Shown piece after piece: positions 1 to 64,000 of a DNA stretch of 64,000 nt. The first letter of the stretch is position 1. Each line of letters begins with the position of its first letter. Where the stretch lies: contig NC_019876.2 of NCBI RefSeq assembly GCF_002234675.1, forward strand, positions 22,495,161-22,559,160, given 5' to 3'. Position numbers and translations under genes: made by a program. The DNA comes from Oryzias latipes (Eukaryota > Chordata > Actinopteri > Beloniformes > Adrianichthyidae). The notes beneath the pieces are model-generated. The model saw nothing but the letters and a program-made list of their open reading frames with translations. It did not search any database and was not told where the DNA came from.

Positions 1-1017
1 CCAGGCATCTGAGAGCCGCCTCCAACTCTTGGTTTGCTCTTTCGGCTTGTCCGTTAGACTGGGGGTGGTATCCTGAGCTTAGACTGACCATGGCCCCGAG
101 GGCGGAGCAGAACGAGTTCCACACCTGAGACGTGAATTGGGGTCCACGGTCAGACACGATGTCGCATGGTATGCCATGGTAGCGAAACACATGATTGACA
201 AGAAGTTCAGCAGTGTCTGAGGCAGAGGGGAGTTGAGCCAAAGGGATAAAGTGAACACCTTTGGAGAAATGATCAATGACTGTTAGTATTACGGTGTGCC
301 CCTGGGAGGGGGGCAGCCCTGTAACGAAATCCATAGCGATGTGTGACCATGGGCGACTAGGTACAGTCAGAGGCAACAGATGACCAGAGGGAGGTGAATT
401 TGAGTTCTTGGAGCGGGCACAGATGGTACAAGCAGCTACGTACTCACGGACGTCCTTCTCAAGAGAGGGCCAGTAAAACCGACGACGTAGTAGGTTGATA
501 GTCCTGCGTACCCCTCCATGACAGGCTATCCGTGATGCATGCCCCCATGTGAGTACTTCGGACCTGAGAGAATCGGGAACATACAGAGTACCAGGTGGAC
601 AGGAAACATGATCAGGTATCTCACCCTGGGCCTGTTGGACCTTGCTCTCGATTTCCCAGGTGAGAGTACCTACAAAACAGGAGGTGGGAATGATGGTAGA
701 GTCAGTGGTGGGTTCGACAATGGTATATTTCCTGGATAAGGCGTCCGGCTTGATGTTGCGGCTGCCTGGACGGTAGATGATATTGAAGTTAAAACGATCG
801 AAAAACAAAAACCAGCGAGCTTGACGGGAATTAAGGCGTTTTGCACTGCGTAAGTATGCTAGATTTTTGTGATCAGTCCAAACTATAAAGGGTAGTTCTG
901 CCCCCTCCAGCCAGTGACGCCACTCTTCTAAGGCTAATTTGATAGCCAAAAGTTTGCGGTTGCCCACGTCATAGTTCCTCTCAGCAGGGCTCAACTTGCG
1001 TGAAAAATAAGCACATA
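1..1017 (-). mobile_element. Ty3/gypsy pol fragment (RNase H to integrase), truncated
   Basis: On the minus strand one frame stays open from about 1017 down to the window edge, roughly 339 codons, without a starting ATG because the 5' part is missing. It begins in the RNase H domain ([16 protein letters not shown], then [18 protein letters not shown] and [14 protein letters not shown]). It continues through the integrase zinc-binding region (H..H..C..C ending CTICARSK) and the catalytic core, with D in DFVTGLP, D in SDRGPQF and E in [10 protein letters not shown]. It resembles the pol of the complete element at 2613-8039 but differs at many positions, so it is a related family. It is cut at 1017 against unrelated AT-rich DNA, and its LTR would lie beyond the left edge. 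The domain identity is certain; the extent of the whole element is unknown. Confidence 0.9.
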
Positions 1018-1439
1018 ACCACATCGGTGGAGTTTCAACCAATGCCTGCCGACAAAAACTTTATTCCAGTATTGCATGTGTAATTTAATATAATCATTAT
1101 TTAATTTCAAATATGTTAATTTCAAATATGTTGATCTTTTGTTTACTGAATAGATAAAAGCTTTAGTCCGTTCAAAATTGCTCATAGAGATGCAATAATT
1201 TTTACACATTTGTATTGTATCATTTTGTGGTATTTTCAAAAGAGTTTAGACCATCTTTGGCTTACACAGCATTTACCTTTCATCTCTGAGCTTTTTTGAT
1301 GTAATTGAATTTGCATTGCATTTCCATCCGTGTTCCTTTTTTTGCGTTTGTAAATGTTTCCATATGTGCTGCTTCTTGCTATTATACAGCTTTCCCTTTT
1401 TTCTCTGAGCATTTGTTTTGCAAAACTTTATCCCATCAA
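1018..1439. other. AT-rich stretch without recognised gene
   Basis: Sequence between the broken gypsy fragment and the solo LTR. It is AT-rich and has a short imperfect tandem repeat (TTAATTTCAAATATG twice near 1103-1130). I see no coding potential beyond short chance frames. Confidence 0.5.
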
Positions 1440-1921
1440 TGTCATGGTGCCTCTGGCAGCTAGTCTCCCCCTCCCCTCTCTGCTCTGCTCCTGACTCGAC
1501 CCAGCTGTGACCACTCAACTTATCATGCCTCCAGACTTACTTAAGGAGATCCAGAACCAGTATTCTTCGCCAGTTCGTTACCCCTGATGGTGCATAGTCT
1601 GGTCGTCATGTTACCCTTAGATCATGTGTTTATGCTCTCGCCTAACTTTGTTTTATGCCTCGTTCTCAGGACATTATTACCACGAGTGGTCACCTGAGTC
1701 TCCACCCTTCCTGAAAAGAAGCTCCTCACGGTTTCATCCTGTCAAGCCACGAGCCATTTCTCAACCTACAGTCACGCCACGAGCCATTATCCAGTCTCCT
1801 GCTTTACCACAACTCCAAGCCTTGGCGGATCAAATAAACGTTATTACTTACCTCATAACACACCTGTGTTTTCCTTCCGAGTTCCAGCGTTTGGGTCTGT
1901 CTCGCCTAGCAAGTCATGACA
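1440..1921 (+). mobile_element. Solo LTR of a gypsy chromovirus, TSD ATCAA
   Basis: The unit starts TGTCATGGTGCC and ends GTCATGACA, an inverted terminal repeat of the same kind as the LTRs at 2613 and 7503. It is flanked by a perfect 5-bp duplication, ATCAA at 1435-1439 and at 1922-1926. No internal gag or pol follows, so this is a solo LTR left by LTR-LTR recombination. Inside, a TTAAGG TATA-like site precedes the conserved GCCAGTTCGTT block that, by comparison with the full element, marks the transcription start. The strand given is the LTR sense direction. Confidence 0.93.
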
Positions 1922-2170
1922 ATCAACCCTTCAAACAGAACAGAAGCTACTCCTACTGCATTTCATTCCCACTTCAAAAAGGTATTCTTTATGTGTAGAA
2001 GATGTTGTGCAAAAACCCTTCCATGTAACCTGTTGAATTGTTATGTGAGATAGTAGTATATTATAATCACCTTTACTGTTAGAATGATCTGAATTGACCT
2101 GTATTACAGTAAGTGTACTGTATTTAATTGGATTGGAAGTTTGGCGCAGCTCCTTGGGACAACTCCATCT

Positions 2171-2570
2171 GTCCATTCATCCATTCATTCATTCATCTTC
2201 TTAACCGTTTATTCCCTTTCGGGGTCACGGGGTTGCCGGAGCCTATCCCTGCCACTTGGGCGTAGGCAAGGGATGCCCTGGACTGGTCGCCAGTCTGTCG
2301 CAGGGTAGAATATCCTCAATCACACATCCATTCGCTCTCACACTCACACCTATGGACAATTTAGAGTTGCCAATCAACGTATGAATTTTTGGACGGTGGG
2401 AGGAAGCCGGAGATCCCGGAGAAAACCCACGCATGCACGGGGAGAACATGCAAACTCCACCCAGAAAGGTCCCCCATTGATGTTGTTTTTCACGTCCCCC
2501 AGCCGGGACTTGAACCAGAGGCCTTCTTGCTGTCAGGCAAGAGCGCTAACCACTGCGCCACCGTGCAGCC
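2171..2570 (-). mobile_element. tRNA-derived SINE with ATGG/ATGA-rich tail
   Basis: Read on the minus strand, the element starts with a tRNA-like head. An A-box-like TGGCGCAGTGG lies at 2550-2560 and a perfect B box GGTTCAAGTCC at 2506-2516. A conserved body follows, and it ends in a simple (ATGAATGG)-type tail near 2171-2200. This is one of the commonest repeat types in teleost genomes. Other copies of the same family are at 2571-2612 plus 8040-8235 (split) and 63235-63497. Confidence 0.85.
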
Positions 2571-2612
2571 TCGTCCAGTCATCCAAACCATCTAAATCCA
2601 TTTAGGAGTCAT
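2571..2612 (-). mobile_element. Tail side of a SINE split by the chromovirus
   Basis: The 42 bp before the 5' LTR resemble the tail and 3' part of the SINE at 2171-2570. They read directly on to the sequence at 8045 (GGTTGCTGGAGCC) once the chromovirus 2613-8039 is removed. The retrotransposon therefore landed inside a second SINE copy. Confidence 0.7.
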
Positions 2613-3145
2613 TGTCACGGTGCCTCTGTCAGGTTCCTCCCCCCCCTCCCCTCTCTGCTTGGCCTAATTCTCCGCAGCTGCCGCCACTCATCTCATCAGA
2701 CTGCCTGACCTTCATAAGGAGCTCCAGGACCATCATTCAACGCGAGTTCGTTGCCCCTAATGGTGCATGTTCAAGCCTCAAGTGAAATCTTGTTTAAACT
2801 AGCCTCGGCCCCTCGTCTCATGTTTTCTGTCCTGTTCCAGGAATACTCACATCCACGAGTGAGCGGTCAAGCGGACGAGTCAAGCAAACTCCCAACCACA
2901 CTCACCGTCTGCAGTGGAACGCATTTTCCCGGCTCCTCTCAAGTCACGGTCTGGTTCCTCAAGCGGTGCCTCCTGCCCTCGTCCGGTCTCGGATTCACGC
3001 TCTCCCTCCAGCCACGTCGCCTCCCTGCCATACCAAGACTCCGTCACCAGCCGTATCAATAAACCCTATTCTTACCATAACTCACCTCCTGTCATCCTTC
3101 TGGGTTCCAGCATCTGGGTCTGCCTAAGCTTAGCCTGCCATGACA
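2613..3145 (+). repeat. 5' LTR of chromovirus 1
   Basis: Starts TGTCACGGTGCC and ends GCCATGACA. A TATA-like CATAAGG at 2713-2719 lies 29 bp before GCGAGTTCGTT (2742-2752), the predicted 5' end of the RNA. From ATG 2760, 18 nt further on, a 100-codon frame of unknown meaning runs to 3062. The last six bases contain the gag start codon. Confidence 0.95.
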
Positions 3146-4174
3146 GAACGAACTCGCCAAAGCCCCGACCCAGCTGACCCGGAGGGCCTTCGTCTTGCCG
3201 TAACCCAACAGGGCATCATGCTCGGACGTCAGGCAGATGCTCTCGCCCAAATGGCCTCGGCACAACAGGAGTTATTCCGCCGAATAGACGGTATGTCTCA
3301 AACCCTCGTTGATCTAACCGGACAATTTGCTAACCCTGCTACAGGACCAGCTATTGCTACTTCCGACAACAACACTGCTCCCACTTCCGCTTCCGGATCC
3401 TTCCAGCCGGCGGAGAACTTCCGGTTGCAGCCGGAGCCCTTTTTTGGTGACGTAAAGGCCTGCAGCGGCTTCCTCTTACAGTGCCAGCTCATTTTACGTC
3501 AAGCCCCAAGGTACTACCAGTCCGATCATAGCAAAATCACGCTCATTGTTAATTCCTTACGCGATAAAGCTCTCCAGTGGGCCCAAGCCTTTATTTCTGC
3601 AAATCCTATTACCCATCTTCTATATGAACATTTCATCAATGAATTTCGGCTCATCTTTGATCAGCCACGCCGGCAAGAAGAAGCCACCAGGCGCCTTTTA
3701 AATTTAAAACAGCGGGGTCGGTCAGTTAGTGATCATCTGATCGATTTCCGTATTTTGGCAGTTGAAGCGGGGTGGCCAGACATTGCGCTGAAGGGCATTT
3801 TTTACCAGTCTCTGAATGAATCCATTAAGGATCATTTATGCACACAGCCAGAGGCTAACACATTTGAGGACCTAGTCACAGCTGCTCTCCGATCAGACAT
3901 CCGTCTACGGGAAAGACATCATGACCGCCCAGTCAACCATCGCAAAACCTTAAATAATCACCCGGTATCGATCACCCCCGCTCAAACACAGTCCACAATA
4001 GATCCGGTTCCTTGCCCCAACCCTCTGGAAGAACCTATGCAGGTGGGGCACTCTAAATTATCCGCTGAGGAACGACAGAGACGTCGCATGGAGGGTTCAT
4101 GCTTTTACTGCGGCGTTCAGGGTCATTTAGTTTCTCAGTGTAAACGGCGTTTAAACTCCCAGAACCCCCGTTGA
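3140..4174 (+). CDS. gag: Gag polyprotein of chromovirus 1
   Basis: An intact 344-aa frame starting with an ATG that lies inside the terminal repeat of the 5' LTR. Residues about 90-260 look like the retrotransposon gag (capsid-like) domain, with QWAQAF and a [21 protein letters not shown] segment typical of Ty3/gypsy Gag. Near the C-terminus is one CCHC zinc knuckle, [14 protein letters not shown] (C-x2-C-x4-H-x4-C), expected to bind the element RNA. The likely role is assembly of cytoplasmic particles that package the RNA. The frame overlaps pol by about 30 nt and contains the slippery site. A later in-frame Met (GIMLGRQ) is an alternative start, but the ATG at 3140 is the first in frame. 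Confidence 0.92.
3147..3157 (+). promoter_or_regulatory. Self-priming primer-binding site
   Basis: AACGAACTCGC begins one base after the 5' LTR and is the exact reverse complement of GCGAGTTCGTT at 2742-2752, the predicted first 11 nt of the transcript. In Tf1 and the sushi group the RNA folds back and its own 5' end primes minus-strand DNA instead of a tRNA. The site lies within gag codons 3-6. Confidence 0.75.
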
Positions 4175-7100
4175 GTGACAGGCCACGGGGGGAGTATGTT
4201 TCAGCTCGGACTCCTACTACTTTTCTTTATTTACCTGTCAAAATCTGCACTAGCACTGACATTCACAGTACCAAGGCTCTCATAGATTCAGGAGCTGAAC
4301 AGAGCCTCATTGATTCAGATCTCGTCACTAGTCTTTGTCTACCCACAGAACCTCTCGAACACCCTGTAGAAGCTTCTGGTTTAGGGGGTCAACCCCTTTC
4401 ACGCATTACTCATCGAACTAAACCCGTCCAAATTCTAATCTCTGGAAATCATCGTGAAAACATTCAGTTCTTCATCACTCGCTCTAAACACACCCCCATC
4501 ATCCTGGGGTATTCCTGGCTAAAGCTCCACAATCCTCAATTTAACTGGTGTCTCGGTCATATTACCAATTGGAGTCCTTACTGCCTGGCCAACTGTCTTG
4601 CCTCTGCCATTCCCTCCACTTCTCGTCCGTCCTCTGAACCCTCATCTAACTTAAATCTGGACAACATCCCTGCCTGTTACCATGACCTCCATGAGGTCTT
4701 CAGCAAAACCAAGGCCTGTGCTCTGCCACCTCATCGTCCGTACGACTGTGAAATCAATCTACAACCTGGTTCCACCCTCCCTAAGGGTAGGCTGTTCAAT
4801 CTTTCCAGACCTGAAAGACTCGCTATGGAAAGCTACGTTCAGGAGGCGCTTTCTCTGGGACATATACGGCCCTCATCATCACCCGTCGGCGCAGGATTTT
4901 TCTTCGTAGAAAAGAAAGACAAGACTCTACGCCCCTGCGTCGACTACAGAGAACTCAACCAAATCACGATCAAGGATAAGTACGCTCTACCTCTAATTTC
5001 CACTGTTTTTGACTCCGTGCAGGAAGCTCGCATCTTCACGAAGCTGGATCTCCGAAACGCCTATCACCTCGTCAGGATGAAGGAAGGGGACGAATGGAAG
5101 ACGGCGTTTCATACTCCTCTTGGACATTACGAGTATTTGGTAATGCCTTTTGGGCTTACCAACGTCCCCGCTGTCTTCCAGAGACTAGTAAATGATGTCC
5201 TTCGGGACTTTTTGAACCGGTTTGTTTTCGTCTACCTAGACGATATCCTGATTTACTCCAAGAACCTCACCCAACATGAACTGCACGTCCGTCAAGTCCT
5301 CTCTCGTCTTCTGGAAAATCAATTATTCGTCAAATTGGAGAAATGCGAATTTCACGTCGACCAAGTTCAATTCCTGGGATACATAATCGAGCCGGGTCTC
5401 ATTAGACCCGATCCGGCAAAGATCGAGGCCGTAACCAATTGGGAGCCTCCCAGCAGCCGAAAAAAGCTTCAGCAGTTCCTGGGCTTTGCAAACTTCTATC
5501 GGCGGTTCATCAGGAACTACAGTAGCATCGCCGCCCCACTGACACGTCTCACGTCCACATCCCGAAATTTTTCCTGGACCCAAGAGGCTCAAGAAGCTTT
5601 TGACCGGCTAAAGGGTCTGTTCGTCTCTGCTCCCATTCTGATCCAACCGGACCCATCCCGTCAGTTTGTGGTAGAAGTGGATGCCTCGGATTCAGGGGTC
5701 GGAGCCGTTCTTTCCCAGAAAGAACTCCACTCCGGTAAGCTCAAGCCGTGCGCCTTTTTCTCTAAAAAACTTTCTCCCGCAGAGCAAAACTACGACGTGG
5801 GCAACCGGGAACTGCTGGCCATCAAGCTGGCCCTGGAAGAGTGGAGGCACTGGCTGGAGGGAGCGGAACACCCTTTCGTGGTTTGGACGGACCATAAAAA
5901 TTTGGAATACCTGAGGACGGCCAAGAGACTGAACTCCAGGCAGGCAAGATGGTGTTTGTTTTTTGACCGGTTCCGATTCACAATAACTTATAGACCTGGC
6001 AGCCGTAATGTCAAACCCGATGCTCTGTCCCGCAAGTTCAGTTCTTCAGATCCTACCACTGCCAACATCATTCCCCCCACCTGCATCGTGGGAGCCCTCA
6101 CCTGGGATATCGAGAACCGTGTCATCCAGGCCCAAGGTGAGGAACCCGGTCACGCCCCTTGCCCTAACGGAACCCTGTTTGTCCCCAACTCTCTCAGGTC
6201 TGACGTACTGTCATGGGGGCATGCTTCCAAGGTGTCATGTCATGGAGGGGTCCAACGCACTCTTAATTTAATCAAACGCCGATTTTTTTGGCCGTCCATG
6301 GAGAAGGATGTTCGGGAATATGTGGCCGCCTGTTCCACCTGCGCCCGTTCCAAATCGGCGAACTCTCCGCCCGCTGGACTCCTTCATCCACTACCCACTC
6401 CCAGCCGTCCCTGGTCACATATAGCCTTGGACTTCATCACCGGACTACCTCCTTCTCAGGGTAACACTGTAATACTCACCGTCATAGATCGGTTCACCAA
6501 AATGGCTCACTTTATCCCGCTCACCCAGTTACCCTCAGCCACCGAGACGGCCCAAGTCCTAGTCAATCAGGTGTTCCGACATCATGGTATTCCCTCGGAC
6601 ATTGTATCTGACCGTGGCCCTCAGTTCATCTCCCAAGTGTGGAAGGCGTTCTGTTCCGCCTTGGGGGCCACGGTCAGCCTCTCCTCTGGATATCACCCCC
6701 AGTCCAACGGTCAAGCAGAGAGGGCCAACCAGGAACTGGAGGCAGCTCTACGCTGCCTGGCGGCACAGAACGATAAGGACTGGTCCCAGTATATCGTTTG
6801 GATAGAGTATGCCCACAATACTCATATATCCTCTGCCACTGGGGTGTCACCTTTTGAAGCCGCCCTCGGGTACTCACCACCTCTGTTTCCATCCCAGGAA
6901 CTAGATTTGGCGGTGCCGTCGGTCCAGGAACATCTCCAGCGTTGTCAACGCGTCTGGCGCCAGACCACAGAAGCTCTCCTCCGCACCAAGGAGAGTAACT
7001 GTCGCATCGCCAATCGCCACAGGGTGGTGGGTCCCGAGTACCAGCCTGGGCAGAAGGTTTGGCTCTCCGCCCGCAATATTCCTATTCAAGCTCACTCCCG

Positions 7101-7491
7101 CAAGTTGGCTCCCCGGTTCATTGGACCTTATACCATTGAGAAAGTCATCAATCCTACCTGTGTCCGTCTACGCCTCCCTCGAGCTCTCAAGGTACACCCC
7201 TCATTTCACATCTCGCAGATTAAACCCGTTCAGGACAGTCCTCTGTGCCCGCCGTCCGCTTCCCCGCCACCCGCCCGGGTCATCGACGGCGCCCCCGCCT
7301 ATACTGTGAGCCGGATTCTGGACATCCGTCGTCGGGGTCGCGGGCACCAGTTCCTGGTTGACTGGGAGGGTTACGGTCCTGAGGAGCGGTCTTGGATCTC
7401 GCGCTCTCTCATCCTGGACCCGTCCCTCATCGAGGGTTTCTTCCGGCTCCATCCTGATCGCCGTCCTGGACCGCCTGGAGGCGGTCGTTGA
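4144..7491 (+). CDS. pol: Pol polyprotein of chromovirus 1 (PR-RT-RH-IN-chromodomain)
   Basis: About 1115 codons, open from the stop at 4141-4143 to the TGA at 7489-7491, in the minus-1 frame relative to gag and with no ATG near its beginning. Domains in order: aspartic protease ([13 protein letters not shown]), reverse transcriptase with catalytic [10 protein letters not shown], RNase H ([32 protein letters not shown]), integrase zinc finger ([10 protein letters not shown] ... CSTCARSK) and integrase core ([25 protein letters not shown]). A C-terminal chromodomain ([23 protein letters not shown]) probably guides insertion to marked chromatin. No stop or shift is visible. Expression is expected as Gag-Pol by frameshifting at 4150-4156. 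Confidence 0.95.
4150..4156 (+). promoter_or_regulatory. Minus-1 ribosomal frameshift slippery site TTTAAAC
   Basis: In the gag frame the codons read T_TTA_AAC, exactly the X_XXY_YYZ pattern. A one-base backward slip enters the pol frame, which is open from 4144. The gag stop follows at 4172-4174. TTTAAAC is a well-known efficient heptamer. I did not establish a downstream pseudoknot. Confidence 0.85.
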
Positions 7492-7499
7492 GGGGGGGG
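7491..7499 (+). promoter_or_regulatory. Polypurine tract of chromovirus 1
   Basis: AGGGGGGGG directly before TAC and the 3' LTR start at 7503. This is the normal position of the plus-strand primer in LTR retrotransposons. It begins at the last base of the pol stop codon. Confidence 0.8.
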
Positions 7500-7502
7500 T
7501 AC

Positions 7503-8039
7503 TGTCACGGTGCCTCTGTCAGGTTCCTCCCCCCTCCCCTCTCTGCTTGGCCTAATTCTCCGCAGCTGCCGCGACTCATCTCATCAGACTGCCTGACCTT
7601 CATAAGGAGCTCCAGGACCATCATTCAACGCGAGTTCGTTGCCCCTAATGGTGCATGTTCAAGCCTCAAGTGAAATCTTGTTTAAACTAGCCTCGGCCCC
7701 TCGTCTCATGTTTTCTGTCCTGTTCCAGGAATACTCACATCCACGAGTGAGCGGTCAAGCGGACGAGTCAAGCAAACTCCCAACCACACTCACCGTCTGC
7801 AGTGGAACGCTGTTGGATTTTCCCGGCTCCTCTCAAGTCACGGTCTGGTTCCTCAAGCGGTGCCTCCTGCCCTCGTCCGGTCTCGGATTCACGCTCTCCC
7901 TCCAGCCACGTCGCCTCCCTGCCATACCAAGACTCCGTCACCAGCCGTATCAATAATCCCTATTCTTACCATAACTCACCTCCTGTCATCCTTCTGGGTT
8001 CCAGCATCTGGGTCTGCCTAAGCTTAGCCTGCCATGACA
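7503..8039 (+). repeat. 3' LTR of chromovirus 1
   Basis: A second copy of the LTR at 2613-3145. It is 4 bp longer overall, with a 6-bp insertion TGTTGG near 7811 and a C run shorter by two. It carries the same CATAAGG, GCGAGTTCGTT and ATG landmarks, and the LTR frame stays open at 102 codons from the ATG. Confidence 0.95.
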
Positions 8040-8235
8040 GACATAAGGTTGCTGGAGCCTATTCTGGTTACTGTTACCTACCTTGATAAGTCACCATGCC
8101 TTTGCAGGCCTTACACCATCACACACACACACTGACATTTACACTAACTCTGACAGACAGGAGCTGGGATTTGAACTAGATTATTCTTACTGTGAGGTGA
8201 AAGCGTTAAGCACTGCACCACTGTGAAGACCCTCT
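8040..8235 (-). mobile_element. Head part of the SINE split by chromovirus 1
   Basis: Minus-strand tRNA-like head with a B-box-like AGTTCAAATCC at 8167-8177 and an A-box-like stretch near 8210-8222. It also carries a (CA)n run near 8131-8141. It continues the SINE tail found at 2571-2612 on the other side of the retrotransposon. It is older and more diverged than the SINE at 2171. Confidence 0.7.
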
Positions 8236-8284
8236 GTGAAATATTGCTTGAATGACATGTTTTAACATGAGGACCATAATTGGG

Positions 8285-8665
8285 AGCAAACTTTGTTTCC
8301 CTCATGATGTACCGGGTAATGGGTGGGATTGGTTGAGTAGTAGCAATCTAACAGAACCTTGTTCTCACATCTAGTCCATTTCCATTTTGTTCCAGTAGCC
8401 CACTTTCCATCAGGGGGCTCTGGTCCCTCAGCACCTGACGCAGACCTTGTTTGGCTGGGCGACGTCTGAGCCAGCATGGCATGCGATTCATTGTCTCTCA
8501 TGGATTGTGAGGTAGGCAGTAGCGTTAAAGGTGTTGCCCAAGAGCCCTCACTGGGTTATGTTTATTGATAGCCATTGTTATGGTAATTATCCCATTTCCA
8601 TTGATGGTTCATTCCTCCTATGGGAATTAAATCCTGGTTTCCTGCGTGCTAGTCCTGCACTTTCA
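8285..8665 (-). mobile_element. 5' portion of an R2-like LINE (second copy)
   Basis: The reverse complement matches the first part of the LINE at 17818-21283. It covers the degenerate tRNA-like B-box region, the AATGG-rich spacer, the conserved block around GGCTCAGACGTCGCCC and the first protein-coding segment up to the TACTACTCAA stretch. It then diverges. A LINE copy that keeps only the 5' end is unusual, because target-primed reverse transcription normally loses the 5' end. Confidence 0.75.
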
Positions 8666-9255
8666 GGGTGCCTTCAAGGCCTTCTCTGAAGACCTATACC
8701 TGAAGTGTAAGACTCTGGGACGGCTTCCTGCTGGTTTTCCAGAAGCCTTGCCTTATCGGCTGATTGCCTGGATCAGGTGTGTTTAGCCAAAAAGAAGCTT
8801 CAATGGCAGGTTAGTTGGAAACATGTAAAACACCGGCCCTCGAGGCCTGGATTGTGACACCCCTGGCCTAAAAGAATATCTGAATCAAGTGTTAATTATA
8901 TTGTGTTCATGCATACTCATTAAATCTTTCCAAATGGTCTGTCCATTCCATTTTATTGTGTTTGTGATGATTATGCTGCTATCAGACAGACATATTTTTG
9001 TCAGAATCCCGTTGCGGACACAAACGCAGGATACAGGAATGCAGAAAAAAATGTCTTTAACTCAGAACCAAATTTCCAACCAACCAAATTTCATTTCTTC
9101 AAACCAATCAGATTTTGAGTTGGTTTCGGCAGGTCCTTCTAGCAGGCTTATGCAGTGTAACTGTATTCAGATCTTCTGATTGGACAATAGTTTCAGAAAA
9201 TCATATGCAGCCTTGCCCAGTTTGACACAAAGCCACACAACACTTTTTGATCTGT
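8666..9255. other. Old repeats, no gene
   Basis: Contains a common vertebrate repeat motif near 8832-8872 (CCGGCCCTCGAGGCCTGG ... TGACACCCCTGGCC), probably the end of an ancient DNA transposon. AT-rich DNA follows. No convincing coding frame. Confidence 0.4.
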
Positions 9256-10250
9256 CTCAGTTAAATATAGAGCTGACAAATGTACGCCATGGATGATTCT
9301 GCAGGAAAATCTCCCACTGATCTCCTTCATCAGAAAAATCTGAATGAGTGCATTCAATTTTTTTTTCAATTTTATTTGTATAGCCCAAAATCACAACAAC
9401 AGTCATCTCGATGGCATAGCCATAGTCCCTTACCATCCAATAAGAACACTTCGCTCGCAAAATGCAGGACTGCTTGTGGTTCCTAGAATTAGTAAAAGTA
9501 CGGTTGGAGGTAGAGCGTTTAGCCACCAAGCCCCTGTCTTGTGGAATAAGCTCCCAGCTCATGTAGGAGAGGCTGATTCAGTTTCTACATTCAAAGTTAG
9601 ACTGAAAACATTCCACTTTGGACAGGCTTATTGTCAGACTAGTTAGTATTCAGAGATTATTTAACTTAATGTTAATGTGTTTAAATTAAACTTAATAACA
9701 ATAACTATTTGTTTTAAAAGGCTGCTAGAAGTTGAAGCTGGGGTAACTATGGTGCTCCGGGGTTCTGTCTTTTCTCATCTACTTCTACCCTCCATCTCTT
9801 CTTTATTCTTGATCATTATTTATCATTTAGGTCTCCATGCCTCTGTTTGGTGGAGTGTGATTCATGTATTGTCCCTCTTTCCCTCTCCCCTCCTGGGGAG
9901 TGGGAGTGCTTCCAGACTCCAGTTGGCTCATCCGTGCTCCAGTTCCTGACCGTTTACCTCGCCTTTGCTCCTGCTCCTACACTTGGCTGTGGATCCTGCC
10001 TCTGGCTCATCTCTGCTCTGTACCTGACCGAGTACCTCGTCTCTGCTCCAGCTCCTACACCTGGCTGTGGTTCCTGTCTCCGGCTCGACTCGCGCCTTTG
10101 ACTGTCCCCCCAACCACAGCTGGATGAAGCTCGTCTGCTGGACTTTATATATGTAGTTGTAGTGTTAGATAAGTTAATTCTTCTCTAAGAGTTCTGGTAA
10201 ATCGCCTGTCCATCCTGGGGGAGGATCCCTCCTTCATGTGGGCACCCCTG
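9256..10250 (+). mobile_element. L2/Rex-like LINE, 3' end only
   Basis: At 9440-9646 the plus strand encodes the C-terminus of a CR1/L2-superfamily reverse transcriptase (RTLRSQNAGLLVVPR, AFSHQAPVLWNKLP, TFKVRLKTF), ending in TAG. About 600 bp of LINE 3' UTR follow, including a pair of Cys/Ser-rich direct repeats near 9945-10090. The element is heavily 5'-truncated and not functional. Confidence 0.75.
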
Positions 10251-10261
10251 AGTGCATGAAG

Positions 10262-10511
10262 CAGCTGTACAGATTTGTTTGTTTGGCGCTGACCGTCCCC
10301 GTGTTCACTGCGTCTTTGGAGCGGACATTTTCGTCTCTAAACCGAATTAAAATCTACGCAGAAACACAACTGGACAGACTTGGTTCTCAGCACTGGCCTT
10401 GATGGAAGAGAAAAGGACTTCTTGACGGAACTGAAGTGTGATAATCTACATGACAGGGGGATAGAACTGTTTTTGAGGAAAGAGAGGAGGATGGATTTTG
10501 TCTTTAAATAG
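10262..10511 (+). pseudogene. hAT transposase C-terminal remnant
   Basis: A broken frame whose pieces (LTVPVFTASLERTFSSLNRIKIY, then in another frame a segment ending KERRMDFVFK) match the hAT-family C-terminal dimerisation region. That region carries the TASVERSFS-type motif and is also found in ZMYM1-like domesticated proteins. At least one frameshift and one stop interrupt it, and no N-terminal part is nearby. Confidence 0.7.
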
Positions 10512-10681
10512 TGAGTTTTTTGATGAGTGACATGATAAATATCATAATAAATAATATCCCAAATGTATGTGGTTGTTTGTTTCCATGTTTTTGCAGGCTG
10601 TGGTTGTATATATTTGTTTACTGTTTTTTTTATTCAGTTTATTTGGAGGCATAAAAATGTTTAATGAGTGTTAGGTCAAAC

Positions 10682-11210
10682 TGTCACGGTGCCTCTGTCA
10701 GCCTAACTCGCCCCTCCTCCCTGCTCTGCTGATTGGAACCAGCTGCCCTTCATCACCTCGTCACCTGCAGACCTTCATAAGGAGATCCACTCCAGCATTC
10801 TACGCCAGTCCGTTACACTCTCCGGTGCTTATGCCTGGCCTCAAGCTAAGTCACGGCTTTCCTAGTCAAAGCTTCGTACTTACCTCCTCTTGTCATATGC
10901 CTTCAGGTCCTCTCCTCCACGGGTGCCGCTGGTTCCTCCACGCCTCTCGCTGCTCAGGCCACGCAGTTCTCTTCGCTGTTTTCTGGATCGCTAGCTGCAG
11001 TGTCCTCCCTCGCTCCTTGGCAGCTCGGTGTATTCCCAAGACGCTCATCCGGACTCCCACCGAATCTACGTCTTATTCTCACCTGCAATCAGCCACGGAA
11101 CATCAGCTCTTGGACTCTATTCTTATTATTAAATTATCAACTTTATTATCAGTCTGAGTCTTCTTCCGGGTTTCAGCAACTGGGTCTGCCTAGTAATCGA
11201 CGTCATGACA
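10682..11210 (+). mobile_element. Solo LTR of a gypsy chromovirus
   Basis: Begins TGTCACGGTGCCTCTG and ends GACGTCATGACA, related to the LTRs of chromovirus 1. The flanks are CAAAC (10677-10681) and CAAAT (11211-11215), a 5-bp target duplication with one change. It contains the same CATAAGG box and a GCCAGTCCGTT start block. A frame of about 108 codons opens at ATG 10831 and ends at 11157. Confidence 0.88.
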
Positions 11211-12609
11211 CAAATTGATGTTTCAAGTGATTTTATTTTGAAACAAATAAAATTAGAAAAAGAAAAAAAAACACAAAAGTAAAAAATAAAAATTCTAAAG
11301 TAAAAATTATTAAAGTACATCCTGTTAAATTTGAGAAAAAATGAATTAAGGTAAGTAAATAAAAAATTAAGAGAAGGAAAAAGGGAAGTGCACGGCGGTA
11401 GTTGGCGCGGTGTCAAAGTCCCAGCTGTGTGCACCAGAGCCGGAGCTTTTTGGATGAGGTGCAATCGTGAAGCGTGGAGATTCTGTTGGAATGAACACGC
11501 ACAGACGGGGTTTCCAATTCAAGCCAAATATTTATTCCCCTTACAATATTTCTTTTACAGATATCCAGGCTCAATCAATTTCCCTGAATGCCTTTTATTT
11601 AAACAGGGCTCACAACAGAAACACAAAGAAAAGAGCACTGTTTCTCTCCCTGCCCAGGGATTTATACAATTTATGGATGATTATGTAAATGCAGAGAGGA
11701 GGGTGCAGAATCCGCCTGGTCAGTGGTCTCCACCGCTCCCAAGGCCATTAGCTGTCACGTAACCATCTGCACAGAGAGAATCCAGAACACAAACTACAAA
11801 GAGCCTTACCCCCAAACCATGAGTGCCTGGCACCCACCTCCTCAACCTGACCTCCCATTTGTCTGCTCCTCTAAACTGCAGTGGGGGCCTCTCACATGTA
11901 TGGCATCTACGACCTGCTGAAAATGATTCTGAACCAGTTCTATGGGTTATATATTGTTTAAGTTGTATGTGTTATATATTCTTCAATCGGAAACATTGAG
12001 ATCCATCTCAACAATCATGTTTGAAAATCTAGTTAAAAAGCATCAAAACCACGGAGGCAGCTGGTAAGATTCGATCATGGCGCAGAGCATAATTATAGTG
12101 ATCCACTGTGCGCTTAAACGCCGGCTGCGCGCTTCTGCGTAATGTGCCACGTTAGCGCAAATGTTTGTTTAGTCTTCTATTGAATGTAATTTACTAGAGC
12201 ACTACTATTTAAGAAATATATTTATTTATTGGTGTATTTTCAATGAATTCTTGTAGTTATGAAGTTAACTTTTAATGAATTAATTTTGTAAGTTGAGTTA
12301 ATTATGGAGCCATGAATTTAATTGTTGATTAATATTATTTATTTATTGTTGTATTTATTGTGGTAAATTGATAAAATATTATGTCTTGTATAGGTTTTAC
12401 ATAACCAGCACCTTGCCATCACTATTTAAACCTCTCAAGAAATTGAATAAACAGAACAATACAGAGAATTGTGTCTGGATGGTGTGTGAATTCCTGCTTG
12501 GAAAACTCCGTGGATGCTTTCCTCTTTCAAGTGGGGCATAATTACTTGACAATGAGGGGTTGAGTGATTCATAAATAGCACTACCTAGTTGTGTAATACA
12601 CAGTCCACC
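11211..12609. other. Unassigned repeat-like DNA, no gene
   Basis: AT-rich to about 11380. Then comes a more GC-rich block (11380-11930) beginning near TGTTGGAATGAACACGC that could be part of an LTR or other element, but no partner copy exists in the window. AT-rich DNA follows, with an AATAAA near 12446. I see no reliable coding frame. Confidence 0.4.
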
Positions 12610-12645
12610 ACTGAGATAGATAGAGATAGATAGAGAGATAGATAA
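12610..12645. repeat. (GATA)n-type microsatellite
   Basis: Imperfect AGATAG/AGATAGAT repeats. The following block (GGGAAGTGAGATGTCTTAGAAAGC) recurs at about 36340-36370 beside the (TA)n tract. Confidence 0.8.
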
Positions 12646-12764
12646 AAACTGGGAAGTGAGATGTCTTAGAAAGCTTAAAGTTGGGGTTAAAGCGGCTTCT
12701 CTGCTAAGTTAGTTTTTTTTTATCAAATGCATATCCACATGAATCAAACAGGAAGAAAAAAGAT

Positions 12765-12880
12765 GAAAATAAAAAAAATAAAGTTTGTTTTGTTGAGGGC
12801 AGCAAACTTTCCACTCTCACCGGTAGCCATGTTATCGCTTGCTGTTTCGTGGGTGCTATGATGTTGCAAACACAAAAGCA
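12765..12880 (-). pseudogene. Fragment of hAT transposase N-terminus
   Basis: The reverse complement matches the hAT element at 22490-22580 (GCAAGCGATAACATGGCTACCGG ... GAGAGTGG...AAGTTTG), including its presumed start region. Short and broken. Confidence 0.6.
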
Positions 12881-13990
12881 AAGAAACTGAAACTAATACT
12901 CACAAAGGGGATTACTATGTGTTTTTGTAATTGAATGAGAATAGGGAACTTTGAGCAGCACCAACAAAAAAACCTTCACAAAAACTATTAACATATAAAC
13001 AACTAAAAAAAATGATCATTTTCTTCTTTATTGGTCTCACAAAAAGAGCAATTATTTTCTTGAAAACCAAAACGTTCGTGTAACATTTCCTTGCAGTGGT
13101 GAACAGCATTAATGATTGATGATATTTGACAAACTGTCATCTTAACTTGCATACTTTTATTCTTTTGCGTAATACTGTGACATTGAATTGCTTTTGGAAG
13201 ATGTGGGAAACAGTTTTCTAACAGACAAAGATCGTTTGAAAGTTTTGAATTAACCGATTGACCATCAAGTAACAGAGATGGAAGTTGAACTTGAATATTA
13301 TGTACAAGGCTGGAGGACATTCAAATCAAAGGCTGAGGGACTGCTTTTATCACATTGTTATATTGTTTTCTATCATTTATTTTAAACACACTAGAAAGTT
13401 TCAAACTAGATAGAATAGAATAGAATGCCTTTATTGTGACTGTGCACATGTACAATTTACATCATACGCGTATACAATGAAATGAAAAAAAGCCACTCAC
13501 TATTCAGTGCTAAAATGCATAAGAAAATAATTTCACAGAAATAATAGAATAATAAAATTATTTCACAAAAATGAAGAATACAATAATGTTTCCATTATCG
13601 TTCATAATGTGTAAAAACGACCAAATGCCATTATCAATGCAGTTTTTGTAAAATATTGATTTGCTCCTTCAAAAAATATACCAACAGTTCCATATGGGAG
13701 TGTTGTGTGTGCTACAGTTATGTTTGAATATGAGTTTCTAGTACAGTAACACCCGCTAATGATGAACTTTTGTCCATCCATTTTTTATGCCTTTCTCCAG
13801 GCAGCTGTTTGGTTCTCCAGTTGAAACCTCCAGAGAGCCTGTTTTCTTGGTTTCTAAGAAGTTGTGAAACAGTCCTGGCAGCAACATGAAAACACTCCTG
13901 GAATCCTGACAAAAGCTGTGTCTGATCAGTTGCTCCACGCCCACAGTCAGCTGCTCATTTGACTCGCAGCTTCCTCCTTTGAATGAAGGA
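12881..13990. other. AT-rich intergenic DNA with a fish repeat at 13410-13500
   Basis: A (TAGAA)n run leads into GCCTTTATTGTGACTGTGCAC and ATACAATGAAAT, a common fish interspersed repeat. No gene recognised. Confidence 0.4.
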
Positions 13991-14004
13991 GGTGACTGAC
14001 TGAG

Positions 14005-14094
14005 GTTTTTAGGAAAAATGAAACTCTGTGCGGGGAGGAAGTTAGAAAGGACACTAACCCCACAGCGAACAGGACACACAGCCAACTGACAAGA
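14005..14094 (+). promoter_or_regulatory. Possible interferon-type promoter element with non-coding first exon
   Basis: GGAAAAATGAAACT near 14012-14025 differs by one base from an ISRE. About 70 bp later CAAGAG|GTAAAT (donor at 14095) looks like the end of a short exon. If real, it could be the 5' UTR exon of gene A, whose coding ATG at 27176 follows an acceptor. The link over 13 kb is speculative. Confidence 0.25.
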
Positions 14095-14564
14095 GGTAAA
14101 TATTTACTCTACATGCAGGTTTTTTAGATGAAAGCTCAACACAGCTTTCAGACGTTGGTAATTATTCAAACTGCAGTTTGGGGATTGTTCAGTCTGTCAC
14201 GGGTGATAGATAAAGATCATGTCTTCCTGGTGTTGAGGTCAAAATCAGGCTGTAATTCAGTTGGTAACATGTTGGTGTTAAAAAAGTGTGCAGGTAAAAT
14301 CTGAAAATGCAAGACTTTGATCTTTCAAGATTTTTTTTTAGACAAAAGATGTATTTCTATGTAAATCCTGTGCAAATCTAAAAAAAATTAAATAAAAAAA
14401 AAACTAATTAAAAATGTCTATTAAATTGTAAAACTGTGGCAAAAGTTCTAATTTGTCAGTCTAAACAGTAAGCAATATTATTTTTCATGATAACACAGCT
14501 ATAGTTCCGACATTTTGGTGTGTATGTAAGGCATGTAAGCTACTTTTGAGACGACTATGTCTTG

Positions 14565-14570
<6 letters not shown>

Positions 14571-14617
<47 letters not shown>
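14571..14617. repeat. (CT)n microsatellite
   Basis: Uninterrupted CT repeat followed by ATAT, then the 3' end of the RTE LINE (minus strand). A second CT tract followed by ATAT lies at the other end of the LINE (17759-17780). Confidence 0.95.
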
Positions 14618-14622
<5 letters not shown>

Positions 14623-17600
14623 CTTCTTCTTTCTCTTTCGGCTTTTCCCATCAGGGGTCGCCACAGCGAATCATCCTCTTCCACCTCACTCTATCATGAA
14701 CATCTTCTACCCTAACGTTAGCCAACTTCATGTCCTCTGTTAAGACATCCATGTATCTCCTCTTTGGCCGTCCTCTTGCCCTCCTGCCAGGCAGCTCCAT
14801 CTCCAACATCCTTCTACCAATATATCCACTATCCCTCCTCTGAACATGTCCAAACCATCTCAGTCTGGCTTCTCTGACTTTGTCGCTAACACAGGCAACA
14901 TGAGCCGTCCCTCTGATGTACTCGTTCCTTATCCTGTCTAACCTGGTCACTCCTAAGGAGAACCTCAACATCTTCATCTCCGCTACCTCCATCTCAGCCT
15001 CTTGTCTCTGTCTCACTGCTACCGTCTCTAACCCATAGAGCAGAGCTGGTCTCACCACTGTCTTGTACACCTTTCCTTTGAGTCTTGCTGGCACTCTTCT
15101 GTCACACAACACTCCTGACACTTTCCTCCAACCGCTCCAACCTGCCTGCACTCGCCTCTTCACCTCTTTTCCACAATCCCCATCACACTGAACTGTTGAC
15201 CCCAAGTACTTAAACTCCTGCACCTTCTTCACCTCAGTCCCCTGTAACCTAACGCTTCTACCTTGATCCCTCTCGTTCAGACACATGTATTCTGTCTTAC
15301 TACGACTGACCTTCATGCCTCTTCTTTCCAGAGCAAACCTCCACCTCTCTAGCTGTTCCTCCACCTGCTCTCTACTCTCACTGCAAATTACGATGTCATC
15401 CGCAAACATCATTGTCCAGGGAGATTCCTGTCTTACCTCGTCTGTCAGCCTGTCCATCAGCATAGCAAACAAAAAGGACTCAAAGCTGATCCTTGGTGTA
15501 GTCCCATCTCCACCTTGAACTCCTCTGTCTGACCTACAGCACATCTCACCACCGTCATACTTCTCTCATACATGTCCTGAACTACTCTGACATACTTCTC
15601 TGCCACTCCAGACGACCTCATACAGTACCACAGCTCCTCCCTCGGCACCCTGTCATACGCCTTCTCTAAATCTACGAACACACAATGCAGCTCCTTCTGA
15701 CCTTCTCTGTACTTTTCCATCAACATTCTCAAAGCAAAAATGGCATCAGTGGTGCTCTTACGGGGCATGAAACCATACTGCTGCTCACAGATCTCCACCT
15801 TCTTCCTAAGCCTGGCTTCCACTACTCTTTCCCACAGCTTCATTGTGTGGCTCATCAACTTTATTCCTCTATAGTTGCTGCAGTTTTGCGTGTCACCCTT
15901 GTTCTTAAAGATCGGGACCAGAACGCTTCTCCTCCATTCCTCAGGCATCTTCTCACTCTCTAAAATCCTATTGAACAACCTTGTTAGAAATTCCACTGCT
16001 GTCTCTCCTAGGCACTTCCATACCTCCACAGGTACGTCATCAGGACCAACGGCCTTTCCGCTCTTCATCCTTTTCAGAGCCTTCCTAACCTCATCCTTTC
16101 CAATCTCTGCTACTTCCTGCTCCACAACAACCACATCTTCCTCCCTTCTTTCCCTGTCATTTTCCTCGTTCATCAGCTCCTCAAAATACTCCTTCCATCT
16201 TTTCTGTACACTCTCCTGGGTTGTTAGCACCTTTCCATCTCTGTCCTTAATCACCCTTATCTGTTGCACGTCCTTCCCATCTCTGTCTCTCTGTCTGGCT
16301 AGCCTGTACAAGTCCTTCTCTCCTTCCTTTGTGTCTAACCTGTCATAAAGCTCATCGTAAGCTTTCTGTTTGGCCTTTGCCACCTCTCTCTTCACTCTAC
16401 GCTGCGCTTCCTTGTACTCCTGTCTACCTTCCTCAGTCCTTTTTACATCCCACTTCCTTTTAGCCAACCTCTTCCTCTGGACGCAGTCCTGTATTTCCTC
16501 ATTCCACCACCAAGTCTCTTTACCGTCTTTCCTCTTTCCAGATGACACACCTAGCACCTTCCTACCTGTTTCCCTGATAATCTCTGCTGTAGTTTCCCAG
16601 TCCTCTGGAAGCTCATCCTGACCACCCAGGACCTGCCTCAACTTCTGCCTAAATTCCTCACAAGTTTCTTCATTCTGTAGCTTCCACCACTTGGTCTTCT
16701 TTTCTGTTTTCCCTCTCTTCTTCTTCCTGACCTCCAGAGTCATCTTACACACCACCATGCGGTGCTGTCTGGCTACACTCTCTCCTACCACCACTTTGCA
16801 GTCATTAACCTCTCTCAAATGACCTCGTCTACATAGGATGTAGTCCACCTGAGTACTCCTACCTCCACTTCTGTATGTCACTCTATGTTTCTCTCTCTTC
16901 TGGAAGTAAGTGTTGACTACAGCCATTTCCATCCTCTTCGCAAAGTCCACCACCATCTGTCCCTCCAGATTCCTTTCCTTCACACCAAACCTGCCCATCA
17001 CCTCCTCATCACCTCTGTTGCCCTCACCAACATGCCCATTAAAGTCTGCTCCAATAACAACTCTCTCTCCTCTGGGGATACTCTCTATGACCTCATCCAA
17101 CTCACTCCAGAATCTCTCCTTCACTTCTAACTCACAGCCAACCTGTGGCGCATACCCACTGACTACATTCACCATCACCCCTTCAATTTCTAACTTTAGG
17201 CTCATCATCCTGTCTGAGACTCTTTTCACCTCTAGAACACTGTTTACAAACTCCCCCTTCAGGATCACTCCTACCCCGTTTCTCTTCCTATCAACACCAT
17301 GATAGAACAGTTTGTATCCTCCTCCAATACTACGTGCCTTGCTGCCCTTCCACCTTGTCTCCTGCACACACAGTACATCTACCTTCCTTCTCTCCATCAT
17401 GTCTGCCAGCTCTCTGCCTTTCCCTGTCATTGTGCCAACGTTAAGAGTCCCTATTCTCAAACCTATGTTCCTGCCTTTTCCCTTCTCTCTCTGGCCACGG
17501 ACCCTTCTGCCTCCCCTCTTTCTTCGACCAACAGTAGTCAAATTTCCACCGACACCCTGTAGGTTAACAGCATCGGTGGCGGTCGTTGTTAACCCGGGCC

Positions 17601-17755
17601 TCGACCGATCCGGTATGTCTAAATCTTTCTCGTGGATGATTCGCATGGTTATTTTGGCAATTTTTACGCCGGATGCCCTTCCTGACGCAACCCTCTCTAT
17701 TTATCCGGGCTTGGGACCGGCACAGAAGTTACTGGCTTGCAACCCCTGTGGCTAG
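14618..17755 (-). mobile_element. Near full-length RTE-clade (BovB-like) LINE
   Basis: The minus-strand element starts at about 17755, with a 5' UTR that includes GGTTGCGTCAGGAAGGGC. It encodes an endonuclease/reverse transcriptase and ends at about 14618 with CGACCCCTGATGGG and an AAGAAGAAGATAT tail. RTE elements have one ORF with an APE-type endonuclease and RT, as here. CT tracts and ATAT on both sides suggest insertion into a CT/AT compound microsatellite with a target duplication. Only one frame break is visible. Confidence 0.9.
14651..17646 (-). pseudogene. RTE LINE endonuclease-reverse transcriptase with one frameshift
   Basis: ATG at 17646 (MRIIHEK). The APE endonuclease shows LRIGTLNVGTMTG, CVQETRWKG (catalytic E), VIGADFNGHVG (D, N) and QVDYILCRR. 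The reverse transcriptase shows NYRGIKLMS, CVFVDLEKAYDRVP, GLHQGSALSPF and, after the break, FADDIVICS (catalytic FADD). The first frame ends at 15457 shortly after SALSPF, and the second frame resumes at once and runs to 14651. Near 15471-15475 an A5 run (T5 in the coding sense) looks one base short, so a single 1-nt deletion explains the break. The C-terminus contains RWFGHVQRRDS, typical of fish RTE. The product would nick DNA and copy the LINE RNA. Confidence 0.9.
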
Positions 17756-17756
17756 A

Positions 17757-17757
<1 letters not shown>

Positions 17758-17816
<59 letters not shown>
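17758..17816. repeat. (CT)n-(AT)n compound microsatellite
   Basis: About 10 CT units followed by about 18 AT units, lying between the 5' end of the RTE LINE and the tRNA-like head of the next LINE. Confidence 0.95.
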
Positions 17817-17820
<4 letters not shown>

Positions 17821-17825
17821 CTGGG

Positions 17826-17879
17826 TAGCTCGGTTGGTAAGGTGCAGGACTGTCATGCAGGAAACCCGGGTTCGATTCC
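17826..17879 (+). promoter_or_regulatory. tRNA-like type 2 Pol III promoter (A and B boxes)
   Basis: A box 17826-17837 and B box 17869-17879, spaced as in a tRNA gene. The anticodon-stem region does not fold well, so this is not a functional tRNA gene but a tRNA-derived promoter or relic. Confidence 0.65.
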
Positions 17880-18065
17880 CAGAACAATTAATGGAACGGA
17901 ACGAACAATTAATGGTAATGGAAATAATGGCAATGAAATGGGGCTATTACCATGGAAATGGGGCAATTACCATAACAATGACGGGCAATTAACATCACCC
18001 AGTGAGGGTCCTTGGGCAAGAGCCTTAACGCTAATTCCTACCTCACAACATGAGAGACAATTAAC

Positions 18066-21000
18066 CACATGTCATGCCGGCTCAGACGTCGCCCGGCCAA
18101 ACAAGCTCTGCGTCAGGTGCTGAGGGACCAGAGCACCCTGATGGAAAGTGGGCTTCTGGAACAAGATGGAAATGGACTAGAGGTTCTGTTAGAATGCTAC
18201 TACTCAAGTAATTCCACCCAGAGGGGTTGCATTCCACATGCAGAGAATGTGGAATGGATGCTTCGAAACCCACAATCAAGGCTAACTGCCAAACAACTGG
18301 TAGCCCAGTGCTCTAACATACACAAACGGCAACTCCTATCACAACTTGAGATTGAAACGATACAATACAATGCCACGGGAGAGAGTCAAAGAGGAGGTTA
18401 TACCACACTCCCACCCTGAGATTGGGTACACAGCCCCAACAACCACAATTACGCTGAGCAAGGCAGCAACTGACCTAAAAGGCAAGATCATGTTTACAAT
18501 GAACACTAGGCAACCCCGACACCAGCTACAACGGTTAAGTGATGTACCGCCTGAAAGTCTACTGGAAACTGTGAATGAAGCATTGAGGGCAATTCCTACT
18601 ACAATCATCACAGAAACCAATGAACTGGTTTACACTTCAGCAGCAGTGATCTTTGAGATGCTTGGCTACAAGAGCAACCATGGAAGAAAACAGTACCCAC
18701 AATGGAAGCAACGGTTAGAGGCCAAAATCAAGGCAACTCGGAAGGATGTGAGTAAGCTGACAGAGGCTCAAAGAGACCAAATGAGAAAGCAAGTACCTAA
18801 GAGATACAGCCAGATGCCCATACCTGAAGCACTGGAAACTGCCAAACAAAGGCTTCTAGCCTTGAGCAGCCGCCTAAAGAGGTACACAAGAGACAATGAA
18901 GCCAGACGAATAAACAGGCTCTTCGCAACTCAACCTGCAAAACTGTACGCTCAGTGGCAGGGTCAAAACAGCCGAGCAGACCCACCAAGGCTAGAAACTG
19001 AACAGTACTGGAAAAGTATATGGGAGAAAGAGACAGCACATAACAGCAATGCCCATTGGCTGGTCTCTGAGAAAAGAACATAGCAACCTCCATGATCAGA
19101 ATCCAGTAACCATCACAGTGGCAGACATCCAAGAAAGAGTCTCAGGTAGGAAGAACTGGACAGCACCGGGCCCTGACATGATACATGCCTACTGGCCAAA
19201 GAAACTCACCGCACTACATGAGCTCCTGGCAGCACAAATGAACCAGCTGCTAAGAGATGGGACTCACCCCGAATGGCTAACGGAAGGGCGAACGATCCTG
19301 ATCCAGAAGGATCCTTCAAAGGGTGCAGTCCCATCCAACTACCGGCCAATAACCTGTCTCTCCACAACATGGAAGCTCATGTCAGGCATCATTGCAACCA
19401 AGATAAATAGGTACATGGATCAATTCATGAATAACACACAGAAGGTAGAGACTCCAGAGGAGCCAAACACCAACTCCTGGTCGACAGAACAGTCGCTCAA
19501 GACTGTAAGTCACGACACACCAACCTGTGCACAGCCTGGATTGATTCCAAGAGGGCCTGTGACTCAATGCCACACACATGGATCACTGAATGCTTGGAGC
19601 TGTACAACATCAACAGGACTCTAAGAGCTTTCATAGGAAACTCAATGAAGCTGTGGAAAACCACCCTTGAAGCCAATGGGAAGTCACTTGCACAAGTTTC
19701 CATCAAATGTGGGATCTACCAAGGTGATGCTCTGTCCCCACTGCTGTTCTGCATAGGTCTAAACCCCCTCAGCCAAATAATCAACAAGACTGGCTATGGA
19801 TACTGACTCAGAAATGGGGCCAACTTCAGTCACCTACAGGGATGACATCAAGCTATATGCCAAGAGAGAACGTTACATTGACTCCCTGATCCACACCACC
19901 AGGATCTACAGTACTTACATTGGGATGTCATTCGGGCTCGAGAAATGCAGCCGGATGGTGACTAAGAGAGGCAAGGTAATCCACACAGGAGAGGTCTCAC
20001 TCCCAGAAGGAACAATAGCAGACATTGAGGACAGTTACAAGTACCTTGGAATTCCGCAGGCAAATGGCAACCTGGAGCAGGCAACACAGAAAGCTGCAAC
20101 AGCTAAATACCTCAAACGAGTAAGGCATGTCCTGAGAAGCCAGCTCAATGGCAAGAAACAAGACCTGGACAATAAACAGCTACGCACTGCCAGTTATCAG
20201 ATATCCTGCAGGAATAATAAGATGGCCAAAGGAAGAGATACAGAGCACGGATGTTTAGACATGAAAGCTCCTCACCATGCATGGATGGTTCCATCCCAAA
20301 TCCAGCATCCTGAAACTGTATGCTAGCCGCAAGGAAGGAGGCCGAGGACTAGTGAGCGTGGAAGCCACTATCCTGGATGAAACATCCAAGATGTATGAAT
20401 ACATCAAGCTCAATGCCCCAACTGACGGGATGCTCAGTGAATGTTTCAGGCTATGGCGAGCAGAGGCTACAGTGCTGGAGGACATATCCTTATGGGAGGA
20501 CAAACCTCTGCATGGGATGTACCAACGGACCATAACTGAAGTGGCTGATATCAAGAAGTCCTACCAATGGCTAGAAAGGGCTGGACTACATGTCAGCACT
20601 GAAGCACTCATCCTGGCAGCTCAGGAACAAGCCCTGAGCACCAGAACCATAGAGGCTCAGATCTACCACACCAGACAAGACCCAAGGTGTAGGCTGTGCA
20701 AAGAGGTGCCTGAAACAATCCAGCACATAACTTCAGGGTGTAAGATGCTGGCAGGGAAAGCATACATGGAGCGCCACAATCAAGTGGCTGGAATAATATA
20801 CAGGAACATGTGTGCAGAATATGGACTGGAAACCCCAAGGTCAAAATAGGTAGAGAATGAGAGGGCAAAGATCCTGTGGGACTTCCAGATCCAGACTGAT
20901 AGAATGCTAATGGCGAACAACCAGACATTGTAGTGGTGGATAAAGAACAGAGGAAAGCCGTCGTGGTGGATGCGGCATTGCCATGCGATGGGAACATCAG

Positions 21001-21274
21001 GAAGAAGGAACATAACAAACTGAAAAAATCCCAGGGACTCAGAGAAGAACGAACGAAAGTAAAGGTGACAGTGGTGCCCGTGGTAATTAGAGCATTCAGG
21101 GCAGAAACCCCCAAGCTGGAGGAGTGGCTGCAACAGATACCTGGAAAGACCTCAGACTTCTCAGTCCAGAAAAGCGCAGTGCTAGGAACAGCTAAGATAC
21201 TGCAGGACCCTCAAGCTCCCAGGCCTCTGGTAGAGGACCCAAGCTTGGGTGAGAAACCACCTGCGGAAGGGTGA
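18066..21274 (+). pseudogene. R2-like LINE polyprotein, multiply frameshifted
   Basis: Coding pieces in order: 18069-18419 (N-terminal RRPAKQALRQVLRDQSTLMESG), 18346-19083, 19049-19624 (fingers of RT: SNYRPITCLST), 19567-19806 (IYQGDALSPLLFCIGLN), 19796-20326 (RT active site), 20277-20849 (CRLCKEVPETIQHI with a C-C-H-like knuckle) and about 20920-21274 (restriction-like endonuclease region, VVVVDAALPCDGNIRKKEH). At least five frame changes interrupt it. The catalytic motif reads YRDD where a hydrophobic residue normally precedes DD, a further sign of decay. There is no APE endonuclease domain at the N-terminus. The element is dead but well enough kept to identify. Confidence 0.8.
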
Positions 21275-21283
21275 GAGGGGCAT

Positions 21284-23360
21284 TTTCTTTTTTTACAAAA
21301 AGAGTTTTCTTTATTTTCATGACTATGAAAATTGTAGAGTCATACTGAAGGCATCAAAACTATGAATTAACACATATGGAATCATATACAAAACAAAATA
21401 GTGATAAACAACTGAAAAGATGTCATATTCTAGGTTCTTCAAAGTAGCCACCTTTTGCTTTTGATTACTGCTTTGCACACTCTTGGCATTCTCTTGATGA
21501 GCTTCAAGAGGTAGTCACCTAAAATGGTCTTCCAACAGTCCTGAAGGAGTCCCAGAGATGCTTAAAACTTGTTGGCCCTTTTGCCTTCACTCTGCAGTCC
21601 AGCTCACCCCAAACCATCTCCATTGGGTTCAGGTCCGGTGACTGGAGGCCAGGTCATCTGGCGCATCACCCCATCACTCTCCTTCTTGGTCAAATAGCCC
21701 GTAAACTGCCTGGAGGTGTGTTTGGAGTCATTGTCCTGTTGAAAAATAGAAGATGGTCAAACTATACGCAAACGGGATGGAATAGCATGCCACTGCAAGA
21801 CGCTGTGCTAGCCATGCTGGTTCAGTATGCCTTCAATTTTGAATAAATCCCCAACAGTGTCACCAGCAAAGCACCCCCACACCATCACACCTCCTCCTCC
21901 ATGCTTCACGGTGGTAACTAGGAATGTAGAGTCCATCTGTTCACCTTTTCAGCGTCACACAAAGACACGGTGGTTGGAACCAAAAATCTCAAATTTGGAC
22001 TCATCAGACCAAAGCACAGATTTCCATGGTCTGATGTCCATTCCTTGTGTTATTTAGCCCAAAAAAGTCTCTTCTGCTTGTTGCCTTTCTATAGCAGTAG
22101 TTTCCTAGCAGATATTCTACCATGAAGGTGTGATTCACACAGTCTCCTTTTAACAGTTGTTGTAGAGATGTGTCTGCTGCTTGAACTCTGCGTGCCATTG
22201 ACCTGCTCTCTAATCTGAGCTGCTGTTATCCTGCGATTTCTGAGGCTGGTGACTCAGATGAATTTATCCTCCGCAGCAGGGGTGACTCTTGGTCTTCCTT
22301 TCCTGGGGCGGTCCACATGTGAGTCAGTTTCTTTGTAGGTCTTAATGTAGGCCTGGGCAAAAAATTGATTGAATGAATTATTTCGAATTTTTTGTTGCGG
22401 CAATTTAAAAAATAACTAAATCGAGTTTTTGTGTAATGGCGCATTTTTGGCTCCCCAGAGCTTCCGTAGTGCTAGTTTCACACGGCAGTATGGCAAGCGA
22501 CAAACAACAAGATCATAGCACACACGAAACAGCAAGCGATAACATGGCTACCGGGGAGAGTGGGAAGTTTGTTCTCAAGAAAGGAATAAAATAATCTGTT
22601 GCTTGGAACTGGTATGGGTTTGCTGCGACAGACGTGGAGGAAAAGACGCCACCCTGCAACATTTGTGCAGGCTCTCACTCACTCTCGCGTAGGCACGCGC
22701 TTTTTCCTCACACGCAGCGCGCTGAGACACATACACATACTCATTCTACAACACCTATATAGTTAGTTACTTAGTTAGATAGTTAGTAGCTAGTTTTTAA
22801 TGTTACTTGTTAATAAAGAATAGTGCGTTGTAATTAAAGCTGTAAAGCTTTGCCTATAGCCAAAGACATGGTACCCATATATATCGTGGAGAAGACAGGG
22901 TTAATTAATTTAATTAAAACCTTAGCCCCCCGATATGAGCTGTATTGTTAATCCTTTAGAAAATGGTGAAGGTGAATGTTTTTGTCTCCTTTTAGTCTAG
23001 ACTACAAAGTGTGACTCAAAACACAGCCAGGACTTTAATTCCAAGAGTGTGTTTATTTATTTATTATTCATCCCAGAAATTGGGGTTACATTTGTCTTGC
23101 AATTGATTAAATACAGGCAAAATTTGCTTTAACTTGTCTGCCATTTGTACTTATTGCTTTTCTTAAGAAGGGGGGAAAAATCATAAATCAAAATAAAAAA
23201 ATAAGATCTGAGATTTTATTTTTAGGCCATATCGCCCAACCCTAGCTTGATGATTTTTGTGACTGCACTTGGGGACAGTTTACAAGTTTTCCCATTTTTT
23301 TGAACTGACTGACCATTTTTCAAAGTAATGATGGCAACTGGTCTTTATGTACTTAGCAAC
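21284..23360 (-). mobile_element. Tc1/mariner element interrupted by a hAT insertion
   Basis: The minus strand has Tc1-like transposase sequence: N-terminal helix-turn-helix region at 23245-23360, remaining DNA-binding and catalytic domain at 22347 down to about 21450, and the element end with TTTCTTTATTTTCATGAC near 21305-21325. Recognisable pieces are QQDND.KHTS and DLNPMEMVW, the second D and the E of the DDE triad. Many stops and shifts are present. The 22348-23244 block is a foreign hAT element. Confidence 0.85.
22348..23244 (+). mobile_element. hAT element nested in Tc1
   Basis: Ends TAGGCCTGGGC and GCCCAACCCTA form imperfect terminal inverted repeats of the common fish hAT type. Flanks TCTTAATG (22340-22347) and GCTTGATG (23245-23252) agree at 6 of 8 bases, as expected for an aged 8-bp duplication. 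Removing the block restores a continuous Tc1 sequence. At 22489-22680 the plus strand keeps the start of a hAT transposase with a BED-finger-like piece (SVAWNWYGFAATDVEEKTPPCNIC), broken by a stop. Confidence 0.8.
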
Positions 23361-24317
23361 TTTGTATGTGTATGTATACATCTGTTTTAATCTAGATAGA
23401 TAAATTCCAGACATGTTGTATAAAATATCCCTGTACAATATGCTTAAAAATGCATCCTAACAATCTGACACGTATGAGACAAGAAAACTGTTTGGCTTCT
23501 ACAACAAACATGTTTGGAGTTGAGAGGAGCTGATGAGAGTCTGATGGTTAGCATTTCAATTTGACACACATAAAGCGCAAAGCGAGGCAAATGAAAATGC
23601 ATTACACCAATGGGGCGCTGTTTTGCAATGTCATTTGAATTTTGACACAAAAGCAGCATGGCGTTTTACAATGCAATAGATTTTAAGTCACTTTAAATAA
23701 ATTTTAAGTAAACCATGTATTGAAATGACAATTTTTAATATTGACTTGTAAAAAGCAAAATATTGACTTGTGAATTGTAAATTATTTGAATTATTGAACA
23801 ATTTAAAATGCAAACGATTTTGTTTTTATTTAATATTTTCTTTTCTTAATTGTCAGATTGAATTGTAAATATTGATATTGAACTCTAAATTGCAAAATGT
23901 TTTTTTTTTATATTCCAAGCCTGAATTGCATATTGAATTGTCAAATACAAAATGCATTTTTAAATTGCATAATCAAATTGCAAATTGCATTGTCAATTGA
24001 GAATAGCATATGACTTTCAATTATGACTCCCAAAAACTCCCATGTAATTTAGACTAAATATAGGCGTTCTGTTAGTTTTTTCACATCTCCATTTGAACAG
24101 TGGCATAGACCCCATATGTTGCAACTTTTTTTGTGTCATTTTTCATTCTGCTGTCTCTATTCTAATGAAAGCAGGTAATGTGTTGAACCATGTTCATACT
24201 ATACAAGGTTATTATTTTAATAAATAAAATTGAATGAAATATGCATCTTGTTTGTGCAAAGCTAAAATGTTTGATTGGTCTCAAAATGTCCTTTAGTGCT
24301 TTATCTCAGCATCTTCA

Positions 24318-26364
24318 AGGCAAGGCAAGGCAAGGCAAGTTTATTTGTATAGCACAATTCGTACACAAAGTAATTCAAGGTGCTTCACAAAGCAGAAAAA
24401 TGCATTAAAATCACAATACATCATAGAAATAATCAACATAAAATTTACTTTAAAAGAAAAGAAAAAAAAAATATTTAAAAATAAAGGAAGGAAAGAAAAG
24501 TGCAGATAGGACCTTTCAGTCATATACACGGCTAAACAGAAATGTTTTAAGTCTAGATTTGAACATGAACACAGAAGAGGCCTGTCTTACGCCTTCAGGG
24601 AGGCTGTTCCAGATTTTAGCTGCAGAATATTGAAACGCTGATTCCCCTTGTTTAGTTCTGACTCTGGGTATCAACAGGAGGCCGGCCCCTGAGGTCCTCA
24701 GAGTACGAGATGGTTCATATGGCACTAACATGTCAGAGATGTATTTTGGTGCGTGGCCATGGAGAGACTTGTACACAAGCAGAGCTGCTTTGAAGTCTAT
24801 TCTTTGAGGTACAGGGAGCCAGTGCAAAGACCTGAGCACAGGACTAATGTGATCATACTTCCTGGTTTTGGTCAGGACTCGAGCAGCAGCATTCTGGATG
24901 TACTGAAGCTGTTTTACAGCTCGTTTGGAGAGGCCGGTGAGTAGGCCGTTACAGTAGTCTAACCTACTGGAGACAAATGCATGAATAAGTATCTCCAGGT
25001 CTGGCTTTGACACTATGTTTTTGATTTTGGCAATGTTTTTCAGGTGGTAAAATGCCGCTGATGTTACTGACTTGATATGGCTGCTAAAGTTCAGGTCTGA
25101 GTCCATGATTACCCCTAGATTTCTGACTTGATTTGAAGGTTTAAGAGACAGAGAATGAAGGTAGCTGCTGACAATTTCTCTTTGTTTCTGTGGGCCAAAA
25201 ACAATAACTTCGGTCTTGTCTGAGTTTAGCTGGAGAAAGTTGTTCTGCATCCACGCACTGATCTGTTGGAGGCAGTGGCTGAGTGAATCCACCGGCCCAT
25301 ATTCACCTGTTGTCAGTGACACATAGATCTGAGTATCATCTGCATAGTTGTGATAAGATATGTTATTACTGCGTATTAACTGCCCTAGTGGCAGCATGTA
25401 GAGGTTGAACAGAAGGGGTCCCAGGATCGATCCCTGGGGCACACCACAATTCAAGCCCATGTAGTCTGAGACACAACTCCCAATTTCAACAAAATATTTC
25501 CTGTCTTCCAGATAAGACTTGAGCCAACTTAGGGCAGATCCAGAGATGCCAACCCAGTCTTGGAGTCTGTGCAAAAGGATCCCATGATCAACAGTATCAA
25601 AGGCAGCGCTCAGGTCTAGCAGGATTAAGACAGAGACTTTTCCATCATCAGTGTTCAGGCGGATGTCATTGGTTACCTTGATAAGAGCAGTTTCTGTGCT
25701 ATGATGGGGTCTAAAACCTGACTGGAAAACAACAAACGAATTGTTTAATAAGAGAAAGTCAGTGAGCTGTTGGTAGACAACTTTTTCAAGGACTTTTCCT
25801 AAAAATGGCAGATTAGAGATAGGTCTGTAATTATTCAGTACAGTGGGATCAAGACCGCTCTTTTTCAGGAGGGGTTTAATGACTGCGGTTTTTAAGGCCT
25901 CTGGAAATATTCCAGATTGAAGAGATGTTAACTATTTGAGTAATTGATGGCAACACACTGTTCAAGACAGACTTTAGAAATCTAGTGGGTAACACATCAA
26001 GGCAGCATGTAGACGAGCTCAGACGGGTGATGGTCTCTTGGACAATTTGGTCAGTGACAGGTACAAAGTGAGTCAGCTTAGAGTGAGTAGGTGGCCGTTG
26101 GATAGTTTTATGTGTTGTGGAGTTGATGGCTTTTTTAATGCTCTGAACCTTGTCATTGAAAAATACAGCAAACTCATTACATTTGGGTGTACAAACCAGT
26201 TCTATTGGTAGCTGGGTTGGAGGGTTAGTTAATCTGTTAACTGTTGTGAACAGGATACGAGAGTTGCTGCTGCAACTTCCAATTATTTCAGAGAAGTACC
26301 TTTCCCTTGTTCTGCATAAGATCTGGTTGTAAGCGTACAACTCCGCCTTATATATTCCATAATA
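24318..26364 (-). mobile_element. 5'-truncated L2/Rex-like LINE, TSD ATCTTCA
   Basis: Minus-strand LINE whose 3' end is the CTTGC microsatellite tail at 24318-24340. It is flanked by perfect 7-bp duplications ATCTTCA (24311-24317 and 26365-26371). The paralogous copy B has the empty site (near 43402), so the insertion came after the segmental duplication. It contains about two thirds of a reverse-transcriptase ORF. Confidence 0.93.
24516..26364 (-). pseudogene. L2/Rex-like reverse transcriptase, truncated, one frame break
   Basis: On the minus strand the frame is open from about 25910 to 24516, with LLDLSAAFDTVDH, GVPQGSILGPLLF and the catalytic YADDTQIY. It ends with the RT C-terminus (AFQYSAAKIWNSLP, FKSRLKTFLF). 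An upstream piece up to the element's 5' edge is in another frame, and loss of about two bases near 25925 explains the change. The N-terminal endonuclease is absent. Confidence 0.85.
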
Positions 26365-26736
26365 ATCTTCACACACATGCATGTTCACAGGAAATGCTAT
26401 TTTTAATTGTTTTCTTTTCCTGACCCACTAACTGAGTTCTGTTTTGGACCCTGTTTCATCCAAGCTTTTCCCTGTCACTGAGACTGCTTAAAAGACCCAC
26501 ACCATCAGCCCTCCACCACTGTGCCTGCCAGTGGATATTTTTTTAAACAGTCACTTTTCTGTAAAGGAAATAAACTATGAAATTCTTAAGTCAAAAGTAC
26601 GCATGAGGCCTCTCAAGTTTAACACTCAAAAAAGACCTGAAATTATTGTATTAGCTGCTTGTTCAGTCGAGCTTTATGTTTCTTTAAAGCAGAAGAGGCT
26701 TTCAGCATAAACCTTTGCAGGAGTCTGACCTTTAAG

Positions 26737-26746
26737 GAAACAGAAA
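26737..26746 (+). promoter_or_regulatory. ISRE-like core in copy A
   Basis: GAAACAGAAA fits the GAAANNGAAA core bound by IRF/ISGF3 factors. The same site is at 43772-43781 in copy B. It lies about 430 bp before the gene A coding exon. It is short, so it may be chance. Confidence 0.3.
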
Positions 26747-27171
26747 TACCACATTTGATTTTTTCCCATTTCCGTTAAAAATGGAAATCCTGTTTCAGAT
26801 GGTAAATATCTAGAAAAAACGTTTTTATTTCCCAGCTAGAAATTGCTGAATAACCTTCTTTTTAGCGTCTTGCTATTTCATTTAAATACATTGTGCTGCT
26901 GTATTATGCAAGATTTGTTTTTGTCAAATAGCTACTTAATGGAATGTCTTAATTGTTTTACTATGTAAAATGTGAAACATATTTGTGTCATTTTAAAGTA
27001 TTTTCATGTTTGTTTTACTGACTTTTGAAAGCAGGTGATGATCAGGATGAGTCCAGCACATCAGCATGTGTGATTCATGTGTGCAATCTGCCATGCAGAC
27101 AGGAGAGTCTTGTGTGTTTGAGGAGGAAGAGGAGGTGAGGCTCCGTTTGATAGCTGTGCTTTTTTCTGTAG

Positions 27172-27365
27172 TAATATGAGCCTCCAGGTGTGTCCCTGCT
27201 GCGGCTGGTCCAAAGTCACCTCCTATCGAGGCCTGAGGATCCACCAGGGCAAGATGGGATGCACTCCGAAAGGGATGAGGGTGATGGAACACCAGCAGCA
27301 GTACTTGTGTGAAAAGAAGATTCAGTGGAACTCAACACTGGATGTTGACTGCGTTGTCAAAATTG
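27172..27365 (+). CDS. Gene A exon: first CGW zinc-finger module
   Basis: Acceptor TTCTGTAG|TAAT, donor ATTG|GTTAGT. It codes for the first CPCCGW ... HQGKMGC module and then a Gln-rich linker. ATG at 27176-27178 is the only in-frame start in the exon before the finger. Confidence 0.7.
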
Positions 27366-29987
27366 GTTAGTTAAAATGTGTGAAGATTTTTCAACAAGGA
27401 AAAAAAAATCAAAGCAGGGAACTGGTTTTGAAAACATGTTTTATATTTTGAACAGAAAGCCTAGATGTTCCTGACCCGAGCCTCCAGGTCTGTCACTGTG
27501 GGTGGACCAAAATAACCACCTATCAGGGGTTACTGATTCATCAGGGGAGGATGGGATGCACCTTGAAGGGAGCAATGATCCCAGAGAAAGAGAAATATGA
27601 CTCCAGACATAACACAGAAGAGAAGGAACATCAGTGGAAACCTCTTCCAGAGGTACCTAAGGAGATCTAAAGTGGAAGACCTCAGGTTCTTATATTAGAC
27701 ATCAACAAAATAAAAAAATAATTTTTCTGGTATCTTGACAGATTTTTCCAGAAGGACTGAGGGGAAGCTGCAGAAAGAGCTCTGCTGCAGCAAAGATTGA
27801 ATACTGTAGGTGTCATGTTAAATGTGAAACCACAAGTCTGTGCTGCAGCCCAAATGTGACTTTCTGCTCTTCTAACAGCTTCTCCAGAACCTCCACACTC
27901 AACCCAGAGAGAATACTCAGCTCGGTACCTGCAGCCCCCGCAGGCCCTCGCCCAGGTCAGGAAAAGCTCTTTTCATTTTTTAGAAATCATCAGAATTATC
28001 ATTTCTAGAGAGAAGATTTGAATATGTGAGAATATTTGAAAAGGTGATGAATTTAAGGCCAAATCCGAATTCTTTCCTTACAGCATCTCCTTCAATCATA
28101 TCATCAATAGTTGCTTGTCAGCTACGTTAGTGCGGAGCTGCTAGCACTCAGAAATACATAACATCGGTTTTATAACTTTATAAAGGTCATGTCAAAACAG
28201 GAAAAGCGCTTCTTCTCCACGGCACAGAGCGACACCGAACACACTAATGACGGAGGGCTCGGCATTCCTCTGCTGGGTTAGCCCTTATAAAACTCTACCC
28301 CTTCAAATGCCCTTACAGTTGGAGGGGTAGGGAGAAGCCGTAGGGGAAGAATTGATTCCGCCTAAGTGTCTGATTAATACGTCTGTAGTGATGAGGACTT
28401 TAATCAGGCCTGTTGTGCTGTATAGCAGTGGTCCCTAACCTCGGACCGCAGACCGATATCGATCCATGGGTTACTTGCAGTCTGTAGACCAAAAAAAAAC
28501 ACACGGTACCTTAGATAATATCCATTTTGTTTATTTTGGGATTCAGAAGGAATTTTTATTTTGGAATACTACCAGATTCTATCTTTGACCTACTCTTATC
28601 GCATATCAAGTCATTTATCTCAGTCACATGTCTTAAATCTATTCGCTACCTTCTTGAAGCGGCTTCACTGACCACTAAATTTAAACCCCAAAGCTAACAA
28701 AGTTTGTGAAAAAACAAGCTTCTTTGTAAAGTTTCTTTGGGAAGAAAAGAGCCATTGAGCAAATGGAGGAAGAGTCTTCAACTTCAAAGAAAAAGAAAAT
28801 TGTTATTTATGGACCAAACCAGTAGTTGTCCTTATCGATTTATGGCGGCAGGTGTTGTTTCCACGACCACTTTGCATAATATGTGGAGACTTACTTATGT
28901 GTTATACTCACTTTTGAAAACCGGAAGCTTAAATAATTGAAGGCCAACTACAGCCTCATACAGACTGGTCTGTGAAAATATTGTCTGACATTAAATGTTC
29001 GTGGCCTAAAAAAAGTTGGAGAGCACTGCTGTGGAGAGCTAAGTCTGAGAACAAAGCTCAGTATAGGGTTTTACTCATTAATCACTCCCAACCCCCACCT
29101 ATGACCATGAGCTTCTTCTCCTCATGGAGAGGAACCAGATGAGGAGATAAGACATTTTTACCACCATGAAGCACTACTGGCGTTTCTAAATGGGGGTACA
29201 GTAGACCCAGGAGAGAACACGTCAGCTGGTCTGGCTACACACCAGTGTCCTCCTAGAATGAAAAGAGTGGTTGATGGATGTATAGATAAATGGATGATGG
29301 AAGAATCTTTGGACAAATGGATGGTTTAAAGCTGAATAGATTGATGGATGGGAGGATGGATTACTGATGCTTTACAACTCTGTGTTCTGTCTGGTTTTGT
29401 TAGAAGGCAGTCAGTGAAGAAATGCAGATCCACCACAGAATAAAGAGGGAACCAGAATCACGTATGCTAAAAGTTCATTCAATATAAGTGAATTTGCTGG
29501 AATCCGCTTATGAAGATCTCCTTCCATTGCAGCTCCTGTCTGGAGAACTGCTGAACAAGCTCCTGAGCTTTTGCCCAAAAACACAGATCCGCCTGTGGTA
29601 TGGCCCACGAATCCATATGTGGTGCAGCCCAAAATTAGAGATCAATTTGTGGACCAGCGGGAGACCAAAGATCCACCTATAGTCCAGTCCATGAACAAAA
29701 ATCCACCTGTGGTTATGCCTATGAACAAAAATCCACCTATGGTCTGTCTCAAGACTATATATACACCTTTGGTATGCCCCATGAATCCACAGGTGGCCCT
29801 GCCCAAGAGCAGATGTCCACCTGTGGTCTTGTCCAAAAACAAAGATACATCTGTGCTCCTGCCCAAGACCACAGATCCACCTATAGTGTTATTCAAGAAC
29901 TCAGATCCATCTGTAGCTTTGTCCAAGAACAGAGATCCATCCTTACAGGGGGAGTTCTGGTGGAACTCCAGAATGCTTTGTAGATAA
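27176..29987 (+). CDS. Gene A: zinc-finger/Pro-rich protein, truncated paralogue of gene B
   Basis: Six coding exons join in phase: 27176-27365, 27456-27652, 27742-27805, 27879-27955, 29404-29461 and 29533-29987. All borders are GT/AG, and the total is 1041 nt, 346 aa. Residues about 4-28 and 75-98 are two related modules, [24 protein letters not shown] and [23 protein letters not shown] (cut here for description), with C-x(1-2)-C ... H-x5-C spacing that suggests zinc binding. The C-terminal 140 residues are Pro/Lys repeats. Relative to gene B, exons 6 to 8 are fused by an in-frame deletion, and a 16-bp deletion shifts the frame so that it ends at 29987. The first exon has ATG where gene B has AGG. 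I do not recognise the family; expression is unproven. Confidence 0.6.
27456..27652 (+). CDS. Gene A exon: second CGW zinc-finger module
   Basis: Acceptor GAACAG|AAAGCC, donor CAGAG|GTACCT, 197 nt entering in phase 1 and leaving in phase 0. It is a diverged duplicate of the preceding exon, sharing GAGCCTCCAGGT at the start of the finger. Confidence 0.7.
28426..29028 (+). mobile_element. hAT (Charlie-type) non-autonomous element, copy A
   Basis: Starts CAGTGGTCCCTAACC and ends GGAGAGCACTG, giving CAG..CTG-type inverted ends. The flanks are CTGTATAG and CTGTGGAG (6 of 8 alike). It is shared with copy B at 45641-46257 and lies in an intron. Confidence 0.75.
29533..29987 (+). CDS. Gene A last exon: fused exon 6/8 with Pro-rich repeats
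   Basis: Its first 47 bases match gene B exon starting 46762. The sequence then jumps to repeats matching 47583 onward, so a deletion removed the end of one exon, two introns and one exon while keeping the frame. Repeats include [10 protein letters not shown], and later [10 protein letters not shown]. It terminates with TAA after the shifted segment. The ancestral donor AAAA|GTAAAC is still present at about 30029. Confidence 0.65.
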
Positions 29988-30110
29988 AACAGTCGCTTAG
30001 AGAAGAAAAAGAGAACTGGAAACAAAAGTAAACATTGGAATCATTTCATTTTGATTTGCTTGTACAGAATCCTTTATGAAACATGAAATCTGTGAACAGT
30101 TTAAACGATT

Positions 30111-30589
30111 TTAAGTTTAAAAGTTGAGAACAGGCTGTAGGACAGCAGATTAAAGTACAGAATGTTTACCTGGAGTTCAGCATAAAAGAAGTGTAAAACC
30201 AAACCAAGCTTGATTTAAAAAATACTCTGGACTTTATCAAAATGTTAAAAAAAAAAAATCTAAAGAAAAATATTACCTGAGAGACTTAATCCCTCCTGTA
30301 CTGAAGACATCAGTCTCCACCATGGGTTCTGGATGTGGATGATCGCAGAGAGCACACTGGTCAAGTATGTGATAACTCTCCAAGCAATGACAGACCAGAT
30401 GATGACCATTTCCTGTTTGTTCTTTAATCTGGATTCGGATTTACAGACTTGCATATGTGTATTTCTGTTTGTGTGTGGTTCTAAAACAGAAAAAAGAAAA
30501 CTAATAATACAATTATAATGAACCAAATCCAAAATAATAAGTCTTGATATAGTTAAACTCCCACAATCTGTCACACATCTAGGTGTGCC
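30111..30589. other. No gene recognised
   Basis: AT-rich DNA after the duplication breakpoint. Short frames only. Confidence 0.4.
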
Positions 30590-30830
30590 AAATTTGTTCT
30601 CTGCATTTGACCCATCCCCTGGGGGAGCAGTGATCTGCAGACACAGTCACGCTCAGGAACCATTTGTTGGATTAACCCACCAATCCAACCCCTTAATGCT
30701 CAGTGTCAAGCAGGGAGGCATTAGGTCCCTTTTTTTAAGTATTTGGTATGACTTGGCCTGGATTTGAACTCATGACATTCCAGTCACAGGGGAGACACTC
30801 TACCACAAGGCCACTGAGCTAATAACAACT
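30590..30830 (-). mobile_element. tRNA-derived SINE
   Basis: Minus strand: A box TAGCTCAGTGG at 30811-30821, and B box AGTTCAAATCC at 30760-30770 (one base from consensus). The body extends towards 30590 (GAGAACAAATTTGGC on the minus strand). A different SINE family from the one at 2171. Confidence 0.7.
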
Positions 30831-31912
30831 TAGCCTGTTATATATGCACATTACAAACATTCCACAAACCTCTATAGCATTAATATTCAAAAATATTATA
30901 CCCATAAAACGTATTATATTAACTGGAGGAAATAAATCAAAGAAACTTCTAACCAAAATTAGCTTAACTTGTTAAGTTAGCAGAAAATGTCCACACCAAT
31001 AAACAAACATATTTTTCCCAAATATAAAGACAAAAAATGGGCTCACCGCTCTCATGGACGCACACTCAAGCTAATAAAACTGAACTGCACTGGAAACATC
31101 GCTATTTGCGCCTCTGTTTACAAATTATGATTCTATCAACTCAGAAAACAGCTGTGCCCTCTAGTGGCAAACTTTAGAACAACGCCTCAGTCCACTCTTC
31201 AGAACAACTACAGTGGGTCCTCGAACGCCCAACGACAACTAAGCTGCCTCTCATCATCGTTAAGTCCACCATTGAAAAGACTCCAACTCATCGCATGTAG
31301 TCTGGTTGACAGCCTACATTTTGCATGGAGGTGAAAACAAATATCTCTGGTTGGCACCAATAAGCCTCTTAAACACATTTAAGGTCCTTCCCATTCAGTG
31401 AGTTGATGTTCCAAGTCCAGATGGTTACAGTCTATCTCTGGGCTGTCGAGGCACCCACCCTTAACTACCTCCCAAATCTCACAACCCTGCTCCTCCTGGT
31501 CCTGGCCGGGTCCCGTTGGAGGAGACCGTGTCTGGCCCTTGTGGTCTTTCCTGGCACCAGACTAGGACACCAGGTGCTAAGCTGCAGACCACAACCCTCT
31601 GCTTATTCTCATGTCAGTCTGGGTGATGTAGAAGACATTAAGTTTAATGTTTCTACTGCCACTTGGCCTGGTGGGCACAATAAGAAGGTACATACTCAAT
31701 AAAGCAGCAGATTCCACTCTTTTAAATAAAAAAACATTCATTAAAAGTTACAAAAGTTCAACAATAAAAAGTAGTCTGTAAAGTAGGTAACAGTAATTGG
31801 AATAGGTTCCAGCAACCTCATGACTAAAGGGATCAAGTTAAATGCAATACACTTACTGTAACACCCCCAAAACTTTGTTAAATCTTTCGAAGAAATGCTT
31901 TTCCTTCCACAG
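30831..31912. other. Intergenic/intronic DNA, no RING or B-box exon seen
   Basis: Searched for the large RING/B-box exon expected upstream of TRIM coiled-coil exons; no Cys/His-rich frame is present. 31395-31690 is a GC-richer repeat-like block, probably a LINE remnant, with a frame of about 99 codons that I do not trust. Confidence 0.4.
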
Positions 31913-32008
31913 GCTCAACTTCAAAGCACCAAAGCAGAGTTGGAACAGAAGATTGCAATGAGAAGAGCAAAGGTGGATGAAGTTGATGCAGCTCTCAAAG
32001 TTTGCATG
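31913..32008 (+). CDS. Gene C coiled-coil exon (96 nt)
   Basis: Acceptor TTCCACAG|GCTCAA, donor GCATG|GTGAGC. Encodes AQLQSTKAELEQKIAMRRAK..., a helical segment. The upstream exon is unknown; an in-frame ATG within the exon (about residue 16) is a fallback start. Confidence 0.85.
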
Positions 32009-33987
32009 GTGAGCTGCAAAAGGGGGAAATAAGAAAACTCAACACAATGCAGCATTTACACACTGATAAAAAGAATGATTTGATGCTGTGCAGGGTTTAG
32101 AATCATTAATCAATAATTTGTTCATATATGGTCTTTTCTGTCAGTCCTGGGCAGCTTTTAATTTCTGTCAGGCATTGGCACATACATTTTGGATTATTTT
32201 CCCTTCTACAGGACCAGTTGGAGAACGAGTTGTGTGATGTGGAAGCCATCTACACAAGACTGTCTAAAATCCTGGAGACCGCCCAGGCAGCAATGTTGAA
32301 GCCACTGAAAGAACGGAGGCACCTGCTGAAAAAAGAAGCAAAGGAGTTAAAGGATGAGCTAGACTCAGAGATCAACAAACTCCAGGTTGCAGTCTCTGAA
32401 CTGGAAAACATTTCAGCGCTTCATGATCACATCCTTTTCCTCCAGGTGATTTTTTTAGTCTTCTAGTCTCAATCAGTGTAACGATATTGAGTGTAGAATA
32501 ACGCCCTTATCACCTGATTAGATGAACATTACACATGGCAAAGTTCCACAACATTTGATAGATTCTAAAGAACTGAAAATGGTCTTTTATTAAATTTGCT
32601 GCATTTCATATTTACTGAAATCAAAAGCTATTCCAATTAAAAACATCATAATAGGTCAGGTGACATTTGAACATATGTAGAACCACTAATTTTGGAGCAG
32701 CTTTACAATTCGTGCAGGGTTGCTGGAGCCAGCCCACATACTGTTAAGTGAAGGCGGGGTACACCCTGAATATGTTGCTTGTCTGTTGCAGGACCTCTTT
32801 TTGTTCTCCATCACATAATAATTTTTTCCTGCTGCTTTAGTGCTTTTCTGGTGCATATTGTTTCTCTTTGTTGTCCTTCTAATCTACCATCATTAGGCAG
32901 ACCAAGCTGTGAGACAGCATGGTCAATTTCCAGTCCCTATTCACATCAGTAATTAACCTGCATCAAATGGTTCGTCTGCTCCTGCTTAGGATGACTTCCT
33001 TGTTGATGAATGATATGATGTAATTTGTTGTAGGACTGAATTTGACTGGTGGATTTTTAGATCTGTAATGCTGCCGGCTGTTTCCAGCAGTGGCGTGAGG
33101 CTGTTCCTCTGCTTCTGTTTGTCAGAGATACCCTTCACTCTCCAACCAGGATGACATGAAGGACTGGACGAAGGTGCAGCTCAACACATCGCTTTCCTTC
33201 GGCTCCTTGAGAAAAACCACAGAGGCGCTGATAGAAAAGTTTCAGCAGGAACTGGACCGACTGAGCTCCATTGGTGAGTTTGTAGAGGTCAAAAGTCATC
33301 AGTCAAAATGTTGACTCAAGTACTTAAACATATTTCTTTGCCTCACAGAGCTCAAGAGACTTTCAACATTAAGAGGTCAGTTATGCAAATAATTTAGGAA
33401 AAAATGTTCAGCATAGATTTTTCTGTAAATAATTTCTGAGTTTGGACTCAACAGAGGACGTAAAGCTGGATCCGAGCACCGCTCACAAACGTCTTGTTCT
33501 CTCTGAAGACGGGAAAGAAGTGTTAGACTCAGGAGAAGACCAGGAAATTTCTGATTCTCCCGGCAGGTTTGATCTGTTCGGCAGCGTTCTGGGGCTCAAC
33601 GCCTTCTCCTCCGGCAGGTCGTACTGGGAGGTGGAGGTCGGCAACAAGACAGGGTGGGATCTGGGTGTGACAACAGGAGGTGCCAGCCGTAAAGGCAAAC
33701 TCACGCTGAGTCCTGAAAAGGGGTACTGGGTTCTGGTTCATTATGAGGAGGAGAAGTATGCGGCCATGACGGCTGTGCCGCTTAGTCTGTTCCCGAAAGA
33801 AAAACCCACCAAAGTGGGTTTGTTTGTGGACTATGAGGAAGGCCTGCTCTCCTTCTATGATGTGAGAGCTCAGTCTCATATCTACTCCTTCACTGGGTGC
33901 TCTTTCAAAGAGGAGCTTTACCCGTATTTCAGTCCTCATGTGAGAGTGGAGGAGAAAAACAACCAACCTTTGATTATTTGCAGTTAA
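31913..33987 (+). CDS. Gene C: TRIM-like coiled-coil PRY-SPRY protein lacking visible RING/B-box
   Basis: Five exons in phase: 31913-32008 (96 nt), 32212-32445 (234 nt), 33126-33273 (148 nt), 33349-33375 (27 nt) and 33455-33987 including TAA. Together they hold 1038 nt, 345 aa. The 96- and 234-nt exons are the standard lengths of TRIM coiled-coil exons. The last exon encodes PRY (LDPSTAHKRLVLSEDGK) and SPRY (SGRSYWEVEV, GWDLGV, PTKVGLFVDYEEGLLSFYD), a ligand-binding B30.2 domain. In TRIM proteins the coiled coil dimerises and SPRY chooses the target, often in innate immunity. No upstream RING/B-box exon is visible within 1.8 kb, so this may be a RING-less TRIM-like protein, a 5'-truncated copy, or part of a transcript with gene A exons. 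The domain call is firm and the 5' end is open. Confidence 0.85.
32212..32445 (+). CDS. Gene C coiled-coil exon (234 nt)
   Basis: Acceptor TTCTACAG|GACCAG, donor CTCCAG|GTGATT. Encodes a heptad-rich helix (LENELCDVEAIYTRLSKIL ... ELENISALHDHILFLQ), the canonical TRIM exon. Confidence 0.9.
33126..33273 (+). CDS. Gene C linker exon
   Basis: Acceptor GTCAG|AGATAC, donor CATTG|GTGAGT. Encodes RYPSLSNQDDMKDW... and a terminal helix, leaving in phase 1. Confidence 0.82.
33349..33375 (+). CDS. Gene C micro-exon (27 nt)
   Basis: Acceptor CTCACAG|AGCTC, donor AAGAG|GTCAGT. It enters and leaves in phase 1, as the short exon before SPRY does in many TRIM genes. Confidence 0.75.
33455..33987 (+). CDS. 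Gene C PRY-SPRY (B30.2) terminal exon
   Basis: Acceptor CAACAG|AGGACG, stop TAA at 33985. Encodes a full PRY-SPRY with LDP and WEVEV motifs and no disruption. Confidence 0.93.
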
Positions 33988-34453
33988 AACAATGTGAAAA
34001 TGAAATGCACGTTGAATGGAAACATTGGTGCTCCATTTCTGTTGGTGAGGATGAGATTGAGTCAGATTGAGGTACATCCATGACCAGAACATCTTTCAGT
34101 AAAAAAGAGGCCTGGTTACGGCAGATATACTTTACATTACAGTGGGTCCTGGAAATATTCTGGTTACCTTTCACAGTCTCGCTGTTTTTCTATTTTTTAC
34201 AGCAATTTTAAATGTTTTTTTTTCTCAAGGATGTATTGTGTTCTTCTTCATCCTGATTGGTTGTTGACAATCTACTGTGCAGAATGTGGTCAGTTTGCCA
34301 AATCTACGTAGTAATCTACTACGTGATCAATCACAATGAAATCTTTGTTTTTATTTTATAATACTGGCCTTATTTTTCTATGAAGGTTTAAACTTTCAGA
34401 CTTTTAACAAAAGAGTAAAGTGTGAAAATGTTTGCGTCTGTCTGACAAAAGTG

Positions 34454-34459
34454 AATAAA
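34454..34459 (+). terminator. Candidate polyadenylation signal of gene C
   Basis: AATAAA about 470 bp after the stop, followed by GT-rich TTTGTAGTGAGG. Other AATAAA motifs occur nearby, so this is one candidate. Confidence 0.4.
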
Positions 34460-34867
34460 GTTTGTAGTGAGGAGTTTTACTCTTTTGCTCAGTTGCTTAG
34501 ATATAATGTTTGATGATTGCTTTAAAATTTACAAATAAACTCCTCACATGAACTCAGTTAGGCTAAATGTGCACTCTCAGGTTTGACAATGACTTGGTGA
34601 ATGTGGTAGCAAAGAGGTGAAAGCATTTAACAAAAGAGTTTTATTCATCCCGTTTTTATTTTTTGAACAGAGCTAATTTCATGTTATTCTTAACCAATCA
34701 ATTGATGTGAAGTTTGTGATGTTCTTGCAGGCTGGTTTAATGAAGTGTATTGGGAATAGATCAGGTTTTATTCCTGCTTACTATGTGTGGTGCTTTCCCT
34801 TAAAAATGTCACTTTTTTTGGTACATTTATTTTGATGAATAAACTTGTTTTCTTCCAAATAAAATCT

Positions 34868-36125
34868 GGGGGGTATTCCAGAAAGCAGGTTATGCTAGCT
34901 CCCACGATAAGTTTGAGGCTAAGGAAGTTTTCGGTTCCAGAAATGGAGATATGTTTCAGGGTAGGTCAAGTTACCATGGCAACTCATGCTCTGAACATAA
35001 CCTGGTCGGGAGCAGGTTTAGTTGAAGCTTAGTTTGTTTACAGAGAGGTGAAGCAGCATGGCGTGTCCATTTGAAGATGATTTAGTGGATGAAGAAGCTC
35101 AGATAATACTTTTTCCACCATGAGAGGATGATAAGACCACATATGGATGTTGGAAAGATAAACTTTTTTACTTTGATCTAACTTAATTATTTGCTTCAGT
35201 TAAGATAAATCATTTTTTTGTTAGGTCACCTTAAAAATAACACGTAGTTTTGAGACAATTATTTTCCTTTCGTTCAAATTAATTCAATTAAGTAGGTGTA
35301 ACTTTGGTGCTGCCGTTGGATCGGCACCGCAAGGGATTCTGGGATATCATTCCCTTTGCCTGTTTGGACGGATTTGGGTTTAAGTGTGGGTTTTTTACAA
35401 AATGTGTTTAGTCATTTAGCTGTTTTACTGTGTTTCACCGTGTTTTGCCGAGCTATTTTGTCCTACTATGCTTACGTCTCTGCACCATGAGTGAAAGTCA
35501 AGGAGAGGTTGATGAGTTTATATAACACCCCTACCACTTAAAGCTGATTGATAATGATGGAAAATTCTTTAATGAGTTTTTGCACTCCGTGCATTTTTTT
35601 CCCTTCTTTTTATTCTTATAAAAATGAGCATGTCTGCCGGCTCAAACTTAGACAAATGAAAGTTCAAGAAATACAAGTAATTAAGATGGAAAAAAGATTA
35701 ATGGAGTAATGTGACATTTAGTTAGATAAATACGTAAATTTGAGTTGTATAAACAATTATTGAGTTTGAATAAATGTAACTAAATTACTTAAATTATTTT
35801 TCAGCCGTGTTACTTTTTTGATGGACTTATAATCTTTATCCGCCGTCATTAAAATCTCAGACTCCGTCTCACTTCCGTCTCAAGTGTCGCGCTTTCTTTT
35901 TTTTCTCCACGCGTTTCCATGGTGACTCCAGAAATCGGCGATCTATTGAGAATGTCTTTATGTACCGTGCGTTAACCCAGGGTTACCAAGTTGAGCGTAA
36001 TTACGCCAACTCATATCTGGTCCTTTGGAACCGACATACCCAGAGTAAGCAAGTTCAGGCGGATTTCAGCCAGAGTTCAGGCTCAAAGTCAGGCTAGTTT
36101 AAACATGCTTCCTGGAATACCCCCC
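34868..36125 (+). mobile_element. PIF/Harbinger-like DNA transposon, decayed
   Basis: Terminal inverted repeats GGGGGGTATTCCAGAAAGCA (34868) and the complement of GCTTCCTGGAATACCCCCC (ending 36125). Near 35059 the plus strand has MACPFEDDLVDEEAQIILFPP followed by a stop, which resembles the N-terminus of fish Harbinger transposases. The rest is AT-rich and non-coding. Confidence 0.75.
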
Positions 36126-36236
36126 AGTTTTGTGTTCACCTCAAACACTGGATGTTTTAGTCCATAATGTTACATTTGAATTTTGAGAATTCTGGAAAAC
36201 CTTTGCGGTTTTTTAATTAATAATTTTGCTTAAAGG

Positions 36237-36238
<2 letters not shown>

Positions 36239-36330
<92 letters not shown>
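36239..36330. repeat. (TA)n microsatellite
   Basis: About 46 TA units, a perfect run. Confidence 0.97.
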
Positions 36331-36332
<2 letters not shown>

Positions 36333-37184
36333 AAAAAACTGGGAAGTGAGGTGTCTTTTAAAAAGCTTAAAGTTAAGGCCTAGCCCAAGAAAATTTTTTG
36401 GTGTAATTAGAGAAGAAAACAGCAAACAAACCAAATGTAGAAGAAAGTGATAACGCAATCTTTAAGAAAACAAAACCTGGCAGAATCTATGCTTACAGCC
36501 TGAAACAAACGTAGGACTTCAAAGTTCATCCTCAGGCAGGGTAAAAAAGGGGAAAAATCCAAACAGGGAGAGATTTTCTCCACCGAACAAGTTCTAAACA
36601 ACAGGATCCCATTTATCCTGTCCTGATGTGAGCAGTCCCATAAATCAAAATCCCTCACGAACAACTCCTCAAAACAAGAATACTGAAATCTCAACCAGGC
36701 CAGATCACAAAGAAGACAAAAAAACAAACTGACAAAGAGGGAAATAAAAACTTCACAGTAATCCAACACTCTCCAGGAATCCATTCAGACACTCACAGTA
36801 ACATGAAAACAGAGCAAACAAACTGGCACTGAGTGAACAGAAGCAGCAGTCACATGGTTTTACAGGTGTGACGGATGACAACTGATTACAGGGAGAAAGC
36901 AAAATACATTCAATCAGCAAGCTAAGAACTGGAAATTCTGACTGTGTGAAATTCAAAATTGGCCCATGTTTGATTGAAGAAATGTTGAAGACATGAGTTG
37001 AATCCAAATATGTCTACTTTAAGGAAATGGAAAATACGACTAAATCAATATTACCTCACAAAGTAAATAAATAAAAGCTAAATAGTGCTATTACTTGTAA
37101 CTCGAAGTCTAGTTAAATCTTTAGTTTTCACTGAATTTAACAGATAAAAATAAATATAAAATGTATTTCAAAGAAGAAAAAAAT
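36331..37184. other. Unassigned, repeat-like, no gene
   Basis: Starts with a block also found at 12645-12680. A minus-strand frame (36407-36784) is Cys/Phe-rich and matches nothing I know. Probably transposon-derived (ACAGGTGTGACGGATGACAACTGATTACAG near 36863-36893 recalls LTR-element flanks), but unproven. Confidence 0.35.
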
Positions 37185-37435
37185 GGTAAACGGCGTATAC
37201 TTATATAGGGCTTTCTACCTTCCTGGAAGGCCCAAAGCCCTTGACAGTCACAGACCCATTCACACACACAGTGATGGTGGCTCCGCTGCCAAAACACTAC
37301 CACCAAACTTCCAGAGGCAAGGTGGGGTTCAGTGTCTTGCCCAAGGACACTTCAACACATGGGTGTGCAAGGCAGGAATCAAACCAGCAATGCTCCGATC
37401 AGAGGGTCGACCGCCCCACAGTTGCACTACGGCCG
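37185..37435 (-). mobile_element. tRNA-derived SINE (common fish family)
   Basis: Body with CTTCCTGGAAGGCCCAAAGCCC (near 37212-37233) and CTTGCCCAAGGACACTTCAAC. On the minus strand GGTTTGATTCC at 37375-37385 is a B box with one change. Confidence 0.75.
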
Positions 37436-37594
37436 CTCCTCAGCAAGAACAGAAGAGTGTGGACCAAGAGGTTCAGAAATTTTGTCAGAGGCTGAAAAGT
37501 TAAGCATGGTGAAATCTGTGTTAGAGCTGTTGAGGGAAGCTGCAACTGTCCTCGAACAGCAAAACCAGCGGGAAACAGCAGGAGATGATTGTAC

Positions 37595-37597
<3 letters not shown>

Positions 37598-37648
<51 letters not shown>

Positions 37649-37650
37649 GA
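37598..37650. repeat. (ATT)n microsatellite
   Basis: About 17 ATT units. Confidence 0.95.
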
Positions 37651-37803
37651 TCATTAAGTGACTGTTTGCTCATAATTTTTTTTTTATCCATGCAGTCAGT
37701 GCTTTCTTCTTGGACCCACAGACCCGGAAGAAGGGTTAGGATTGGCTTATACGTGCTAACGACATCATTTAGCTTTGGATGTAGTTAAAATCCATGCGGG
37801 CAA

Positions 37804-38076
37804 ATGCCGCAATGTGCATCTTGGATAAGTCCGGCAGCTCTATCAGCCAGAGCTGCCGGACGGAGAGCACACCGAAGTCTCCTCAGTAGCGCACGCTATA
37901 ACAAAGCACACCCCCCCGCTGCAAACACGAAGCTACGAACCCGGCTGCACTGTTCAGACACATTGTTCAATCGCATTGAGCAGCAGGCCAGTCCTGTTTA
38001 CGCTCCAAAGCCTTCTCTGGAGCGCCACACTGAGGGCACTGACATCATCGCCCTGCCTCCCGCCTGGAACTGCTAA
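37804..38076 (+). other. Unrecognised GC-rich 90-codon ORF with hairpin
   Basis: ATG at 37804, TAA at 38074, in a GC-rich island within AT-rich DNA. It has a perfect 13-bp inverted repeat, GTCCGGCAGCTCT at 37829-37841 and AGAGCTGCCGGAC at 37849-37861, with a 7-nt loop. The protein is Ala/Arg/Ser-rich with no domain I recognise. It may be a transposon piece. Coding status is doubtful. Confidence 0.3.
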
Positions 38077-38767
38077 CTGGAAATGAATTATTCTACAATT
38101 TATGTGCAGTGGGTGTGAAAACGAAAATGCTATCCTGTCTTTGCATTATCACTTTAGTTACATCACAGAATGAGCGGTGTTAAAGTACAAAATGAAAAAG
38201 CATTTTGGAGGATTGATTTTTTATTTTATTTTTGAGTCAGTTAAAGCAGTGACATTGTGAAAATAAATAAGCATTTCTGTTAATCCATTTTAATTGTAAA
38301 ATTAGATATTTCTAATTTTATTTAGCTACACTTTTGCTAAAAAATGTCAAATACCATTTTCTTTATAATTTTGTGACAGAATAAGCGCTGTTGAAGAAGA
38401 AAAAACGGTCAACGAACGCAGCTTTATTGTGAAACGGAAAAAGCATTTCTGGTTTTGACTTTTATTTTGAATGAGAAACATATGCTTGGGCGGGGTAGAC
38501 TTAACTTTAACTTAACTTTACTTATAGAATTGTAACGATTCAGAGGATAAAGATAAAACAAATGCCATTGTAGAACAGTGTTTAAAGTTGTAAATAATTG
38601 ATTTCCAGTAAAGTGATTCACTATTTTGTATTTTAAAAAGCCAAAGTTCCGATTAAATATCACAAACCAAACTTTCGGTAGTTTTGATTGACAGGTTCTG
38701 AGTCACGTGAAAGATGAGTAAGCAGCACGCGGGAGAAGGCGCGCGAATGTATTCTTTTGTCAGAAAC

Positions 38768-38777
38768 GAAAGTGAAA
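38768..38777 (+). promoter_or_regulatory. ISRE upstream of gene B
   Basis: GAAAGTGAAA is a perfect GAAANNGAAA core, within the longer GAAACGAAAGTGAAAG (38763-38778), which could bind IRF dimers. It lies 66 bp before the gene B ATG, the usual position in interferon-stimulated gene promoters. This suggests interferon induction. Confidence 0.6.
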
Positions 38778-38833
38778 GCATCCTCGTTGTTTCAGGGCTG
38801 AAGAAGATCCGTTTGAATCGCGGCAGCTGCAGG

Positions 38834-38847
38834 ATGAGAGCGCGGAG
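38834..38847 (+). CDS. Gene B exon 1 (start codon)
   Basis: ATG AGA GCG CGG AG, then donor GAG|GTGAGA. The exon leaves in phase 2, exactly what the next exon (44149, one leading base) needs. A perfect ISRE lies just upstream. The distance of 5.3 kb makes the join a prediction, but phase, donor quality and promoter context agree. Confidence 0.5.
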
Positions 38848-41800
38848 GTGAGACTCTCATCCTTTTCTCTGACACGTTTGTCAAACAGATTTTAGTCCAA
38901 CATCACAGCCAGAAACTCACTGAAGTCAAACATTTAGAACAAACTTTAAACTATATGTTTAAAAAAAAAAAAATCCTACAAATGTTTCCAGTGAATTCTG
39001 ACGGTAGTTACCAGGATGCTGAATTTAAAATACAAAATAATAGATTTCTGCAATATATGAAGACAATAAGGCTATTAAATAAAGAAGGGGGGTAGCTGTG
39101 GACTCACAGAGCAGTTGAAAACTTTCTTTAGGGTTTTTTTAGGGCTTTTAAGGGTGAAACAAATCATTAACAATTCTCCTCATATAACTGGTAGTTGATG
39201 GTCAGATTTATTGTCGATGGTTAGTTGCTTGAATGATCCGATTCAATTCGATTCACTGACCTAGACATTTGGATTTTCGATTTATCCCATTTTCAAACAA
39301 TTTTTTTATGGTAAAGGTCGATTCGATTCTGCCTCAGACTGATTGATCTGGTTGGATTATAGTTGATTCATAGACTAATCGTTACACCCTTAAGTGAAAT
39401 CATCGCTATTTACAATTCAGTAATAAAAAAAATCAATTACATCTAAAATTGTCACAGGTTTCTCGTAATTCAAATGACAATACACAAGTCAATATGCAAT
39501 TGGACCTTTTATTTTTAAAATGCATTTTGCTATTTCCAATTCAGTATTAAAACTTGACATTTCAATACATGGTTTGTTTTAAATTCATTGTAAAGTAAGT
39601 TAAAATCTATTGCATTGCAAAACGCCATGCTGTTTTTATGTCAAAATTCAAATGAAATTACAAAACAGCGCCCCCTTGGTGTAATGCATTTTCATTTGGG
39701 TTTTATATGGGCTGTGTCTGAATTCCCACCCTAACCCCTAACTACTAAAAAACTATGTAGTGCCCTGAATTTTAAAAGCAATTTGGACACCATGCTCACT
39801 ACTTTTTTTTTAAATGGCTGATATGATGCCATCGATTTCACAAAGTTAAAATATAATTGATATGATCGTGTTGCAACAATTATTTATTCACTGTCTTGTT
39901 AAGAAAAAAACTTCAATGGTATATGAAAAAAATACATTGAAACACATTTTTTGGGCAAAAATTGTTCAGACGCAATGCATTTTGGTCTATTTTCGCCAAT
40001 CTAGTGAGCATCGATGCACACTGGTTTTTCGCAGACACTTCTTGGAAATTTCTAGGGCACTGGATTTTGGAATTGTAGATTTGGACACCACTGCAAAATG
40101 CAATGAGTAGTAGGGGTGTAATAGTACACTAAAATCTCAATTCTGTTCGGTTTGGTTCAGTATTTCATAGGACTCAGTTCAGTACATTTTTAGTATTTTT
40201 TCGGTACAGAAAAGGTAGAAAAAATTACTTGCAAAATGCATTTATTGGTTTTATATAACAATAAATAAAATTGACATATGTAGGTGATTTGCTATATAAA
40301 ATAATACAGCTATTAGCTATCAGGAACTAAAAACTTTTGATACTAGCACAGGCCTGAAAAAAAAAAAACGTGGACCTTTTTTTTTTCTTGTGGACCCGAT
40401 TCTTACAGTGGGGTGATGCCGTTTAAGTGCATTATGAGATTAGATGTGTTACCTGTGGCATACGCTATCTTTGTGTAACAATGTTGACACACACAGCATT
40501 AGACTTATCCAATTGTCTTTTCCCTTCATTGATGCTGAAAACAATGCCAGTGTTCCCACACAGGAGAGCCTAAGGAGATTAGGGGGTCCTCATCTCTGGC
40601 CTCGCGTCTGCATTAGCCGCATGTTGACATACTTACTGTCACCTCCGTCACTCAATAGCATCTCGGCGGAAATACATGGCTAACTTTAGTTCGGCCTTGG
40701 TGCAAAGTTAATACATTTGGGAAAGCAAAAAAAAAAGTACCGAACTGGTACAAAAGTGAACTGAACCGAAATTGCCGTACCAAAAGGGTTCAATGCAACT
40801 CCATGTACCGTTACACCCCCTAGTGAGTAGTGAAGGAGTTCAGACACAACCTGTGTGTCAAATTTCAAATTGAAATGCAAACTGTCAGACTCTCACCAGG
40901 CGGGACCTGCCGGCTTCATAAATGTGATAAATCTTCCTTTGGTCGGCCAAAATACAAAAGACTAACAAATGGAATATTTTGGTGTTGGAGGTTAGAGAAG
41001 AGAATGCGCTATCTGCTAATGAATTAGCTTCTGTGTTTGTGACTACAACTGCAACTGATGGGTTGCAGCTCTAAAAGAGTTTTTTTGGAGCACATATTTA
41101 GGGCTGCTGTGTCCTTGAGACAGTGGTCCCCAAACCCCGAGCCACGGACGGGTTACTTGGTACCCAGCCACAGACAGAAAATAAAAAGAAATACGATAAC
41201 AGGTTATTTACGTTTTATTAAGTTTTATTTTGGAAAAAAAAAAGTCCTGGATTCTGTTCATCACATTCGTCTTGGTCCCGTGACTTAAAGCAGCTTCTCT
41301 GCCAAGCTAGTAGCCCAAAGCTAAAAAGCTAGCAAATGCCAAACAATAAAGCATATTTGGAAAGTTTCTTTGGGGAGGAAAAAGCCAGTGAGAAAACAGA
41401 AGCAGAGCCTTTGACTTTAAAGAAACATAAAGCTGCTGTTTACAGACATAAACAGGACTCTTCCTCCAAATCCGGATTATTTGAGACAGATGTTCTTACA
41501 TAGCTGAAGCCTGTTTGTGTAATAACATGTGGTGACTGACTCTCCATTGTTTCACACACGCAGAAAATAAAGTGGCACGCAAGGTGGACTCACATTTATA
41601 TTACAATTATAAAACACCAGTTTTATGATCGTTGTGTCGTTTTATTTTGCTTATTTATCCGTCACACCGTAGAAGTCCGGTTGTTAGCATCCACTTTGAA
41701 ATTAGAGAAAAAATCTTCATCACCAAGTCTAAGTTGTATACAGTTAGACTTATGTATGTATGTTTTTATTATGCTGTGTAAAAGTGTGTATATTTATCTG

Positions 41801-44800
41801 TTTCAATCTAGATAGATCAATTGCAGACATGTTGTATATAATATCATTTTTACAATATGCTTAAAAATGCATCCTAACAATCTGACACGTATGAGACAAG
41901 AAAACTGTTTGGCTTCTACAACAAACATGTTTGGAGTTGAGAGGAGCTGATGAGAGTCTGACGGTTAGCATTTCAATTTGACACGCATAAAGGCCTGTTC
42001 ACACCGGGACGAATTTCGCCGACGTTTAACGCCTTGTGACTAAACAAAGGGCACTAATGAGAGTGTGCACACCGATGCGAAAAAATGCCACGCGTCAAAG
42101 CGTCAAAAAAAAAAAACGCCTCTGGTTCGTTTTTTTTTTTCGACGCGTCGCGTCGAAATCTACTCGACCAATGAGAATGGCGCTTTTGCACACGTGTCTG
42201 GAGCTTCTGAAGTTACAGTAAAACACAACTTGGGGGCGCTCAAACACAAAACTGCCTTGCTGAGCACACATACCAGCGAAGAAGATAGACGCCAAATAGC
42301 GTCTACACTGCCGCGAAGAAATAATGACGGACATTCTAAAATATCCCCGAACCAAGCACCAGTTGGAGCTACTGGTGCTTGAAATATTCACGTTTTCTTT
42401 GTATTATTCTGACAAGCGCGTAAATACTTGCTCTCTTCTTCTGAGTGAAAAGCGACTTTAAGAAGCGTAAAGTTGCGCAGCGCCACCTTGTGTACAGGAG
42501 CATTTCTGTTTACATTAAGCGCCATCTAATGTCAGGGAATGAAATTGCATGGTCGCTCGGCTCATCGTCAGTGAAAATCGCCTGGGTGTGAACACAAAAA
42601 ACGTGGCGAAAAACGCTGGCGAATAACGCCTGGCGAATATTCGTCCCGGTGTGTACGGGCCTTGAAGCTGCTATGCCAAAGAAAATGCATTACACCAAGG
42701 GGGCGCTGTTTTGCAACTTCATTTGAAATTTGACACAAAAGCAGCATGGTGTTTTTCAATGCAATAGATTTTAAGTCACTTTGAAATTAATATAAAGCAA
42801 ACCATGTATTGGAATGACAATTTTTAATATTAAATTTTAATATGTGAATTTTATTTGAATTGTGACGTAAAAAACCCATGACAATTTAAAATGCAATTGA
42901 ATTTGATTTTATTTAATATATTATATTTTATTTTTCATTGTCTGATTGAATTCTAAATCTTAATATTGAATTCTAAATTGCAAAATGTTTTTACATATTC
43001 CAAGCCTGAATTGTATATTGAATTGTCAATTACAAAATGCCTTTTTAAATTCTATGATTAAATTGCAAATTCCATTGTCAATTGAGAATTGTATATGACT
43101 TTGAATTATGACTCACGAAACTTTCATGTATTTCAGACTAAATATAGGTGTTCTGTTTGTTTTCACATCTCCATTGGAACAGTGGCATGGACCCCATGTT
43201 TTGCAACCTCTTTTTTGTGTCATTTTTCACTCAGCTGTCTGAATTCTAATAAAACCAGGTGATGTCTTAAACCATGTTCATACTTTGTACAAGGCTATTA
43301 CTTTAATAAATAAAGATGAATGACATAAGTGCATCTTGTTTGTGCAAACCTAAAATGGTTGATTGGTCTCTAAATGTCCTTTAGTGCTTTATCTCAGCAT
43401 CTTCACACACATGCATGTTCACAGGAAATGCTATTTTTAATTGTTTTCTTTTTCCTGAGTTCTGTTTCTGACCCTGTTTCATCCAAGCTTTTCCCACTGA
43501 GACTCTCACTGAGACTGCTTAAAAGACCCACACCATCAGCCCTCCACCACTGAGCCTGCCAGTGGATATTTTTTTAAACATTTAGTCACTTTTATGTAAA
43601 GGAAATAAAAAATGAAGTACATAAGTCAAAAGTAGGCATGAGGCCTCTCAAGTTTAACACTCAGAAAAGACCTGAAATTATTGTATTATCTGCTTGTTCA
43701 GTCGAGCTTTATGTTTCTTTAAAGCAGAAGAGGCTTTCAGCATAAACCTTTGCAGGACTCTGACCTTTAAGGAAACAGAAATACCACATTTCACTTTTTT
43801 CCTATTTCCTTTAAAAATGGAAATCCTGTTTCAGATGGTAAATATCTAGAAAGCCAGACATTCCTGATGAACCTTCTTTTTAGCGTGTTGGTATTTCATT
43901 TAAAGAAATCATGCTGCTGTATTATGCAAGTTTTGTTTTCGTCAAACAGCTACTCAAGGGAATATTTTTAATTGTTTTACTATGTAAAATATAAAACAGA
44001 TTTGAAAGCAGGTGATGATCAGGATGAGTCCAGCACATCAGCATGTGTGATTCATGTGTGCAATCTGCCCTGCAGACAGCAGAGTCTCGTGTGTTTGAGG
44101 AGGAAGAGGAGGAGAGGCTCCGTTTGATAGCTGTGCTCTGTTCTGTAGTAATAGGAGCCTCCAGGTGTGTCCCTGCTGCGGCTGGTCCAAAGTCACCTCC
44201 TATCGAGGCCTGAGGATCCACCAGGGCAAGATGGGATGCACTCAGAAAGGGATGAGGGTGATGGAACACCAGCAGCAGTACTTGTGTGAACAGAAGCAGC
44301 AATACTTGTGTGAACAGAAGATTCAGTGGAACCTAACGCTGAATGTTGACTGCGTTGTCAAAATTGGTTAGTCAAAATGTGTGAAGATTCTTCAACAAGA
44401 AAGAAAAATGAGAGCAGAAAACTGGTTTCAAAACATGTTTTATATTTTGAACAGAAAGCCTAGATGTTCCTGACCCGAGCCTCCAGGTCTGTCACTGTGG
44501 CTGGACCAAAAGAACCACCTATCAGGGGTTACTGATTCATCAGGGGAGGATGGAATGTACCTTGAAGGGAGCAATGATCCCAGAGAAAGAGAAATATGAC
44601 TCCAGACATAACACAGAAGAGAAGGAACATCAGTGGAAACCTCTTCCAGAGGTACCTAAGGAGATCTAAAGTGGAAGACCTCAGGTTCTTATATTAAACA
44701 TCAAAAAGAATAAAAATTCATTTTTCCTGGTTCACTTGACAGATGTTTCCAGAAGGACTGAGGGGAAGCTGCAGAAAGAGCTCTGCTGCAGCAAAGATGG

Positions 44801-47800
44801 AGTACTGTAGGTGTCATGTTAAATGTGAAACTACAAGTCTGTGCTGCAGCCCAAATGTGACTTTCTGCTCTTCTAACAGCTTCTCCAGAACCTCCACACT
44901 CGACTCAGAGAGGATACTCAGCCCGGTACCTGGAGGCCCCGCAGGCCCTCACCCAGGTCTGGAATAGCTCTTTTAATTTTTTAGAAATCATCAGAATTAT
45001 CATTTCTAGAGAGAAGATTTGAATATGTGAGAATATTTGAAAAGGTGATGAATTTAAGGCCAAATCCGAATTCTTCCCTTACAGCATCTCCTTCAATCAT
45101 ATCATCAATAGTTGCTGGTCAGCTATGTTAGTGCGTAGCTGCTAGCACTCAGAAATACATAACATCGGTTTTATAACTTTATAAAGGTCATGTCAAAACA
45201 GGAAAAGCGCTTCTTGTCCATGGCACAGGGCAACGCAGAACATACTAATAACGGAGGGCTCGGCTTTCCTCCGCTGGGAGGGTTAGCCCTTAACCCTTAT
45301 GCTATCCCAGGCACTTTAACATTGGGAGTTGGGTCATCTAGACCCACTAGACACTGCGCTGAACCTTTTTTCTTCAATGATTTGTGATCTTCACTGGTGT
45401 CCATGGATTACATGAAATTTTCCACCTTTATCCACCTTTGTCATGGTAGGGAGAACACGTCAATGTAAGGGTGGGGTCATCTAAGATAGCACAAGGGTAA
45501 AAAAACTCTACCCCTCTAAATGCCCTTACAATTGGAGGGGTAGCGAGAAGCCATAGGGGAAGAATTCGGATTCAGACTACTTGTCTGATTAGTATGTCTG
45601 TAGTGATGAGGACTTTGTTCCAGCCTGTTGTGCTGTATAGCAGTGGTCCTTAACCTCGGACCGCAGACCGATATTGGTTTGTGGATTACTTGGTACCAGT
45701 CTGTAGACCAAAAAAAAATACATTTGACAACTTAGATAATTTCTGTTTTGTTTATTTTGTGATTCAGAAGGAATTTCTATTGTGGAATACTACCAGATTT
45801 TATCTTTGACCTACTCTTGACGCAAGTCATTCATCTCAGTCACATGTCTTAAATCTATTCGCTACCCTCTTAAAGCGGCTGCACTGACCACTAAATTTAA
45901 ACCCCAAAGCTAACAAAGGTTATGATAATACAAACAAACAAATTTCCTTGGGAAAAAAAGAGCCATTGAGCAAATAATGGAAGAGTCTTCGACTTCACAG
46001 AAAAAGAAAATTGCTATTTATGGACCAAACCAGCAGTTTTCCTCAACACATCGATCGATATATGGCGGCAGGTGTTGTTTGCACGTACCAAGACCACTTT
46101 TTTGTATAATATGCCGAGACTAACTCTAGTGTTACAATCACTTTTGAAAACCGGAAGCTTAAATAATTGAAGGCCAACTACAGCCTCATACAGACTGGTC
46201 TGTGAAAATATTGTCTGACATTAAATGTTCGTGGCCTAAAAAAATTGGAGAGCACTGCTGTGGAGAGCTAAGTCTGAGAACAAAGCTCAGTATAGGGTTT
46301 TACTCATTAACCACTCCCAACCCCCACCTATGACCATGAGCTTCTTCTCCTCATGGAGAGGAACAAGATGAGGAGATAAGACATTTTTACCACCGTGAAG
46401 CACTACTGGCGTTTCCAAATGGGGGTACAGTAGACCCAGGAGAGAACACATCAGCTGGTCTGGCTACACACCAGTGTCCTCCTAGAATGGAAAGAGTGGT
46501 TGATGGATGTATAAATAAATGGATGATGGAGGAATCTTTGGACAAATGGATGGTTTAAAGCTGAATAGATTGATGGATGGCAGGATGGATTACTGATGCT
46601 TTACAGCTCTGTGTTCTGTCTGGTTTTGTTAGAAGGCAGTCAGTGAAGAAATGCAGATTCACCACAGAATAAAGAGGGAACCAGAATCACGTATGTTAAA
46701 AGTTCATTCGTTATAAGTGAATTTGCTGGAATCCGCTTATGAAGATCTCCTTCCATTGCAGATCCTGTCTGGAGAACTGCTGAACAAGCTCCTGAGCTAC
46801 AGCGTCAGGATTTCTGCTCTGACCTGCAGGTAGAACAGGTGAGGTAAAATGGATATTAACAGGAAACCACACCTGCAGTGAGGTGACAAACTTCTGCTCT
46901 GTCTCGTGGGTGCAGAAACTGTTCAGGGAGCCTCTGACTAATCCAGAATCTCAATATAAGGAGAGATACAGAAGTCCACAGGTTTTCCTTCAAACATTTC
47001 CTGTTCATTCATTATTTAAATCTTCTGATTATTTTTTTTTTTTGTATTTGAAATGTGTTAATTAGCTAAAGGTTGAACATTCCTGACCAAAGGCATTTGA
47101 CTCTTTTCAGATTTTGGATTTGATCTCTTTGATCTCAGATGTTTCCAGAAGAATCTGATGTTTGAAAACATTCACTTAAAAATGTTTGAAGTTGCAGTAT
47201 TAAAAGTTGTAACTTTTTTCAGGTGGACAGACCTGTCAAATCACCTCCACTTGTGGGCCAGTCCAAGAAGAGACATAGATCTGTGGTTCGACCCAAGAAA
47301 AAAAATCAATCTGTTTTCCACCCTAAGAACAGAAGTCAACCTGTGGTTCAGCAAAAGAACAAAGAGTCACCTGTGGCTTTGTCCAAGAACAAAATTTCAC
47401 CTGTGGTCTGGCCCAAGACCATAGATACGCCTTTGGTACGGCCCATGAATCCACATGTGGTGCAGCCAAAGATTATAGATCAACTTGTGGACCAGCCCGA
47501 GACCAAAGAACCACCTATAATCCAGTCCAAGAAAAAAAATCCACCTCAGGTCCTTCCCAAGAACAAACATCCACTTGTGGTTTTGCCCAAAAACACAGAT
47601 CCGCCTGTGGTCCTGCCTAAGAACAAAAATCCACCTATGGTCTGGCCTAAGACCACAGAAACACTATTGGTACGGCCCATGAATCCACATGTGGTGCAGC
47701 CCAAGATTAGAGATCAATTTATCGACCAGCCGGAGACCAAAGATCCACCTATAGTCCAGTCCAAGAACAGAGATCCACCTCAGGTCCTTCCCAGGAACAA

Positions 47801-50800
47801 ACATCCACCTGTGGTTTTGCCCAAAAACACAGATCCGCCTGTGGTCCTGCCTAAGAACAAAAATCCACGTATGGTCTGGCCTAAGACCACAGAAACACAA
47901 TTGGTACGGCCCATGAATCTACATGTGGTGCAGCCCAAGATTAAAGATCAATTTGTGGACCAGCCGGAGACCAAAGATCCACCTATAGTCCAGTCCAAGA
48001 ACAGAGATCCACCTCAGGTCCTTCCCAGGAACAAACATCCACCTGTGGTTGTGCCCAAAAACACAAATCCATCTGTGGTACTGACCAAGAACACAGATCT
48101 GCCTGTGGTCCTGCCCAAGCACAAATATCCACCTGAGGTCTGGCCCAAGACCATAGATTCACCTTTGGCACACCCCATGAATCTACATGTGGTGCAGCCC
48201 AAGATTAGAGATCAATTTGTGGACCAGCCGGAGACCAAAGATCCACCTATAGTCCAGTCCAAGAACAGAGATCCACCCCAGGTCCTTCCCATGAACAAAC
48301 ATCCACCTGTGGTTGTGCCCAAAAACACAAATCCATCTGTGGTCCAGACCAAGAACACACTTCCACTTGTGGCCCTGCCCAAGCACAAATATCCACCTAT
48401 GGCCTGGCCCAAGACCATGGATACACATTTGGCACACCCCATGAATCTACATGTGGTGCAGCCCAAGATTAGAGATCAACTTGTGGACCAGCCCGAGACC
48501 AAAGATCCACCTATAGTCCAGTCCAAGAAAAAAAATCCACCTCAGGTCCTTCCCAAGAACAAACATCCACCTGTGGTTGTGCCCCAAAACACAAATCCAC
48601 CTCTGGTCCTGACCAAGAACACACTTCCACTTGTGGCCCTGCCCAATAACACAGATGTATCTTTGTCCAAAATCAAAGATACATCTGTGCTCCTGCCCAA
48701 GACCACAGATCCACCTATAGTCTTATCCAAGAACCCAGATCCACCTGTGGCTTTCTCCAAGAACAGAGATCCATCTGTACAGGGAGAGAAACATCCACAT
48801 CCAGTACTGGTGGAACTCCAGAATGCTTTACAGAGAAAACAGTCCCTCAGTGAAGAAAGAGAGAAAGAACTGGAAACAAAAGTAAATATTGGAATCATTT
48901 CATTTTGATTTGCTTGTACAGAATCCTTTATGAAACATAAAATTTGTGAACAGTTTAAACGGATTTTGATCTGAGACATTATAGTCAGAATCTTTGCTGT
49001 CGCATGTGACACAGGCCAAAAGTTGCCCTGACTACAAAGCAGAATCTTTCCATGAAGTAAATGTCTTTCTCTCATTCAGGATATATCAGCTGTGGCTCTA
49101 AGCCCATCTGGAACAAAGGTTGCTGTGGGAAACAAGTCAGGTATTATAAGGAAGACATTTCATTTAGTTACATCCTTAAGTGTCAGGGATGTGAAACAGC
49201 AGAGCATGTGGATTTGTCTCTGCCTCTTTTTGCAGCATCAGGACTTTCTGAGAGGAAACAGCCAAACCTGAAGAAGCTCTCTTCTGGGCAGGTAAACATC
49301 TCTTCCAGACCTGTGGATCTTTGTGTCTCTGTTCTTTTGCCGATGTAACTATACGTTTTTAACTTTTCAGGAGAATATATCGCCCCATCCTGTAATCCAG
49401 ACAGAAATGGAATCATCTTTATTCTCAACAAAGCTGAAAGACTTTGAGAGGATCCCGGTTGGAGCAGGTGCTCAGCCAACCATCAAAGTCAAGGAGAAGG
49501 AGGTGCAGGATCTGATTGAGTCTGGGGGATACTCAAACTTTTGTTTGTGTTTTTTTAATTCTTGGGTTTCTGATTGGACATTTCTAACATGTTTTAATTT
49601 AAAAACATTTGTTTACAGATAAACCACCACCACCATGTTAAAGTGGCAGTTCATTTAGGGATATTTCTAATCTAAATTTCAGTGTCATTATAAAGTCACC
49701 TGACAGACAAAAAAAGAACAAGATAAAACTGTCAATAAAAATACTGTAAAGATAAGGAAAAACTGACCCCCCACCTAAAGGAAAGTCCTGCAGTTCATGG
49801 TTTGAACCAAGCCAAATGTTTGGGATTTTTTTCTGTTGGACTTTACGTCAATTATTTATCTACAATGGGATCACATTAATGCTGGGAAAGTACTTGTTTA
49901 ACATAAATAAAATGATAAATTAAATCGAATCATAAGCTTTACTCCCTCCCATCGATGCTCATGGAGTAGAATCAGTCATCCTGTCATCACTTTTGTCATC
50001 TTGTTAAAGCTTTATCCATCCTTTCAGGTGAGCCCAACAAAACCTCTGGTCCCCCTGAAGCTGAAAGTTCATAGTTGTTTGGTCGCAGTTCAAGCAGTGG
50101 AAGAGACAGGAGTCCTGTTCCATGAGGAGGAAACAGAGAATCAGGTGCAGCATTCTTCTGTTAAATGAATGTCACTCAGTCATCTCTCTTGAGGTCTATT
50201 TTTTTGCATCTACTTAGGTTTTCTGATAATTGTCTATTCTATTTTAGTTTACTATCATATGGGTGTCATCTTTATCAGGTTAACAAATCCATCAGGGAGC
50301 ATACAAACCTTTCTGCAGTTTCACTTAAGAACTCACCTGCAGTATCAGAGAAATCCCATACTCATTTACACAAATCAAAGATAATTACCAAAATTATTAA
50401 AAAAAGTTATCATTGATGAAGACAGATCTGTGAAGCCAGCAGAAATGTTTTCATGCAGTTGTATTGCTTCTCTGATAAATGTTAGACATCTCTTATCATT
50501 TGAAGTGGAAGATTTTGGAGAACTGGTGACTTGTCTTTTTTGTTTTGTTTAAATTTTGAGGACCAAACGCCTGTCTAACAAATCTTTACTTTCACCAACT
50601 GTGAAACCTGAGGAGCTGAACTGACGTCTGGTTGTTTTGTCAGAGTGTCACTGGCGTCAGACGTGCTACCACACCCTCCTCATCCTTAGCACAGGATCCA
50701 GCATCACGTACGTAGCAGCATGTTTCAATTCTTTCCGAATGAGGACAAAAATGACAGCCTTGTCCTTTTCTTCATAGTTTCTGAAGCTGCACCGGGGGAT

Positions 50801-53800
50801 TTCTCTGCTGGCATGAAGGTAAAACTGATTTCAGAAGAACAGAAGTTCATGCTGGCAGGAGCTGCTTAACCCTTGTGCTATCTTAGATGACCCCACCCTC
50901 ACATTGAAGTGTTCTCCCTACCATGACAAAGGTGGATAAAGGTGGAAAGATTTCATGTAATCCATGGACACCAGTGAGGTTCACAAATCATTGAAGAAAA
51001 GAGGTTCAGAGCACTGTCTAGTGGGTCTAGATGACCCAAATCCCAATGGTAAAGTGCCTAGGATAGCACAAGAGTTACGGCTGTCACTGTGTTTGTGGAC
51101 ACTGCTGAGCTCCTCACACATACAGGACATCCAACTTTAACATTACCCTTTTCATTACTGTAATCATAAACTTCTCTACACATTTCTCCAACATAAACTT
51201 ACATTTATCCTCCACAAAACACAGAGAAAGAACTTAGCTTATTGTAATATTTTGTAGACGTTCTCCAGTGATACTTTGGTCTAATTCCCAAAGTTCCAAA
51301 GATGTGATAAAAAGCTGTACTTTTTCACAAGAACTGAAGAACTGCATTATTGAGTTCAGACATTAATTTAAAGGAAAACTAATACTGGATAAAATATTCA
51401 AAAGGCAGTTAGAAGAAGTAAAAGCCTTATAAATTGTCCTGCCATGCCCTAGACCAAACTCATTACCACTATCAGTGCACCCACCATCTGTTATAGTCCT
51501 GTTCCTCTTTAATTGATTACATATTCAGGATGAGGTGCTTCTGTTTGTTTTCTTTATTTAAAGAAAAAAAATGTCTTCTTCAGCATCTCAGACCTTTATA
51601 TTTTCAAGGATATTTGCAGTTGTTTTACTTATAGGATCTATTTTCTTCTATTTTCATAGAAGCTAACAAGTAACAGGATCATCCTATCATACGGCCCAGA
51701 TTGTTGTGTTAAAGGAGAAATGGTTTATCTTTAACTACCTTGAATTTTGAAGCTGAAGTGGTTTGATGCGCATTTGCATCAATAGTCGTCAAGTGGTTAA
51801 ATCCCCACTGTTGGTGCTTTACCCTCGACTTCCTGTTTTTATGGTTGAAAACGTTAATCAATCACCAGCGTTTCACGATCTCTTATTTTCAGTACGTCAA
51901 AAAACAACAAGTAGTGATCACCCAAAGCATCAATATGTGACATGGAGGGAGATCCCTGTCCACGCGTCAATATTTCACAAATTGGGTGAGAACGTGTCGG
52001 CTCCTTATGCTGGTTTAACTGCATCTTGGCCTCTTTCAGGTGAAGGATCTGGCGCAGATGTTTTCAGGAATGTCAGCCAAAATTGGATCAAACAAGAAGA
52101 GGGAACCCAAAGAAGTACACCAGCTCTCACAGGTAGCAGATCCTCTAAAATCCAGATGTAATCCTAATTTAAGACCAGATTAAACAGCCTTGTTATAAAC
52201 TCAGAAGAAGAAATTCACTTTCCTTCTTTTATTTTCTGCTTTTGGGTTTATAAGTGGAACCTCTTTACCTCAATGAGTCCAGCTGTTCTCACAGTTATCA
52301 ATAGCAGTTTTAACTCACGTGTCATCCCATCATGTTTTTAGAAGTGCTGTTGTTCTCCTTTAGTTAAAAAGCCTACTTTGGATTTATCACCAGTTAGAAA
52401 TTTGACATTTCTTTTTGTTTCAGAAGTTCTTAAAAAGGTATTTTATAGTCAACTGATGGTCTTTTTAGAAGAGTACACTATCCTTGAGGTTTTTCTGTCT
52501 GGGTTTAAAGATTTTCACAGTCCAGAATCAGATGTGGTAATAGTTATTAATTTTTAATTAATTTTTAGCTATAGATTCAGGGCATATTCATATCCCATGA
52601 TAAGACACATATACCGAAATTGTTCCAGAAGACATATTCTATTTATTCAAGAGTATGACTTGGAAAAACTCTGCCTGAATATTAATACGCCTTTCAATGT
52701 AATAAAATGGTCAAATTTATTGTATGTAATGATCATAATGTTAAGCACTGCAACTGTATCTCATATACAAGTTGCTTTTACCTATGTAAGCAAATTCATA
52801 GTGCTTTTATTTTGGAAACGTAATATATATTTGTTCTTAAACGGAACAGTCAACATTGTCTGATTTTTACAACAAATATTTTTCAGTATAAGCTGCAGCT
52901 CCGCTTTCTCACACATGGAAGTAAACACATATTTTACCGCTCATCACTGCAATGGTTGTTAGGTTTGGAGTTGCTGGACCCAAAAAGGCAGACGAGGACT
53001 TGGTTTGATTTAGTGAGTTTTATTGTAGGATGAAACAGATGATGTTGGGCGTTGGATTTTTGGTGTTGGTCTTGGTTCTTTTGGGTTTTTGTTCTTTGGA
53101 GGAGGATTCAGAGTTTCTTGCGAAATTTTGATCTGGAGGCTTGGGTTCTTGTGGCTTCGGTTCTGGTGGCTTTGGAGTGGACGTTGGCTTTGGCGTTGGC
53201 TTGGGCGTCGGCTTGGCTTGGTGTGGACTGTGGGCGTTAGCTTTGGCTTGACTTGGCTTGGCTTTGGATTTGGCTTGGGTTTCGGCGTAGGTTTGAGCGT
53301 AGACTTCGGCTTTGGCCTTGGTGAGGGCTTTGGCGTAGGCTTTAGTTTGGCTTTGGCTTGGATCGGCGAGTCCTTCATTAGGGCAGACGAACCGACAATG
53401 GCTGGAGGGCCAGATGGACTAAATAGGGTCCCTGATTGGATGTTGAGCAGGTGTGCGAGACCGGATCATCACGCAGGTGTGCGGGGACGACCCCGACGCC
53501 TGACAGTACCCCCTCCACAAGGGACGCCACCTGGCGGCCGAAAACGGTCAGGGTGCAGAAGACGGAAATCACGCACAAGACCATCATCCAAAATTAAGGA
53601 GCGAGGCACCCAACACCGCTCCTCCGGGCCATAGCCCTCCCAATCAACAAGATACTGAAACCCACGACCCCGACGGCGCACATCCAGGATGCGACGAACC
53701 GAAAAAGCAGGATGGCCATCCATGAGCCGGGCGGGCGGAGGGGGCACGGACGGAGGGCACAGCGGACTGGTCACCACTGGCTTGAGGCGGGACACGTGGA

Positions 53801-56800
53801 ACACTGGGTGGACTCTCATGGAGCGGGGAAGACGGAGCTTGACAGACGCCGGATTGATGATGGAGTCAATCTCAAAAGGGCCAACATAACGGGGAGACAA
53901 CTTCCTGGACTCTGTGAGCAATGGCAGATCCCTGGTTGACAGCCATACCTGTTGCCCAGGTGTATAAGCAGGGGCAGCAGTGCGACGCCTGTCCGCAACC
54001 GTCTTAGTGCGGTGAGAAGTGCGGAGGAGAGACTATTTGGTTGCTGTCCAGATCTTACGACAACGACGGATATGGGCTGTCACCGATGGCACTGCCAAAT
54101 CCAACTCCTCAGAAGGAAAAAGAGGAGGCTGGTATCCCAGTGATGCTTCAAAAGGAGAAAGGCCAGTGGGAGAAGAAACCAGAGAATTATGAGAGTATTC
54201 CACCCAGGCCAGGTAATCAGACCAAGACGAGGGGTTCTGGGAGCAGACACAGCGGAGAGCGGACTCCAAGTCCTGGTTGGTGCGCTCTGTCTGACCATTG
54301 GTTTGAGGATGGAAGCCAGAGGACAGACTGGCCGTGGCTCCCAGAGCTTGGCAAAAACATTTCCAGACCTGGGATGTGAACTGGGGCCCCCGATCCGAGA
54401 CTATGTCCGAAGGAATACCATGAAGGCGGAACACATGGATGGAGAGAGCACTGGCAGTGTCAGCGGCGGTGGGAAGCTTGGGCATAGCCACGAAGTGAGC
54501 AGCCTTGGAAAAACGGTCGACTATGGTGAGTATGACTGTGTTCCCCTTAGAAGCGGGGAGACCGGTGACAAAGTCGACAGCGATGTGAGACCACGGCCGG
54601 GAGGGGATAGGTAGAGGCTGGAGGAGCCCGGCGGGTGCTTGATGGGTGGACTTGCTGGTAGCACACACAGTGCACGCCGCCACGAACGACCTGGTGTCCC
54701 TGACTATAGTTGGCCACCAGAAACGCCGTTGAATCAAAGACAGAGTACGACGGAGACCCGGGTGGCAAGAAAAACGAGAAGCATGGATCCAAGACAGCAC
54801 TTGAGACCGAACAGCTGCAGGAACAAATTGGCGGTTGGTCGGTCCCCCTCCTGGGTCGGGGTCGGTGGTCAGAGCATCATTAATGGCCGTCTCTATCTCC
54901 CAAGTTAGGCTGGCCACCACACACGAAGAAGGGAGAATTGGATTTGCCGAGAGGTCAGGGTCATTAGGGCGGTGTAAACGCGAAAGTGCGTCGGGCTTGA
55001 GGTTGCGAGATCCAGGACGGAAGGAAACTGTGAAATTGAAGAACAAGGCTCATCGAGCTTGGCGAGGGTTAAGTCTCTTGGCCGAGCTCAGATACTCCAA
55101 ATTTTTGTGGTCGGTCCAAACTAAGAAGGGATGTTCAGCCCCCTCCAACCAGTGGCGCCACTCTTCGAGGGCCAGTTTAATGGCCAATAATTCCCGATTT
55201 CCCACGTCGTAGTTTCGTTCGGAGGCTGAAAGCTTACGGGAGAAGAAAGCACATGGATGGAGTTTGCCGTCCTCCGCGCGTTGGGAGAGAACGGCTCCCA
55301 CCCCGGTATCTGAGGCGTCAACTTCCACAACGAACTGACGGGTGGGGTCGGCTTGGGCCAAAACTGGGGCTGAGGTAAAAAGCTCCTTGAGATGTTTGAA
55401 GGCCTCCTCCGCCCCCTGGTGCCACAGAAAAGGCCTTTTGGTGGATGTTAGGTTGGTCAGGTGATTTACTAAACTGCTATAGTTGCGTATGAAACGGCGA
55501 TAAAAGTTTGCAAAACCTAGGAAGCGCTGTAGGTCTTTTCGTGTAGTTGGTTTGGGCCAGTCCTTGATTGCGGAGACTTTAGTTGGGTCCATATTCATTT
55601 TCCCCCTTTCGATAATGAAACCCAGGAAAGAGACTCTGGGAACATGAAAGTCACATTTCTCCGCCTTGACAAAAAGTTTGTTTTCGAGTAATCTCTGCAG
55701 GACCAAGCGGACATGTTGACAGTGGGTCTCGAGTGAGGGTGAATAGATGAGTATGTCATCAAGATAGACAAAAACAAAGCGGTTCAGGAAATCACGTAGG
55801 ACATCGTTAACAAGAGCCTGGAACACAGCAGGGGCGTTGGTTAAACCAAAGGGCATAACTAGATATTCAAAATGGCCCAATGGGGTGTTGAAAGCTGTTT
55901 TCCATTCATCCCCTTCCCGAATTCGCACCAGGTGATAGGCGTTTCGTAAGTCTAACTTACTGAATACTGAAGCACCCTGGAGGTATTCGAAAGCAGAGTT
56001 CAACAAGGGCAGGGGGTATTTATTTTTGACAGTGATTTTATTTAACTGGCTGTAGTCAATACAGGGACGAAGTGTTTTGTCCTTTTTCTCGACAAAGAAA
56101 AAACCCGCTGCCAGGGGGGAGGAAGATGGTCGGATGATCCCAGCCGCCAGCGATTCCTTGATATAAAGTTCCATGGCTTGGAGCTCTGGTTTCGAAAGGC
56201 GGTAGAGGCGAGAAGTGGGCAAGGTGGCCCCCGGGATCAACTCTATGGGACAGTCATATGGTCTGTGAGGAGGAAGAGTAGATGCTTTTATTTTACTAAA
56301 GACAGCCGCCAGGTCAATGTAGATGGGAGGGACGCCGGACAGATCTGGGACCTCTGGAGGAGGTGTGGTCATGGGTAAATCTGGATATGCAGAGCGAAGA
56401 CAGGTGGAATGACAATATGGACTCCAGCTCATAATGCTGTTAGACTGCCAGTCGATATGGGGATTGTGTTGACACAGCCAGGGGCGACCCAAGATTATTT
56501 GTCTGGAAGGCGCCTGGAAAACATAAAACTGCAGGGTTTCCACATGGTTGCCCGAAACACAAAGGAGAACTGGAGCAGTTTGGTTATTAATAACTGTGAG
56601 GGGTTGCCCATCTGCCGCACTTACTCTTAGAGGAGGGTCTAACGGAACGAGTGATAAACCAGCCTCGAGAGCCAGGTCCTCATTGAGGAAGTTTCCTTCC
56701 GCACCAGAGTCAATCAGGGCCGAAACAGAACCAGACCACGAACCAGAGGAAAGAGAAACCAGGAATTCTGAACTTGATGGGGTGAGGCTTTGAGAGTCTT

Positions 56801-59800
56801 TGCCCCTCAGTGACCCCATTATCACTGAGGGGCTCTGTCTTTTGGTTTTACAGGACAGACCGCCACCCTGTGTGTATTACTGCCACAATAGAAGCATTCA
56901 CCTCTTGTCCATCGATCCTGTCTTTCCTTTGGAGTCAAACGAGTCCTCCCCAACTGCATCGGTTCCTCTGTTGATGACGTGGGAGCTGAGGATTCAAAAA
57001 AACTGGGAGGGGGCGTTACCTGCCGTGACGTAGGTTTCGGAAAGGTCTGCTGGGATTTGTAGTTCCGGGATGAGCGGCGCTCTCGAAGGCGGTTGTCAAT
57101 TCTAATGGAGAGAGAAATAAGAGATTCCAGGGAGTCAGGTTTGTCGTAATGCAAAAGCTCGTCCTTTATGGAATCGGATAAACCGTTGTAAAACACTTCT
57201 AGAAGCGCTCTAGTGTCCCAACCCACCTCCGTGGCCAGGATGCGGAAGTCAACTGAGTATTCGGCCACGGAGCGTTTGTCTTTGCGCAGGGTCAGCAGTT
57301 TGCGGGAGGCGTCGTGGTATCTTTCTGGTGTCTCGAATACTTGTTTAAAGTGGCCCATAAAATCTTGAAATGATAACGCCGTCATGTTGTGGTTCGCTAA
57401 GAACGCTTCGGCCCATTCAAGAGCTCGACCGCGTAACAGTCCGGTAACATAGGCTATCTTGGCTGCGTCGGAGGAATACATGCTGCCTTGTTGTGAGAAC
57501 ACCTGCGAAGACTGGAGGAGGAATCCCCTACAATGGTCGGATGTTCCCGAAAAAGGATCCGGATTGGGGATGCGAGCTTCCAGGACAGGTGAAGCATGAG
57601 GTGGCGGAGTCTGCGGCATAGGAGCCACGCCGGCGGAGTCAGGTGAGCGTGAATCGGCAATGGTTTGGAGCAATGAGTGGAGCTGGGACAACTGCTGTGA
57701 GATGGCTTGTTGATTTCCCGAAAGGCTGTGAAGCATTTGTTCATGTCTGTCCATGGTGGAGGCGTGGGAGGACAAAGTCTGGTTCACGGGGTCCGGGCCT
57801 GCTGGGTCCATGTTGGTCGGTTCGTTCTGTTAGGTTTGGAGTTGCTGGACCCAAAAAGGCAGACGAGGACTTGGTTTGATTTAGTGAGTTTTATTGTAGG
57901 ATGAAACAGATGATGTTGGGCGTTGGATTTTTGGTGTTGGTCTTGGTTCTTTTGGGTTTTTGTTCTTTGGAGGAGGATTCAGAGTTTCTTGCGAAATTTT
58001 GATCTGGAGGCTTGGGTTCTTGTGGCTTCGGTTCTGGTGGCTTTGGAGTGGACGTTGGCTTTGGCGTTGGCTTGGGCGTCGGCTTGGCTTGGTGTGGACT
58101 GTGGGCGTTAGCTTTGGCTTGACTTGGCTTGGCTTTGGATTTGGCTTGGGTTTCGGCGTAGGTTTGAGCGTAGACTTCGGCTTTGGCCTTGGCGAGGGCT
58201 TTGGCGTAGGCTTTAGTTTGGCTTTGGCTTGGATCGGCGAGTCCTTCATTAGGGCAGACGAACCGACAATGGCTGGAGGGCCAGATGGACTAAATAGGGT
58301 CCCTGATTGGATGTTGAGCAGGTGTGCGAGACCGGATCATCACGCAGGTGTGCGGGGACGACCCCGACGCCTGACAATGGTGGTCTTTTTTTAGAGCGTT
58401 GTACACATCACTCTGATCCATCAGGTCGCTGAACTAAAATCTATTGCTGGAAGGTTCTGCAGAACTGTGGCCCACTTTGCTGATAGCATTTTGGCTGGTG
58501 CTACGTGCATTAGCCGCTGTGCAGCTGCAGTGCTTCACTCGTTCTTATCTGAGTCCGCTAAAAAGCACTGCAATCTGTGCTTTTATATGATACTGGCAGC
58601 AACATGGCTCAGAGTTTCGGTTCGGTTTCCATCCTAAGTAAAAACTAAGTAGTTCATGTCTCATAACAACAAAACAAGCTGCGCCTTACTGAGATCTTGT
58701 TGTTGTTTGGTGCGGTGTAGAGCTGCTCAGAGAGGCTCCGTGTGCTCTGCTGCCAACTAGCTGTCGGAGATAAGATTGGAAAACAAGAGTCAGACGCTGA
58801 AGGACTCTCATAAATAATTAGATATCTTCCTGACCGCATTTTGAATCGATACAAGTATCGCCAAATGCATTTTTTTTACACCCCTACTATTAGACCTGTC
58901 GGCTCCATTTGCAATATGAGCGGTTGGAGAGCTTGGCCTGTAGGAAATTGGCCAGTGAGTGTAAGTGGCCTTTTTGCCCCGTGTCACTGGGAATCAGAGG
59001 TCCCTCACCGCCAAAACTTATTTTTAAATTGACTTAATAGTAAAGAGGACTTTGACCAATTTTTCTATCATATCTTATTTTAACACCAACACGTCTGTAG
59101 TTACTTTATGTAGTTTTAGCATACTATATGTATTTGTATATAACCCCTTGTGATGATACAGATATTAAGGTTTATGGAAATTGTTAAAGTGCTATATAGA
59201 TTAAATTGGATTGGACTGAATTATGTTTTGCTCTCCTTGATTTGGTTTGATCACTCTTGTTTTTTTTTTACAATGTATAAGTGTATTTCTCTCTATTTTT
59301 TTATTCATTGTTGAGTTTATTTTCATAAAGTCGTGTTTGGTAACTTTCCAGTTATCAGTGACTCTCCTTTCCCTTCAAAATGATGTTGATTTGTTTATGA
59401 AAAACTTGTTTATGACTTCCCAGTCTCATTCACCAAAAAACATCCCAGCACCTTCTGTTCTATGTATGTCTGACATTTTGTACCATGTTAGATGACTACT
59501 TTCATCTTTTCTTTGTCAGAGTGTCAAAGAAACCACAAGCACAGCGGAGTCCTCCCAGACTGAAGTCTCTCAGGAGGTTCCATTATTATGTATGTTTGAA
59601 AACTACTTTTCTTTTAATTCTGAAGAAATTGACAGTAATATGGTTGTCTTTTTTTCCATTTGAAGCTGAACCACCCACTCTCATTACTGACATGAAGGTA
59701 AAGCAGATACATAAAGACATTCTTAAAAATGAAAACTGAATTTTCCACAGACTGACTGAAACGGTAAACTTGTTTCAGGTGAAGGAGCGGCTTCAGATGT

Positions 59801-60972
59801 TTAAAAGTCTGGAAAGCAAAACTCCTAAAAAGAAGCAGCAACTCTTCCAGGTGATGGAGACTGAAAATGTTCCTGTTGTCTTTTGGATCTTTTAAAACAT
59901 TCTTGCTTTTATATAATTTGACATGATTATTTCCTGCCTCCTGTTGTTCAGGTAAAGACTCATGCTCGTGGAATTTCATTTGCCACTAAGGAGGAAACAA
60001 TGCTGGCGAAAAAGACAAACAGAGAGGAGCAAAAAGGAGTGAAGGTGGTCATAATCTGCTGTTCTACTTTCATCTCTTCATGCAGCTGCACAGACTTAAA
60101 GACAAGCAGCTATAAATACTGACCAATCGTTATATAACAGACAGGACAATACAAGTATGTAAAGTAAACACATTCAAGTTTGCATGAATCTATAAACTAA
60201 TAAAAAGTAAGTAAAAGCTGGGTTTCAAAGCCAGAGTTAAGAAGGTCATAAGGTGTGATGTCTGTACGCTGTGGAAGCCCCGCCCTCCTCTAGATGACTA
60301 GTTGACCTGGATGACCATATGGAACTCTTTCTTATTATTCACTAATAAATGTAAAAATGAATTATTGATTTAAAAACATGTATTTTTTAAAACATAAAGC
60401 AGGATTTCTGGAATTAGATGCTTTAGAAATAAGACTGAGTGACTAAAATGATCGATTAGTCACCCAATCTTATTTCTAAAGTATCTAAATCTGCTTTATT
60501 TTGAATTTTCTTTGGAAAACGCAGCAGGAAGAAATGCAGCTTTAAATTATGTTTTTTTCATTTTTTTTTTTTTTTAGATTTCCTTGTAAATACTTATTTT
60601 GCTGTGTTTGAAAAGGAACCAGCCTCAACATTAACTAACGTGGGAAACAGTAAAAGCGTCAGAAAATCACAAACCAAGCTGCCCAACTGTGTAAACTTGT
60701 GATTTGCTACAGGTTTTCTACAGCATTTATCCATGACCTATTTACTGTGATTTGAGGTCAAATGTTTTTATAATTTATAAGTAAATGAGTTACAGAGGTT
60801 CCGAAATTCCCTCCACTAACCTGAACCCTTTTTTTTTTTTTTTTTTTTCTTACTATGTCTTTATGTTTACTCATGTTTTACTCTGATAATTTCTTATTGA
60901 CGTTTTATTCTGTTTTTCTTATTTTAACCTTGTACAGCGACCTTGGGTGACCTGAAAGGCGCTTGAAATAAA

Positions 60973-61012
<40 letters not shown>

Positions 61013-61570
61013 TTGCCTTTGCAAAGGAGCGCAACAGGACAGAAATAGGAGCGATGTTTAAATGGATTGATCTTTGTGGGTGAATGGCCTCAAAAACACA
61101 CACACCTGTACACACACACTGCTCCTTTTTTAGGACAAAAAATAAGTGAGAAAGCTGCAGGTTTGCAAAATAAAAACAATTTAAGGAGATTAGAAAGTCT
61201 GGAGAACAACTGCTGCACATTTGTTTCAATAAAGTTTGGTTCTTTTGAAGCATAATCAAAACAAATGATGGATAAATGTAGACAAGTGCTAAAGGAATCA
61301 GTGTTTAAGGGGTTTCAGCTGTGCATGTCTGGTCTTCTTTCTTGACAGACGTTTGGAAATCTCGTCACTGCTGTCAGCAAACAGAATTTATCTGCAGTCA
61401 AACCCACAGCGGGGAGGAAAGCCACAACAAGCCTGAAGGTATGGAGTGGCTTCATGTTTGCATGCTCTCCACAGAGCTTCTGTCAGGGTTTGAACCTCCT
61501 ATGCTCTTAAATGTCTCAGGTGAAGGACCTCGTGCAGATGTTTTCTGCTTTATCAGTTCCACCAAAGTAG
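38834..61570 (+). CDS. Gene B: 22-exon zinc-finger/Pro-Lys repeat protein, unknown family
   Basis: Exons: 38834-38847, 44149-44366, 44455-44651, 44743-44806, 44880-44956, 46633-46690, 46762-46838, 46916-46981, 47223-48881, 49080-49140, 49236-49291, 49371-49502, 50028-50144, 50644-50707, 50778-50818, 52040-52132, 59520-59589, 59666-59697, 59779-59850, 59952-60044, 61349-61438 and 61520-61570. All junctions are GT/AG and every phase matches, giving 3402 nt, 1133 aa, no internal stop. N-terminus: two CGW finger modules. Middle: 553-aa Pro/Lys repeats. C-terminus: small Lys/Ser-rich exons, three of which begin VK(D/E)xxQMF. No signal peptide or membrane segment is seen, so cytosolic or nuclear. 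An ISRE suggests interferon control. A chromovirus sits in the 52133-59519 intron. The family is unrecognised and the exact ends are inferred. Confidence 0.72.
39405..39712 (-). repeat. Inverted third copy of the repeat at the duplication left edge
   Basis: The reverse complement matches 23580-23760 and 42680-42830 (AATGCATTTTCATT ... GCGCTGTTTTG ... AGCATGG). It continues beyond the nested MITE at 40850-40900. The left arm of the segmental duplication thus contains an interspersed repeat. Confidence 0.75.
39713..40848 (+). mobile_element. MITE with TGTGTCTGAA ends, split by a hAT element
   Basis: Ends TGTGTCTGAATTCC (39713) and the inverse GGAGTTCAGACACA (ending 40848). It interrupts the inverted repeat copy on either side and is itself interrupted by the element 40111-40822. 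Confidence 0.65.
40111..40822 (+). mobile_element. hAT element, TAGGGGTGTAA ends
   Basis: TAGGGGTGTAATAGTACA at the left and its near-inverse TGTACCGTTACACCCCCTA at the right. The flanks are ATGAGTAG and GTGAGTAG (7 of 8 alike), a typical hAT 8-bp duplication. There is no complete transposase frame. Confidence 0.8.
41121..41780 (+). mobile_element. hAT (Charlie-type) fragment
   Basis: Begins CAGTGGTCCCCAAACCCCGAGCC, the same kind of end as at 28426 and 45641, with related body sequence (GGGGAGGAAAAAGCC, GAAAACAGAAGCAG). The right end is not defined. Confidence 0.6.
41991..42662 (+). mobile_element. MITE with ~30-bp inverted repeats
   Basis: AGGCCTGTTCACACCGGGAC at the left and the near-inverse GTCCCGGTGTGTACGGGCCT at the right. 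Flanks TAA and TGA. Absent from copy A, where the repeat is continuous. The class is uncertain, possibly Harbinger-like given a 3-bp flank. Confidence 0.8.
43772..43781 (+). promoter_or_regulatory. ISRE-like core in copy B
   Basis: GAAACAGAAA, conserved with 26737-26746. A second near-match on the other strand (TTTCACTTTT) follows at once in copy B only. Confidence 0.3.
44149..44366 (+). CDS. Gene B exon 2: first CGW zinc-finger module
   Basis: Acceptor TTCTGTAG|TAAT, donor ATTG|GTTAGT. Same as gene A except AGG in place of its ATG and a 24-bp tandem duplication that repeats QQYLCEQK. The finger reads CPCCGWSK ... HQGKMGC. Confidence 0.78.
44455..44651 (+). CDS. Gene B exon 3: second CGW zinc-finger module
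   Basis: 197 nt, acceptor GAACAG, donor [25 protein letters not shown] ... HQGRMEC keeps the presumed metal ligands. Confidence 0.78.
44743..44956 (+). CDS. Gene B exons 4-5
   Basis: 44743-44806 ([21 protein letters not shown], donor TACT|GTAGGT) and 44880-44956 ([18 protein letters not shown]..., donor CCCAG|GTCTGG). The first leaves in phase 1 and the second in phase 0. This donor choice is the one that keeps the frame open into the next exon; the alternative TAG|GTGTCA does not. Confidence 0.65.
45293..45498 (+). mobile_element. Short MITE, ACCCTTATGCTATC ends
   Basis: Imperfect inverted repeats ACCCTTATGCTATC / GATAGCACAAGGGT, 206 bp. The same family lies in the opposite orientation at 50879-51075. 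Absent from copy A. Confidence 0.8.
45641..46257 (+). mobile_element. hAT (Charlie-type) element, copy B
   Basis: Orthologous by duplication to 28426-29028, with the same ends and flanks. Confidence 0.75.
46633..46981 (+). CDS. Gene B exons 6-8
   Basis: 46633-46690 ([19 protein letters not shown], leaves in phase 1), 46762-46838 ([18 protein letters not shown]...) and 46916-46981 ([20 protein letters not shown]). Polar linker sequence. The second exon contains an internal CAG|GTAGAACAG|GTGAGG, two possible donors 9 nt apart. Confidence 0.7.
47223..48881 (+). CDS. Gene B exon 9: nested Pro/Lys-rich repeat exon (553 codons)
   Basis: Acceptor TTTTTTCAG|GTGGAC, donor ACAAAA|GTAAAT, entirely open. 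The basic unit is about 10 aa, consensus VLPKNxxPPV. Units are grouped into larger repeats marked by [10 protein letters not shown] at DNA spacings of 234, 234, 264 and 264 nt (78, 78, 88 and 88 aa), the longer ones having one more decapeptide. A helical tail ([20 protein letters not shown]) follows. Such sequence should be extended and unstructured; PxxP-like motifs may bind partners. Period lengths are all multiples of three. Gene A keeps only a short version. Confidence 0.85.
49080..50144 (+). CDS. Gene B exons 10-13
   Basis: 49080-49140 ([20 protein letters not shown], donor TCAG|GTATTA), 49236-49291 ([18 protein letters not shown]), 49371-49502 ([19 protein letters not shown] ... KVKEKE) and 50028-50144 ([17 protein letters not shown] ...). 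Phases 0-1-0-0-0. Lys/Ser-rich linker sequence with no known domain. Confidence 0.65.
50644..52132 (+). CDS. Gene B exons 14-16: module 1 (SV.., [12 protein letters not shown]..)
   Basis: 50644-50707 ([21 protein letters not shown], leaves in phase 1), 50778-50818 ([14 protein letters not shown]) and 52040-52132 ([20 protein letters not shown]...). It is followed by a second set with the same phases and motif starts at 59520-59850. The MITE 50879-51075 lies between the second and third exon. Confidence 0.65.
50879..51075 (-). mobile_element. Short MITE, ACCCTTGTGCTATC ends
   Basis: Same family as 45293-45498 in opposite orientation, in a gene B intron. Confidence 0.8.
51080..52039. other. 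Intronic, no recognised element
   Basis: AT-rich. The frame 51763-52161 overlaps exon 16 in another frame and is not supported. Confidence 0.4.
52957..53505 (-). repeat. 3' LTR of chromovirus 2
   Basis: TGTTAGG ... CGCCTGACA as written on the plus strand. Includes the last 37 nt of the pol frame (stop at 53469-53471) and a copy of the Lys/Pro-rich LTR frame 53378-53010. Confidence 0.95.
53469..56870 (-). pseudogene. pol: Pol of chromovirus 2 with two premature stops
   Basis: In the minus-1 frame relative to gag, open from just after a TAA at about 56870. Protease ([13 protein letters not shown]), RT with [10 protein letters not shown], RNase H ([22 protein letters not shown]), integrase ([43 protein letters not shown]) and chromodomain ([21 protein letters not shown]). 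An in-frame TGA at 55052-55050 stands where the relatives have Trp (after RLNPRQAR), and a TAG at 54035-54033 lies before SLLRTS. Otherwise the frame is continuous to 53469, where it ends inside the 3' LTR. Each stop is one base from a sense codon. Confidence 0.92.
56822..57811 (-). CDS. gag: Gag polyprotein of chromovirus 2
   Basis: ATG at 57811, five bases after the primer-binding site, 329 aa, stop at 56822-56824, intact. Retrotransposon gag domain ([20 protein letters not shown] region) and a CCHC zinc knuckle [14 protein letters not shown] near the C-terminus. It overlaps the pol frame by about 45 nt. No X_XXY_YYZ heptamer is visible in the overlap, unlike chromovirus 1. Confidence 0.92.
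57816..57825 (-). promoter_or_regulatory. Self-priming primer-binding site of chromovirus 2
   Basis: ACGAACCGAC (minus strand), starting two bases after the 5' LTR, is the exact complement of GTCGGTTCGT at 58267-58258, the predicted RNA 5' end. A TATTTAG box (58296-58290) lies 29 bp before that. Confidence 0.72.
57828..58376 (-). repeat. 5' LTR of chromovirus 2
   Basis: Identical to 52957-53505 except at 58193. A 122-codon Lys/Pro-rich frame starts at ATG 58249, 18 nt after the predicted transcript start, and ends at 57881 before gag. Confidence 0.95.
58382..59519. other. Intronic DNA with hAT-like and L2-like remnants
   Basis: 58850-58888 (ATCGATACAAGTATCGCC ... TTACACCCCTA) looks like the end of a hAT element. 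59140-59215 (GTGCTATATAGATTAAATTGG) resembles an L2 LINE 3' tail. No exon recognised. Confidence 0.45.
59520..59850 (+). CDS. Gene B exons 17-19: module 2
   Basis: 59520-59589 ([20 protein letters not shown], leaves in phase 1), 59666-59697 ([11 protein letters not shown]) and 59779-59850 ([19 protein letters not shown]). Same order, phases and exon-start motifs as exons 14-16, so the three-exon block was probably duplicated. Confidence 0.65.
59952..60044 (+). CDS. Gene B exon 20
   Basis: Acceptor GTTCAG|GTAAAG, donor GTGAAG|GTGGTC, 31 codons ([20 protein letters not shown]...). Basic, phase 0 on both sides. Confidence 0.62.
60045..61348. other. Intron with L2-like tail and (ATT)n
   Basis: 60930-60975 (GTACAGCGACCTTGGGTGAC ... 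AAAGGCGCTTGAAATAAA) is a typical L2-like LINE 3' end followed by (TTA)n at 60977-61006. At 60370-60490 an inverted pair, ATTTCTGGAATTAGATGCTTTAG and CTAAAGTATCTAAATC-like, gives partial dyad symmetry. Confidence 0.5.
61349..61570 (+). CDS. Gene B exons 21-22 (stop TAG)
   Basis: 61349-61438 ([20 protein letters not shown]...) and 61520-61570 ([16 protein letters not shown], stop). The last exon starts with the same VK(D/E)xxQMF motif as exons 16 and 19. Confidence 0.68.
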
Positions 61571-63234
61571 AGGCTGGAAGGAAGCAGGAAACCAGCAGCG
61601 CACACGATAACCCGCCCTGAACCTACAGCTGTGAGGGGAGACAGGAAGTGAAAGTCCTCTGCTGTGGTCCTAATGCGAACGCTTCACAAAATGTGTTTAG
61701 AGCAGCAGCAGTTCAGCTGCATGTATGTAACTTTAGGATATGTCTCAGCCATGAAACCTTTGCTGATGTTCCTCAACTGCTTCACCCTCAGGTTTCTGCC
61801 GGCACAGCTTAAACATGCAGAAGTTAGAGATTAATGCGTGCTTTAAGCTGTTTGATTTTAAAGTGGAGACTTTTATTCAGAAGAGGTTACTTGTCCAGAA
61901 AATGTCAGATAAGAAAACATCAGTTTACCTTAAGGATAATGGAGAACATAAAATATCAAACCAGTTAGTGATTAATTCATTTTGTACATCTATTTATCAG
62001 GAACTCAAAAACAGGAAATAAAAAAGAAGGAAATGAATTGTTCATAGTTCTGAAGATGCTGCAAAGCTCCAAATCTAGTCCTTTCCGAACTCTGATGGAG
62101 ATCCATCAGCGGTTCTGAGAGTCTGTGTGTGTCTGTTCCCATCACTTCTTCAGAACCTTGTTGGCTGAGCGCCAGCCTGAAAGCCTGAAGGAGCAGGACT
62201 TTTGCTGTGAGCAGCCTTTCTGCTGGGAGTAACTCATTACTAAAGGACCGAATCACAAAAACACACAACTTTTTGCTTTGATAAAGTACAGGAAGGAATT
62301 AGTGCAATATTCTTCCAAAGAATTTTTGACTTTTTACATCAGACCAGTCGCTTAAAGTTTTAAAAAAAGAGACAAAGAGGCATTTCCTAAAGAAGAAATG
62401 ACACAAACCGAATCTGTTTAAAGATCATGCTCAGGCTGTTTAGGCTTCAATAATCCAAAAATGTTTGTGTTCCTAATAAATGTATCCATTTCTGTTTGTA
62501 TCTTTCTGCTTTATCCATGCCTGTACTTCTTTATTTGATCTTTTTATCTAAAGATTCAAGATCAAAAATTGTTCTTCAAGCAAATAGCCTTTATTTTCAT
62601 TCGTGTGGACTAAACTGCTTTCATTTGACTAAAAAAGAGGATTTTTTTTAACTTTATATTTTTTTTATTTACTTTAAAGAAAAGGGGGATTTTAATAGTA
62701 ATACGTTTACCATAAACCTTCATCTTAATGTAAAACTCTACATGGTATGTTTGTCATTTTAGACTAATGTATAGAAAGCTACTTGAAAGAAGGTGCAGGA
62801 CTTTGAATTTTATTTTAAGGAATTACTTTTGAACAATAATAAGAAGTCATGTGGAATGTATTACAGTTTGGAAGTTCCCTGTGATCTGTTTTTCTTTTCC
62901 TGGCTGCTGTGCGGCTGGACCGCTGCTGGCTTTCACTGCTCGTGTTTATTTTTGCTCCTTCCTCTGGTTTTTTATCTGCCCTAAATAAAGGCTCTGTGTG
63001 TTTGCTCCATGTGAGCCGTCGGAAGCCTGTCCCATTTCAAGGAGTTTCTATATTATACTGCATGCAGAGCTAACCATTATTTTATGACATCTAACAAAAT
63101 TAATCACACCAAAGATCTTATGAAATGTAAAAAAAAAATCAAAGGAATAAAAACCTGATTTGATGGTTTTGAAAACTAAAGCTATGTTTTTTCATTTCCT
63201 GGATTCCTAAATAAAATATACATTGGGAAAATAC
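61571..63234 (+). other. Gene B 3' UTR and downstream DNA
   Basis: No further exon recognised. Several AATAAA motifs are present (near 62475 and at 62984). Confidence 0.45.
62984..62989 (+). terminator. Candidate polyadenylation signal of gene B
   Basis: AATAAA followed within 10-20 nt by GT-rich CTCTGTGTGTTTG, the classic arrangement. It lies 1.4 kb past the stop. A nearer AATAAA at about 62475 is an alternative. Confidence 0.45.
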
Positions 63235-63497
63235 ATCCATCCATTTTTTGAACCTGCTAAATCCCTTTTGGTGTCATGGGGTTGCTGGAGCCAACCCAGC
63301 TGGGTACTCACATGCACACCTAGGGACAAATTTAAAGTCACTAATTAACCTATGAAGGCTCTTTTTTTTTTTTTTTTGGACTGTGGGAAGAAGTTGGTGA
63401 AAACACAAACTTGCACAGGAAGAACCCCGCTAGGATTTGAACCAGGGTCGTCTCGCTGTGAGGTGAGAGCGCTAACCACTACATTATCATGCAGCCC
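63235..63497 (-). mobile_element. tRNA-derived SINE, old copy
   Basis: Same family as 2171-2570: B box GGTTCAAATCC at 63433-63443 (minus), GTGGTTAGCGCTCTC in the head and an ATGGATGGATG tail at 63235-63245. Interrupted by a T17-like run. Confidence 0.75.
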
Positions 63498-64000
63498 CAC
63501 AATTATATATAATATCTTAAATCAAACTTGAACAATTATTAATCGTATTTTTTATTGTTTCTTCTGGCATAAAACTGCAGAAAAAAAAACAAGCCCCACA
63601 ACAGGAATTCAATGATCTATAAACAAGTGCTTCTCAAAAATGCATTTAATTAAAAAAAAAAAAACACGCCAAGCTATATTCTGTTACGGACCCAACCCAA
63701 TGAAAATTTTGTTTTTTGTAGCATTTTTCTCATGATGGATGACACCTATAAAGAAAGTTAAGATTAAAATTGCGTTTCTGAGTATTTCTTTATTCAAATC
63801 ATAAATCTGGAGCAGACAAAAATGTGCAGAGTGAAAACGCTCGGTGGTTACATAAAATCTACAATTTGTGGGCAAACTCCCTGCTCCTCTTCATTCTGAT
63901 CCATCCGCTGGTTGAAGATTAGATCCATGTACGTCTTTGTAACAACTGACGCTGACGGAAGCTGATAAATAATTAAATAAATAATGTCTTGACAGCAAAT
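63498..64000. other. AT-rich DNA, no gene recognised
   Basis: Contains poly-A runs and short frames only up to the window edge. Confidence 0.4.

Follow-up and report, generated by a model that had tools for sequence, protein, structure and literature searches.

The 64,000-nucleotide stretch of medaka (Oryzias latipes) DNA that was analysed (the window) contains a real gene, already annotated under an uninformative name, that belongs to a fish family without description in the literature searched. The family is built on a conserved zinc-finger domain that lacks a Pfam model and occurs in 145 database proteins under unrelated names, and the analysis joins into it two oddly named sets of genes whose members often lie on the same contig. 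The window gene may encode a nuclear zinc-finger adaptor that is regulated by SUMO, belongs to a fish TRIM cluster and can perhaps be induced by interferon, a reading to which we give a probability of about 0.45.

An independent rebuild from splice signals gave 22 GT/AG exons (38834-61570) with consistent phases, joining into 3402 nt, that is, 1133 codons and a single terminal stop, exactly as an earlier note on this DNA had proposed. Donor strengths lay between the 86th and 100th percentiles, except for exon 8 (56th), and acceptor strengths between the 89th and 100th. When 2000 chains were assembled from random AG-started pieces matching exons 2-21 in length, the median was 20 open codons and the maximum 232, a null that is lenient because the best chain was not searched for. 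The database protein P0001 ("titin-like isoform X2 [Oryzias latipes]", 1151 aa) shares 1111 identical residues with the rebuilt protein, and this identity, together with the open length, rules out a chance chain of open reading frames. P0001 represents the same gene, starting 40 residues upstream at ATG 38714 and missing exon 8, whose counterpart is present in the models of both O. melastigma and O. javanicus. Therefore, the gene described in the earlier note as undescribed was already annotated, and the word holds for the literature searched. No Pfam domain was found in P0001 at E 0.01, in keeping with the failure of that note to recognise a family; the lack of Ig or FnIII domains in the Pfam search excludes a titin identity, and the titin name probably reflects repetitive composition. 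The features of the gene are as follows.

38714-38847, + strand: exon 1 according to P0001, from ATG 38714 (P0001 residues 1-44 match 38714-38845 at 100%)
38763-38777, + strand: ISRE-like site GAAACGAAAGTGAAA, within exon 1 of the P0001 model
44149-44366, + strand: exon 2, finger 1 (CPCCGW..H..C), splice rebuild
44153-44155, + strand: AGG at the family start position (ATG at 27176 in copy A; Met in most relatives)
44455-44651, + strand: exon 3, finger 2 (CHCGW..H..C), splice rebuild
44743-44956, + strand: exons 4 (44743-44806) and 5 (44880-44956), splice rebuild
46633-46690, + strand: exon 6, SUMO-type site IKRE at 46669-46680, splice rebuild
46762-46838, + strand: exon 7, splice rebuild
46916-46981, + strand: exon 8, optional (missing in isoform X2; weak donor)
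47223-48881, + strand: exon 9, tandem repeat body, splice rebuild
49080-49502, + strand: exons 10 (49080-49140), 11 (49236-49291) and 12 (49371-49502), splice rebuild
50028-50818, + strand: exons 13 (50028-50144), 14 (50644-50707) and 15 (50778-50818), splice rebuild
52040-52132, + strand: exon 16, tail motif 1, (K)VKDLAQMFS, splice rebuild
52957-58376, - strand: young Gypsy-type LTR retrotransposon in intron 16, outside the gene proper
59520-60044, + strand: exons 17 (59520-59589), 18 (59666-59697), 19 (59779-59850, tail motif 2) and 20 (59952-60044)
61349-61570, + strand: exons 21 (61349-61438) and 22 (61520-61570, tail motif 3 and stop)

The CGW modules of the window gene are CCHC fingers of the form C-x(1-2)-CGW-x11-H-x5-C, two in number, at 44168 and 44490 (residues 12-35 and 90-112). 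With a looser pattern, 285 of 289 modules showed C-x1-C (217) or C-x2-C (68) followed by x13-H-x5-C, and all four candidate zinc ligands stood at standard spacings in 284 of 290 CGW occurrences. The finger logo and a 19-row alignment were cut by the finger pattern itself, so the fixed Cys, Gly, Trp and His in them prove nothing; pattern-independent conservation comes from the counts over the 290 CGW occurrences and from invariant columns in whole-protein alignments. A beta-hairpin followed by a helix was predicted for the finger (block pLDDT 67-80), and the model of the whole window protein again contained the finger helix (pLDDT 78-88), with strands of single residues only. The best Pfam E-values among 19 finger pieces were 0.011-0.062; one finger, the tail and a finger profile, each used as a query against PDB sequences, yielded no significant match, and PDB fold searches of the 1151-aa model (Foldseek, VIA-align) found no match. 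The fingers are 54 residues apart instead of forming a tandem array, which disfavours a DNA-reading array and makes it more likely that they grip protein or RNA.

A database search found 149 proteins, 145 of them with a CGW finger when isoforms and several proteins per species are counted apart, and the modules named in the earlier note are thus a conserved zinc-finger-like domain in fishes. The relatives carry one to seven fingers each and go under names such as titin, mucin-17, proteoglycan 4, neurofilament, and TRIM21- or TRIM39-like. Two main architectures were observed, CGW-coiled coil-B30.2 and CGW-disordered body-"KVKDLAQMF" tail, and both are present in the window. Among the 29 tabulated contigs holding at least two members, 18 held both architectures, a shared contig mostly meaning a shared chromosome and not adjacency. 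The two kinds are found in many other fishes and may belong to antiviral gene clusters there. P0004 of O. melastigma aligns with the window protein over most of its length, with fingers 1 and 2 being 72% and 81% identical, the linker 50% and the tail motif regions 62-88%; for P0005, from another Oryzias, the alignment of finger 2 is poor and covers 19 of 36 residues at 21% identity. The description of the gene as fast-changing thus suits the linkers and repeats, and less so the fingers.

The second architecture in the window is that of sister gene A, for which the following splice model (521 aa, no internal stop) was obtained.

27176-33987, + strand: sister gene A, with two CGW fingers, coiled coil and B30.2
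27176-27365, 27456-27652, 27742-27805, 27879-27955, 31913-32008, + strand: the first five exons of the model
32212-32445, 33126-33273, 33349-33375, 33455-33987, + strand: the last four exons of the model

This model, derived from sequence and not from reads, skips exons 6-7. Once these are skipped, the finger exons join the coiled coil and B30.2 in phase, and the idea that the upstream copy is a truncated pseudogene was dropped; the frame is lost if exon 6 is included by itself, the exon that follows offers 16 other donor positions compatible with the upstream phase, and the repeat-type exon of this copy is frame-broken, with a stop at 29985. Pfam matches were TRIM_CC (3.2e-27), SPRY (6.3e-24) and PRY (1e-14), with no RING or B-box match in the same search. 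The B30.2 region was nearest to pyrin among solved structures (E 6.8e-50), followed by TRIM21 (E 1.1e-38), and a comparable arrangement is seen in P0012 of O. melastigma. Hence the TRIM link seen earlier is real, and RING is present in 10 of the 149 family models, but the sequence called a "TRIM-like neighbour" makes most sense as the 3' half of sister gene A and not as a separate bystander. Judged from their sequences, the window gene and the adjoining sister gene A are shown to be products of a tandem duplication. Over exons 2-6 the two copies differ at 22 positions (dN 0.028, dS 0.084), and their ratio of 0.33 (one-sided binomial 0.008-0.024) averages both branches; it indicates constraint on this part of the gene, which the word fast-changing fits less well.

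In 129 of the 145 finger-bearing proteins a methionine precedes the first finger cysteine by five residues, and in 96 of them it is the first residue. Sister copy A retains this ATG, whereas the window gene has AGG. Comparison with the sister copy and with the relatives, together with the P0001 model, leads us to infer a start-codon switch: the window copy would have lost the ancestral start, its ATG becoming AGG, and initiation would have passed to an in-frame ATG of the former 5' leader. The 14-nt first exon proposed earlier is merely the stretch after the last in-frame ATG (38834), as exon 1 of P0001 begins at or before 38714. The position of the ISRE core was reproduced: GAAAGTGAAA begins at 38768, 66 bp upstream of ATG 38834. 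The plain core GAAANNGAAA is uninformative by itself, as it occurs 16 times in the window against 6.1 expected; the longer form GAAANGAAAGTGAAA occurs once, and in 0 of 100 shuffles. The ISRE-like site also resembles a PRDM1 site. Of the "interferon-type promoter", the ISRE near the start stands, but it is a single motif within exon 1 of the P0001 model, and transcription may start upstream of it. Its presence at exon 1 suggests that the gene could be under interferon or IRF control.

The body encoded by exon 9 consists of a 30-bp tandem repeat (10-aa unit, about 52 copies, 47246-48778) with higher-order units of 234/264 bp, and is longer than in other Oryzias; a nuclear-signal-like stretch, KKRHR-x4-PKKK, was spotted by eye at 47265-47303. 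The body is predicted to be disordered: in the structure model of P0001, 989 of 1151 residues had pLDDT below 50, which can come from a thin alignment as well as from disorder. The SUMO-type IKRE lies at residue 203, and psi-K-x-E is present at this exon 6 site in 24 of 27 aligned rows, the window protein included. The consensus is missing in P0004 and P0005, from two other Oryzias, and the site may thus not be kept within the genus. The phospho-dependent SUMO motif is psi-K-x-E-x-x-S-P. In 30 proteins, picked from a set of 54, it was observed 36 times where 0.23 were expected, the expectation coming from shuffles that take neither relatedness nor internal repeats into account. The full motif is absent from the window protein, which reads IKREPESH with no P after S. 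In the tail, a loose pattern found three copies of a KVK[DE]LAxMF-type motif, at residues 967, 1032 and 1117. A search with the tail gave 24 matches, none from a known other family and 20 with a CGW finger; of the four remaining, P0149 begins inside a finger, P0145 is an open reading frame on a short contig, and P0147 and P0148 are finger-less models. Fingers and tail also stand together in a single 586-aa open reading frame, P0107, whose 2398-base contig is probably cDNA, being too short for an intron-rich gene.

In the adaptor reading, the window protein would act in the nucleus: its two fingers would grip protein or RNA, the body with the SUMO-type site would serve as a flexible, modifiable scaffold, and the tail segments, partly predicted as helix, would dock a partner. 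The sister protein, with fingers, coiled coil and B30.2, would be the most likely partner or target-recognition half, and the two would form a RING-less TRIM-like pair. Such a pair may act in antiviral or anti-transposon defence, the kind of role put forward in the earlier note, and medaka is a tractable model for it.

The same features could be read in other ways. CCHC fingers, SUMO-type sites and the basic nuclear-signal-like stretch would also fit a chromatin or transcription cofactor without immune role, for which the TRIM-type sister and the ISRE, a single strong site, would be coincidental; we consider this doubtful, given the variable number of fingers, the turnover of the repeats, and relatives that contain or adjoin TRIM-type domains like many immune genes. 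It is distinctly unlikely that the gene is a decaying duplicate, drifting after the loss of its start codon and open only through youth, with the CGW-coiled coil-B30.2 sister as the functional member. The AGG, the lengthened repeat body, the omission of exon 8 from X2 and the LTR element, whose LTRs (52957-53505 and 57828-58376) are 99.8% identical over 549 bp, would agree with decay; the absence of the SUMO site in the Oryzias relatives also raised our confidence in it and lowered that in the adaptor reading. Against decay stand 22 exons with all 1133 codons open, the conservation of fingers and tail motif regions in P0004, and the dN/dS between copies, with the averaging noted above. A plain TRIM-family E3 ligase, as the domains of the sister and the TRIM21- or TRIM39-like names of several relatives might suggest, is hardly credible: Pfam gives no RING, B-box, coiled-coil, PRY or SPRY match for the window protein, whose sequence contradicts this assignment.

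With regard to origin, P0088 of Astyanax, which we take to be of the R2/NeSL-like LINE class, combines a reverse transcriptase (RVT_1, 1.6e-20) with an N-terminal CGW finger (57 bits). The finger could have been domesticated from the N-terminal finger of such an element and now act against, or with, these elements, which we regard as unlikely: this is one reverse-transcriptase protein among 149, and it may be a fused model or have taken up an exon from its host. Relatives of P0088 were not found in viral contigs, a weak test. Passages of PMC7650587 give the order CCHH, CCHC, CCHH for R2 proteins with three N-terminal fingers, and passages of PMC4640811 give one to three N-terminal fingers for Utopia elements. 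It is a long shot that the N-terminal CCHC finger of an R2/NeSL-like LINE passed into a fish TRIM cluster and took the place of RING and B-box there, giving a RING-less paired defence system, one partner sensing through coiled coil and B30.2 and the other being a SUMO-switched, repeat-tuned scaffold with the same transposon-derived finger.

Among known systems, FOG/ZNF-type CCHC fingers form the comparison class with Cys-Cys-His-Cys ligands. The CGW finger shares this ligand order and, by prediction, a hairpin-helix, but differs in that its first two cysteines are mostly separated by a single residue and its HQ is fixed. The likeness to R2/NeSL/Utopia LINEs lies in the one Astyanax reverse-transcriptase protein with a CGW finger, whereas the medaka gene has no reverse transcriptase; P0001, in spite of its name, has no titin-type domain. 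Sister gene A resembles class-IV TRIM-like proteins (pyrin/TRIM20-, TRIM21- and TRIM39/btr-like) in its TRIM_CC, PRY and SPRY, and differs from them in that it carries two CGW fingers and lacks a RING or B-box match; the window gene departs further in also lacking the coiled coil and B30.2.

Reconstruction of all exons between 38834 and 61570 from splice signals confirmed the 22-exon gene proposed in the earlier note, with 3402 nt, 1133 codons and a single terminal stop. Random AG-started chains with the lengths of exons 2-21 reached a maximum of 232 open codons in 2000 trials vs the observed 1133, but this null does not seek the best chain, and for this reason more weight was given to an external protein match. 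The same product is present in the database as P0001, annotated 'titin-like isoform X2 [Oryzias latipes]' (1151 aa): its C-terminal 1111 residues are identical to the previously modeled protein minus exon 8, and its N-terminal 40 residues are encoded from the ATG at 38714. This identity suggests that the window comes from medaka or a closely related species. The 14-nt first exon of the earlier model represents only what remains past the last in-frame ATG; P0001 starts at 38714. A palindromic E-box (TCACGTGA, 38703-38710) was noted by eye immediately 5' of this ATG.

Protein searches revealed a CGW family of at least 149 distinct proteins, with isoforms and multiple proteins per species counted separately; as the searches were constrained by length and shared words, absences such as that of zebrafish are not demonstrated. 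All named source organisms among the family proteins looked at were ray-finned fishes, most of them spiny-rayed; two other proteins originate from short contigs. Over its first 185 residues, the sole moray eel protein among the matches listed (P0053) shared 66% identity with a relative from sea bream, and the family was not dated from this record because it is possibly a contamination. Pattern scans of the 149 proteins detected the CGW finger in 145, the tail motif (KVK[DE]LAxMF type) in 58, a B30.2-type motif in 80 and a RING in 10, with tail and B30.2 together in 4. Annotation names were diverse (titin, mucin-17, dao-5, neurofilament, proteoglycan 4, TRIM21, pyrin). The models P0009, P0010, P0012, P0038 and P0061 combine CGW fingers with a TRIM that has a RING or B-box and retain an internal Met ahead of finger 1; they suggest merged neighbours, with a TRIM gene adjoining.

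The complete finger pattern was found in 284 of 290 CGW occurrences, and 285 of the 289 modules detected by a looser pattern had the spacing C-x1-C or C-x2-C, x13, H, x5, C. In whole-protein alignments (38, 30 and 27 rows), C, C, G, W, H, Q and C of finger 1 were kept in all rows, save that the first cysteine is nearly, not fully, invariant in the 30- and 27-row alignments. Each finger of the family protein P0094 was predicted by AlphaFold as a hairpin plus helix (strands 2-5 and 11-14 with helix 16-26; strands 106-109 and 115-118 with helix 120-130). In the model of the window protein, both fingers showed a helix with a second helix behind, the strands being single residues. Pfam gave weak matches to the finger (lowest E 0.011), and a full-text literature search found no paper describing it, which does not prove its absence from print. 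Seven papers matched the shortest string alone and, judging by their titles, concern eDNA, diet, deep-sea omics or niches; one more hit is apparently unrelated, and the remaining hits dealt with TRIM and pyrin.

The ISRE at 38763-38777 is rare, being the single match in the window, vs 0 in 100 shuffles. A promoter role is only putative, because the site lies inside an exon translated in the database model; it could be functional if the transcription start is downstream of the site. Regarding translation, a Met located 5 residues N-terminal of the first finger cysteine was observed in 129 of the 145 finger-bearing proteins, mostly as M-SLQV, and was residue 1 in 96 of them. At this position the upstream copy has ATG (27176) and the 22-exon gene AGG (44153-44155); the Met is retained in the relatives P0004 (O. 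melastigma) and P0005 (O. javanicus). We infer that the medaka gene lost this start codon, which would have been substituted by a leader ATG in frame through intron 1.

Self-comparison of the window showed that the 43.4-49.0 kb region is duplicated at 26.4-30.1 kb, with 83-93% identity in the main blocks. In a splice model, the finger exons of the upstream copy join, with phases agreeing, to those for the coiled coil and B30.2, and together they encode a stop-free sister protein of 521 aa in which Pfam matched TRIM_CC, PRY and SPRY, and neither RING nor B-box. Over exons 2-6 there are 22 differences between the two copies among 582 sites, with a dN/dS of 0.33, indicating constraint, as judged from small numbers averaged over both copies. 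Identity to P0004 was 72% in finger 1, 81% in finger 2 and 50% in the linker, while of the 554 residues in the repeats only 210 were alignable; identity to P0005 was 78% in finger 1 and 21% over 19 of 36 residues in finger 2. A table of 31 contigs, covering 61 of the 149 proteins and treating contigs of equal length as one, placed at least two family proteins on 29 of them, and 18 of these 29 carried both a tail protein and a tail-less protein with a coiled-coil or B30.2 motif. Contig sharing does not equal adjacency here, because most tabulated contigs are chromosome-sized; among them, consecutive locus tags were found in Gambusia only (CCH79_00019252, CCH79_00019253).

The reverse-transcriptase protein P0088 (Astyanax) has a CGW finger at its N-terminus, and part of PMC7650587 indicates that a CCHC finger can be among the three N-terminal fingers of R2-type LINEs. 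A LINE origin of the CGW finger is possible, this single protein fitting a LINE as donor or recipient. No CGW fingers were found in the window beyond the four in the two genes. The CGW gene models P0084 and P0091, with an endonuclease-type domain (PF03372), are probably fusions with a LINE. The window also contains the following elements:

2613-8041, Gypsy-type LTR element, repeats 98.2% identical over 541 bp, ORFs of 344 and 1106 aa
14651-17646 and 24516-26388 (-), LINE-like stretches with reverse-transcriptase-type ORFs, class assigned by eye
18346-20849, LINE remains, 20514-20786 resembling P0088 residues 852-930 (35%, E 4e-6)
52957-58376 (-), younger Gypsy-type element in intron 16, LTRs 99.8% identical

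The body of the window protein is predicted to be disordered. Its psi-K-x-E at residue 203 is matched in 24 of the 27 rows of an alignment, its own counted, and is missing in P0004, P0005 and the family member P0024. Phospho-dependent SUMO motifs numbered 36 vs 0.23 in composition shuffles of 30 proteins picked from 54 tail-bearing ones, an excess inflated by relatedness and internal repeats; the medaka protein has a degenerate form only. A basic KKRHR-x4-PKKK stretch, identified by eye, fits with nuclear entry. Most tail proteins (50 of 58) contain 2-4 copies of the tail motif, and a search with it recovered 24 proteins, of which 20 also have a CGW finger; the finger-less P0145, P0147 and P0149 (3 of 4 scanned) gave no Pfam match over the cut-off. 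From the disordered body, SUMO-type sites, basic stretch and finger-linked tail motif, the protein may be a SUMO-regulated nuclear adaptor that would act with the finger-sharing coiled coil-B30.2 sister, the anatomy alone being demonstrated.

Passages of a zebrafish/pufferfish TRIM survey (PMC3137616) and of a fish ISG review (PMC13030082) report that finTRIM, btr and TRIM35 have expanded and, in the survey, RING loss in certain genes, with no mention there of a CGW-type finger. The 3' half of the O. melastigma protein P0012 resembles the sister gene layout (58% identity, 526 columns), and pyrin is the closest among solved structures to the sister B30.2.
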